Shown: piece by piece, positions 1 through 64,000 of the stretch | Layout of the letters: each line of letters opens with the position of its first letter | Position numbering within the stretch: the first letter of the stretch is position 1 | NCBI GenBank assembly: GCA_946811695.1 | Contig: OX328124.1 | Span: 30,329,648 to 30,393,647, forward strand | Length of the DNA: 64,000 nt | Direction: 5' to 3' | From: Gonocerus acuteangulatus | Lineage: Eukaryota > Arthropoda > Insecta > Hemiptera > Coreidae | Position numbers and translations under genes: made by a program | The notes under the pieces: generated by a model | Database searches by the model: none | Told to the model about the DNA's origin: nothing | The model's input: only the letters and a program-made list of their open reading frames with translations

Positions 1-709
1 AAAAGCTTACTAAATGTTCTACAAAAAAGATTCTGAAACAATTTTTGATTAGGCTATGTCAATCGGAGAAATAAGTGCTTAAACTTTGAAGTAATTGATT
101 TCGTTTATTCGAACGGTTCTTTTTGTTTGTTTTTATTCCTTGTTATTTTTTAATTGCTTAAAGTTGGATAATGTATTTGACAATAAAACAGATTAATTAA
201 AATAAGAAAAACAATTCATTGTTAAAAATATATCAGGCTGTACGAACAGCTTTTTTCCTCTATTTTTATCCACTAGATAGGCTTTATTTTGCATATTATT
301 CTATATAAGTTTTATTCAGCAGGGGATTCTGATGAAATGTCGTTTTTTTTGCTGTGGATTTTAAATACGATGTATCTAAGATTGGATAACATTAGCGAGT
401 CTACATAGTTAAGAACCGACGACGGAGGATTACTTCTTGCTATGATTTAGTCTACATATGTATATTAAGTCCTAAATCCAAAAAATAAACTTCACAACGG
501 TTAGATACTATGAGCGAATATGGCGGTTCAATGCCCGTAGAAACAAGGGGGCCGCAGGAAATTTACCTGCTAAGAGTTAATCCTCAAGAGCTGTAAATAT
601 ACCCCAGGTATCTGCCGACACAAATACAAAGCCTAGGCAGAGAGCACCCAAAAATCTCAGATCCAAACATAAGGTTATATACTAAATATTCATAAAGACT
701 ACTTAGTTT
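1..709. other. AT-rich repeat-derived sequence
   Basis: No gene is visible. Bases 1-105 resemble the inside of the Helitron at 22154-23404 (around 23050-23140): both have a 'ctacaaa..gattctg' block followed by 'gtcaatcg.aga.ataagtgctta'. The left edge therefore probably cuts a Helitron. The last coding exon of TMTC4 was looked for here on the minus strand and not found. Confidence 0.4.
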
Positions 710-712
710 TCT

Positions 713-743
<31 letters not shown>

Positions 744-907
744 ACGGCACATCTACTTCTAGGTCATTAGCGCCGTCATCCAGGGTACAGCGAGAAATTT
801 TCCCAACGAGCCCTGAGATGAGAAAATTCCTGCCGGAGGTGGGGATCGAACCCACCATCTCCCGCTTATGAATCCAAGGCGCTAACCATTAGACCACGGG
901 AGACCCC
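710..907 (-). mobile_element. tRNA-derived SINE, family 1
   Basis: On the minus strand the element begins with a tRNA-like head: an A-box-like TGGTCTAATGG and a B box GGTTCGATCCC, with TTCATAA in the anticodon-loop position. A unique body of about 100 bp and a poly(A) tail follow (poly-T on the plus strand). It is flanked by a perfect 12-bp duplication, GACTACTTAGTT, at 698-709 and 908-919, so this is an L1-style insertion. Other copies are at 6302, 8301 and 30810. Confidence 0.9.
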
Positions 908-1273
908 GACTACTTAGTTGCAAACCGATTCATCAATTAGCAATCAATAGTTTTCAACAAAGGTTATATACTAAATATTGATAAAAAGTATTTAATTAGA
1001 AAAAAAACAACAATATTCCACAAGACTTGTTTTTGGTCCATTTGTGTCTACTCCATAGACTTAATTAGGTATATTATTCTATTGTAGTTGGGCAACTAAA
1101 CTTTGTTTTATTTTGTTAAATAAAGTTTTTTTTCTTGACTTGTTATTTGTCAAGACTTTTATTTGTCCTTGTGTATTTACTAGATAGGTTTTATTCGGCA
1201 TATTATTCTATATAGGCTATATTAGGCAGGGTATTCTACTCAATCTTGTGTACTTCTTCTTGATCCTTCTGTA

Positions 1274-1530
1274 CATGGGCGTATATTAAAACAATTTCGG
1301 GGGGGGGGGGGGGGGGGGCTGAGACCATTTCCAGGTATATATAATAATAATATGCTAAATATTTAGAGCTTGGAATAGTTTTAGGCAACTAAAACGCTAT
1401 TACACGTAAAATAAAATGTTTTAATTTAATTAATTTATTTTTAAGGGTATTACGAGAAGTTTTTATCATCAATTCAAAATTTCGGGAGGGGCTGCAGCCC
1501 CCTCAGCCCCCCCCCTCATATACGCCCATG
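1274..1530. mobile_element. Palindrome-ended MITE with G/C tracts, 8-bp TSD (hAT-like)
   Basis: The inverted ends are CATGGGCGTATAT, each followed by a long homopolymer G (left) or C (right) tract. The element is flanked by a perfect 8-bp duplication, CTTCTGTA, at 1266-1273 and 1531-1538. An 8-bp duplication is typical of hAT transposons. There is no coding capacity. Relatives lie at 29505, 29717, 34366, 53822 and 58816. Confidence 0.8.
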
Positions 1531-1764
1531 CTTCTGTATCCTCTAGAAAGCCTTTATTAGGCATATTTTGTATTGATTTATAGAGCTTTGCTTTAGAATG
1601 AGAGCCAGATTCTGTAATTTCCGCTTCTGTGTAAAAGTTAGCTACTGTCGGTGTCCCTGACGCCTTAATATCACTTTTATTCGAGATGTTCGAGAGGATT
1701 TTGATAATTTTCACGAGATATAAAAAAAAAAAAAATAAGTTTATTTCTTTTCTAAGCTTATCAA

Positions 1765-1827
1765 ATGGCACTAGGGACATGAACGGAACCGCGCTAAGAT
1801 GCTGCAGTTCCTGCGAGTCGGACTTTT
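1765..1827 (-). repeat. Dispersed 65-bp hairpin repeat, copy 1
   Basis: On the minus strand it reads GTCCGACTCGCAGGAACTGC, then a 'catcttagcgcgg' block, then 'ttcc..ccctagtgcc'. Close copies lie at 38001-38062 (minus) and 46458-46520 (plus). The centre can fold, because GGAAC and GTTCC pair around it. Its parent element is not recognised. Confidence 0.6.
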
Positions 1828-1996
1828 TGTGACTTTTTTTCAATTTTGTGACATTCGTGACTTTTTCGTGCAGTAGACACTCTGGATGGAGAGCAAACTT
1901 ATAAAGAAATGGACATTAGTAAACACAACCTCATGCAAATGAACTCTGATAATACAAAATATGGTTACTTTTAAGGTATTCACAGATTATATTATA

Positions 1997-2400
1997 CTAG
2001 CTGTGCCCGCGACTTCGTCCATGTGGATAGTAATTTAGGGCAGCATTTTTGGATATATCTCTTGGTTTATTTTAGATTATAAACACAGTCTTATGGGTTT
2101 AAATAAAATCTACTTTACAGTAATACTTCTCTATACATGGTATTAGATGTATAGTCATCGGGGTTCAAGCATACAGGCTGCTAGGATTGCTAAAACATGA
2201 CAGAGCCACTAAGCTGGCCCCTTAGGGATTGTTTAACTTTAGTGTGTATAGAGTGTCTGACAGACAGCAGACATATAGACAACACTTCTAAAAATCATTG
2301 TTTTGGGTACTATTGCGTTGATAAAGGCCCCCAATAGTATTTTCCCCCATATCTTCCATGGACAGACAGCGATCTGTTAGAATTTTATTATATGTATAGA
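1997..2400 (-). mobile_element. Non-autonomous Helitron-like element
   Basis: Read on the minus strand, the element starts with TCTATACATATAATAAAAT at 2400 and ends in CTAG at 1997-2000. The end is preceded by a GC-rich terminal segment containing GACGAAGTCGCGGGCA. A TC start, a CTRR end and no target duplication are the Helitron signature. There is no Rep/helicase sequence. Confidence 0.7.
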
Positions 2401-2757
2401 TAATCTGAATTATTTTGTAATTCAGAATAAATAGGTTTGGAAATCAATGGAAATAATCCCAAATGCAATATTAAAAATCAGAAGGGTTCAACAAAATTTT
2501 ACTTAAAAGTTAACTTGTACACTGCCAAGTGCTTTATTTATTAAATTTAATGTCACTAATTTTATTAAAATGTTCTTGCTCAAGAGTTGTTTAGTGTATT
2601 TACACAGAGCATATGAAGAAACAGCTTCATCTCGGCTAACAACCATCCTGTTATTTATGAATACTATTCTTAAAATAGAATAAAATGATTCACGTTATAC
2701 ATATTATATAGTTCCAAAAATGTTAAATGATAGCATCAAAGGAAAAGAATATTAGTT

Positions 2758-2798
<41 letters not shown>

Positions 2799-3057
2799 TT
2801 TTTGACACCAAAGTCTGTCAAAGTAATGGATGGAGAAAACCAAAATTCTCCCTTGGAAGCTACTCCCTTCTTAAAAAATTCAAACATACTCATCATATTA
2901 TTTATGCAACGTAAGAACCGTAAGAAGAAAGTTTGGTATACTACAACCTAAAGAATTTGATTTGTACCCCACATTGCTTTTTAAATTACTTTGACTTGTA
3001 TCCCATGTACACCAAAAGAGAGTATGCATTAATTTTGTATAACTAGATTAATTTTGT
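2401..3057. other. AT-rich sequence without a gene
   Basis: Holds a pure A run at 2761-2797 and nothing else recognisable. It probably lies in the intron after TMTC4 exon 12. Confidence 0.4.
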
Positions 3058-3065
3058 GTCAGCTG

Positions 3066-3478
3066 CAGGGCCGCCACAAAGGGGGGACTGCCGGGTACAT
3101 TTGTCTTGGGCCCGGGCCGGGCCTTGCTAATTGAAAAAAAATGTATAGGTTATGACCTTGTAAAAAGAATGGGGTTTAGAAATATAGACGGACGTAGCCT
3201 ATATTTATTGCAATGGGATCTATATTTTTTTTAATGTACAGAAACGACAAAACAAGTGCAGTCCCAGAATAGTATATTTCATTAGGAGTTGTAATAAAAC
3301 TACAAGTACCGAAAGTGACCTTTGCTGCACCGATTGTCGGCTATTATTCTCATTTCGCTCAAAACTCAAGATGAAAATAATTTTAAAATATCCAAAGTCC
3401 TAGAATTTTCAGTCTGGCTCTGAGAAGTGGGGGCCTGTGATCTGGTCCTGGGTCCGGCTCTGAGATGTGGCGGCCCTG
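3066..3478. mobile_element. hAT-like MITE (CAGGGCCGCCACA ends)
   Basis: The inverted ends CAGGGCCGCCACA / TGTGGCGGCCCTG sit between perfect 8-bp duplications, GTCAGCTG, at 3058-3065 and 3479-3486. This is classic hAT structure. A second copy, about 80% similar by eye, is at 36710-37170 with its own different duplication. This copy lies in a TMTC4 intron, only about 33 bp past the donor of exon 12. Confidence 0.85.
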
Positions 3479-3511
3479 GTCAGCTGAAATAATAATCTGT
3501 ATGGGACTTAC

Positions 3512-6500
3512 CAAGATTTGTATGGTAAAGAGCTTGGTCCTTTTTTAGGTTAATAGCTTTTAAGAAATGCTGTTCTGCATTCTCGTAAAGACCTTTTTTG
3601 CCAAGAGTGTTTGCTAAATTAAAATGTAATGATGAATCATCAGGTAGAATTTCAAGAGCCTCTGTTGCTAAACTCTGAGCTCTGTCTAATTCCCCTGAAA
3701 ATATCAAAATAAGTATTAGTCCTGGTTCTCAGTATTTTCACTAATTAGTCAGTGTTAAAAGTAAATCACCTAGTGAATCGAGCATAACTATCATATTATT
3801 CCAAGCTGTGCTATGAGTAGGTTTTAAGGTACTTGCTTGTTTCCAAGCAGCAAATGCTTCATTGTACAGCTTCTGAACCAGGAACTAGAAAAAAGAAAAT
3901 AAAAAATTCGAATCTTAAAGGTCTGATGAGGTACATATTTTTATAATATAAATACTTATTTTTGGAATACATATTCTCAGTACTAACACAGTTTATAAGT
4001 GATTGTAAACCTAAATATAAAAATCTAAATAAAAACCACTGTTAAATTCACTTAAACGTGACAGAAGGTTAATAAGAAAAAAACACTCACAATTACTTCT
4101 GCTCCAAATCCTTTATCCCTTTAATGCCATACATTTTTCATATCCTTCTGGCGCCTCTTCAAGAGCTCATAAATAAAAATATTTCTCGTCACATCAGTAA
4201 AAATTATAGACAGCTCTCAGGGCTATAACTTCAGTAATTAGACTCAGGCAGGACAGTGGAAGGTTTAACTATGTGGGCTGTCTACAATTTTTACTGATGT
4301 GACCAGAAATATTTCTTTCTATGCGCTTCTGAGGAGCCACCAGAGGGGTGTGAAAAATATAGAGCATTGAATAAAGGATTTGGAGCAGAAGTAATTGTGC
4401 GTTTTTATTATTTACCTTCTGCCAAATTTAAGTGAATTTAGTGGTATTAAAGGTCATAGGTATGTACGCCTCAGAAAGTGGTAGCAGCAAGGAGCTGTGC
4501 TCATCATTTATAGCCTAAAATCGAACCCTGTCTATAATCACTCCCTGTAGGCTCTACGAAAGATGTATATCCCCATGATCCTGATTGGGAAGGATTTCAA
4601 AACTCAGAAGGTCATGAGATCCGATGAGATGGCAAAAGCTCCTCGATGAAAGTCTGTACAGGACCCCAACAAGAGGCTGACTAAAGCTTAGATGGGTGGA
4701 CAGTATAAGGGAAGATTTGAGGACCCTGTTGGAACAATGCTGAACTGAAACATGAGTTTGGAACAAAAGGAAAACAGTATTAGACCGATTAAAATGTTGG
4801 ACGCTGCTTGAGTTGGACAGGACTCACTAACGCCATGTAAATTAAAATAAGGAGAGAGAGTTATACGTTTAACAAAACGTTTTATATATATGTTTAACAA
4901 AACTTTTGTACCAACAAAAAAATGTTAGTTATTGAAAATAAAAACCTTGCTTTTATACCTAAGCAGGAAGTAATGTATTAAAGTTTTTTGTTTTCATCCT
5001 GGAGCTTGTTTTGTAGCAATTTAATTTAATGAAGTGAGTTTTGGTAATAATACAAAATTATGTACAAAAGTAAAACTTACAAGATTTCCTAAGTTGTAAA
5101 AACAATCTGGATATTTCCTCCTATAAGCCAAGGCGTAGTTGTAACATTCTAAAGCTTCATCATAACGTTTCATAGTTGACAGAAGTATACCTAAATTCAT
5201 CCATGCTGCTGCAAAGTCCGGCCTGCAATAATATTGATCTCAATAGAAAGCAAACTATAGCCAACTCGATAATTAACTGTATTCTTTTTATGTTCAAATA
5301 ATTTTCATCGAATGATAGATATTGAGAAAACAAATTACTGCATCTGATAGTTCTTTTTGCAAAACTGTTGGTTAAGAAAAATGGGCAGTGGTTGACTATT
5401 CTTTATTCAGAATGAGTTATTTAGAGGGCAATACTGCATGATCAGTGACTTCATTAATCGTTCATGCATTCCTGTTTCCTAATCTGAAGAAAGGAGAGTA
5501 TATGAACAATTTATGAGAGAATTAGGAATAGTTTTTGCCACCAAACTACTCTTCCAAGTAAATATCATTTAATTACAATTTTTGAGCATTAGTTCGACCC
5601 TTAGATTTAAAATAGTTGGAATGTGTTTCATTATTTTCATTTCTTAGTGTTTGATTATAGTAATATGTGTTAATTAAATATTAACAAACGTACATATGGC
5701 TGTGCAAACTAAATGTTAAGAAATACCTGAGAGAAAGAGCTTTCCTTAACAATACCTCTGCTTCTAACATTTGCCCATCTTCTCTTAAAACATTGGCAAG
5801 GTTATTCATAGCTTGTTCATAGTCTGGGTACAACCTGCAATCAACTATACTTTAGAAAAGAAAAAAAACTTTGGGGCGAAAGTCGAATTTTATTTTTTAC
5901 CATATTCGTATATGGATTATTTATATACGAGGATATTATTTGGCCAACTTTTAAATAACATTTTTTTGTATAATTTTTCCTGTACTTTCGAGTGCTGTGG
6001 TGGAAAAAATCATTTTCAGAGCGGAAAATGCTCGAAAATCAATAAAACCACTTTTAGTTTGTATTTTATTCGACAGAACCTTAAATTTAAGCTGCTTAAT
6101 TCACCCAAACCTTAATTTGATTTCAAAGTAAAAAATTATTAAAAAATATTTACTTCAAAATTATCATAATTCATATATACTATTATGTCGGCCTACTGTA
6201 CGGAATCCGTTAGCACAGTCAGAACTATGGCGCAGAATACCAGCGCATCCGATGCAATTAGGTTTATACTTTTTCGAATTTGAGGTAATGTACATTGTGT
6301 TTTTTTTTTTTTTTTTTTGTTTTCAAAAATCAACAAATCTGGGCCATTAGCGCTGACATCCAGGGTGCAGCGAGGAATTTTCTCAACAAGCCCTGAGATG
6401 AGAAAATTCCTGCACCGGTGGGAATCGAACCCACCATCCCCCGCTTATGAATCTAAGGCGGTAGCCACTAGACCACGGGAGACCCCTACATTGTGTTATA

Positions 6501-9500
6501 TGTAATTAATATGAAACAAACTATTTCTAAGGGTTTTTGGAGTATGTTTAGGTGAACTAGACTGTTTACATTTAAGGTTATGTCTAGATAACTGCAAAAA
6601 AAGGTTTTATGGATTTTTGAGCATGTTCTGCTCCGAAAATGATTTTTTTCCACCTCAGCATTCGAATGTACGGGAAATAGTATACAAAAAAATACTATTT
6701 AAAAGTTGGCCAAATAATATCCTCGTATATAAATAATCCATTTAAAAATTAAAACTCGTCTGAAAATTCGAATTTGGCGTAAAATATTTTTAAAAAAATC
6801 ATGGTTATTAACATTTATAATTTACACCTCTATGATTTTTTTAGATTTTTTGGAGAAAAATTACGTCCATAAAAAAATAAAATAGATACAAGACGTTCTA
6901 ATTTATTGTGCCACTAATATGACCTCCAGAAGGCTAAAAATTTGCATGACTGAGTATTTTTAGGTTACCTTTCAAGTGGTCAAACTCCGAAATCGATATC
7001 GCTGGGGGAACTTTTCACCATCTTATCTTACTTTGTACCACCAGTATTTTTGTGACCAATGGTGTCATGTGATACTTTGATATTTCTCATCAGCACCTCC
7101 AGAGGATTGCGTCATGAGGTCAACCTTAGAAGCGGGTTTCCTACCAATGCAGGGAGGGAGGCAACATGGTAAAAGGCAATTATATCTGGATCCATGTTAC
7201 CCATCTAGTTCTTAAACCAATATTGATCTACGCCTAATTTAAGCTCTAGCTATAGCACATACTTTCTGTATAATGTTTTTCTATTTTTAGAATATTTTTG
7301 TATATCTATAAATTAGTATTAACTCTGTCCTACTTATTTTACAGCCCTGATGAAGGCTTAAATTTCAAGCCAAAACGTCGGCAAACAGTAAAACCCATTT
7401 TCACATGTAAAATTTAGTTTTATTAAGAAGAAACGACCGAAACCTGGCAATTTCTACCTTTGCATCGCCAACAGTCAACGATCTCCTCCCAATGAAAAAG
7501 TTAATAAATATTAATAGAAACCTTTATCCAGTAATTTAAAAAAAAAATATCAGACAAATATAATACAGGTTTTCATTCATTCTGAATTAAAACATTATAA
7601 AATGTTACATACATAATTGCTTGGCGGTAATGCTTTATGGCAAGAGAAGCATTCCCAGAAGTTTTTGCAAAGTTGTAATGTATTTTCGCATTTGAAGGAC
7701 ATACATTTAAACCTTTTGTAAACAGCTGTTTTTCCGTTCTCCAGTCAAGGGATCTTTGATGGCATCGCAGAGTGTTTATAAATAATAAGAAAAGTAAGAG
7801 TCCCCCTATTATCTGCAAAATAACAGTTTAAAATTACTCTGGAGATCTAAAAAAAAGAAAACGACTGTACCAAAACTAAGAATTGCTTACATTCTTTACT
7901 TTGAAATATGATATTAATTGTTCAATACCAATCACAATTAGCATACAGTAGCCAATTGATGGCAAGTACAAAATCCTTTCTGCTATAACAAAACCAACTC
8001 TAACAAACAAGTTGGAAGCAATTGAAAAAGGCACCACAATACAGAGAAGTGATAATAACACATTCCTGTAAAGAAGAAAAAAATATGTAATTCTTGTGGT
8101 ATTATAGACACAGAGATAATTATAAAATAAGCTTTAAGCTTCTTTGGAAAAGGCACCTTTTGACCCTATGGCATGCTCAACTAGGTGGAAATAAAAATAA
8201 TAACAAAACTTTTTGAAGCAGGGAAAATGTATTATTAATTTGTTATCCATGTCCAACACAGAAATTAATTGTTTAATTATATAATTAAAAAATGGTACCT
8301 ATTTTTTTTTAACGGCGCATCGACAAATCTGGGCCATTAGCGCAGACATCCAGGGTGCAGCCAGAAATTTTCTCAACGAGCCTTGAGATGAGAAAATTCC
8401 TGCCGCCGGTGGGGATCGAACCCACCATCTCCCGCTTATGAATCTAAAGAGCTAGCCACTAGACCACGGGAGACCCCGGTAGATGTTTAATGATAGTTCT
8501 TGGGAGATGGAGTCATGCTGATAATATATTTTCAAATAGTTTCCGTGAAATATAGTAGTTTGCCTGTTTAAATGGACATGGTCATAATTAAACAATTTCA
8601 ATGAAAACCAATGTTTTAGAAGTTATTTACGTAAAAACTCACATTTCATTTTGGTACCAAAATACTACTTGTTTCTGAGATTGTATTTGCCAAAGATTTA
8701 AATTTTCTTTTGAGTCTTATTCCGTGCACTGAATAATTATAAAATATTACATTTAAGGTAATTCCATTAAGATAATTGTTGTTGTTTAGCGGTTTATGTT
8801 TTGAGTTACAGTCAAAAAGTAATAAAAACTCATAAAAGAATTGCCCATGATAAGAGAGCTCAGCTAAGCAAGTAAATGCTAACATAGAAAAACAGGAATA
8901 TGAAAGAGGGCTACATTAATAAATATTCAAATGATTACCAATAACAAACAAATATTCTTGTTCTAATCATGTTTTAGAAGTAGAAAAAGTACATACATAA
9001 TGTAAAAATGCACCTTTGCTTGGATGTAGTTGGCCGCTTGAGACTTGTCACAATAAGCAAAGCAAAAATCAGCCAAAATATTATTATAAAAAAGAACCGC
9101 ATGTCTTTATGCAGGCTGTCCAGCTTAATAAGTGGGATACATCCCATTGACCAGTCAAAGCATAGCCACTCGGGGCAAATCAAAAGCCAAGCATTCAGAG
9201 CGTATATGTAATTATAGTTTAATACCTGCAATAAAGACAACAAACATGAGACCAAAGGATATCGTTCCAATGTCAAGGACGATAAATTAATATAAATTAA
9301 TTCATAAAACTTTAGGACTCTACACTATTCATTATTGTGATCCTTCGTAATGATTATACTTGCATGATCAAACCCCAATGTCGCCTTATTCAGAATTCAT
9401 GTAATCAATATTTTTGGAAGAGATAATCTACAGGTTAGTACCCTTTTATATCCTGGATAGAGACAATGCCTTTCCTTTTAGCGCGTTTCCTCCCTTCCTT

Positions 9501-12500
9501 TATAACCTCATAGGGGAGGAAACTCCCCTATGAGGTTGACCACATGACACACTCTAGAAGTGCTGATTAGAAGAATTCATGTTTAAGAACCCATAGATCA
9601 TGAAAATAACGATGGTTCAAATTTGTGTGTGTATATTAGATTAGGGAGACCCGGTGGCCGTAAGGGTTAAGGCATGAGCACTTAACACTCCGTGCCAAAG
9701 GTCGTGGGTTCGATTCCCACTAGGGGTGGAGGCTTTTCTTTAGAAAAAGAAAAGGCATCACCCCTATCCTGGCTAGAAAAGGGTGGTAACCTATAGATAA
9801 CCCGTCCTAAAATTCCTAGTTAATAATAAATGGACATTAAAATTTAAATAAATAATAAATATTAGATTAGAAACAGCTGATGAACAACAGCCATATTAGC
9901 TTTATTGTATTAGTATGGATGTGGTCCTACCTGCTACCGGAAGGTCTTCCCTAACTAAGGCTAAATTTATTTTTTGCATTATTAAGATGCTCCTGAAGAG
10001 GCGTCCAGGGACACAAAACATGTAGAGTGATAAATAAAGCATATTATGTGATGTTGACGAGTTTTATATGTGCATGACCATCTGCCTATATAAATAATAT
10101 ATTGCAAGAAAAAGGGGTCTCAATTTTATAGTATAAAATAAATAGGAATCGATGAAATATAATGGGCAATGAAACTTTAATTTTTGCTTTATATTTTATA
10201 TTTGTTCATTACACTGCATATTTCACTTCTAATTGATGTCTCTTCAGGGGGAATATGCTTGTGAATAATAAGGCTTACAGCTACATTAACTTATAGAGGA
10301 GAGCTTTCCACCAGCATTGCCACAACAAGACTGATCATAGAATGAATCAAATATGGTGGCGATAAGATAGCTGTTCGACAATCGATCTATCACTTGTTTA
10401 AAACTAATTTCCTGAAGAATTCGTCCTGAAAAACTTTAAAGATCTGTTTGGTTATTAATTAAGCCCCAACAATTAGGAGGGTTGTTTTAGGACTACAGTA
10501 ACCCAGATCAACTGGGACCAGGGCCGATCCGAGTTATCAAAAATCAGGGTTATCCGGAGAATGACGGAAAACGAAAGAAAAACCATATAAATCACTGAAA
10601 TATAAATCAATTTCTCCATGTTTGCTACTCCATGGTTGCGTCTGCATGGCTCACAACCACCATAAACTGTCTTCAGAAATCACCTTGAAACAAAAGCCTT
10701 CAATGCAATTTCTACTCTTTTTCCAATCAGATACGGTCGATGTTCCTACACCAAACTCAGCAGCAATGTTCTTAACAATTCTCCCTTATCAATTCTTGTC
10801 AATGCTTCCAACCTTTTTTCTATAGTCACAACAATGTTTTTACGTTTCGTCAAAATCCCGGACAAGGAACAAAGGAAACAGAAAAACTATATTGTACATC
10901 GACCATGACGCTAGGAAAACTCGCGTAATTTACCTACTGAGAATAGCAATTTCACATCTGTAAAACACGTCTTAAGTTACTACACTGAACAAAATAATTT
11001 TGTTTTCAAAACTGGTCCGGGTTAACGAGGTTTTACTGAATGTTACTTCTGGAAATTAACTTTAAACATGACATATCACCATATTGAATTCACGCAGGGG
11101 TGTCTTGATGGCAGGTTCTCTTCCTCAAGCTGAGGCTTAAGCCTTTTTATTGTTTGACCTTCTGCCTACTTCACCAATTCCTAAAGGGTAATTAAAAAAT
11201 ATATAGACTTGGAGTCAAATTCAAGGACTATTGATTTATAAGGGAAATGTGTTAATGAAACCAAGACACAGGGAGATTGTTATGTAATCAATTAATAATG
11301 TATATCTACAAATAAAGGATACTTTACTCTTTCAAAAAGTGTTTCAGCAAAAGATTGTGGGTTATCAACTGGGCGAAATACAGGCTGAGTGAAGTTCATA
11401 ACCCAGCATCGAGAGAATAGTAGTATACCTCCAGTTAATAGGAGAAAAATATGCCGAACCAACACCATCTGATTTTTCTTCAAAAATCCCAGGATTGCCA
11501 ATTTAGATTTTTGTAAATATATTGCTTTCTTCAAGCGCTCAGGGAATACGTAGCATTTCATAAATTGCGCAAAAGGTAAAATATCCATTGGATGGTACTG
11601 ATTAACCAAAAAAATATCAAAAGAACTGCAGAGACCCTTAAAACAAAAATAAGCACAGAAATGAAAACAGTGTAAAACAATTTTATAAATATAAAATTTA
11701 TGTAAGAAACCTTACAATAACTGTAACTCCTTGTTCTTTACAAAGCATTGCTATTCCAGCAAGTGATACACTCAATAATGTAAAGGAAATGTTTTGAGCA
11801 TGAGTCGTAGATGATGTCGCTCTACAGTAAACCAGAAACGATAAGAAATAAAAAATTGAGCAAAGTAAATCAGCCCTTCCAACAATTCCTGCAACCTTAA
11901 AAAATAAACCATAAATCAGGGTTAAGTAATAAATAAATTCTATATTTATGAGACAAGAAACTATTTTCGATAAAATAAATATATTTTAAAAATATAATTT
12001 ATTGATTCAATCAATTTAGCATGGAATACTTCAGAATTTAATGAACATTTAATTAAGCATTAAATAATACAATTCAAATTTAGTTTAATGCACTAATTTG
12101 TTTTCTTTCTTGTAATAAAGCAATAATAAAAGTAACAAAATATTAACCTTGTGAAGAATAGGCATTTTTACAGCACCTTTAGAAATTTATTTGGTAAATG
12201 TCGTAAACTGTCACACTATGTATGCCCATAGTGTGACAGCTTACGACGGATGAGAAAGCCCTTAACATTTACAATTATTTTTCAATAAATAATTTATCAA
12301 CATTTTAAATTAGAGTTCTTTATTCCGATTTTTACATATCCCTGCGCATGTTTACAAATGAATCGATCCATGCAAAAAGAGCTTCAGTCCATAATCAGTA
12401 GTTTTGAGAAAACGAGAAAAAACTGTCTACACCCTTCATTTGTTTTATTATTGTGCTACTTTTTTTCTTTTTTTTTTTTGTCTGAGTACCCCATACTGAC

Positions 12501-13959
12501 ACAAGCTATATATGAAACATTGGTTATTACTAACAAATGCATTATATTATTAAAATATAATAATAATGCTTGGACTGAAGCTCTTCTTGCATGGAACAGC
12601 CTAAGGAGTACCTCCTTGCAAAATATAAGGCCTAATATAATGTAAAACTCATTGTAGGATATATGGAGTAACAGTTTATTTTCAATGGTACAATATATAA
12701 GAAATATTTGCATCACATAAAGTTCATACAATGAGTAATGTAATGCTTAATCGTCTTGAACTTCATCTATTGTTGGCCTACCCAATATTTCATAGTATAT
12801 ATTCTTGTGCTCTTCTGAAACGTATGGCATCAACTTCTTAATGCCTTCAATTTGTTTCTGCTTGATGGGGACGTTCCCTCCTGGGGAGGCAGGATTGGGA
12901 GGGAACACGGGAGTCTGAAGACCTTGGCGTAAACGAAAGGTATGTGCTACAATGCCGTTAATGAATTTGTTTGCTACATGTGTTTCTATTCACCATTTTC
13001 GTTTTACTCAATTTACTTGAAATATTACATTTTTTTGAACCATTCGTATGTGATAATTCTTTGCTGCTTACTTTTAATAGCAAGTGCATTAAAATTTAAA
13101 TTATATTAAATACTGTTTTTAACAACTTTACAACTAAAAATCATTGACAATAAACTTTTTAATTCGTAGAACAATATAAAACACCATTAGAGCAATATCC
13201 CCAAAACCTGGGACAAAATTAGCATAAATCATGCAATTAATTATTTAAACATAAGAACTAGGTATGTACTACAGTAAGTCATGCCAATGAATTGTCTAAA
13301 ATAACATTTTTATAAAATATTTCAATTAAGCATTTCTTACTGTTTCGGAATGTATAGGATGAACTGCAAATAAAAGTGCTGATAAAAATGGCTTTGATCC
13401 CCAAGAATGTTGTACCATAAAGAGTTTTCCAAATACAGGGTAAGCAAATGCAGTGGCAATTCCATGCAACAATACATTGAAAAGATGGAAATCAAAAGGT
13501 ACAAGTTCCCCATTGTTCCACCAGACATGAAACCTAGAAGTAAAAAATAAATATGTTATATATCCTTTTTATGGGTCTAGAAAAAACAATCATTTAATAC
13601 AAATGTCAAACCTGAAAGATAATACTGTTAATGGACGATAAGACTTATGACTAGAATTGTGAATCAAGGGAGTCCCCCAAAAATCATGTTTAAACAATTT
13701 GTAAGATGGAGTTTGAAGTTTTAAATCATTGTTGTTTATAATGGCTTCTGCATCATCGAAGACAAATTGCCCATCTATTGAAGGATAAAAGCAGGCCACT
13801 CCAATAATACCAAGAACTAATGCAGCAGAAATCTCTATAAATTAAATATTTAAGAGTAATCACGATGAGATAAATAAAGAAGATGTTGTTTCTTCAATGG
13901 CAAACAAAAATATAATTACCACTAGTGATAAAGTGAGGAATTTTGTCTTTAAACCCCAT
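3512..13959 (-). CDS. TMTC4: TMTC4: transmembrane and TPR repeat-containing protein 4 (3' end outside window)
   Basis: Twelve coding exons with GT-AG borders and matching phases: 13959-13920, 13834-13612, 13533-13341, 11895-11716, 11636-11328, 9225-8993, 8065-7891, 7812-7613, 5834-5727, 5222-5081, 3884-3770 and 3694-3512. They give about 700 residues; the human protein has about 740, so only the last about 35-40 codons are missing, off the left edge. The start is an ATG at 13959 followed by a short cytoplasmic tail and TM1 (about residues 17-31). The luminal FVFDDAEAI motif has its acidic pair at 40-41. HKSYRPLTVLSFR is at 76-88. A DUF1736-like block runs from VDNPQSF (302-308) to WLCFDWSMGCIPLI (335-348). 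FVRVGFVIAERILYLPSIGY follows, and then several TPRs from about 470 onward. By family knowledge TMTC1-4 are ER-membrane O-mannosyltransferases acting on cadherin domains. The SHKSYRPLTVL and FDWSMGCIPLI wording fits TMTC4 better than its paralogues. No frameshift or internal stop was seen. The introns carry SINEs, a Tigger derivative and foldbacks. Confidence 0.93.
4036..4443. repeat. Foldback (inverted repeat) in TMTC4 intron 10
   Basis: The outer arms are inverted copies: ATTACTTCTGCTCCAAATCC on the left (about 4092) mirrors GGATTTGGAGCAGAAGTAAT on the right (about 4378). The symmetry extends out to 'aaattcactta' / 'taagtgaattt'. Arms are about 170 bp around an unpaired middle of about 60 bp. 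A hammerhead-like core lies in each arm: a good one on the right and a decayed one in antisense on the left. Confidence 0.75.
4320..4378 (+). ncRNA. Hammerhead-ribozyme-like motif (degenerate)
   Basis: The core CTGAGGA is at 4329-4335 (a legal CUGANGA). A weak stem II follows, with CACC (4338-4341) against GGTG (4347-4350), and then GAAA at 4352-4355. A possible cleavage triplet ATA ends at 4361. Stem I is GCTT (4325-4328) with GAGC (4362-4365), with a further CTTT/AAAG pairing outward. Stem III is short and not perfectly self-complementary. Confidence 0.45.
6302..6486 (-). mobile_element. tRNA-derived SINE, family 1
   Basis: Same tRNA head and body as the copy at 710, with the tail toward the left. 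It is flanked by an 11-bp duplication, TACATTGTGTT, at 6291-6301 and 6487-6497. It sits in TMTC4 intron 8. Confidence 0.9.
7337..7393 (+). ncRNA. Hammerhead-ribozyme-like motif
   Basis: The core CTGATGA is at 7347-7353. Stem II is GGCTT (7355-7359) with AAGCC (7367-7371). Then comes AAAA in place of GAAA (G12 to A), followed by CGTC with the cleavage triplet GTC ending at 7379. Stem I pairs GCC (7344-7346) with GGC (7380-7382). After an internal loop, TTTTA (7337-7341) pairs with TAAAA (7389-7393). Stem III is the palindrome ACGT, which can form only between two molecules, as described for hammerheads of Penelope-like elements. The G12 change probably weakens it. Confidence 0.55.
8301..8477 (-). 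mobile_element. tRNA-derived SINE, family 1
   Basis: Same family as 710, with the B box GGTTCGATCCC on the minus strand at about 8411-8421. The target duplication is decayed; only GGTA is shared between the flanks. It sits in TMTC4 intron 6. Confidence 0.85.
9645..9858 (+). mobile_element. tRNA-derived SINE, family 2
   Basis: The tRNA-like head has GGTGGCCGTAAGGGTTAAGG (a Leu/Ser-type A box) and GGTTCGATTCC (B box). The body contains GGTAACCTATAGATAACCCG, and the tail is rich in ATAAA/AAATT. Perfect 12-bp duplications, ATATTAGATTAG, lie at 9633-9644 and 9859-9870. Other, often truncated copies: 19705, 20962, 33985, 38880 and 52965. It sits in TMTC4 intron 5. Confidence 0.9.
9989..10028 (+). 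ncRNA. Hammerhead-like motif with palindromic stem III
   Basis: The core CTGAAGA is at 9993-9999, followed by a poor stem II. AAAA stands in place of GAAA. Then come the self-complementary ACATGT (10018-10023) and A at 10024, giving cleavage triplet GTA. Stem I is GCTC (9989-9992) with GAGT (10025-10028). This is a degenerate member of the family; activity is doubtful. Confidence 0.4.
10496..11038 (-). mobile_element. Tigger/pogo-type DNA transposon remnant
   Basis: The ends are related inverted sequences: CAGTAACCCAGATCAACTGG on the left against CAGTAAAACCTCGTTAACCC read in from the right. On the minus strand at about 10700-10850 a pogo-like helix-turn-helix is legible after one frameshift. 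It reads KRKNIVVTIEKRLEAL, then IAAEFGVGTSTVSDWKKSR. The DDE domain is absent. It lies in TMTC4 intron 5. Confidence 0.7.
12200..12247. repeat. Near-perfect hairpin
   Basis: Two 21-nt arms (12200-12220 and 12227-12247), sharing CTGTCACACTATG, differ at one position and enclose a 6-nt loop. The hairpin lies in TMTC4 intron 3; its origin is unknown. Confidence 0.8.
12368..12595. mobile_element. Short MITE with 24-bp inverted ends
   Basis: The left arm begins CCATGCAAAAAGAGCTTCAG and the right arm is its reverse complement ending in GCATGG, with one mismatch over 24 bp. There is no coding capacity and no clear target duplication. It lies in TMTC4 intron 3. Confidence 0.6.
12747..12989 (-). pseudogene. 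C-terminal coding fragment of an unrecognised, probably transposon-encoded protein
   Basis: An open frame of 80 codons without an early ATG runs from 12989 to a TAA at 12749-12747, with a stop codon just upstream. Legible parts include HVANKFINGIVAHTFRLRQG, a proline-rich stretch PVFPPNPASPGG, then PIKQKQIEGIKKLMPYVSEE and a final IDEVQDD. An AATAAA signal follows at about 12679-12674. It is inside TMTC4 intron 3, on the same strand, but matches nothing in the TMTC family, and its frame is not needed for splicing there. Codon-like composition and a poly(A) signal suggest a degraded gene or transposon tail. I do not recognise the family. Confidence 0.45.
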
Positions 13960-14799
13960 TTTATAAACTCTTCAAGCATAATGCATTAGTAAGCGGGAAA
14001 TCCTTTTATTTTTACTTTTACCCTTCTCGAAAAGTAATAAAACATTTTAACAGAGCAGTTTTACACTCTTGTTTATTATAAAGAGTGTACAATACAATAA
14101 TCATGACATTGAAGACATCAACTACCACCGGCCTGAAAGGCCTGAATACGAAAGTTGGTAAGATAACAAGTATACAACCTCCCGAACTCAGTGCTGCCAT
14201 CTATAATCAGAGTAAGTAAAAGTTAAGAGAAATCAGCCACATATGTATCTTCCGTACCAACGAACTATAAATTACAGTTCGTTTTTCCATATTGAATCAG
14301 CAGACTTCATATTCTAAAAATAATTCATTCAAGTTAATATCTACTACAACCGCACCGATTTTTATTGTTTTTAGAATACATCTATTCCACAAGCGTTGAA
14401 TGTTATTTGGTAGGTTTCTTTGTAGAACAAAGATCACCCAGCAACCAGGCACCCATGTAAATTTTAAGAATCGTTGAATTATATGAGTGGAATTTCAATG
14501 AAAAATCGACTCAAACTTTAGATGAATGCAAAAAAATTGCCTACGTGTTTCACGACGTCACGACGAAGGGACACCTCAGGGGAAGAGAGAAAGACGTAAG
14601 TCTTTATGGCCTCCATTTACATAAGTCTTTAAAGCCTTAACTTTATGGAGAAGGGCACTCTACTAGTAGAGCCACGTGAAAACTGTCATTAGTCTTAATT
14701 TATTACGGCCATTTGTAATTAGTATAATACCAGATATGTGTTTCTTTCTTCTAAGATTCTTATAAAGCTGTCAATTTCTTTAACGCTTGATAGAGTAAG
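13960..14799. promoter_or_regulatory. Shared upstream region of TMTC4 and GOSR2, proximal part
   Basis: The two genes diverge from this 2.3-kb intergenic interval (13960-16235). No TATA box or CpG-rich core is obvious. TMTC4's 5' UTR must begin between 13960 and about 14400, but I cannot place the start site. Confidence 0.3.
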
Positions 14800-15306
14800 A
14801 GTATTTGGTAATAATGAGTGAGAGCTGCCCAGAGCCCGATCTTCATGAAACTTCGTATACTTATTCATTTTGACCTAATTAAGAAGAAAAAAATCACTCT
14901 CGGTCAGGCCTAGAACAGTACTTATTAAGCACTAAAGTTGAGTGTTATACAGGTTAAAAGCTGGTGTAAACGACGTATTTGTAAACACGCGCATGCGCGG
15001 TAATGTCAAATTAGGAGAGCCAGAATTGACCTAACTCCGATTTTCCTAAAACTTCGTATACTTATTCAATTTAACCCAATTATGAATAAAAACGTGAAAA
15101 AATATCACAAACGACTAATTGTTTTCCCCATTGTTATGATACAGCTCGTAATGTTATGATAAAACTCGTTTATAGCCTGTACATCAGTCAACTTTAGTGC
15201 TTAAAAAATACTGTTCTAGGCCTGACCGCGAGTTACTTTTAATTTTATGTACAGATGGAATGGTTGGGATTCGGCTAAATAAACCTCAATATGATTTTGT
15301 TTTAAA

Positions 15307-15360
15307 AAAATCTATATTTCGGACGTTTCGGCTACTCATTGGTGGCCTTCGTCAGCTAAA
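15307..15360 (-). ncRNA. Hammerhead-ribozyme-like motif (minus-strand arm)
   Basis: On the minus strand CTGACGA (15355-15349) is followed by a stem II of the form GGCCAC / GTAGCC with one mismatch, then GAAACGTC at 15329-15322. It is the mirror copy of the motif at 15567-15612. Confidence 0.5.
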
Positions 15361-15566
15361 ATGACAAAAAAAGAAATTAATACGGAAACAAACAAGAAAA
15401 ATTTATAATTGTGATAGGTAACAGAACTATAGATACAGTTTAACTTATAACAGAACATATCGTCTTAAAATGTTCTGTTATAAGTTAAACTGTATCTATA
15501 GTTCTGTTACCTATCACAATTATAAATTTTTCTTGTTTGTTTCTGTATTAATTTCTTTTTTTGTCA

Positions 15567-15612
15567 TTTTAGCTGACGAAGGCTACCAATGAGTAGCCGA
15601 AACGTCCGAAAT
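15567..15612 (+). ncRNA. Hammerhead-ribozyme-like motif (plus-strand arm)
   Basis: CTGACGA is at 15573-15579. Stem II is GGCTAC (15581-15586) with GTAGCC (15593-15598), a perfect 6 bp. GAAA is at 15599-15602. The palindromic ACGT (15602-15605) is followed by C at 15606, giving triplet GTC. Stem I is weak: G-C next to the core, then ATTT/AAAT. The core is fully canonical; the flanking pairing is the weak point. Confidence 0.55.
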
Positions 15613-16235
15613 ATAGATTTTTTTAAAACAAAATCATATTGAGGTTTATTTAGCCGAATCCCAACCATTCCATCTGTACTTATCACCTCGACGGCTAACT
15701 ATCTAATCATCATGTTTTTAATTTTATCTTCTTAATTAGGTCAAAATGAGTAAGTATACGAAGTTTCATGTAGATCGGGCTCTGGGCAGCTCTCACTCAT
15801 TATTACCAGAGTATTTAATTCCCAGAATATTCAGGGCAAAAAAATGTATTATTTATAATATCAGTTGTAAATCACTGGCATTACTAAAAATGTCTTGTCC
15901 ATCACGAATTGTACAATCGCCAATGGTTATCCTCAGTATCTCTCAAATATTCAAAAGCACTAAGCTCCTTGGTAAGTTTATATGTAGGGGAAGGTTTCAA
16001 TCAGTTTCAGCAACTGTTTTGATAAAGCATTAATGTGATAAAACAGCTGTTCACTACTTAGCCACGTATATTGGGTGTATACCTGCAAGATTGCTGTGTG
16101 ACTTTTGAAATTATTCACATTTAGGAGTGTTGTTTATACCTCACTCGATTATAAACGCCTTTAATTAGTTATGAAATAAAATTGAAAACATTATGTGAAT
16201 GCTCTTTATACCTTGTTTAGCCTTAAAATAATAAA

Positions 16236-16629
16236 ATGGAAACTCTTTATCATCAAACCAATTCATTAGTACAAAAAACCCAAGAATGTTTCCAAAATTT
16301 GGAGAAATATAAAGGAAACAACACAGATTCCATTGAAGCTGAAATTCAAGCTGGTATTGATACTATTATCAGGTAATTAATTGGCACTGTTTACCACTAT
16401 TAAAGATTTAAGTTTTATTTTAATTTCACAATAGTAAGGATATATCAGATTAACTAATTAAGCCATCTAACTGCACTCTTGTTATTATAAGAATAAATTG
16501 AGATCTGTTCAGGCATCCTGCAATGTTCTCTAGCAAAGTGTTAAATAATCAGATAACTTTCAATTGTTGATTTTAATATATGTAAACATATAATTTTAAC
16601 TGGAACCGTTTCTTTTATGAATTAAATAG

Positions 16630-16667
<38 letters not shown>

Positions 16668-18050
16668 CAATTGTGAGCGGCTGGATATTCTTGTTCACAA
16701 GGAGCCATTATCCAGGAGACAAAACGCAAAACTAAGAATTGACCAATTGAAATATGATACTAGACATTTGCAGGTATAAGTTAGTTAATTTGTTGGTACA
16801 TATTATCTTTATTACATATTTTTTTCTGAGTATCTTCATCCAGTTTCATGATGGCAATTTGTTTTGAACACTAGTGCCCCATGTCTGTAATACATTTTAA
16901 TAAAACCATGCACAGTTTCTACGAGCCTTTTTAACTCCCTTATGAATGCTGGTGTGAGCTTAATGGATCATAGAAACTATTTGAGAGCTCTTGATAATGT
17001 AATCACTCCTAGGATGTACAAGCATCCTGACAAGGTTACACATCTGGAATGTCTTATATTAGGATATTATTTGTTCCAATTGACAATTTTCAAACATTCA
17101 ATTTCCGATTATCCCATATTTGAGCTCTTTTTGTGGAGTTTAGTAAATTATTAAATCTTATGTATGTATATATATATATAAAACAGTCATGTTTTCTGAA
17201 AAAATCTATGTTTTGCACATTTTGGCATTCTCTTTGGGAGCCTTCTTTAGCAATGAATGCCTAGGGGACGGAGGAAGACCAAAGATACCGGTTACGTTAC
17301 TATGACGAAAATAACCAGTATCTTTGTGTCACCTAACCACCAGTTGTAAATCACTAACTTGATTGGCTGACCGCCTGGAAAAACCATGTGCTGTTAGCTT
17401 TCTAAAAGGGAGGTAACTTTTCTAATGTATCAGCAGGTACATCATAAAACAAAACAAAAAAAAAATGAATTTAATAGCATATATTCTCATTAACATTTAA
17501 TTACAGGCAGCCTTACGAATGTACCAACATGAAATTTTTAAAAGAAGACAAGAAGAAAAAGAAAGAGAGGAACTTCTTAGCCGTAGATTTACTCGCAATT
17601 CTCTGTCTGAACAGGATACAACTATATTAATTGATCATTCCGTACAACACAACCTTTCACTCCAGGTAACAACTACTATGAAAACACACATTGTATTGTA
17701 AAAACCTTGATGGTAGCTCTAGGTAATCCAACAAATATATTCCTTCGATCGTATTCAACTCACATTTCACACCTGCTTATCATTTAAATCCCTTATAATT
17801 CCTCTTTTCTTCAATCTTATCATATTATTTTGAATGCTTAGAAAAGAAACCTGTAATAAACTCGTCTTTTGACCGCACCAGTTCTTCCAAAACTTCTAGC
17901 ACATTTTTCTCTGACTGAGTTGGTCTTATCTGTATCTCTTGAATCTGGTTTTTGTAGGAAATTTAATAGGATTTTGAATTGCCTACTTCACTTACCATGA
18001 TTTCTAAAGCATTTTCAAGTATTTAGGAAATTAAGAAAACTCCAAAACTG

Positions 18051-18133
<83 letters not shown>

Positions 18134-21100
18134 AACATCCTCTACTTTAAACAAAACCTAAATTTAAATATCTTAGTTTGGTTGAATGTCAAATGCATGA
18201 AAACATTTTCAATTAAATCTTTAGTGTAAATTCAAAATAATGTCAATTCAAAATAGTCCAAACCTTAAGGGCTAAGATTTTTTTCTCATGATATATGCCA
18301 CAAAAGTCATGTTCTGGTGATTGTATATAAACACATATGAACTTGAACATTTTTTTTGTCAACACTTCCAGATTGCTTCATTGCGAGAAGTCAAGCAAGT
18401 TTTCTTCCCTATAAAGAGGAACGAAAATGCTAAAAGGCAGGTTGTTACATTTTAATTCAGGGTATCTACTACACGAAAAAGTCATGAAAATTTCCCAAAA
18501 TTGAAAATAGGACACGAAAATGTCATGAATTTGAAACCATGTCACAAATTTTCAGTTTTACCAGAGGCTAACATAATCCCCAGACTTCAGCGCTTCCGTA
18601 ATTGTCCCCATTTTTGTATGGCTACGCAATTTTATTTGCCTTTCCTACCCCCTTACTCTGTTAGATTCCTTTGTTGTAGCAGTTACACATCAATTATCCA
18701 TTATTTATATACATGCAGACTTAAATACTAAAATTCTGTACACATTAATTTACTAAATTATGTATATTGGCAATGGATATTTAATTACAGTAGAACCTCT
18801 CATATCCGACCTTCCCATATCCGACTCCTCCCGATATCCGACCTAGCGCTCATTGCTGCAGGTTGGGACGAAATCATTCAAACCACCCTTCAGAAGGCTT
18901 GGAAAAAGATTTGATCATCATTGAAACAAGCTGAGACTGAACATGAACCGACATAGAAAGAAGCAGAAGTTAAAACATTCACAACAGAAGAATTAAAAAA
19001 TCTACAAGTGTGTCATCGTAATCGCCAGATGACAGATATAGAAGAGTGGTTTGTCGAAGCTGATGTATCAGAAGTTACCAATGAAGATCTCAAGAATGCC
19101 CAAATCATTGCTGTTGTGCAGAACAAAACTGTGGACGATGAAGTCGACTCGGATGAAGACGAGACCACTAATTACGACAAAGTGAGTATTAGTCATTCTG
19201 CTGCTAAGGACGCCTTCGACGTAGCGCTAAAATACATCGAGCAACATCCAAATGCAACCCCGATGGATGTATTGTTGGCAAAGAAGTAGAGGGCCACTTC
19301 CGCAAAGTCAAGATTAAAAAAATTAAAACAAAAATCCATAACTGAATTCTTTAAAAAAAGTATGCTTAAATGTTGTTCATATTTTCAAAAGAGTAAATGT
19401 TTGAAATGTATATAGCAACAGTTTTACAATTACAATACAATAAAGTTGCATTACAGTATGTACGGTACATTATAGCTGGTTTTATAAATTTTGAAGGCGT
19501 TTTTATTGCTCCTCCCGATATCCGACCTTTTGGCCGTACCGACCATGGCCCGGTCCCGTCATGGTCGGATATGAGAGGTTCTACTGTAGTAATATTTTTA
19601 GAAATTTTAAATTCTGCTAACATTGTTAAATATTTTTGAGGCTGCTAATTTCATAGTCATTTTTTTGAAATTAATGTAACTATCCTGTTTAATATATGAT
19701 GTTCATTTTATTTATTTATTTTATTTTAACGTCCATTTTAATTAACTTAAAATTGTTAGGACGGGTTATCTATAGGTCACCACTCTTTTGTTTATTTTAT
19801 AAAGTTTTATTTATTCTTTGAATGTATGTAAAATTGTGGGTTTATAGATATCACGGCAATCCTTGTCAGGTTACAAATAATTTTAGGCTAATTTTTAAGG
19901 CTGAATATTTTTAAGTGACATTATTTTCTTTTTAATGGGCATGAAATTTGGTTTTCAAATCATGAAAATGTCATAAGAAAGTCCTAAAATAGGCTTTCAC
20001 AAAAGTAGTAGACATCCTGTAATTGATCCATTTGAAAAACAAAATATATTTATAAAATGTTCAAAACATTTTAATGGAAATTTTACAGGTTTAACCTTTA
20101 ACTAGTGAAGTGAGTTGTAGGGGAGCCCAGCAGTTCTTCGAAATTGTTTCAATCTCATTCTTCGTCTCAGAATATCTTGCCCTTACCTGACTTTTCCTGT
20201 CCCTTCATGATTTCAGTGTAGCACACTGTACTTGTCAGTTTTTTTTAACTGTTTTAACTCAGTAATGGCACATTAGGGATCTGTGAACCCCACCTCTCCA
20301 CTAGTGTTCTCTTTTTCCACAATTTGCTTTAATTTTCTTAATTAAATGTCTCATGAAAAAATATTCCTCAATAGTGAAAATTGTTCCAGACTTTTCTAGA
20401 ATTATTTTAGTGGAAGTTAACAGACCTTTGGAGGAATATGAGTGCCAACATTGTATATGGAGGATCTAAAAGACAGGAAACCGATTTTAAAGTCAGTGAT
20501 GATGCATGTGAATCAAACACTAATGAAGGACATAGCCCTGATAGGCAGCCTACTGATCTTTACCATGTGAGAGGGAATAACAGAATTATTATATTTTTGG
20601 GGTAAAGAAAAGCCAAGACACAGGGGTAGGGCTCCTGTATTTACACGGAAGGAAACATTCCGATGGCATTGGACTAACAAACAAAAACACTTATGATCCC
20701 TAAACAGTTTGATGTCCATCAAGCAAACTCCATTGGAAAGGCAAATTAGAACATTAAAATTCCAACGAATATTAGGTATAAATACAGAAGCTAGTGGTTC
20801 CTGTTCACAGGAGAGCCCTCCGAGGAAACAAAAATGTTATAATTTCCCAATGAATAGATGCAAGAAGACGACAGCAAATGTTTGTGTAAAGTGCAGCAAA
20901 AATGTTTGTGGAAAATTTTTGGTTCCCATATAGAAAAATTTTGTACATAAATTCTAAAATATTCAAATTTTAACGTCCATTATTATTAATTAAGAATTTT
21001 AGGACGGGTTATTTATAGGTTACCACCCTATTCTACCCAGGATAGGGCCGATGCCTATAATTTTTTCTAAGAAAAAGCCACCACCACATAGTGGGACTCG

Positions 21101-21810
21101 AACCCACGACCCTTGGCACAGAGTGTTAAGTGCTCACACCTTAACACTCCAATTCTAAAATATAAGTTTGTTTTATTTTATTCAACATTTGCTGTTCCTT
21201 TATATCCAAATCTGTAATAAAATAACTTTTTTCTTTACTCTGTTCAAGGGTTTCCTATTTTGTGAACCTAAATTGTTAGAAAAGAAAACTGATTACATTT
21301 ATTTCTTGGTTATAAGACTAATTATTTAGGTTTTTTATTTTGATTAAGTTTCTTTTCAGAATTAAATATTAATGGGTTAAAAGACCATGATTAATATAAA
21401 CTTAATTAATATCTTGAAGACTGGATTATGTGCTTAAATTTATAGAATACCAACTTTTTAAAAATTCATGTCTTTTTCATTTTGCAGTTTCCTAAAATAT
21501 CTAAATTATATTGCCTTTGTTATAGTAATTTTTTTAATAATTTTTTTTTAATTGCCTATTTCAGAATGCAAATCGTGGAATGGACGACATGTTGAGGTCT
21601 GGAAGTAGCATTCTTGAAAACATGCGAGAACAAAGGAGTACCTTAAAAGGAGCCCATAGACGCATGATTGACATAGCCAATACTCTTGGTTTGTCAAATA
21701 CCACGATGAGACTTATCGAGAGGCGAGCGGCAGAAGATAAATATATTCTCTTTGGAGGAATGTTTATTACACTTGTAGTCATCATACTTCTTATTTTATA
21801 TTTAACGTGA
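16236..21810 (+). CDS. GOSR2: GOSR2 / membrin, Golgi Qb-SNARE
   Basis: Four coding exons, 16236-16372, 16668-16773, 17507-17665 and 21565-21810, with GT-AG borders and consistent phases. They encode 215 residues (human about 212). The start is the first ATG of exon 1 ([13 protein letters not shown]). A helical N-terminal region carries the family signature [15 protein letters not shown] (about 64-78) and [16 protein letters not shown]. The Qb-SNARE helix spans about 136-190, including [20 protein letters not shown] and [17 protein letters not shown]. The zero-layer glutamine is probably Q157. A C-terminal membrane anchor lies at about 195-214 with no luminal tail. Membrin pairs with syntaxin-5, Bet1 and Sec22 for ER-to-Golgi and intra-Golgi fusion. 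The exon 2 acceptor follows an unusually pure run of about 34 T. The 3.9-kb intron 3 is loaded with nested transposons. No defect was seen. Confidence 0.96.
17165..17275 (-). repeat. Decayed hammerhead-family element in GOSR2 intron 2
   Basis: On the minus strand it reads CTAAAGA, AGGCTCCCAAAGAGAATGCC, then AAAATGTGC and ATAGATTTTTTC. That is the layout of the elements at 15249, 37350 and 59240 with point changes in the core. Confidence 0.5.
18052..18126. repeat. (AT)n microsatellite
   Basis: About 37 near-perfect AT units in GOSR2 intron 3. Confidence 0.95.
18788..19586 (+). mobile_element. Internally deleted Tigger/pogo transposon
   Basis: Perfect terminal inverted repeats CAGTAGAACCTCTCATATCC are flanked by TA duplications at 18786-18787 and 19587-19588. 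The 5' end joins straight to the C-terminal part of a transposase; the DNA-binding and most of the DDE domain are deleted. GATATCCGACC repeats occur just inside each end. Confidence 0.85.
18840..19289 (+). pseudogene. Tigger transposase C-terminal remnant
   Basis: The open part, 19008-19289, includes [19 protein letters not shown], an acidic run [10 protein letters not shown], and a helical tail [18 protein letters not shown]. That is the usual post-DDE tail of Tigger/jerky-type transposases. Upstream, in broken frames, 'ctgcaggttgggacgaaatc' and 'caaaccacccttcagaaggc' match the segment just after the last catalytic Asp. No catalytic residues remain. Confidence 0.65.
19705..19775 (-). mobile_element. 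SINE family 2 tail fragment
   Basis: Contains GGACGGGTTATCTATAGGTC and 'taacgtccatttta', the 3' body of family 2 in reverse. The tRNA head is missing. Confidence 0.6.
20254..20935 (+). pseudogene. Possible piggyBac-like transposase remnant
   Basis: Two open pieces. At about 20430-20560 there is an N-terminal-looking acidic stretch with [18 protein letters not shown]. At 20709-20933 the frame reads [16 protein letters not shown] and then a cysteine cluster [14 protein letters not shown]-terminal Cys-rich (RING/PHD-like) domain is typical of piggyBac transposases, and TTAA occurs near the left side. The whole catalytic middle is absent, so this would be a deletion derivative. The classification is tentative. 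Confidence 0.4.
20962..21150 (-). mobile_element. tRNA-derived SINE, family 2 (5'-truncated)
   Basis: The body and part of the head match the copy at 9645 in reverse, with B box GGTTCGAGTCC-like at about 21089-21100. Direct duplications AATTCTAAAATAT flank it (about 20949 and 21151). It sits in GOSR2 intron 3. Confidence 0.8.
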
Positions 21811-22089
21811 TTACTTTAATTTTGGTGATATGTATTCATTTTCTCATAGGATTTTAAAATATCTTCTAAATTAGAAGCAACGTATTCACATTCAGTCAGA
21901 TTATTTTTTTACCATGATGGTAGAAATTTACTCTCTTTGTTATTTCTTGTAATTAGCCTTTTATAACTTCTTTTTTTCATGTAAATACTTTTGTTAAAGC
22001 TAAAATACTGAGAAAATATTTTAAAATGGAAAGATTTATTTGTAAATAATATTGATGATTTCACTTTCTACATAGCCATATTTATTATC

Positions 22090-22095
22090 AATAAA
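22090..22095 (+). terminator. GOSR2: Probable GOSR2 poly(A) signal
   Basis: AATAAA about 280 bp after the stop codon, followed by a T/G-rich stretch. A Helitron begins 60 bp further on. Confidence 0.6.
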
Positions 22096-22153
22096 ATTGT
22101 GGTTTTCTAACACACAGACCATAGATTTGTGGTCTACCCATCTGATTATATCA

Positions 22154-23203
22154 TCTACTATATATTTGTCAAATACCACTCACTCACTCACTCACTCATC
22201 TATCAACGCCCAGCCCAAACCGCTCGACAGAAAATTTTGAAATTTTGCATGGACACTCCCTATATAACGTAGGCACTCGCTAAGAAAGGATTTTTTGATA
22301 TTCGAATTTTTAAGCATTTTTAGGGGGGTTTAAAGTTTGAGTTGGTTAGAGAAGGCAAGCCTAGGCAGCCTGCGTTGCTAGGACGATAAAGAACAGCTGT
22401 TACCTTACATTATCTATCTCATAGTATTAATTTTAATTGAGGTTAATTTCAACTATGATGGCAGACCTTGAATTACTAGAAATAAACTGTGATTTTGTCA
22501 CTGTTAGAGTTTACGCCCTGGTGATGGCCCATCCGAGGTAATTATATCCAGAACCACTTGACAAAAAATTTGAAATTTTGCACGGACAATCATTTTAGAA
22601 TGTAAACACTCGCTAAGAAAGGGTTTTTTGATATTCAAATGTTTAAGTACTTTTAGGGGGGCATGAATTATTAAGAAGTTCCTCATCGGCTCAAAAATGG
22701 TTCGATTTTGATAACATTTGGTACAAAAATCTTTTTTCTCATTTATAATATCAAGTTCATTAACCAGTTGAATCCGTTTACTGGAACGTGATTTTTGGAG
22801 CGAAATTTGTGCGAGAGATTCCTTAATGTAGGAAAACGAATGAAACCCTTTTTTAAGCGAGTTCTGTAGCCATTTACAAGAGAAATTGATAGAAATACCT
22901 TTCGAAACTCATTTTCTGTTTGGGTATTCAGAAACGAAGTATATGGGAAAAAAATGTATGAATGGTGATACAAAGTTTTCGGATCTCAGTATATTTTCTA
23001 AAAGATCTCGAAAACGGTTGGGAACTCGTAGTAAGTGGAAGGCGGCTATTCGAAAGGTTACTAAATTCTCTACAAATAAGATTCTGTTGTAATGTTCGGT
23101 GGGTCGATGTCAATCGAAGAGATAAGTGCTTAATACTTCAAATTTGTTAGTTTTATGCTTTTCACTGTGTATTTGTCTATTTACTTAACTTTTTAAGTGG
23201 TTG

Positions 23204-23242
<39 letters not shown>

Positions 23243-23404
23243 AACAGAAATGGTTACCTCCACATGGTGTTTCCTGGGTAGCTTTAAAGTCCGTGCAATA
23301 ATAAGCTGTACAAAATTATGTAGTAGCGTTAATTTTGATAATATCTTATTTAACTCAATATAAAAATACTTATCGGCCGTGGTGAAGCACGGGTATTCAG
23401 CTAG
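22154..23404 (+). mobile_element. Non-autonomous Helitron, family H
   Basis: It starts with TCTACTATATATTTGTCAAA and a CACT microsatellite. It ends with the hairpin CCGTG..CACGG and CTAG at 23401-23404, inserted in A^T. The inside contains two tandem versions of a block with 'aaattttgcatgga' and 'gctaagaaagg.ttttttgat'. There is no Rep or helicase. Relatives lie at 35810, 38652, 39462 and 40727. Confidence 0.85.
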
Positions 23405-24365
23405 TATTTTTATATTATCTTCTAAAATAATGAGAGGTGTTATTCGCTTGCTTGTGAAACAAACTTTAATCACTAAAATAAGAAATGATTTCAATTTACA
23501 ATGATGTTTTATTTTAATACTATTACGATCTGTTTCATTATTTAATATAATTGTCTTGCTTCATCCAGCACCTCTCATCATAGTTCGTCATGGTTAAGGC
23601 ACACCTATAGCATGAATCGTACCATGACATCTACAGACATTAAAATTGTTATTATGAAACAATAATTTTTACCTAAAAATGCAATAGTAGGATCTGAATG
23701 GAAATTTGTATATTTTATATACCACAAAAATTTGATGGAGAAAGATACTGATGACGACTCACAAGGGAACATCCCCAAGTGTCCAGAGCCAATTTTTTTT
23801 TATATTTATTAAACACATGAAAATAATCGATACATAATGGATGAAACCACCCTTCAGAATTACACCTCAAATATTCTAACTTTTAAACTATCGTTTGCTG
23901 ACCTTTCCATATAGACTAGATTGCTAGTCGCCTCCGTTGCGATCAAGCAGTAAATAAATAAATAAAACTATCGTAGATAGAAAAAATGTATGGTATTTTA
24001 CATACAAAAGAAATATGTAAACAGATTGTTTAAATAATAATTTATTTATAACAAAAACATTCTTTGCGCCTTTTTTTTATTACTCAAAATCAATATTTTT
24101 ATTATGAAACAAAAAAATAATAATAAATTGCTGAATTCAACGATGTATGATATTTTTAATTTCTACCTCAGAATTTGGCGTATATCAGTATGATAGATGC
24201 TCACACTGCAGAATTGGCAGTGTGGTGCAGTACATGACGAGCAACACAGTTATCTGTATTTATTAAAAATAAATATATTAAACTTGATTGCTAAACATAT
24301 CGTTGAATACAGTACATGTATTCCTATTCTTTTGTGACATAAAAAAAGTGTTGATATAGAGGATA
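23405..24365. other. AT-rich, no gene seen
   Basis: No coding pattern. An imperfect inverted pair CTCACACTGCAG / CAGTGTGGTGCAG lies at about 24200-24230. Confidence 0.3.
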
Positions 24366-24436
24366 AAAAGGCGCCCTGCTATAGCTGGTCCACTAAGTTT
24401 ACTTCCCTTTTACCTTGCCTGTTTGATTTCTTCGCT

Positions 24437-24592
24437 ATGCTTTTAGCTCTTCGAAGTAAAGAGCTTAGCATGAATTTAAAGGTTATTACACTGAATGGAC
24501 CAGCTGGCAAAGCAGAGAGCATAGCAACAATTTTGAAACAGTTTGATTTCACAGCTCATTTGCTATACTCTGTTCCTTCTATGCTCCATTTT
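24437..24592 (+). other. Exon-like open segment with a strong 5' splice site
   Basis: A 52-codon frame from ATG (MLLALRSKELSMNL..., then LNGPAGKAESIATILKQFDF) runs straight into TTTT|GTAAGTAA at 24593. A GATAAAAAGG sequence lies about 75 bp upstream. It could be a first coding exon, but no partner exon was found and the sequence has internal dyad symmetry (AGCTCTT / AAGAGCT; CTGGTCC / GGACCAG). A foldback repeat is therefore an equally good reading. The product is not recognised. Confidence 0.2.
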
Positions 24593-25531
24593 GTAAGTAA
24601 CCTTAGTAAATAATTCATAGATAATCTATGGTCACTCATAAAATAATACCAAAGTCTGATCATCCGAAGCTTTTCATTATATGTATTTGATTACTCCATC
24701 TCTTCTAGTTTCAAATGCATTCCCAATCAATTAATATGACTTCTAATATTCATAGAAGTACATAATACTGTATACACATTAATAGAATGGATCCAGAGTT
24801 ACTTCCAGTCCCGTTTCTTCAAAAACAAGAAAATTAAATAATCTGACCAAAATGGCAATTGAGAGAGAAACAATTCTATAGGAAAGTTCTGTTTGAAAAT
24901 GTTGACCTCATTACGTTATTCTCAATTAGGTTTGCGGGTCTGATATCGTATGATACTGAATCCGCCTGAAAAATTCCTTCTGTCGTTGCTTATTTGACAC
25001 TTTACTAAATTGTAATTAATGCACTAAAAGTATATAATTTCAAAAGTTTTTTTATGTTTACCAAAATAACTATACAAAAGGAAGAATTGGGTCCTGATGG
25101 AAATTTTGTTTGAAGCCATCAGTCTTGAAAGTGTTAAATGATTTTGGCAGAATCCATGGTCTGATTATTTTATTTAATACTTGCTGTGACCCTCAGCTTT
25201 GCTTAAAGATACCTGATTCAGCTTTCATTATTAAGATTGCTATATGTAAATTATAAGGAATATTAAGAATTCTTTACTCTTTGAATTTTGTATTTGCAAA
25301 AATCAAAACCTTTGCTGATTCAAACCAAAGTATAAAACTAAATCTAATTATTTTCCTATACCTGTGCTCATACACTCACTAAACCTATAGCATATAGTTG
25401 TGTACATTTATCACTGATTCTACTTTAAACTTGCTTGCTGGGATGAAATGAACTCAATCAATTGTTTCTTATGGGAAGACAATATACAAACTTTTGCAAA
25501 CCCGCTATCGAGTGAGATACACATGCAGGCA

Positions 25532-27604
<2,073 letters not shown>

Positions 27605-27865
27605 TTGCCAGGCTGAGATTTAATCTCAGATTCTCTCTTATTATGGTTGGGTGCTCTGCCGATTTCACAATTGGCTTCATATCACAGCATCGTAAGCTAA
27701 TTCATTTAATGGAGTAAAAGCCATAAATATGACGCTGTACCTGAAGCATTAGTATGTTTAAAGAACTTAACGTACCATATTGTGTTATGAAGTTTGTTAG
27801 CATAATGAGGAATACACTCAAGCGTAATACAAGAGATTGTGGTTTCAAATCCCAGCCTGGTGAAT
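27605..27865. repeat. Head-to-head tRNA-like (SINE) pair
   Basis: On the minus strand 27605-27670 reads GGCAGAGCACCCAACC and GAGATTAAATCTCAGCC. On the plus strand 27780-27865 reads TTAGCATAATGAGG and GGTTTCAAATCCCAGCCTGG. Both resemble tRNA A- and B-box halves in opposite orientation, with CCAGGCTG / CAGCCTGG as inverted ends. This is probably two old SINE copies. Confidence 0.4.
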
Positions 27866-29504
27866 TGATTTTTCCAACAAAAAAAAATGTTTTGAATTTT
27901 AAGCCACTGGCAGCTTATATCATCCTGTATATTGTAAAGTGAATTAATAAATTTTAAAAATTGTTTTTTCAGATTTAACGTATTTTCTAAGGAAAAATTG
28001 AAAATAAAAAATCACATTACTTCTAAAATGTGCAGTTCATCTTTAGTTTAATTAGATTTACCATAGTCAAATGATGTTATATTTATGCTTATATTAAACA
28101 TGTTGTTAAAGATAGAATTTTCTCTTGGAAAATATACATTTATTTTATTTTTTATTTAAACTTTATTTTACACCTGTCTGCACTTCAGTTCGTTCATTTT
28201 GTGTCATCAAATTTGTAGAGTCACGCCAATTCTTCCAAAGTGATCAAGCTTGATTGAGAGTCGAAAAAATTACAAGTCATTTTATAATTCCTGGCCAGGA
28301 AAAAATAAGAAGACAATTCTACCATCAAATTAAAAAAAAAGAAAAGAAAACAGGAATTCGTAAGTGATCATTACTAGTTAAACATTTATTGAAAATATTG
28401 CTAGTGGTGGATACAGAATGTTGATATTATCTTAAAATCCGTAAAAGATTTTTCTCAATTTCTTTGAATTCCAAATAGTAGAGCGGCGACTGTTTAAAAA
28501 CTTAAATGGTTCATTTTTAACTTTTCTTGTTGATAACTCTTTAACAAAATGAGATCTCATTTATTTAAGCTAAGGAATAAGTGGTTCCTCTTGGTGGTGG
28601 TGGTTTGTGAGGCCCAGAGAACAAACATAGTAATTTAAAAAAAATTAATTTGCATAGTTGAGGAAACACACAAAAAGAATGCCTGACTCCTAGGAACTGC
28701 CTCATCAAATCATATTTCCGTATACTGCTTTTCCCTGGTTAGATTTGGAAAGCTTAGAATAGAAACAATTAATATTTTCTTTTCAGTGGAACAAAACCAA
28801 CATTTCAGCTTTTTTGTAGGAAATTTATAGGTCTTTTAAATTTCTATTTTTGACAATTTCTCAATCTATTTTTTAATATTTGCCCATTAATATAATAATT
28901 TTTTTAAATACTTCCTCTTTCCGTAATATAACCAATATTCATCTAACTTAGTTTACACAAATTAGGAAACATGTTTATAGTCCAGGCAACGAACAATTAT
29001 AGATGGAAATGTTTGGAACACAATGTTCGACATTGTAACTTTGTTGAGGTAATGTACCAAAAGTCCCAGGATGAGGCCTTTGAGCCGAGGGGAGGGGGGG
29101 TTAGAAGGTCCCATTTCTTGGGGGTTTATTTTATCTTGGAAACTATGGGTCCATAGTTTTCTCATAGAGTTTCAAGCTTGTTAGCTTAAGCTAATTCCTC
29201 ACAGATTTGACGTGAAGTATCCTCCTTGTCGAGATATTCACTTCCCGTGTGATGCAATTTTTAAATAAAATGTTCTTTAAAATGCTTCTTTCGATTTTAC
29301 AAGTATTTTGTTAATTATAGTAACCTTTTACTGACATGTATATGTACACAATACAATAAAATATTTTCCGGGTTGTCCTCCTCAGTGGGAGCGCACCGCG
29401 GCCAAGTGACCTATTGTGCTACCCGTTGTTATCTCTCCTCAGAGTAAATGAATTAAATAAGATCACTTAGTACAGAAAAATAATTTCTAATTGGCTAACT
29501 ATTC
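27866..29504. other. AT-rich, no gene seen
   Basis: No supported coding or RNA feature. Short homopolymers only. Confidence 0.3.
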
Positions 29505-29607
29505 CAAGTTCTAGATTATCAGTATTCCATTTCCCCAAATGCTCTCAGCCCTGCCCCCGTAATTCTCCCGGCCCCCTCCGAAATTATTTTCTAGATACGC
29601 CCAGGAA
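29505..29607. mobile_element. Fragment of the G/C-tract MITE
   Basis: Matches the right half of the family at 1274 and 29717 ('attccaagttctagat', 'ctcagccc', 'cgaaattattttctagatac'). Confidence 0.6.
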
Positions 29608-29716
29608 AAATTTGGGGTTGCTTTATCCCCTTTCCCTGCATTCACGACATTTAACCGTAACACCCCGCAGTTAATAGAGTTGCTTGTTGTCCCTTGGACT
29701 TATTCTTGGTTATTGG

Positions 29717-30057
29717 CATGGGCGTATATAAGGGGGCGGGGCTGAGACCATTTCCGGAGTATGGAATACCAACAATTTAGATCTTGGAAGAGTTTTAGCC
29801 AACTAAAACGCTATTACACCCAAAATGGAGTATTTTTTATGACCTAAATGATCTTATTTAATTTATTTTTAAGGATTTTATGAACTTTGTACCGATCAAC
29901 TCCTAATTTCGGGGGGGGGGGCTGCAGCCCCCCCCCAGTCATGGGCGTATATGACTAAAACTATTCCAAGCTCTAAATTTTTAGTATTCAATACCCCGGA
30001 AATGGTCTCAGCCCCCCCCCCCCCCCCCCCCGAAATTATTTTCTATACACGCCCATG
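29717..30057. mobile_element. G/C-tract MITE, composite, 8-bp TSD
   Basis: The ends are CATGGGCGTATATA / CACGCCCATG. A perfect 8-bp duplication, GTTATTGG, lies at 29709-29716 and 30058-30065. It is longer than the other copies because a second CATGGGCGTATAT end occurs inside, at about 29940. That suggests one copy partly merged with another by template switching or nested insertion. Confidence 0.8.
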
Positions 30058-30803
30058 GTTATTGGCCCCTTTTTCTTGCTTGAATCATAAACGCCCTTCC
30101 CTCAGTTTACGTCCTGTAGGTATATGCGGCCCTCTACATAACTATTGCTTCGGAGAGGCAGTAAGAGTTCAAGGGTTTTACTACTACAATGAAGAAGGGA
30201 CAGAGAGGAGGTGGGGACCAGGAGAAGTGGGAGGAGAGGATGCTGTATTCTAGAGAATTCATCAAAAATAGATTTGCCGACAGTGACATCGGCCGAGGAG
30301 CAAAGCTTCTCAGGAATGGTGGGGACTGAGAACTGGTTATTGTAATTGCCAGTGCTGGGGCACACCGGTTCCCACGCACCAGGCTCCTTCCCCCTCCATT
30401 TTCACGGATACCTGCCTCTAGAGCTCTACCTACAAATATGCAACGGCTTCTACCTCCTCCATCATAACCCCTCTTGCTGCAACATGCATTATGCATTCAC
30501 AAAATCAACCATTTTACTCTTCAGGTTTCTTATAAAATTAATAACAAAATGATTTTTTGGAAACAGAAATAAATTGTTCACCCAAGTAATTCTTATTTAG
30601 AACGTTTCCTCCCTCCCTTTACGGAGGAAAACTCAGTTACGACGTCAAACCGACGACACATTAAGAAAGTGCTTACAATAAATGACCACGTCAGTGTTGG
30701 GCAAAAATTATTCAGAATAATGAATTAATGTATTATTTTATTCACGAATGAAGAATAATTACTTTTATTCATTATTCTGTGAATGAAAATTATATTTTAT
30801 TTA

Positions 30804-30809
<6 letters not shown>

Positions 30810-30849
<40 letters not shown>

Positions 30850-31012
30850 GGCGCATCTACTTCTAGGTCATTAGCGCCGACATCCAGGGTGTAGCGAGGA
30901 ATTTTACCAGCGAGCCGTGGGATGATAAAATTCCTGCCAGAGGTTGGGAATCGAACCCACCATCTCCCGCTTATGAATCCAAGGCGCTAGCCATTAGACC
31001 ACGGGAGACCCC
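30810..31012 (-). mobile_element. tRNA-derived SINE, family 1
   Basis: Full-length copy with a tail of about 38 A (poly-T on the plus strand). An 11-bp duplication, ATTTACAAATT, lies at 30799-30809 and 31013-31023. The long pure tail suggests it is among the younger copies. Confidence 0.92.
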
Positions 31013-31156
31013 ATTTACAAATTATTCGAATAATCATATTTTATTGAATAATGATAGATATATTATTACGTCGATAGCCGGAAGTATGTATATATATATT
31101 TGTTTGAGGTGGATTTATTCAGTAAACCAACTGGACATAAAGAATAATGAATAACG

Positions 31157-31751
31157 AAAAAAGGCTACAGCCTCCAAATGTTAACCGATTTCAATAAATA
31201 TTTTTTTAAATGAAAGCTAGTAAAATGTAGAACAACTTTGTCTAGCCAGATTATTGTTTTTGTTGCCACTGTTTAATTATTTACGTGTAAATAAATAAAG
31301 AACTTTTACAATTGAACATAAAATAAGATTTTATTTTTCATCTGACTCAATATCAATACTGATATCGTTAAAAATAAACATTTAAATCCTGATTAGACTT
31401 GGAAAAAATCTTCAAAACGTAAATTTCTGTAAATTCAACAATGAAATAATTGAAACAATATGATTTTTGAGTGATTTGAAAATACGAGTAGGTATATTTT
31501 CATACGAGTGTCTAATCAGGATTTGAATGTTTCATTTCAACGATATCAGTGCTGATATTAAGTTAGATCAAAAATAAAATATTATTTTATGTTCAATTGT
31601 AAAAGTTCGTAAATTATTTACACGAAATTTAATAAACAGGGGAAACAAAAAACAAAAATCTGGCTAGACAAAGTTGTTTTAAATTTTATTAGCTTACATT
31701 AAAAAAAAAAGTCATTAAATCTGTTAAAATTTGGAGGCTGTAGCCTTTTTT
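31157..31751. repeat. Long inverted repeat (foldback)
   Basis: Arms of about 250 bp lie around about 100 bp. The outer parts are AAGGCTACAGCCTCCAAATG and 'atttggaggctgtagcctt'; the inner parts are AAATCCTGATTAGAC and GTCTAATCAGGATTTGA. There is no coding capacity. It lies next to the element at 31783. Confidence 0.8.
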
Positions 31752-31782
31752 GAAACTCGAAATGTCGTTTGGCCCCACTGTG

Positions 31783-32400
31783 GGGCGTGCAGCAATAAGG
31801 AGGCAGCTCCATTTTTGGGGATTTTCAGATCAGAACATTATCATGGATTAAAAAATTATCCCAATCTTCTGCTACCATAAGGAAGCAGCTCTGGTCACTT
31901 CAATAATGAAATCACAGCAACTGAACCGCTGTGTGAGGTCTATCCATAATTGCTATAATTGCCTTTCCATCTGCATACAGCCAACCTCTGCTCATAAAAA
32001 CTGAGAAATACAATGCCTTAATGAGCCTCGCACACAAATATCTCGGAAAAATGAGATGCGTTCTACAATGCATTAAAATTTGCAGCCTCTTCAGTTACAG
32101 TGAAGATGAAGATTTGACAGAAACAGGGCGTGGAGACAACTGAATTTTGCATTAAATGATTTTTTTTTTTTTTTTGTATTTTTCATTGTTTGTTCGTATT
32201 TTCTATGAGATTTCTAAATTAAAAATGTGAATAAAAGCAAATTTTGTTCATTTATAGAACACAAGGAGGCAGCTCCAAAACATTAAACCTGACACTCTAA
32301 AAAAGGTAGGGTAGGGTCCTTGTGGGCTTAATTTCATAAGTAGCTGCCAGTGTTATGGTAAGAAAATGGAAAAATATATCAAGAAACTAATTTTTAAAAC

Positions 32401-32448
<48 letters not shown>

Positions 32449-32503
32449 CAAATTGCCAAAAATGTGAAAGAAGGAGCTAACTCCTCCTTATTGCTGCACG
32501 CCC
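31783..32503. mobile_element. DNA element with 21-bp inverted ends, superfamily unknown
   Basis: The left end GGGCGTGCAGCAATAAGGAG and its reverse complement at 32483-32503 are perfect. GGAGGCAGCTCC-type subterminal motifs recur inside (about 31800, 31890 and 32270). A T run of about 47 nt is at 32402-32448. There is no transposase and no clear target duplication. Confidence 0.7.
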
Positions 32504-34357
32504 TTCAATTCACGAAAAAACGTCCAAGTTTTTTTATATATTATTCCAATGGTCGTTCATTCACTAGTTTCTCATAATCTACACCCATCTCGATGACACA
32601 AAAAAATACTTCTAAAACATGTGGTTCGTTAACAAGAAGATTCCATTCGTCAGAACACTGCTTCTTTTTTTTGAGGAAATTCACACGACGAAATCGTAGC
32701 GCTTACGGTTTTACGTTAAAAGGCTTCCAAATAAAAGTCTTTATAGTTATTCCGATGTGAGAAATTGAATGAAACCAAAGGTCGGCTTGAGTTAAGAATT
32801 TTTTTTTTAGAAATTTGACATTCATCCAAAGAAACATAGATAGTTTATCAACAGACTTAAGGAGTATTAAACTTGTACATTTTCTTGAATATTTCGAAAA
32901 CGGCCGAAAAATCGTGTGAATTGGACAGCCTGTTAAATTTCCCGCCAAAATTGTTCTTGTCAAAAATATCCTAAGGACCTGCTCAGCTGGAGAAAACGGT
33001 GCCTGGGATTTCGGCAGTACCGGTTTCGTCTCTTAAGGACAGAATATTATGAGTTTCTATTCTCAGGTTTCCAAACCATGCCAGGGATAAGAAGTACAGG
33101 TACAGATAATCTTTAAAATTACGCAGTTCCTGCTGAGTGGACTTCTTTTCAGGAACATTCATTCCGATTTTCAAGAATCACGGAATATAATCTATTAAGT
33201 CAAGTTTTCTTCAGGAGATGGAAGTCATAGGTCTTCCGTTTTAATTTTATATTAGGCGAATGGATTTTCACTAATTGCAATAGAGTTCACAACTGAGCAT
33301 TTATGGTAACCTTGTTACAACGAAGCCTGTCCTCATGAATGGACATATCAGTCATGGACGATCCACACATGTGCGTAGGTCGTATCTTAGGGCGTAAAGA
33401 AAATCCCTTCGGCACATAGAAAGGTTACAACTATAAGCTATACTTTGATTTGTCTCTGCGTTTGCTTCCTTGATCTGTCCATTCTTTGGATTCATTCAAA
33501 TGATAGAACTATCGTGCTGAGAGTTGCCTAGAGATAGCTTCGCGGGAAGCGAAGACCTCATATCGTGAAGCGATAGCAGAGCATCCGTCTACGAATCATG
33601 CAGATCCACTATTTTACTCCGTACTTAATGAATTGACTTCTATGCTACATCGAGGACCGATTGAACTTAAAATGGGGGTTTTGAAGTCTCTTTTCTTTTT
33701 CATTATTCAGTACTATAATAGTGTCTATGCAGTTTAGCCTGGTATCCCCCTTCCTAATAGGACACAATCAGAATGGCGCTGAAGATAAATGTCGAACTTT
33801 CATAACTCACAGTTCGTTCAAACTAGTTTAGATATATTGGTATTTTTGCACACCTGAGTTACATGATAGCCGCAACACCTACCAAAACAATATTTTAAAT
33901 CTGAAACTTTTTCAAAGAACTTATCTGAACTGACAGAGGAATCACAGATATATAGACATTGAAATCAAGTAGACTTTTGTAACTTAATGGGTGTGAATGA
34001 TAAGGTCATGGGTTCGATTCACAGTAGCGTTGCTTTTCTTTCAAAAAAATGAAAAGCATGAGCCCTCTCCTGGCTGGCCCTCTCCATTCTTGTCAATAGG
34101 TATATTCCTGAGAAACCTTGCAAATTTCAACACATTTTTATAAGTACCTAGATTTTCATTTTATTTATTTTTTTTTATGTGGAATTTACAACAATGTATA
34201 AGATACAGAGATTTTTATTTTAAATCTCAACTTCCTAATTATTTTTTTACCTGGGCTGAATTGTGTTTACACAACTGTTCGAATAGTAATTTACTGATTC
34301 TCAATGTTTCTGGGGTGAACAGTTGCCTGTGAAACGACTGTATTATCTAACTATGAT
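32504..34357. other. No gene seen; SINE family 2 fragment inside
   Basis: 33985-34090 carries 'ggttcgattcacagta' and 'ctcctggctgg', a decayed SINE family 2 (plus strand). 32750-32960 resembles Helitron internal sequence ('tattt.gaaaacgg.cg'). The remainder is unrecognised. Confidence 0.4.
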
Positions 34358-34365
34358 ATCCAAGG

Positions 34366-34602
34366 CATTGGCGAATATAGAATATAATTTCGAAGGGGGC
34401 TGAGAGCATTTTGGGGGTAATACTAACAATCTCGAACTTGGAATATTTAGCCAATCAAAACGCTATTACACCCTAAAGAAATTATTTTTTCTGAACTAAG
34501 TGATCTTATTTAATTTATTTTTAAGTTTTTTATGATACATTTTTACCGATTTTGGGGAAGGGGGGAGCTGCGCCCCCTCAGCCCCCCTTATATACTCCCA
34601 TT
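34366..34602. mobile_element. G/C-tract MITE, older copy
   Basis: The ends are diverged (CATTGGCGAATATA / TATATACTCCCAT). The flanking octamers ATCCAAGG and ATTCAAGG match at 7 of 8. The inside has the family blocks 'aaaacgctattacac' and 'gtgatcttatttaattta'. Confidence 0.7.
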
Positions 34603-34887
34603 ATTCAAGGCAGATATGTAAGTAATCATACTAATAACTAGGGACCAGATTCTTAGGTTTTCACTTTTTTTTTCTTTGTTTTTTAAATAAATATTTTGTT
34701 GAATATTTGAACTAGGTACTTATTTTTTTATTTATTTATTATTTAAAGAACTCATGTTTCCGTTTTATTTTAATTTCCTCATTTTTCCCCCTTCTCAATA
34801 TACTATATATATAATATAAACAATACTATATAATATAATAATACTATATATATAATATACTATATATATAATATACTATATATATAT

Positions 34888-34953
34888 AATATAAACAACT
34901 AATAATATTATTTTATAGAATACTATAAAATAATATTATTAGTTGTTTATATT
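34888..34953. repeat. Perfect 30-bp-arm hairpin
   Basis: Arms 34888-34917 and 34924-34953 (sharing AACAACTAATAATATTATTT) enclose a 6-nt loop without a mismatch. They lie beside a run of ATACTATATATATA repeats. The perfection suggests recent formation by template switching. Confidence 0.85.
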
Positions 34954-35246
34954 TATGTCACTATGATAATGATATACCTACATATTAATTTATGAATGAC
35001 CAATTAATCAAAATTAATAATAATTAATTATAATAGGTTGAACCTATTTTTGAACCTAATAAAACATTTTTATCACCTAAAAAAACTATAATGGATTATG
35101 GCTATTGTAAAACCTAATTGCATGCTTATTTTATCCTAAAAATCCGGTCCCTACCGGAATAACTTACTTCAACTATTATGTTGAGGCACGCCTGTGTTTT
35201 TAAAACTTGTCCTATATATATTGTAATTAATACGTGTTCTGTTTTG

Positions 35247-35297
35247 TTTATAGCTCTGATGAAGGATTGAAATTCAAACCGAAACATCAGCAATAAA
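35247..35297 (+). ncRNA. Hammerhead-ribozyme-like motif
   Basis: CTGATGA is at 35256-35262. Stem II is GGATTG / CAAACC with one mismatch. GAAA is at 35281-35284, and the triplet ATC ends at 35288. Stem I is GCT (35253-35255) with AGC (35289-35291), then a 1x1 mismatch, then TTTAT (35247-35251) with ATAAA (35293-35297). Stem III ACAT is a decayed palindrome. The flanking complementarity is good evidence for a real structured RNA origin. Confidence 0.6.
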
Positions 35298-35809
35298 AAC
35301 CATTTATATTTTTTCTTCATTCAATAGTAATTATTTTTGAGAAATAGTGGGTTTTTAAATAAAAAAACATTTTTTCATTTGATCACACGGTGACTAATAA
35401 TTGGCTTCCTTCCCTCTTTAGGCCTATTGAGAGTAAAATGTAAAGCACCTATGCACGGCGGATATCCGATAGAGTCCGGCAGCGAGGTCAATGGTTACCC
35501 GAATAGGCCATAGAGCTGCTTGCAAACCCTCTCGGGCATTTCATTCAGCAGAGCAATAGTGCAGGGCACTCGTCCCTCGTTGAAGCAGGAGTATGCAATT
35601 AATATATTTCTTAGTTTTGATGAACTAAGGGATTCTACTACAAAATCGATGAAGATTGTTTTTCGTAAATCGCTCTCGTTGTAGACTGCTGGTCCAACAT
35701 TGTACAAAATCAAGGAATTTGTCGGAATCTCTGCGAAATTATGATAAAGCAGTTGATGTAGTTGAGGAATTCCTAAAAATGGCGCAACTATATCACTTCC
35801 TCTAAATCG
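35298..35809. other. Unassigned sequence with an open frame on the minus strand
   Basis: 35495-35713 on the minus strand is open for 72 codons (segments DLRKTIFIDFVVESLSSSKL and NILIAYSCFNEGRVPC). It has protein-like composition and higher GC than its surroundings. It may be a transposon fragment; I do not recognise it. Confidence 0.25.
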
Positions 35810-36648
35810 TCTATTATATATTTGTCAAATACCACTCACTCACTCACTTACTGACCTATCATCGCCCAGCCCAAACAGAAAAACTTTAAATTTTGCATGG
35901 ACACTCCTTTTGGGATGTAAACACTCGCTAAGAAAGTTTTTTTTTTTATATTCAAATTTTTAAGCATTTTTAGAGGGGTTTGAATTTAAAGAGTACATGC
36001 TCGCCTAGACATCATGCGTTGCTAGGACGATGACAGAACAGATGTTACCGTACTGTATCTATTTCATAGTATTATTTTTAATTGCGGTTAATTTCAACCA
36101 TGATGGCAGTCCTTGAATTACTAGAAATAAACTGACCCTCATAGAGTTTACGCTATGAGGGACAAAATCGCCATTTTAATTGAGGTTCATTTCATCTTGT
36201 CCCCCATAGAGTTTTCCTGGTGATGGTCCATCTGAGGTAATAATATCCCGAACCCTTGCACGGCCTCCTCACTCATCAGCATCCCCAGTCACAACAAGCG
36301 AGCATTACTTCTGAGTAATGCTCGCAAATATAATGGGTGTTTCCAAATGACATCTTGGAAACATATTTTTTTAAATTTTAACGTACATTTATTAATGACA
36401 AAGAATTTTAACATTTTATCTCTAAGTTATTTGTTTGTTGACACTGGTCCGGAGCGTCCCAGTGTCAAAAACATAATAACTTTGAGTACTTATCAATTGA
36501 TGAATAACATATAGTATGACGGGAACCTTGTTATAATGAACTGCAAAAAATTATATAGCACCGTTAATTTTGATGATACATTATTTAACGCAATTATTTA
36601 ATTATTTAACTACTTATCTTCCGTGACGAAGCACGGGCAGTCAGCTAG
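35810..36648 (+). mobile_element. Non-autonomous Helitron, family H
   Basis: It starts TCTATTATATATTTGTCAAA and ends with hairpin CCGTG..CACGG and CTAG at 36645-36648. The interior matches 22154. A SINE-family-2-like piece ('ttttaacgtacattta') lies at about 36376-36470. Confidence 0.85.
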
Positions 36649-36709
36649 TTCTATATACTAATTACATGTAGTTTTGCATTAGTAGTACTGGAAGTAGTAT
36701 TAGTGTTAG

Positions 36710-37170
36710 CAGGGCCGCCACATGGGGGGACAACCGGGTACAGTTGTCCCGGGCCCGGGCGCCGTGGCGGCCCGGGACGGACCTCGCTAATTGGAAAACA
36801 TGTATAGGTTATGAGCTTGTAAAAAGAATGGGGTCTAGAAATATAGACGAGCGTATCCCATATTTATTGGAATGGGATCTATATTTTTTTAATGTATATG
36901 AACGACAAAACAAGTGCAGTCCCAGAATATTATATTTCATTAGGAGTCGTTATAAAAATTTAAGTACCGAAAGTGACCTTTTCTGCACCGATTGTCGGCT
37001 TTTATTCTCATTTCGTTCAAAACTCAAGATCAAAATAATTTTAAAATGTCCAAAGTCCTATATCAAAGTACTAGAATTTTCAGTCTGGCTCTGAGAAGTA
37101 GGGGCCCGGTTCTAAGAAATGGGGCCCCGTGATCTGGTCCCGGGCCCGGCTCTGAGATGTGGCGGCCCTG
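36710..37170. mobile_element. hAT-like MITE, second copy
   Basis: CAGGGCCGCCACA / TGTGGCGGCCCTG ends with a perfect 8-bp duplication, AGTGTTAG, at 36702-36709 and 37171-37178. The interior aligns with 3066-3478 through its whole length, plus a short duplicated segment near the right end. Confidence 0.9.
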
Positions 37171-37349
37171 AGTGTTAGTATGTAGTATTGCATGATAAGT
37201 ATTAGTAAAATGTATGGTATGACTTACATTTATTATCAGTATGGAGTGCACTCTTGGTTTGTAGTACTGTTAGTAGTAGGAGTTATATTTATAGTAATTA
37301 TTAAATGTACTCTTAGGATTAGTAATGCAATATAGTATTTCAAGGGTGT

Positions 37350-37660
37350 GTTGGGATTCGGCTCAAAGATAAAAACGTCGGACGCTAAGAGAAATCTATA
37401 TTCGGAACGTTTCGACTACTCTTTGGTAGCCTTCGTCAGCTAGATTAAAAAAAAAATTGTAGAATTACAAAGAATAATCATTAAACCAAATATAACACTA
37501 AATTAAATCCAAAAATAAATATAGATTATAAAAACAGTTTTTTTTTTTTTTACAAACACAACATTATAAAAAGTCAAGTGAACAAAAAGTTAGATTTCTG
37601 AGGCTTCTCCTCTTAGTCGAATCTAGCCATTCCTTGACTTCTTATCACCTCAATGGCTAA
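37350..37660 (-). mobile_element. Hammerhead-bearing element, diverged copy
   Basis: Same layout as 15249 and 59240. One end carries GGGATTCGGCT and the other a diverged inverted version followed by CTTATCACCTCAATGGCTAA, which is also found beside the 15249 element. The interior differs from the other copies. Confidence 0.6.
37393..37446 (-). ncRNA. Hammerhead-ribozyme-like motif
   Basis: On the minus strand CTGACGA is at 37439-37433. Stem II is GGCTAC / GTAGTC (one G-T pair). GAAA is at 37413-37410, the palindrome ACGT at 37410-37407, and the triplet GTT follows. Stem I pairs AATCTA (37446-37441) with TAGATT (37398-37393), a perfect 6 bp beyond an internal loop. Confidence 0.6.
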
Positions 37661-38000
37661 CTATCTTCATAGCATTATCACAATACAGTTTCACCAGATC
37701 TAAATTTCATCAAAATATTTTGTGTCAGTTTATCTAAAGTTTTAATTGGTTGCAGTTTTTTTTTTTAAATTTCATGTAACAGTAAAAAGAGTATTTTATT
37801 AAAACAATGTAAGAAAATGAAAAACATTGTTTTAGTGTTTACAAGAGCAAGAGAAAGAGGATGGAGTAATTTCCACTAAGGATACAATCAGTTTCCTGTT
37901 GTGGCACTTATAATCTTATATTACATCTCTTTGAACGTCAATATCTCTTTGACCAAGAATGATCAAACCCTACCAAATAACTGCTTCCATTTCTTAACTA

Positions 38001-38062
38001 AGGGCACTAGATATATAAACGGAACCGCGCTAAGATGACGCAGTTCCTGAGAGTCGGACTTT
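38001..38062 (-). repeat. Dispersed 65-bp hairpin repeat, copy 2
   Basis: About 85% like 1765-1827 by eye; the central GGAACTGCGTCATCTTAGCG is intact. Confidence 0.6.
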
Positions 38063-38457
38063 AATAAGATATCTACTTGTGTTTGTCGTAGTTAATGTTC
38101 AAGCTTGCAAAGCATCTGGCCTGGAGCAGTTCCGCAAGTACTCGTGCGTCACTTACTGACGTAAATCAGCAGATAGATGCAACACAAATATTTCATTCAA
38201 TTTCATTGGTTCAAGAAAAGTCTTTCTTTAGGTTCATTGGTAGCTATTGGGGATGCACTCATGAAAGAATTTTTGACACCTTAGTTTATGAATTTGTAAT
38301 TATTTACTAAAAAACTGTAATCTATAACATTATGTTCCAATTTATACTATCACCATTTGCTTTATAAATTCTAACTATTAATTAGACTAATTACTGTCCA
38401 ACAACAGTCAAACAATATTAATTGTTATTAAGGAGTCAAACAATATTAATGCATGTT

Positions 38458-38519
38458 TTTATTTTTTGTTAGCACCTGATGATGGCACATTTGTGTTGAA
38501 AGGCCTAGTGCAAAATAAA
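38458..38519 (+). ncRNA. Best hammerhead-ribozyme candidate of the window
   Basis: CTGATGA is at 38476-38482. One unpaired T follows, then stem II GGCAC (38484-38488) with GTGTT (38493-38497), using two G-T pairs. GAAA is at 38498-38501. Stem III is the 6-nt palindrome AGGCCT (38501-38506), followed by A at 38507, giving triplet CTA. Stem I pairs GCAC (38472-38475) with GTGC (38508-38511). Beyond a bulge, TTTATTTT (38458-38465) pairs with AAAATAAA (38512-38519). All invariant core bases are present. The palindromic stem III implies action as a dimer. Confidence 0.65.
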
Positions 38520-38651
38520 GAGAAAATTTGTGGGAAGACTGAATTTTGATTCACCCTCTGGAAAAATGTTATACTTGTTGGAATCATGTCTTGAAAATTG
38601 CTCAGGAGGAGCCAACGCAAGAATAGAATAATAACACTATTTTATTAAAGA

Positions 38652-39461
38652 CTAGCTGAATGCCCGTGCTTCGCTACGACTGATAAGAAGTTATTTTATT
38701 GCGTTAAATAATGTATATTTAAAATTAACGCTACTCTTTAATTGTGTGTAGTTTATTATTGCACGGTTCCTGTCGTGCTATTTGTTATTCATCAATTGAT
38801 AACTAATCAAAGTATAATGTTTCTTGACAATGGGGCGCTACGGACCAGTATCAACAAAAAGATAACCTAGAGATACACCGTTACCTACAGGTTACTAGCA
38901 ATAAGAGTTTAACCCGTACCGGTAGAATTTCGTTGTCAATAATAAATAGACGCTAAAATTTAAAAATTTATGTTTCTAAGATGTCATTTGGAAATACACA
39001 TTATGTTTGCGAGCATTATCAAGAAGTGTTCTGATGCGGGATGCTGATGGGTGAGGAGGCTGTGCAAGGGTTCAGGATAATATTACCTCGGATGGACCAT
39101 CACCATGTAAAGCGTAAACTCTAAGAGGGAAAAATCACAGTCCATTTCTAGTAATTCAAAATCTGCCATAATAGTAAAATTATCCGCAATACAAAATAAT
39201 ATTATGAAATAGACACAGTACAATAACAGATGTTCTGTTGTCGTCCTAGCAACTCATGCTGCCTAGGATTGCCTGCTCTAACCAACTAAAACTTCAACTC
39301 CTTCTAAAAATACGTAAAAATGCGAATATCAAAAAATCCTTTCTTAGCGAGTGTTTTCATGCCTAAGCAAAATTTCAAAATTTTCTGTCGAGTAGTTTGG
39401 GCTGGGCGATGATAGGTTAATGATTCAGTCAGTCAGTGGTATTTGACAAATATATAGTAGA
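38652..39461 (-). mobile_element. Helitron family H, tandem member 1
   Basis: On the minus strand it starts TCTACTATATATTTGTCAAA at 39461 and ends CTAG at 38652-38655, with the hairpin-forming 'cgtagcgaagcacggg' just before. A SINE-family-2 fragment (about 38860-38975) lies inside. It abuts the next Helitron with no base between. Confidence 0.85.
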
Positions 39462-40726
39462 CTAGCTGTTACCCGGCGTGCCATGCTACACCTACTTTCT
39501 GCATCTAGAAAAGCCTAAATAAATTAGAAACCAAATAAGTATTATTAAAATCTAATAACACTAATCTGTAACTGTTTCGAACCCGTGACCTCCCAACTGT
39601 GCGTCCTAGACGACTTTGACATCTAAGTCTAACGGTGTGGATTTAAAAAAAAAACATAAAGGCAGCAGCTGGTAGACGTTTTTGACCAGGCCTACGGCAA
39701 TCCCCTGATCAAGACCAACCTGTGTGCCCAGTTGATCAAAATTTGTGAATCGATGGGGGATTGTATAAAGAACAAACATACAGACAGACAGCTGGTAGAG
39801 GTTTTTGACCTAGCCTACGGCACTCTCCAGATTAGGATCTACCTATGTACCGAGTTTGGTCAAAATCGGTCGAACGGTTTGGATTTTTATAGGGAATAAA
39901 CATACACACAGACAGCTGGTAGATGTTTTTGACCTGGCCTACCCCACTCTCCAGATTCAGATCTGCCTGTGTACCAAGTTTAGTCAAAATCGGTCGAACG
40001 GTGTGGATTTGTATAAAGGACAAACACACAGACAGACAGCTGGTAGACGTTTTTGACTTAGCCTACGACACTCCCCACATTTTGATCTACATGTGTACCA
40101 AGTTTAGTCGAAATCGGACGAACGGTGTGGATTTGTATAAGGGACACAGACAGACAGCTGGTAGATTTTTTTTTACCTAGCCTGTTATCAAAATCGAATC
40201 ATTTTTGAGCGGATGAGGAACTACTTAATAATTCAAACCCCTCTAAAAGTTCTTAAACATTTGAATATCAAAAAAACCTTTCTTAGAGAGTGCTTACACT
40301 CTAAACGTATTTGTAATTGGTTCAGGATGTTATTACTTCGGATGGGCCATTATTACCAGGGCGTAAACTCTATGAGGGACAAATTCACATTTTATTTCTA
40401 GTAATTCAAGGACTGCCATCATAGTTAAAATTAACCTCAATTAAAAATAATACTATGAAATAGATAATGTAAGGTAACAGCTGTTCTGTTATCGTCCTAG
40501 CAACGCTTGCTGCCTAGGCTTGGCTGCTCTAGCCAACTAAAACTTTAAACCCCCCTAAAAATACTTAAAAATTCGAATATCAAAAAATCCTTTCTTAGTG
40601 AGTGCCTACGTTATATAGGGAGTGTCCATGCAAAATTTCAAAATTTTCTGTAGCGGTTTGGGGTGGGCGATGATAGGTCAGTGAGTGAGTCAGTGTGTGA
40701 GTGGTATTTGACAAATATATAGTAGA
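39462..40726 (-). mobile_element. Helitron-like element, tandem member 2
   Basis: On the minus strand it starts TCTACTATATATTTG at 40726. It ends with CTAG at 39462-39465, preceded by a different terminal segment (GGCACGCCGGGTAACAG). It therefore has a family H head but a different tail. The inside carries the minisatellite at 39666-40180. Confidence 0.75.
39666..40180. repeat. 123/124-bp minisatellite inside a Helitron
   Basis: CAGCTGGTAGA recurs at 39666, 39789, 39913, 40037 and 40155. Each unit contains 'gtacc.agtt..gtcaaaatcgg' and 'cgaacggtgtggat'. The same wording is common in tails of insect Helitron- and RTE-type elements. It is open across units in several frames, none credible as protein. 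Confidence 0.9.
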
Positions 40727-41856
40727 CTAGCTGAATACCCGTACTGAATACCGTCACGGCAGATAAGTAGTTATTTTATTGCGTTAAATAATGTTTCATT
40801 AAAATTAGGCTACTATACAATTCTGTGCAGTTTATTACAGCACGGTTCCCGCCATACTATATTTTATTCAATGGGCGTTAAAATTTAAAAGTTTATGTTT
40901 CCAAGAAGTCATATGGTAACACCCAATATATTTACGAGTATTACCAAGGTTATAGGCGGGGAGGCTGTGCAAGGGTTCCAGATATTATTACCTCGCCTGG
41001 AAAACCTAAGGATATGCCATTCATCACGGTTTGACCGGGACTGTCCCGGTATTTTGCAATTGTTTCGGTGTCCCGCCCAGTTTTATCAATGTCCCGGAAA
41101 AGGCTGTAAGATGTAAAAAGTAATGAATTCATGTTTATAAGAATCTTTTTTAAATCGGTTACTTTTCTACAATTAACATTTTTACTACTGCTCACAGTGT
41201 CAAACTACCTGCACAGCGCTGCCAGCTGCTAGACACTACTATTTGGCTCAGAGATTGTTTTAAGAAAATCAAGTAGCAAAAAAAGTTCCGTTCTTATTTT
41301 TAAGGTTTGGGTAGACTAACAGTTTAGGATTCCCCCTTCCCGTTAGTTGCTAGGCTTAAAACTCACCAACCATTTTGCTTATAATTTGTACTCTTTTTAT
41401 CCCCCCCCCCCCCCTGGTATGCCCATCCCATATTAATGTGTCTCGGTTTAACTCTCCAAAAATATGGCAAGCCTATCTGACGGGGACAGGCAGAAAAGAA
41501 ACGCAATTAAAACTCTATGAGGGACAGTTAATTTCTAGTAATTCAAGGTCTGCCATCATAGTGGAAATTAACCTCAATTAGAAATAAAACTATGAGATAG
41601 ATAATGTAAGGTAACAGCTGTTCTTTATCGTCCTAGCAACGCAGTCTGCCTAGGCTTGCCTACTCTAACCAACTCAAACTTTAAACCCCCCTAAAAATGC
41701 TTAAAAATTCGAATATCAAAAAATCCTTTCTTAGCGAGTGCCTACGTTATATAGGGAGTGTCCATGCAAAATTTCAAAATTTTCTGCCGAGCGGTTTGGG
41801 CTGGGCGTTGATAGATGAGTGAGTGAGTGAGTGGTATTTGACAAATATATAGTAGA
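40727..41856 (-). mobile_element. Helitron family H, tandem member 3
   Basis: On the minus strand it runs from TCTACTATATATTTGTCAAA at 41856 to CTAG at 40727-40730. At about 41020-41100 it contains a foreign block (GACCGGGACTGTCCCGG), which looks like the end of another DNA transposon, and a C run at 41401. Confidence 0.8.
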
Positions 41857-43646
41857 AGATTTATGAACTATTTTAGAATTAATATTAAAAATAAAAATTG
41901 TGTTAACGAATCCAAGTCTGTTAGCACTTGGCTGCTGTGGTTCGAAGTACCTTAATAAACAGTTCCTTTGGTAAGCCCCAAACCTCTTAAGCAGAAAGGT
42001 AGCCGCTATGGGAGGTTAGGTAATTTCCCCCTTTATAATAATCAATATAAAAATTGGGGCGTATATAATGGGGCCCCCGAAATGTTGATTTCATCGGTAA
42101 AATATGTATGTGAGACGGAAACCTTGCTGTTGGGATATCAGGATTTTTCACTTTTTTACGAAATCGACCGAGCTGATCAGACACAGCCCCTCCATTTACA
42201 TTAACAAAAACTATTAATGGAATTATTTAAAACTGACATTTCTCTGAAAAATTTAAATAAATGAATAAAATAATTAAATTAATTGAATGGAGCGGAAAAT
42301 GGTAGGTATATAACTTTGTTATTTCATATTATAATGCGAAAATGACGCCGCCCGAGTAAAGAAATGAGATCATGGGCCCCTCAATTGGCCCGTCTTCCTT
42401 GCCCCCCCCCCCTTCTCGGAGGCCCTAAACGAATTTACTTAAACGAATTTGGCCAGAACTTATATCTACCAAAGTAAACAATGCATCATTTCAGCGACAG
42501 TGACATAACACCGTCATCTTAGAATCTAGCGTAATAAATATTATTGATAAAGTGTATCTATAGTTCAAGTTAATATTGTAAATATAGTGCTCTAACAATT
42601 GTTTATATAAAATAAAACTACATATTCTCATTTGATTGTAATAAAATGTAAGATGGGCGAACCCGCCATGTTTCTTTACCACTCAATCATTAGATTCCCA
42701 GAAAGACTCCATACATCCTGAACTCCAGCCTACCCTATCCAGCATATCGGGAGCAACGCCATTCTCACCTTCCTCTTCTTCTAGGCACATATAGCCTAGT
42801 TTATGGGGGCCTCAGATTGGGTTCCAGCAAACAATAATCCCCCCTGAAGATTTTTTTTTCACTGAAGAGTATAAAGAAACCACGTTGTCGACCTCGAAAA
42901 CCGGGGGGAGAAATTTTGGCATTCGAAAAGCCGCAAAATGTATTTGCTCGTATAAAGGGTCGGTGTTTGGTCATTCCCTTTTTCGAGCTGGCTGAAATTT
43001 TTGGACTCATTTATTGATGCTTTTCAATTATTAGGGAGAGGAGGTATACCTCTTTGGGTGCATCAATTCTTTTGATATATCAAAAGAATAGATGCACCCA
43101 AGCTGTAACCTGTTGAAAGTGGGCTCACAGTTTTTCGCAAAATTGTAAAAAAAATGTTGTTGTTTGGCTTGCGATTGCGGCAATTTTACCTGACCAAATT
43201 TGGACTTTACCAGCTCATTTGACTCAGAATTTAATGCTCTTTAATCCCTATTTGAAGTTTTTTTTTACGCAAAATCAAGTGTTCACAAATTAATACGCCC
43301 CCCTTCCGTTTCCACTCTTCGGCGCGCGTAGACTCCTGTTTACTAATTAATGAAGAAAAACTGAAAAATGTGCCAAAAGTTCTCTGCCGGCTTTCGACGT
43401 CGAAAACTTGGTTTCAGCATACTCATACTAGTATTTAAAAAAAAGTCTTTTAGGGGAATTATTGTTAGCTCGACAACCTCTATCTACTGGGCTATTATAA
43501 TACAGCTGTTGGAAGAGTAACTTGTTGAGTACTGCATGACCAGCACAACTGAATCTTCCTAATTATCCTTCAAATGGATAAATTACTGCCCCACAAATTG
43601 ATAAGAGTATCGGATAGTATTGAAGTATTTTAGCACATTTTACACC
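41857..43646. other. No gene seen; one strong hairpin
   Basis: 43055-43100 is a hairpin of two 23-nt arms (TGGGTGCATCAATTCTTTTG and complement) with one mismatch and almost no loop. A lone GGGGCGTATATAATGGGG at 42057 recalls the G/C-tract MITE. Nothing else is supported. Confidence 0.4.
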
Positions 43647-43648
43647 TA

Positions 43649-44938
43649 CGTGGGGTGATCAAAAAGTTCCAGGACTGATTTTTTATTAATTTATTTAAAA
43701 AATCTACAGGCTATTGGACGTCGTCCCCTTCAAAGTACTCTCCTTGGGAAGCTATACATTTTTCCCAACGATGTTTCCACTGCGTGAAGGACTTTGAGAA
43801 ATCATCTTGTGAAATGGTGTTTAGCTGCTCCAGCGATTTTTCTTGAATGTCATCTACGGACTCAAATCTCTTTCCCTTCATGGGTCTCTTGAGTTTTGGA
43901 AACAAGAAAAAGTCTGCAGGGGCAAGGTCAGGTGAATATGGAGGCTGGGGAATGATCGCGAATGAGCAGTGCGGAATGAACAGGCGCATTGTCATGATGC
44001 AGGAACCACTCACCGCTCCGCCACAACTCTGGTCTCTTCCTCCTTATTGCCTCGCGCAAATTTCTCAGGGTTTGAAGATAACGAAAGCGGTTAATGGTCT
44101 CACCTCGTGGAAGAAATTCATGGTAAACAACACCCTTCCAGTCAAAAAAAACAGTAAGCATGACCTTGACGTTTGATTTGACCTGACGTGCTTTTTTGGG
44201 GGTTGGGGAGGATTTTGTCTTCCAATGTGATGACTGGACCTTCGTTTCGACGTCGTAGCCATAAACCCACGTTTCATCTCCAGTAATGACTTGTTTTAAC
44301 AAGTTTTCATTGTCATTTGCCATTTCAAGAAGTTCCTGACAAACTTGAACTCTGTGTTGTTTCTGCTCCTCAGTCAACAGTCTCGGAACAAACTTTGCAG
44401 CCACCCTTCTTATCTGCAAATTTTCTGTTAAAATTTGTTGACACGAACCAAATGAAATGTTCAATTCTTCAGCCATATCACGAATGGTTAGTCGACGATT
44501 AGAACGCACGAGACTGTTCAATCTTGCAACATGATCGTCATCAGTCGAAGTTGATGGGCGCCCTGAACGAGAATCATCTTCACACGATGTCCTTGAACCT
44601 TTTGTACCACTCATGACACCTTGACTGACTCAGACATTCATCACCGAAAGCCACTTGCAACATTTGAAAAGTTTCAGTAAACGTTTTACCCAACTTCACA
44701 CAAAACTTTACGCAAACGCGTTGCTCTTCCTTTTCATTCATTTCAAGAAATCGCCGAACACAAAAAACTTTTTTTACGAACACAGCAGTAACTTTACAAT
44801 GAAGAAGGTTATCAACAATCTGAATAAACAGCTGAGTTCAGGAAGAGTCACGATAAACAATGCTGCCAACCGCACTGCTCTATGACACTCCATTGCCGCG
44901 CAATCTAAACAGTCCTGCAACTTTTTGATCACCCCACG
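43649..44938 (-). mobile_element. mariner transposon, full length, inactive
   Basis: The element is 1290 bp between TA duplications (43647-43648 and 44939-44940). The inverted ends CGTGGGGTGATCAAAAAGTT run about 29 bp with one internal mismatch. The length is that of a typical mariner. The near-identical ends suggest recent insertion even though the transposase is broken. Confidence 0.95.
43711..44741 (-). pseudogene. mariner transposase, two frame breaks
   Basis: Three overlapping frames together cover a usual mariner transposase (about 345 aa). The first, from ATG at 44741, has the helix-turn-helix (KLGKTFTETFQMLQVAFGDE and CHEWYKRFKD). The second, down to about 43950, has RSGRPSTSTDD, a second HTH (SLVRSNRRLTIRDMAEELNI), the first catalytic Asp in VITGDETWVYGYD, and the second in FLHHDNAPVHSALL. 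The third has YSPDLAPADFFLFPKLK with the third Asp, and ends EGDDVQ. The frame shifts at about 44595, and again at about 43970 with loss of several codons after HSALL. All three catalytic aspartates are still encoded, but never in one frame. Confidence 0.93.
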
Positions 44939-44940
44939 TA

Positions 44941-47640
44941 TCGTATTGCGTACAATACAACATAATATCAGCTATTACGCATACTCTAGGAAAATAAAGA
45001 ATAACTTTGTTAGGTGTGTAATGCTGGATTGTATAATATCTGAGTAATGGTCCAAGATAGTTTGCTATCACCACAAGATAACTAGAGCATAGTGAGAAGC
45101 ACAATCTTATCGTGTTTTATCTCAAGCTGATTATGAATACCCGAATTTATAACTCATAACTCCCTTTATTGAAATGTAAACACAAATTACTTCTTCGCTT
45201 TCTTTATGTAAACCTCTGTATGAAACATTTAAATAAGTTTATATTGTTATTTTATCTCATTTTTTTGCTACTTTTACACTTAACTAATAGTTAAATGCTT
45301 TGATTCTTACATAACTTTAAATTTTAGTAAGATTCAAATAAAAAACGTGTTTACCAACCACTTTTATTTAAATTTATTTAAATGGTACATAGATTAGGAT
45401 GGTGAACATTTATTTAAATTTTGACTCATCTCCAATTATAGATTGGAAATAGGGTCAATCTATATCAAGTGGTCAAAGGTGGTTGCTTGATAATTTTAGA
45501 AAAATTTGATATTTACAATATTTTGTATTTTACTTAACAAAGATAAAATGTTTTAAAACAACAAAAAAAGAGTTATTAAAAGTAATAAGTTCACAAATAA
45601 CAACATTTTAATAAATTATTCAAGTTTACGCATTGCTAAATAGGCGCCAAAAATTCATAGCAACGAAAGTACTCATATATACAGGTTGAAATTTTTACAG
45701 TAGATTTGTGTTGTTGAAATTTTTACAGTACATTTTTTTGTATATGTTACAACTGAGTATAACATATACAAAAAAATGGATTTTTATGAAGACCCCACCA
45801 GAGATATTAAAGCCTAAAGATATCAAAAATTGCAAACATTTTAAGTTTAAAAATTAATACAAAAATAACGTAACAAATGTCAGGGTTAAGAGTACTTTTA
45901 ATACAAACTACTTAGTTAGGTTTATTATCATGCCAAAAATCAACTTAGGCTTTTGGGAAATTAGAACAGTTGTTTTCCATGGCAGCTTTCAGGTATTGGA
46001 CTTTAAAATATTCAAATAGTGAATAAGTCATAAAATATAGAGCAGACTGAATGGAAAACAATGGTGTCTGAATTAGTAGTCTATAACTTACCGGTCCTGA
46101 GAAAATGAGTTTTCCGTAAGATCACATGAACTCAAAAATCAAAGAACGAAACAAACATGGCTGCCATTGTCAAACGGTTGACTCTACAATAATTTTAAAT
46201 ATTGTTTTAAACTAATGATTCCATATGTAATTCATGGTAAAAATATAAATTTTTTTCTAGAATGGTCAAACAAACAGATTATTTTTTTCTGCACCATTTC
46301 GGACGGATTAACTCAATACCTATTATATAAGAAGTGTTATTTCTTTTACCTTGGTTTTAATTTTTCGGTGTATAATTGAAAAGTAGAGAATGCATATTTG
46401 GTGACATGACACATTTTTTATTCCTTCTCCTTGCAAATGAATATAAATACAAACAAAAGTTCGACTCGCAGGAATCTGCGTCATCTTAGCGCGTTTCCCT
46501 TCTTAGCCCTAGTGTCATTTGAAATGTTTATAATAGAAACACTTTTGATTTTTCATGACAAATTTAAAATGAAATCACAAAGAGAAGATTTTAGGCGCCA
46601 CAACAGGAAACTGACAGCATCCTAGGTAAAAAGTGTTACAAATACGATTCTCATTTTCTTACCTCGTTTTACTAAAATACTCATTTTACTGTTATATATA
46701 ATTAACAGCCAATTAAAAACGAAGGCCAACACACAAAAAAATTTTTTCAAAAGAACGAAACCGATAGTTTTAGGCACTTATTTCTCGGATTGAGATAGTC
46801 CCGTCCAAAATTACTTCAGAACTTTTTTTTTTAGAGAATTTTGTAAGCTTTTGAATGTTCACCTTCCAATTACACGATTTTCCAATCGTTTTCGAGATAT
46901 TTTCGAGATTCCAAACTTTACATACCTGTTAACAAAATATTGTTTCCAAATACTTTTTTAACTCCAAACGCAACCAAAATTTAAAAATCTAGATGAATAT
47001 AAAACGTCTGGAACCATGTTCCACTGAATCAATCGTTCCTGTATACCTGAACTAAAATTGGTTAAAAAAACTAACTTTATCCACTTTTCTCAAAACCGTT
47101 ACAGGTATAGTCTTGAAAATGGTTTCATTCGCTTCCCTACGTTACAGAACCTTTAAAAAGTGTTAACAACTAATAAAGCCACCAGAAATTGTATACGAGC
47201 AGTCACGTGACATTGTGCAGGGATACTCACGTGACATTATCTTGAGATATTGGAAAGACATTGTCCTAGTACTGCCATGATTCTATTTTCAGCGTCCACA
47301 CTCGAGAAACAATTTGCTCGACAGAAAGGGAAGACCCTAGAAATTATTCCCTGGTGTTTAATTTCAACTAATAACGAAAGAGGAAGCTTTCAACTAAAAT
47401 TTAATAGAAAAAAATTGAATAATCAAATATTTTCATTAATTTATGAAAGATGAATAGATCTTATGAATATTTATTTATTGGTTTTAAGAGCTCGCAAACA
47501 TAGCGACTTGCTCCTTTTTAATGTTGGCGGTAGAAACCACTCTCGTTATCGTAAAAGACCAAATTCAGAACGTTAAGAGTTTTGGGGAAATTCAAATGAC
47601 TCTTTTGTTTAACTTTGACACTCTTGTGTCAAATTTTTAC
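44941..47640. other. AT-rich, no gene; hairpin and repeat copy inside
   Basis: 45731-45778 is a hairpin with arms of about 19 nt (CATTTTTTTGTATATGTTA). 46740-47150 resembles Helitron internal sequence ('cgttttcgagatattttc'). There is no credible coding frame. Confidence 0.35.
46458..46520 (+). repeat. Dispersed 65-bp hairpin repeat, copy 3
   Basis: Contains TCGACTCGCAGGAATCTGCG and 'tcatcttagcgcg', matching copies at 1765 and 38001 in the opposite orientation. Confidence 0.55.
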
Positions 47641-47731
47641 GCATCAACTACTTTCCTTCTTAAAGTTTAAGGACTGTGTCCAATACTACACTTCACGTTA
47701 AGTCATACATGTTTTAATAAATTCTGCTGTG

Positions 47732-47956
47732 CTAAATGAAATTGTAAATATTTGAGTCTTTAAGGTGAGTGAGAATTGTGTTAAAGTGTGGGCTGTTATC
47801 TGTCAAAATTTCGTTCATGTCGTGTGGTAAATTTAGTCTGTCTCGTTCTTTGCAATCAGCCAGTATGTGTTTTATAGTCAAGTTTGCGTTGCATATGGCG
47901 CAAACTGGTATGAGTAGATCCTCTTCGAACTTCTCATGAATAGATCCTCGGTCAAA
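47732..47956 (-). pseudogene. C-terminal fragment of a non-LTR retrotransposon polyprotein
   Basis: 74 codons are open on the minus strand, ending at TAG (47734-47732). The sequence CAICNANLTIKHILADCKER followed by DRLNLP is the C-x2-C...H-x4-C knuckle with the 'T.kHiL..C...R' wording found at the C-terminus of LINE ORF2 proteins of the I/Jockey groups. The frame then runs out as ILTHLKDSNIYNFI. Reverse transcriptase is absent, so the copy is 5'-truncated. It is missed by ATG-based searches because no long ATG frame exists. Confidence 0.75.
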
Positions 47957-48300
47957 GAATTGACAAAAGAAACACTGACTCTAAAGTTAGTATTATTATT
48001 TTTTTTTTTCAATTTTGAGTGAGAATATTAAAGGAATTGTTAATAATGTTGAATTAACCAGATTGTAGATTAATTCAAAAATCTATGTTTCAAATTGTGT
48101 CATTCATCCATATGCGATTGCATCTCAGCCTTGTCTTTAGAATGAATTGAAACATTTTTCACACGGTTTTTATTCATTCAAGCTAAAGATACACATTTTG
48201 ATTAGGCTTGGAATAGAGCAAATATTACACGAAAAAATATTTTCTTCACAGACAAGAGAAGTCTTGTACTTTTCTTATACTTTTTTAGATATTACAAAAA

Positions 48301-51300
48301 CGGTTTATGTTAAAGGTACCATTCCAGTGTCCAATAGATATACCCTTGTTCAATGTTTAATTGTGTGTGTTCCCACTTTGAAATGCTGCTCTCTCTCTCT
48401 TGTCCATAGCCCTGAAGATGGCTTGAAATTCAAGCAAACGGTTTATGTTAAAAGTACCATTCCAGTGTCCAATAGATATACGCTTGTTCAATGTTTAATT
48501 GTGTGTGTTCCCACTTTGAAATGCTTTTCTCTCTCTCTTGTCCATAGCCCTGAAGATGGCTTGAAATTCAAGCGGAAACGGTTTATGTTAAAGGTACCAT
48601 TCCAATGTCCAATAGATATACCCTTGTTCAATGTTTACTAGTGAGTGTTCTCACTTTGAAATGCTGCTCTCTATCTCTTGTCCTTAGCCCTGAAGATGGC
48701 TTGAAATTCAAGCGGAAACGGTTTATGTTAAAAGTACCATTCCAGTGTCCAATAGATATACCCTTGTTCAATGTTTACTAGTGAGTGTTCTCACTTTGAA
48801 ATGCTGCTCTCTATCTCTTGTCCTTAGCCCTGAAGATGGCTTGAAATTCAAGCAAACGGTTTATGTTAAAAGTACCATTCCAGTGTCCAATAGATATACC
48901 CTTGTTCAATGTTTAATTGTGTGTGTTCCCACTTTGAAATGCTGCTCTCTCTCTCTTGTCCATAGCCCTGAAGATGGCTTGAAATTCAAGCAAACGGTTT
49001 ATGTTAAAAGTACCATTCCAGTGTCCAATAGATATACCCTTGTTCAATGTTTAATTGTGTGTGTTCCCACTTTGAAATGCTGTTCTCTCTCTCTTGTCCA
49101 TAGCCCTGAAGATGGCTTGAAATTCAAGCAAACGGTTTATGTTAAAAGTACCATTCCAGTGTCCAATAGATATACCCTTGTTCAATGTTTAATTGTGTGT
49201 GTTCCCACTTTGAAATGCTGCTCTCTCTCTCTTGTCCATAGCCCTGAAGATGGCTTGAAATTCAAGCAAACGGTTTATGTTAAAAGTACCATTCCAATGT
49301 CCAATAGATATACCCTTGTTCAATGTTTACTAGTGTGTGTTCTCACTTTGAAATGCTGCTCTCTCTCTCTTGTCCATAGCCCTGAAGATGGCTTGAAATT
49401 CAAGCAAACGGTTTATGTTAAAAGTACCATTCCAGTGTCCAATAGATATACCCTTGTTCAATGTTTAATTGTGTGTGTTCCCACTTTGAAATGCTGTTCT
49501 CTCTCTCTTGTCCATAGCCCTGAAGATGGCTTGAAATTCAAGCAAACGGTTTATGTTAAAAGTACCATTCCAGTGTCCAATAGATATACCCTTGTTCAAT
49601 GTTTAATTGTGTGTGTTCCCACTTTGAAATGCTGCTCTCTCTCTCTTGTCCATAGCCCTGAAGATGGCTTGAAATTCAAGCAAACGGTTTATGTTAAAAG
49701 TACCATTCCAATGTCCAATAGATATACCCTTGTTCAATGTTTAATTGTGTGTGTTCCCACTTTGAAATGCTGCTCTCTCTCTCTTGTCCATAGCCCTGAA
49801 GATGGCTTGAAATTCAAGCAAACGGTTTATGTTAAAAGTACCATTCCAATGTCCAATAGATATACCCTTGTTCAATGTTTAATTGTGTGTGTTCCCACTT
49901 TGAAATGCTGCTCTCTCTCTCTTGTCCATAGCCCTGAAGATGGCTTGAAATTCAAGCAAACGGTTTATGTTAAAAGTACCATTCCAGTGTCCAATAGATA
50001 TACCCTTGTTCAATGTTTAATTGTGTGTGTTCCCACTTTGAAATGCTGCTCTCTCTCTCTTGTCCATAGCCCTGAAGATGGCTTGAAATTTAAGCAAACG
50101 GTTTATGTTAAAAGTACCATTCCAATGTCCAATAGATATACCCTTGTTCAATGTTTAATTGTGTGTGTTCCCACTTTGAAATGCTGCTCTCTCTCTCTTG
50201 TCCATAGCCCTGAAGATGGCTTGAAATTCAAGCAAACGGTTTATGTTAAAAGTACCATTCCAATGTCCAATAGATATACCCTTGTTCAATGTTTAATTGT
50301 GTGTGTTCCCACTTTGAAATGCTGTTCTCTCTCTCTTGTCCATAGCCATGAAGATGGCTTGAAATTCAAGCAAACGGTTTATGTTAAAGGTACCATTCCA
50401 GTGTCCAATAGATATACCCTTGTTCAATGTTTACTAGTGAGTGTTCTCACTTTGAAATGATGTTCTCTATCTCTTGTCCTTAGCCCTGAAGATGGCTTGA
50501 AATTCAAGCGGAAACGGTTTATGTTAAAAGTACCATTCCAATGTTCAATAGATATACCCTTGTTCAATGTTTAATTGTGTGTGTTCCCACTTTGAAATGC
50601 TGTTCTCTCTCTCTTGTCCATAGCCATGAAGATGGCTTGAAATTCAAGCGGAAACGGTTTATGTTAAAGGTACCATTCCAATGTCCAATAGATATACCCT
50701 TGTTCAATGTTTACTAGTGAGTGTTCTCACTTTGAAATGATGTTCTCTCTCTCTTGTCCATAGCCCTGAAGATGGCTTGAAATTCAAGCGGAAACGGTTT
50801 ATGTTAAAAGTACCATTCCAATGTCCAATAGATATACCCTTGTTCAATGTTTACTAGTGTGTGTTCTCACTTTGAAATGCTGCTCTCTCTCTCTTGTCCA
50901 TAGCCCTGAAGATGGCTTGAAATTCAAGCAAACGGTTTATGTTAAAGGTACCATTCCAATGTCCAATAGATATAACCTTGTTCAATGTTTAATTGTGTGT
51001 GTTCCCACTTTGAAATGCTGCTCTCTCTCTCTTGTCCATAGCCCTGAAGATGGCTTGAAATTCAAGCAAACGGTTTATGTTAAAAGTACCATTCCAATGT
51101 CCAATAGATATACCCTTGTTCAATGTTTAATTGTGTGTGTTCTCACTTTGAAATGCTGTTCTCTATCTCTTGTCCTTAGCCCTGAAGATGGCTTGAAATT
51201 CAAGCAAACGGTTTATGTTAAAAGTACCATTCCAATGTCCAATAGATATACCCTTGTTCAATGTTTAATTGTGTGTGTTCTCACTTTGAAATGCTGTTCT

Positions 51301-52186
51301 CTATCTCTTGTCCTTAGCCCTGAAGATGGCTTGAAATTCAAGCGGAAACGGTTTATGTTAAAAGTACCATTCCAATGTCCAATAGATATACCCTTGTTCA
51401 ATGTTTACTAGTGAGTGTTCTCACTTTGAAATGCTGCTCTCTCTCTCTTGTCCATAGCCCTGAAGATGGCTTGAAATTCAAGCAAACGGTTTATGTTAAA
51501 AGTACCATTCCAATGTCCAATAGATATACCCTTGTTCAATGTTTAATTGTGTGTGTTCCCACTTTGAAATGCTGTTCTCTCTCTCTTGTCCATAGCCATG
51601 AAGATGGCTTGAAATTCAAGCGGAAACGGTTTATGTTAAAAGTACCATTCCAATGTCCAATAGATATACCCTTGTTCAATGTTTACTAGTGAGTGTTCTC
51701 ACTTTGAAATGATGTTCTCTATCTCTTGTCCTTAGCCCTGAAGATGGCTTGAAATTCAAGCGGAAACGGTTTATGTTAAAAGTACCATTCCAATGTCCAA
51801 TAGATATACCCTTGTTCAATGGTTACTAGTGTGTGTTCTCACTTTGAAATGCTGCTCTCTCTCTCTTGTCCATAGCCGTGAAGATGGCTTGAAATTCAAG
51901 CGGAAACGGTTTATGTTAAAAGTACCATTCCAATGTCCAATAGATATACCCTTGTTCAATGGTTACTAGTGTGTGTTCCCACTTTGAAATGATGTTCTCT
52001 ATCTCTTGTCCTTAGCCCTGAAGATGGCTTGAAATTCAAGCGGAAACGGTTTATGTTAAAAGTACCATTCCAATGTCCAATAGATATACCCTTGTTCAAT
52101 GTTTAATTGTGTGTGTTCCCACTTTGAAATGATGTTCTCTATCTCTTGTCCATAGCCCTGAAGATGGCTTGAAATTCAAGCGGAAA
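48301..52186 (+). repeat. 28-copy, 138/140-bp satellite with a hammerhead-like core
   Basis: ACGGTTTATGTTAAA recurs at 48301, 48439, 48579, 48719, 48857 and so on, up to 52047. Spacing is 138 bp where the junction reads AAGCAAACGG and 140 bp where it reads AAGCGGAAACGG. Every unit has CTGAAGATGGCTTGAAATTC followed by AAGC: CTGANGA with hairpin GCTTG/CAAGC. The 140-bp form keeps GAAA; the 138-bp form loses G12. CATAGCC before the core can pair with GGTTTATG after it (stem I with one bulge), but the GTC/NUH triplet expected between GAAAC and GG is absent. Units differ by few substitutions, so the array is young or homogenised. 138-bp units are most common at 48857-50375; 140-bp units cluster toward the right end. 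Confidence 0.95.
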
Positions 52187-52964
52187 TTCTGGCAAATAAA
52201 TATTACTAATTTTATTTATAAAATGTAGATTTATTTAACAAATGACCGAACCTCGATCATTTGCATCTTTTCAATACCAACGGTCGACTACCTCTTACCA
52301 ATATTACACAAATTTTGACAAGATCTCCGTCTGGGAAATTTCTGTTAAATTTTTCATATGGATTGAATTGAACAACCAGTTGTGGAATCACTTTTTCTAC
52401 CTTTTTGAAGGTATATTTTATTGCGTTTCCTCCCTCCCTCCATACTGAGAAAAATCATAATAGTTCACCCAATATCACTGAATATATACTATCCATGAAT
52501 GGACTATCTGTATCAGAATGACCCAACCAAAGCGGAAGACCACTTGTTTGAATGATCTAACCTCCGTATTATCTTATCTAAAGAATGAACATATTTTTTA
52601 TGAGGCTTTGTAGCCTTCAACGTTTTAATCTTCGAATTAATAATGTTGGTTATTCAAATAGAGATAGATCAACTTCCACAAATGAATGTTAAGATAAAAA
52701 CACTTTTATTTAATTTTAGAGTCTTTTCGCTAGGCTGTTTCGGAATTTTATGGATATGTTTTGATCATTTACATTGAATCGAAATTATTGATAATATTTC
52801 ATAAATTTTAATATCCTAAATAATTACAAGATATTGTAGATATTTAAACAATTATGCAATAATAAATACCAAATCATTCTTACAATGTCTGTATGGTTTA
52901 AAATGAAGACAGCTGATGTGGAGGTTTGGTCCAGGTTATAAATTATAAATTTATTTATTTAAAT
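52187..52964. other. No gene seen
   Basis: AT-rich flank of the satellite with a 'gcgtttcctccctccctc' block also seen at about 9480 and 30600, a possible small repeat. Confidence 0.3.
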
Positions 52965-53180
52965 TTAAACATCCACTTTTAACTGACATGCAATGTTTGG
53001 GCGGTTTATCTATAGGTTACCGCCGTTTTCTAACCAGGATGGATGCATACTGGTTAGAAAACGCATTTTCATTCTGATGCATTTTCATTTTCTCAAAGAA
53101 AAGCCACCAAACTGGGTGAGAATCGAGCCCACGGTCTTAGCCACGGATTGCTAACGCCTTATCTCTCACGGCCACTCATT
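52965..53180 (-). mobile_element. tRNA-derived SINE, family 2 (old copy)
   Basis: The body (GGTTTATCTATAGGTTACCG) and head (GGGCTCGATTCTCACCC-like B box on the minus strand) match family 2. About 40 bp of the middle is duplicated ('tggttagaaaacgcattttc'). Confidence 0.75.
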
Positions 53181-53821
53181 TTGTGACATTCCCGCTTTAA
53201 TCAAAATTCCCGGCAAAGATTAAAGCTCTCCGCGCGGAAGAGTGAGTACGGGAATACCCAAAGGTCTTGGACGGCGAACCCCAGATCTCTTATTGCTTTA
53301 TCAATGAACAATTGGATTGCATACAATTTAGGCCAAAGCGTTGGAAATTCAAATACCTGCATGAAAAAAGATTTAGTTGTTACATTACATGAAATGATCC
53401 GTTTCATTATATTCTGTTCCGTACATAAAATACACAACGTCCCAGTATTACAACCTTCTATTTAAAGGCCTAGACCATCCTGAGTGTAGGCGTTTGAAAT
53501 GTAGACATTATTTCTTTGAGTAATTAAGCGACAATATCCTGGTGAGGCGCCTACCTAATTCTTCTTCTGAACCTTCCTTATATACTCCGCACCGACCATT
53601 TTAATGTTTTATAAGCTACCAAAGAATAAGTGAAATGAAAATTTCACTTCGTAAGTACTTTCGAATATTAAGGTTACAAAACAATCAGAATAACATATTA
53701 TTAGCCAACTGTTGGAGGGCTCTACCAATATTTTTATTCAAATTGTTATGAAACCTCGACTCATCTATTCTCTTTTGTCAAGCTTCAAAAATGTAAACGC
53801 CTCAGGTGACATGTTTTGAGA

Positions 53822-54056
53822 CAGGGGCGTATATCAAATATAATTTCGGGGTGGAGGAAGCGGGGAGAACCGGAGGATTTGGGGGGTATAGAATACTAAT
53901 TACCTATAATCGAACTTGGAATAGTTACTAAAACACTATTAGTCTCAAAAATAAAATGTAATTTAATTTATTTTTGACGTTATTATGACACATTTTTACC
54001 GATTAAATAAAAAAATCGGGGGGGGGGGGGGGTGCAGCCCCTCATTTACGCCCATG
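53822..54056. mobile_element. G/C-tract MITE
   Basis: The ends are CAGGGGCGTATAT / TTTACGCCCATG with G runs and the family interior. The target duplication is not clear. Bases 54086-54130 next to it look like the 3' end of SINE family 1. Confidence 0.7.
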
Positions 54057-54719
54057 TTTTTAGGTAACATTTGGACTACACTTCTTTTTTTTACAGCGCA
54101 CCGACATGTAGGACATCAGCGCAGGGCTATCAAATTGTTACCGCCCTAAAGCATAAATATGCTTTAGGGATGACTAAACTGATAAAAAACGTTACAAAAA
54201 AGTGTTCGCTGGCATTTGCGCATGCGCGGTGGCCATGTACAAACATTGCCACCGCGCATGCTCGATTTTATTACATAGGTTTGTCGGGTGGCCTAAAGCA
54301 TATTTATGTTCCTGAATTTGAGCAGCAGGCTCTAAACGAAATTAATTTTTTTTTAGAAGAGATGTTTTTCTTTACAGCTCATCTTGATTTTCCATTAAAA
54401 CCCAGCATTAAAGCAGCCATTTTTATACCAATAACGCGTGCTGGTCGTATTCAATATTTCCACATAAAGACGTTTGAATATTTTTATTATTGGTATCAGA
54501 TGTTTTACAGAAATAAATAATGGTTAATTACGTGATGGAAAAGGAGAGCATTGGAGTACAACTAGTTATAAAGCTGCAATGAATTCAGCTTGGTATGATT
54601 TGAATCATTGTGCGCCAAAGCGTGGGAATAGAGATTTTTTGAAGGTTTTACTGGGTGGTAATTTTGGGATATTGGTTTTAGTGTGGGGATTTGGAGTAGA
54701 TTTTATTGTTTGGACTTAT

Positions 54720-55136
54720 GGTTCATAAGAAACGAACGGGCAAAGCGGCGAGGTCCGGTTGATCTAGTCCTTGAGTTGGCGTTGCCACGAAAAAAATCCC
54801 CCTCTCCTTCCCTGTCCATCGTGAAGCCACAATAAAACTAATTGCTGGAGTGGGGATTCCTTCGTTCCTATTGGCTCGTCGCCATCCCCTCCACTCTCCC
54901 ACCACTCTTGGCGCAGGCTCTGTTTCAAGGTTCCCTCTTTCTCTCTTGACCTCACTCTTGCCCTCTAGTTCTGTTTGAATTCCGATTGTGTTCGGAGCTT
55001 CGGTTTTTGTTTTTTTCTTCTTTTATTTTACCTGCGTTTTCCATTCTTTTATTTTTGTTTTTCCTGAAACTTTTGCAATCATGTGAACATGTGCTTTGTG
55101 CTCAATGGCAAGAGATTTGAAGCTTTTTTAAAATAG
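54720..55136 (+). promoter_or_regulatory. Possible promoter and untranslated first exon
   Basis: A clear rise in GC within AT-rich surroundings, with an inverted CCAAT box (ATTGG at 54870-54874) and pyrimidine-rich initiator-like sequence. A strong 5' splice site, AAATAG|GTGAGTAA, lies at 55136/55137. The short frame before the donor ends in TAG, so the exon would be non-coding. No downstream coding exon was found before 64000, so the gene, if real, lies mostly outside. Confidence 0.35.
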
Positions 55137-55640
55137 GTGAGTAATTATGTATTATATGCTTGAAAATGTAAAAAGCGTTTTTAGAATAATTTAGAAATAG
55201 TGTAGCAGTGTGCGTGTACCGGCTGTGATAGAATTATGAATGCATGATCTGGCAGCGGGCTCAGCTGTACAGTGAAGCAACAGTTGGTTGGTGGGGTGCG
55301 CATGCCTTCTATATCTCCTGCGTGTCCGCCTTGCAGCCTGTTGCTCTTCTCACAACGAGGATCTAGATTTATTCTTAGAATTATTTTCTCCCCCAAGAAG
55401 AATTGGCGAATAAACAGTCCTGTTGCGTAAGACCCTACTGACATAGGGACGCCGCAAGATGGCGCTGGGCTTGGCGGGAAGACATCCTTTGTGTAGGCGT
55501 TCTAACGGTTTTCTTTTGTCCCTTTCTTACCTGTGCTGCCCTTCTACGCACCCTTAGCCTTCCGAAACTGGTCCCTCGTGTCGAAAATACTTACACCCCT
55601 CAACCGACGCTCGTTTAGAGCTCTCTGGACTTAGAGCCAG
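55137..55640. promoter_or_regulatory. GC-richer segment with a YY1-type motif
   Basis: CAAGATGGCGC at 55455-55465 matches the YY1 consensus often seen at start sites of housekeeping genes. On the minus strand GCACAG|GTAAGAAAG at about 55530 would be a good donor. It could be the other half of a bidirectional promoter. Confidence 0.25.
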
Positions 55641-58600
55641 TAAGGCTACTTTTATACTATTTGTCCTGTTAGTAAAGTGTTTCCTTGCTAGATAAATTTT
55701 ATGGTGGAATAATAAGGTAATGTAAATTGTATTAAGAAAGTTTTCTTAAGTATCATTTTCTATTCTTCCTAATTTAAACTCATAGAATGATATTTTTGAG
55801 TTACGTTATGAGAGTATATAAAATCCATTAAGATTTCTTAGCAGTTTCTAGTTGCTTAGCTGTACCACTCTTAAGTAATTTAATATATAGGCAGGAATTT
55901 TGTGGCGTTCCTTCGTGCTGTATTTTTTTTTTTTTCTTTCTTGAGATCATTTAAGTATTTTACGCTATGAGCTGGTTATTATTGTAAATTATTTGACCTA
56001 ATAAGTATTTTAATTTATTTGAATAATTCATCGCCTGTTTGAATTGATTATAGATTTGTAAATTTATATTTGCTTGAGCTGCGAACAAAGTTGCGTTAAG
56101 GGCAAAAAAAGTTTATATTGCGATTTTGTAAGTTGTATTCTTTGTGCAGGTAGGTAAGAAAGTATTAATACATTTTTATGTACTTAGGTAATGCTTTGCT
56201 ACATATTCTTAAAAGTAAGAAGTTATTCTTTGTTTTTAAGTTAAAAAAGGTTTTTTTTTTTTTTTTCAATTTATACTTAATGAGGTTAGTTCATCATATT
56301 CTATTCAAATAAAAATTATTAAAAAAATATTTAATGGTAAACCCTCGAGAATAATTGTTAGCCAATTTAATATGCTTTGTTAATTTAATATTTTTTAGAA
56401 TCTTTTCATTAGTATAGATTTCTTGTGTATTATAATTTTATAACAAATTTGGAATTTTCAGCACAATGTCTGTAATATCGCACACATTTTTTGGGGGGGG
56501 GGGTTCTAAGTGAGATACCTAATTTCTGTTTTTTTTTATTCACTGAATGTCGTTCATGTGTAGATAATTTATCTTATTAGGCATTATCCAGATTATAGTG
56601 CGTACATTTTCGTTTGGTCCGGGTTTATGTGCGCAGTTTTTCTTCTTTTATTGTATTAGTGACACGAATGGACCTTTCAATTATTTTAATTACGGAGATG
56701 GTATTTTTCTTGTAATTTAACAAAGAAGAATTGGGAGAGACGGTCTCAGCAATTGTCCTTGGTCGAAGTGAATCATACAGGTTTTCCATTATGGTTATTT
56801 CTTAAGAAACACTTTTTTGGTCTAGATAGCTCATTTTCTTATTCAAGTCTTACTTAATGGAAATTATAAATATAATCACTTTGTGCTGTAAAATAGAAAG
56901 GACTATTTCTTTTTGTTCCAAATATTGACTTTGCACATCACATTAGGAGTATTTGTTAATTTTATATTTATTTATAAATATTTTCACATCAATAATAATT
57001 ACTGCCTCCGGGTATTACCAGGATAGTCATTGTCGGGGCTCGGCACACATGGAGGAATTGATTCGGAAACATATACAATACATTTGTGTTAATATGTGGA
57101 AAAATTCCTTAATATTAATGTAGTACGAGTTCATTCTTTTTGTACCGAAAAGCTAATATATCTTGCTTTAGCTTATGCCTGGCGCTTAATTTATTTCTTA
57201 AGTACAGATGCTTAGATAGCTTTCTATGTTCATAGCAGACCTAAGATAATTCAAGGTTTTCGTTTTCCTATGGGCTTCAGTTATTTTTGTAGACATGTAT
57301 TAGTATCTCTAGATGAGGAACGGCGAAATATCCCCCCCTGTATTTTACGTTATTTTTCTTCTCAGTTTTAATGGGCGTAGAAAACTAATGTTGGGGATCT
57401 GATGCATTTCAAATTCCTGGGTTGGCCAACTATAAATTTTATATTTTGTAATATTGCATTCACATTCTGTATATTTCCTGATTTTATGTGAAACAAAATT
57501 ATTATGAAGGCCAAATTTTATCGTACTTTCATAATTTAAGTAATTAGTTTTCTTATTGAAATGAGATGGAATTTGATTATTTTATTTCCTGTTATATTAA
57601 ATAGATACACAGAATTCTCATGGGCAAGATCTTATTGTTTAATAATAATTATATTGCATTACTTATTTGAAAATGTTCCGCATCTTCACCCTTCCTTGTT
57701 GATACAGTTGGCTTCTAACCTAACCACAGCTTTACCTCTTAACAGAAATCATTTTAGAATTAATTGTTGTAAAGGACGAGTCAATATCTTAATATAACAT
57801 CATTATTTTGTTTAGAATAACATTCCAATTATGTTTGCACGTTGTTCTGGGTTTTTGGCGCTTTAGTGATCTGTCAGTGGGCCTAACCCAGCTCTGTTTG
57901 TGAACTAGCGTCCCCAAGAGTTTCCACTATCGAAGTCTAATATAGTAAGCACTAAGCCACCACTAGTCGCTGTTATTTCATGGTTACTTCGTTGTCCGAT
58001 TATTTTAACAAAACTAAGACGTTTTTACTATTGCCTATGGTTTCAAATTTCATTTATTGCGTTCCGGTAAATCGCATACTTTACTGCTTTAACACCAAGG
58101 ACGCCATTACGTTCACTTGGCGCGGAAAAACGCGCTCAAAATTGGAACACTGGGTAATAATATGACAGTGAACGACTTTAACCAAATATAACCAATTATT
58201 TAGCTTTTGATATATTATTTCAAACATTAAAATACTATTTTTACAATATTCTACTTATTCGCATAAAGTTACTAATTTAAATCCATTTAACTGTTTATCT
58301 GTTGTTTGTGCATTTTAGGTAAATAGCTAGTTTCTGCTTGCGGTTTTATTTCACCAGGATAAGAAATATTGATTTCTAGTGAAAGAAAATGAGATAAAGT
58401 TTAGAAATAGGAATTTTTCTTAAGTAACAGTTATTAACAGTTTTGAAATAGTTAATTTTATATATGAGTTCCATATTAGGCAATCACAAGGCTCATGAAT
58501 TGTCAACGTTTTGCCTCGTTGGGAAAACCAAACAAAGATTTAAAAGTGCGGGGTTCCCCATGAGCCAAAATCCTTTTGTTTTTTTTTTAAGTGCAGTGGT

Positions 58601-58815
58601 CTTCAGGTAGTTTTCGCAGGACCACTTAGTTTATTGGCAGTAATCTTAACAATAACTGACATGTACATATTCATAAAGGGCGTTCCAGGTATTTCGTTTT
58701 GGACTATTGTAATCCATTTTGCAAATTTTCTTTACGGAAAAATATTCAAATAACATAAGACTATGTGTCCGCTAGGATTTTTACGGTATTATTTCTGAAC
58801 TATATTACTTTTAAG
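55641..58815. other. AT-rich, no gene seen
   Basis: No coding frame with protein-like composition. It may be a long first intron of the gene suspected at 54.7 kb. Confidence 0.3.
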
Positions 58816-59068
58816 CATGGGCGTATATTAGGGGGGCTGCAGCCCCCCCCCCCCAAAAAAAATTTTGATATGATGCTAAAAATGTGTAATAAAACCCTTA
58901 AAAATGAATAAAATAAGATTACTTGGTTCATAAAAAATATTTTACTTTAGGTGTAATAGCGTTTTAGTTGCCTAAAACTATTCCAAGTTCTGAATCTTTA
59001 GTATTCCATAACCCGGAAATGGTAGCAGCCCCCCCCCCCCACGAAATTGTTTCCTATATACGCCCTTG
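58816..59068. mobile_element. G/C-tract MITE, inverted copy, 8-bp TSD
   Basis: The ends are CATGGGCGTATAT / ATATACGCCCTTG. A perfect 8-bp duplication, CTTTTAAG, lies at 58808-58815 and 59069-59076. Its interior is in the opposite direction to the 1274 copy. Confidence 0.85.
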
Positions 59069-59239
59069 CTTTTAAGTGTCTTTCTTTATACGATTTTTCA
59101 GCCGCCAACACATGGTCAAATACGATGGCGTTTTATATCCATCGTCTCAAAGACTCCAAAATATATGATTTTACTAATTACTATTAAAATCAATCATTGT
59201 ACCTATTTACTTTTTCATTCTAAGAATTTAAGACGATAT

Positions 59240-59445
59240 GTTCTTTTATAAGTTAATTGTATCTATAGCTCTGTTACCTATCACAATCATAATTTTTTTT
59301 TGGTTTTGTATTAATTTCTTTTTTTTGTCATTTTATCTGACGAAGGCTACCAATGAGTAGCCGAAACGTTCGAAATATAGATTTTTTAAAACAAAATCAT
59401 ATTGAGGTTTATTTAGCCGAATCCCAACCATTCCATCTTTACTTA
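59240..59445 (+). mobile_element. Hammerhead-bearing element, single arm
   Basis: Nearly identical to the right arm of the 15249-15679 palindrome, from 'gttctttt.taagtta' to GCCGAATCCCAACCATTCCA. It shows that the repeating unit is a single arm of about 205 bp and that the palindrome is two units inverted. Confidence 0.8.
59331..59376 (+). ncRNA. Hammerhead-ribozyme-like motif
   Basis: CTGACGA is at 59337-59343, with stem II GGCTAC / GTAGCC perfect. GAAA is at 59363-59366, then ACGT and T, giving triplet GTT. Stem I is weak, as in the 15567 copy. Confidence 0.5.
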
Positions 59446-60552
59446 TATATGATTTTATTGTTGGGCTTTTCATGGGCTCATTGTACTTATTCTCACTGTA
59501 CTCTCCTAATGTTGGAGCCCAGGATTTAGAGACAGGAATAAGGTGACTACAGTTGTAGAACTTCTTTTTTTTTTCTTACGTTTTAACTAATTTTTTCTAT
59601 CCGTGCGCTTGTAGGATAAAATCCTTAAATCATAATTCCCGATGTAGAAGAAGCGGTTTTGAGAATTATTTCCTTTAATTTAAAAATTATATTTGATATT
59701 AAAATAATCTAAAGTATTCGGCAGAAGTATTTGCCAACTATCTTGTATAAGCTATTTTGTTTATGAATCGATAACTGAATGTATTTTTTGGCAAAGACTT
59801 CAAAATCTTTTATCACAAAAATCTTTTGAACTAATATTTGCTAGAGTTCTCTGACTAAAACTGGACCAACTATGCTTTTATCTTTACCGTCCTTGAACCC
59901 CGTTTTGGCCACGGATTCTATTGGACGACATAAGCAGTCGATCATAAAATTGTTATCCCTCCTTAAAAAAAAGTTATTTTAGATTCTTACGTCACAAACT
60001 TGCTATAATGTTAGTATTTATAGAATTCTTTGTGAATATCAACTCTCTATTGACTTATTCTATTCTTATTTTTTATGCTTGAAATATACTTAGAATTTAA
60101 ACCAGTAAAAATACCTACGGTATAGGGAATTCATACAGAAGAAATTAGAGTATTTGTAGTTTTCATAATCAAACATATACAAATTCAACATAAATTAAAT
60201 GTCCTTCTCATATGAGCGTAGACATGAAATATAATAGCTCACTTATATTTTTAAGATAGTCATATCTCAAACTCGGTATCTTAGATTTAATTATAAATTT
60301 TTGGTGAGAGCAGTTGACCAAAATAAATAATATTCTTTGTTTTCAATGAAGAATAAAATATTATTACTCTAAGTTAACTTACTTATTAAAATCTTTATAG
60401 GTGAAAGTAATATTATAGCAAAATTGCCTGAAAAAAATCGTGGTAGATAAGTTGTATTTTTCTGTAAGCGAAATAATCAATCCTTTTGAAGATTTCTTCT
60501 GATTCTACATAATAGGCACAACTTGATTTCCGTTAAAATCGTGTGTGTGTTT

Positions 60553-60603
<51 letters not shown>

Positions 60604-63129
60604 AAGAGGGAGGGTAATCCGAAAAAAATTAATAGTTCTCCTGACGGTCGAAAATATTGTTATATTGCAAGAAAAGAAATGAAAAATAAATAATTCAGTC
60701 ATATATCCATTACAAATATAAAAGAACATAAGTAATTATTTTTATTTCTTATTTATTGATTATTTTAACTCAGTTGTCGGTATATGAATAACTTGTGTTA
60801 AGGCTTGGGGGATTTTTATTTTTATTGAAAGCTTGAAAGGGAGATTAATTTAATCTATTTTTAGTGATATTATAATTTATCTCAATTCATTCAATGCTTG
60901 CTATCTAAGGTCGCATGGTCTCTTAGAAATATTGCTGTAGTTATTTTCCTTTGGTGCATGCTTTGCCAAGTTCCATGTTGACATAACTTCTGATATTGCT
61001 ATGCTTTTCCTACTTCGAATTAGCCTCAGTCCTAACATTTCAGTCGGGCTAAAGGGTTTCTTCCTTTGCACGCGTGGATCACCATGATAGCCAAGGAATC
61101 CTTGTTATAATTTCTTGAGAAGCCTTGTTTATCTTTTTTGGAAGTTATTGATGCTTGTTCTTCCTACAGGTTTATGGGGGGCATTTAGCTACCCTTCTGC
61201 AATTTAAATTGCTTATCTGTGTACGTACCTTAGTGCAATACTTTCTTAAATGTTGTAAGTGCTAAACATATCTCACGCACAAGCAATAATAACACAGTTG
61301 ATAAGTATGTATTAGAATTATATACTTATGTATATTAATAATGTAGATTTTCCCATATTACCAATATGACGACTTCAAATATTTAAGAATTGGCTCAATT
61401 AGAAAATTCCTGATTTCACTTAAGCATCTATTCTTCTCTAACTATTGTAATATTCTTATTAACCAGTTTTAATAGAGACTCTAATTTTTCTTTTATACAT
61501 AAACAGGTAATTGTTTTCATTGTTAATTCTTCCTATGCAAATGGATTTTCTGAAATGTTATCTGAAAGATATTTCATATGGTTCAGGTAAATACTTTTTC
61601 TTTTTACTAATTAAAAAAAAAAAGAGAAATTACCATCACAAATCCATAACATACAATAAACACGGAACTCCTAACGAATAATAGTTTAACCGAAACCATG
61701 CAACTTGAAGTGCTTTCTTAAGGGTATAATAATTTAGGACGCCAAGAATGTTTACATAAAATGGCACAGGAAATGCTTAAAGGAAGTGAACTCCCCAACA
61801 GGGCAAAAGATACAAAATATTTTTTTTTTACCTAGAACGATGTACCCTAAATGTTTCATTCCGTGTATTTGAAGTTTGGGTTTCATATGAGCACCCGCTC
61901 TTAATTAAACAATTTTTCTCACTATCAAAATACTTCTCCATCATTATATACTAATGTTATTAATGAATGTTATGCGATCTTGCTTTTTGGCACTTTCCTC
62001 CGAAGGAAAGTAGCTATTGAGGTTGGACTCATGACGGAATTTTTGAAAAATTTCTTCAAATCTTTATCGATCCTACCTAGTAGACACCGAAAATGACCCC
62101 CGTTAAAATTTATATATATATATATATATATATATATGCATATATATATATATATATAGATGTGTCTGTTAACACGATAGTGGCCAGAGTTTTTGTTTTT
62201 TCGTCACGAAACTTGGTATATAGCATTCAATTAGCAAACGATTGAACGTGTTCGTTAACCACCAAAGTCGGTCCACATGAGAAAGAAGTGTTGTAAAAAT
62301 GAGCTGAATCGGTCAATCGGAAAGCGGGGGTTTAATTTGTAATATATTTGAATAGAAAAGCCGGCAGACGTAGGTTCACAAAGCCGCCGCAAGGAGCGCT
62401 TTCTACCTCTAGAGTGACTGTATCCTGTTCCTGCGTTAGATCAAAATACGATAATATGAGGATTTTTGTATTTATTACGTAGTGTAGTAGGTACCATGTG
62501 TAAACATAACTCTGGATGCAAATTAATAATTGATCAGTTACTCATTACAAAATGAGAACTATTCACGTTTTTATTTTATTTATGTAGGATATTTTAAGCA
62601 AATTGTTCTGGAAAGCAGCCTACACTACCCAAATTCTGAGGAAAGTGCTTAGTTATGCAGCTCCTGCGTGACGGACTTTTTTCTCTCTCATTGAAATATT
62701 TAATTCTGAGCGCGAAAGAACTTTACTAACTAATTTTTGACACCATCAAAATAACTAACCCACATTTATATGTAAATTAATATTAATCTTTTTTTGTGAG
62801 GTGTTTATTAACGTCAGTTTTTCTTACAATTCTTTGATACAACAATGCTCTAAAGCGCGATCTATTCTTCCGTGGTGGGATAAGATTCCACTTTTACCAC
62901 TTTTCGAAGGCTTAGATGTTGAAGTTGCACTTATGAAAAAAATTTTAAATAATTAATAATCCTACTAAGTAGAAAATTATCCCCGTTAAAATGAAGATGT
63001 ATATACTGCTACAATGCTTATTATCTAAACGGAAACCCATTAAAATATTACTCATATAGGAAAGAAAAACGTTCCTCACTTCAAAATTATTATCTTATTT
63101 ACAAATACATTTCTCAATAATATTCAAAG

Positions 63130-63171
<42 letters not shown>

Positions 63172-64000
63172 ACTTAGATATGCAATTATAGGTGCAATAT
63201 ATATTCATACTACGTTGCAACCTATATGTGTGTATATATCATCGATGCAAATGCAAAGTATCGAATATGAAAATCACCACTTTCAAGAGTGAAAATACTT
63301 TTATTTATTACCTTGCTTTTGGACAGTCAAATAGTCGGCAGCTTCGACTTTATGACAGTGGTTACATTCCCCTTTCATTGTGTAATCTTAGATTCCAGAG
63401 TTTGCCGTCCATCTGTCCAACAGCAATCAGCAAAGATTTAAAATGAAAAATCTGTTTTTTCACATTCGATACTTTGCATTTGTATCGACGATATGAGGAC
63501 CCCAGAGGTCAAGGGGTCTAAGTAACAAACTCAATGTATTGAGGAAAATGGATTTAATGTTGAACATATGTGGTAATAGATTTTTGCAGTTTCGATCATA
63601 CTTGACGAATCCTCAGGGCCTTAGCTGTTTATTATCGATGATACATAATAGGTACATCATCCGGTTTATGATTAATATGCAAAAAACCATCTAGGCGAAC
63701 GGTAGTGCGCCAGGCCAAGTTCCGGCCTAAGCATACTGCGTGTATATTACAGGCGGTCTTAGAGCCGATTTTTACCCTCTCATAACTTTCAACCAGGTAA
63801 AGATAAAGTTATGAAATTTTACACAGGTATTATTCTACTAGATGTGAGTAAAACTGGAAAATTTGATAATTATACATCGAATAGTTTCTGAGATAGAAGC
63901 GATCGAAAATCGGGATTTATAGGACTCACTCACTCACTGACTCATCAAAATTATTAGGCACTTCCCATGATGCTAGGGACTTGAAATTTTGCATGAAGAT
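59446..64000. other. AT-rich, no gene; three microsatellites and a Helitron-like right edge
   Basis: Microsatellites: (AC/AT)n 60551-60599, (AT)n 62108-62158 and (AT)n(TG)n 63131-63171. 62165-62350 ('cacgaaacttggtatatagc', 'aaagtcggtccacatgagaa') and 63780-64000 ('cactcactcactgactcatc', 'ttgaaattttgcatg') resemble Helitron-type repeats, the last cut by the window edge. No coding exon recognised. Confidence 0.4.

Follow-up and report, generated by a model that had tools for sequence, protein, structure and literature searches.

Minimal type I hammerhead ribozymes have reportedly been described in Penelope-like elements (PLEs) by Cervera & De la Pena in 2014 and by Lunse, Weinberg & Breaker in 2017. 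Published PLE hammerheads, in the portions of two accounts drawn on here (PMC6155905, PMC7761336), are located in pLTRs, have a nearly absent helix III, possibly act as dimers, and exist as many dispersed copies, and the motif that we describe from the coreid bug Gonocerus acuteangulatus exhibits the same characteristics. It may differ from these published minimal hammerheads by an extra A or T between A9 and stem II. It also overlaps a predicted 3′ splice site and poly(A) signal, of which those portions make no mention for published PLE hammerheads, and the titles and abstract openings in the literature searched include none on ribozyme and splice-site overlap in PLEs.

Other described elements are similarly close. 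PAc, Poseidon of Anolis carolinensis, is likewise a PLE whose hammerhead resides at the pLTR-ORF junction, with tandem copies and a tail that matches RT start sites; its ORF begins at stem II, and its cutting is protein-dependent (PMC11167929, in part). The Penelope families of Adineta vaga share head-to-head inverted pLTRs, a tail (of 31 bp), short target-site duplications (TSDs) and some introns with the elements described here, although their TSDs are 8-10 bp rather than 12-13 bp (PMC3846280, in part). The same portion of that study emphasizes that introns are retained and considers an antisense template; the precise loss of introns seen here instead favors templates of spliced sense RNA. 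Finally, metazoan non-LTR retrozymes share the type I hammerhead and tandem repeats, but these have units of ~170-400 nt, mostly canonical hammerheads and circular RNA rather than PLE pLTRs (PMC7229834, in part).

An exact pattern search of the 1.106-Gb genome yielded 21,270 matches, and the reversed control yielded 0. The layout of the motif (stem I, CUGANGA, an extra A/U, stem II, GAA, a stem III formed by the short near-palindrome ACGU, and the Y17 cut site) is probably that of a PLE-type minimal hammerhead, a putative ribozyme. Core columns (CUGANGA ... GAA A..U H) are invariant or nearly so in the A1 set, most of them being demanded by the search pattern, and N7 varies freely, as in hammerheads. 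Among 48 distinct strings, the base between A9 and stem II, which the pattern itself demanded, is A in 28, T in 19 and C in 1, and stem II never directly follows A9 as it does in the canonical RF00163 structure. Judged from sequence, this base departs from the canonical hammerhead core and counts against a catalytic reading. The Rfam Hammerhead_1 model (RF00163) assigns 11.3 bits to positions 15567-15612, which is below its gathering score of 34, and no hammerhead is listed by Rfam for 7320-7410. The Rfam search of the bug's own genome was silent, as were the control genomes, and Rfam scans were rejected as the sole detector, being insensitive to this hammerhead form.

The extra base raises the possibility that catalysis has been lost and that the motif is retained as a splicing, polyadenylation or RT-priming signal. 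We consider this unlikely, and it is compatible with what is demonstrated here (family membership, stem covariation, the anatomy of four insertions, and copies that either keep or lack a GT-AG intron). In its favor, processing signals flank the motif closely. An acceptor-like AG is located 0-5 nt upstream in six of seven named families (exactly at C3 in A/E, 2 nt before it in B/C, and 5 nt upstream in D/F), and AATAAA often occurs 2-10 nt downstream of the predicted cut site. Furthermore, the ribozyme of the related Anolis PLE is reported not to cut without protein and to be dispensable for insertion in vitro, and RNA-seq ends at its cut site were not found (PMC11167929, in part); by analogy, this behavior would weigh against cleavage here. 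In contrast, compensation in stems I and II together with the conserved core is easier to reconcile with catalysis than with a linear signal.

Covariation across lineages is seen in stems I and II and is absent from the hairpin preferred by folding. In 16 sequences, 80.0% of stem I and II cells are paired, compared to 20.0-38.9% when the strands are slid, and covariation is 0.437 versus 0.091 at most (0.510 versus 0.191 for stem I). Two of five covariation measures fall within shuffles (pairs altered on both sides, 263/500; additional types of pair, 197/500), as do some of the stem II pairs. Subject to these null measures, both stems exhibit compensatory changes, and the ribozyme interpretation of an earlier sequence-only reading, which had named the absence of such changes as evidence against itself, is not refuted. 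Stem III is reduced to a short palindrome, and a dimer is predicted.

Monomer folding, however, favors an alternative hairpin that ties up the core by pairing CUGANG with CGUYGG around stem II, and this is the minimum-energy fold of the copies at 15573, 7347 and 35256 (z -1.8 to -2.1). If this one long hairpin were the conserved unit, it would act as a DNA or RNA signal and not as a ribozyme. Its outer helix is 76.8% paired versus 3.1-47.4% when slid, but this is because most of its letters belong to the invariant core. Covariation of the helix is at shuffle level (0.139 versus a mean of 0.131, with 114/500 shuffles reaching 0.139), and pair 17-44 is unpaired in 9/16 sequences. Given also the covariation of hammerhead stem I and the free variation of N7, we regard this explanation as quite improbable.

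The carriers of the motif are an abundant Penelope-like retrotransposon with several diverged families, and its genomic copies are probably mostly dead insertions. This membership is supported by RT ORFs that lie between paired motifs, pLTRs in inverted orientation, target duplications and tails. Inverted motif pairs in the genome enclose PLE ORFs, and among 100 places listed, 22 of the 32 neighboring motif pairs within 5 kb are head-to-head. One enclosed ORF, at locus L032, has an RVT_1 domain call, and its best relatives are insect proteins with RT (PF00078) and PF26215, some with GIY-YIG PF01541. The telomerase-like RT with C-terminal GIY-YIG that marks PLEs is found in this way, with GIY-YIG seen in the relatives and not called on L032 itself. 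The insertions examined carry RT ORFs, head-to-head inverted pLTRs, target duplications of 12-13 bp and tails of ~35 nt. Target duplications flank L032, L036 and two insertions in the window (the 64,000-nucleotide stretch of DNA analyzed here), and L032, L036 and window positions 15237-15727 combine inverted pLTRs, a tail and a short TSD. PLE queries used here found no RT matches within the window.

A 138/140-bp satellite array (48298-52256, + strand) has a tandem layout like that of retrozymes, non-autonomous elements whose tandem repeats contain type I hammerheads. In its units, a decayed motif follows a polypyrimidine-AG (25 units matched with covariance model R2 and 26 with R1), and the last unit (52158+, 33.2 bits with R2) continues into a B-like pLTR end. 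The satellite is derived from a decayed motif copy. Among 24 units matched under strict criteria, 16 are missing the Gs to which G12 belongs. Tandem repetition is found only in this array, without the canonical hammerhead of retrozymes, and the dispersed copies bear PLE pLTR ends, tails and RT ORFs, making it very improbable that the copies are metazoan retrozymes.

The sequence-only reading had proposed nine hammerhead strings in the window as live or decayed PLE ribozymes of several diverged lineages. All nine are present, and the claim is right in kind for six: 15573+, 15355-, 59337+, 7347+, 37439- and 35256+. The covariance check that had been suggested gives a split outcome: Rfam models list no window hammerhead at E≤10, while our purpose-built model R2 (13 genomic loci and zero window sequences) matches exactly these six of the nine at 46.2-56.8 bits (E 6.7e-16 to 3e-12). 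Its best match outside motif-related window sequence scores 12.1 bits (E 1.5). The remaining three, at 4329, 9993 and 38476, look like chance strings. They have no match at E≤10 to R1 or R2, and their folds are no more stable than those of shuffled sequences (z -0.42, 0.30 and 0.46, respectively), and one of them, 38476, had been among two sites proposed for bench tests. None of the three matches any of 48 genomic loci by BLAST, but this alone cannot separate chance strings because 35256 is also unmatched. That all such strings arise randomly in 66% AT DNA is scarcely credible, however well this fits those three sites, given the R2 scores of the other six, for which chance is refuted, and the empty reversed control.

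A strict scan of the window that disallowed an extra base found 0 sites, which led to recognition of this base; one extra A follows CTGANGA in all six real copies. Allowing one extra base gave 6 sites versus a simulated mean of 0.73 and a maximum of 2 in 40 runs, although this relaxed scan missed 35256 and 15355- and yet listed 38476. The palindromic stem III proposed earlier is a perfect ACGT in five window copies, whereas 35256 has the imperfect ACAT. The extra A, the copy at 17250- and the array at 48.3-52.2 kb had been overlooked.

One window insertion lies between copies of TTTTAATTTTAT (15237-15248 and 15716-15727). It comprises an inverted family A pLTR fragment (15249-15458, - strand; motif 15322-15355) and a second family A fragment with a ~35-nt tail (15470-15715, + strand; motif 15573-15606), in which the intron end TTTTAG precedes the motif. 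A solo family A pLTR (59174-59444, + strand; motif 59337-59370) has a mutated splice acceptor, TTTTAT. Its flanking duplications of ATATATGATTTTA (59161-59173 and 59445-59457), recognized by eye in the printed sequence, are the only PLE insertion mark of this single-pLTR insertion. Locus comparison and R2 likewise identify a truncated family A fragment (37386-37458, - strand; motif 37406-37439) and a family B pLTR end (7301-7508, + strand; motif 7347-7379) with a tail-like end seen by eye. The motif of the latter is probably inactive, as A replaces G12. The divergent copy at 35244-35301 (+ strand; motif from 35256), identified with R2, has AATAAA 3 nt past the cut. A decayed copy of the family A lineage (17203-17262, - strand; motif 17250; 18.7 bits with R2) was judged to lack the intron, with exon GGCATTCATTG fused to the motif.

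As judged by alignment, intronless copies reside beside intron-containing copies in two lineages, and probably in a third. Sisters L038 and L075 differ by a GT-AG gap of 121 nt, with flanking identities of 38/40 and 40/40. L035 and L017 differ from L042 and L034 by a GT-AG gap of 277-283 nt (left flank 23-26 of 30, right flank 30/30); an abrupt 5′ change in L017/L035 was considered as a recombinant family and rejected when a matching exon and GT-AG intron were found. The 271-nt GT-AG gap between L032 and L077 is less clean (31/40 and 33/40), and intron loss in lineage B is only probable, with mismatches at the L077 junction. Gaps placed automatically did not fall cleanly for L034-, 17250-, L076, or L035 versus L036; the first three were called intronless via a shared exon or pattern, plus by eye. 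The predicted spliced junctions are CATTG/CTGACG and ACATG/ATTGCCTGA.

In a census of 55 D/F copies, sorted by text pattern over part of the listed genome places and including some other-lineage strings, 25 are intronless, 20 contain the intron and 10 are neither, suggesting that spliced sense RNA probably served as a template. RNA seems to have been copied back into the genome in both spliced and unspliced form, and old subfamilies without the intron, instead of repeated splicing, could account for part of the intronless copies. Four or five of the 5 stem I pairs are kept in 22 of 25 intronless D/F copies versus 13 of 20 with the intron, which led us to reject, for this lineage, an invariable loss of stem I on splicing.

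Taken together, it is highly likely that the six window sites represent fragments of pLTRs from PLE lineages that each have a minimal hammerhead motif at an exon start, whose sense RNA, spliced or not, was re-inserted, and for which cutting is predicted. In the living element, the motif would open an exon directly past the 3′ splice site and ahead of the poly(A) signal. The PLE RT/GIY-YIG protein would reverse-copy spliced or unspliced sense transcripts into DNA, leaving inverted pLTRs arranged head to head, short duplications of the target and, optionally, a tail. Within an RNA of tandem pLTR-ORF-pLTR layout, two motifs may pair via ACGU and cut, possibly aided by the PLE protein, thereby trimming RNA ends. 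This core interpretation is supported but not new, because minimal dimeric PLE hammerheads have already been published. Less expected are the acceptor-like AG and AATAAA adjoining the motif and the copies that lack a GT-AG intron.

We also entertain, as a rather doubtful speculation, that the ribozyme works as a single compact switch together with the splice acceptor and the poly(A) signal. In A/E and B/C the intron would provide the stem I 5′ strand, wholly or partly, so that splicing would disarm or weaken the ribozyme and protect the mRNA, and unspliced RNA could cut itself, losing cap and tail. D/F, with its acceptor 5 nt upstream, would retain stem I after splicing and thereby have escaped.

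The role of PLE hammerheads in vivo is called a mystery in the portion of a review drawn on here (PMC7761336), and the choice between sense and antisense RNA copying by PLEs is left open in that of PMC3846280. The GT-AG intron-loss copies, present in at least two lineages, argue for spliced sense RNA as one template. Moreover, the layout of splice site, ribozyme and poly(A) signal offers a concrete and testable link of RNA processing to self-cleavage, for which one genome supplies natural copies by the thousands.

All nine strings of the CTGANGA type that the sequence-only reading had reported as hammerhead-type ribozyme motifs are present in the window, at positions 4329, 7347, 9993, 15573 (plus strand), 15355 (minus strand), 35256, 37439 (minus strand), 38476 and 59337. 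The Rfam hammerhead search that it proposed listed none in the whole window, as did a separate scan of the 7347 copy. Rfam's models scarcely register hammerheads of this form: one window copy reaches 11.3 bits against a gathering score of 34. We also employed a covariance model (R2) built on an alignment (A2) of 13 genomic loci, from which the window sequence was excluded. The interpretation proved right in kind for six of the nine sites, which score 46.2-56.8 bits over a noise level in the window of 12.1 bits and below, and the split was identical with an earlier model that included four window copies. The strings at 4329, 9993 and 38476 are rejected as motif copies, given that they have no R2 match and fold at the level of shuffled sequence; they also have no match among 48 genomic loci. 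Site 35256 likewise lacks a match among these 48 loci, and thus the covariance model is the evidence for it.

R2 also assigns 18.7 bits to a decayed copy of the family A lineage (17250, minus strand), 13.8-23.7 bits to 25 units of an array at 48.3-52.2 kb (26 units with the earlier model), and 33.2 bits to the terminal array copy at 52158. The array repeats every 138 or 140 bp, and its last unit continues into a terminal repeat (pLTR) end resembling that of family B. Two Gs, including core position G12, are missing in 16 of 24 strictly matched units. The whole looks like a satellite grown out of the end of a Penelope-like element (PLE), and is probably inactive. Other features of the window are a mariner-type transposase frame at 43928-44629 (minus strand; 233 codons; Pfam Transposase_1, E 2e-19), a 310-nt inverted repeat pair (22181-22490 and 41524-41833; 97% alike, 19 kb apart) with more related copies near 36.0, 39.2 and 40.4 kb, and a tandem repeat of a unit of about 124 bp at 39666-40156.

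The host assembly (1.106 Gb, 135 contigs) contains 10,710 and 10,560 matches on its two strands to the pattern CTGANGANGGN{6,20}CCGAAACGT, and 868 and 883 matches to a variant that allows neither C at the third stem position nor G across from it; backwards-read controls gave 0 for both. The strings listed from these searches fall into several families, labelled here A-G. In a set of 48 distinct strings, the third pair of stem II is A-T in 20, C-G in 19, T-A in two, G-C in one, G-T in one and unpaired in five, whereas pairs 1 and 2 are uninformative because the search pattern fixes them. Shuffling 3' halves across all strings lowers pairing at pairs 3-6 (0, 0, 10 and 0 of 2000 shuffles reach the observed value). 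When shuffling is confined to length classes, pair 3 is still lowered (16 of 2000) but pairs 4-6 are not, and therefore the signal at the latter lies between families of different length. The single base separating A9 from stem II is A in 28 strings, T in 19, C in one and G in none, in a sample restricted to motifs with a base there by the search pattern itself.

Thermodynamic folding prefers a plain hairpin, whose invariant letters do pair better than slid versions, but its covariation is not above that of shuffles (114 of 500 reach the observed value). In an alignment of 16 sequences (A1), stems I and II of the hammerhead are paired in 80.0% of cells, compared with 20.0-38.9% in slid versions, and have a covariation of 0.437 compared with at most 0.091, figures biased towards the hammerhead because that structure was picked from the known ribozyme and the sequences compared are related. 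Stem I alone gives 0.510, and at most 0.125 when slid. For stems I and II together, none of 500 shuffles reaches the observed percentage paired, both-side-changed cells or covariation score, although measures counting pairs and pair types are reached by 263 and 197 of 500. Compensatory change in both stems, whose absence the sequence-only reading had named as a refutation, is thus found, and since the folding-preferred hairpin does not covary beyond shuffles, the hammerhead is the better description.

Inverted pairs of motifs enclose PLE open reading frames, as at locus L032, whose frame of 587 codons carries a reverse transcriptase (RT) domain and is followed some 0.5 kb further on by a motif. 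At this locus, inverted stretches of 168 nt (100% identity) and 953 nt (99.6%) come with a duplication of 13 bp and, on one side, a tail of about 35 nt; L036 has flanks of the same kind. Neighbouring motifs no more than 5 kb apart are head-to-head (-,+) in 22 of 32 pairs among the 100 places listed. The best 120 of 249 matches to the reading frame include Coccinella, Lutzomyia, Haematobia, ants and others, combining RT with PF26215 and, in some, PF01541. The inverted layout, duplications and tail match the anatomy described for Adineta vaga Penelope families in PMC3846280. In the window, 15237-15727 is an insertion with inverted pLTRs (duplication TTTTAATTTTAT, 213-nt arms with three differences, and a tail). 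A solo pLTR occupies 59161-59457, where the duplication, judged by eye, is ATATATGATTTTA. Four queries found no PLE RT anywhere in the window. Elsewhere, an ORF at 4953 on the minus strand of L045 is a PLE-like endonuclease frame with an in-frame minisatellite of many 16-residue units (GETSQNCKECMDKCYI), L039 (175-750 and 1171-1629; two units, by eye) has the 5' half of the motif fused in frame to a PLE endonuclease region, and the L032 element is inserted within a satellite array of about 120-bp units (1378-1969 and 5498-8001).

An acceptor-like AG lies at core position C3 in families A and E. It precedes C3 by 2 nt in B, C, L008, 35256 and the array, or 10 of 18 rows; where D and F copies contain the intron, the distance is 5 nt. 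Family G has no such AG. Families C and E have no intronless partner, and so their acceptor is read from sequence only. In 13 of 27 distinct rows of motif plus flank, the first 15 nt past the cut site contain the start of an exact AATAAA, at offsets of 2 to 10 that vary by family; the next five 15-nt bins downstream hold 1, 0, 1, 2 and 0, and four bins upstream of the motif 3, 0, 1 and 0. Families A and E carry AATATA or AATACA instead, which are weaker poly(A) signal variants. As the sequence-only reading stated, minimal dimeric PLE hammerheads are already published, according to PMC6155905 and PMC7761336, and the motif itself is therefore of a known kind. The portions of the literature searched yielded no description of the tight order of splice acceptor, ribozyme and poly(A) signal, or of spliced PLE retrocopies.

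In family A, intron-containing copies, L042 among them, have the sequence GGCATTTCCATTG/GTATGTAG ... TTTTAG/CTGACGAAGG, whereas in L035 and L017 the exon is fused directly to CTGACGAAGG. The missing 277-283 nt begin with GT and end with AG. Among 35 distinct A and E copies, the intron end is present in 30, decayed in two and absent with the intron in three (L017, L035 and L049), which form a single subfamily; by eye, the decayed window copy at 17250 also seems to lack the intron. The intron of lineage D/F extends from ACATG/GTGAGT to TATTGTAG/ATTGC; two sister copies, L038 and L075, are set apart by exactly this kind of stretch, 121 nt long, and agree at 38/40 and 40/40 positions next to it. 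The 55 distinct D/F-like copies comprise 25 without the intron, 20 with it (the 5' splice site being visible in 10) and 10 that are neither, and both forms occur within four stem II subfamilies. In lineage B one copy, L077, is probably intronless. Old intronless subfamilies or recombination could explain part of the intronless copies. The best account of GT-AG intron loss in at least two lineages is that spliced sense RNA was reverse transcribed and, as intron-containing copies exist, unspliced RNA or another route serves too.
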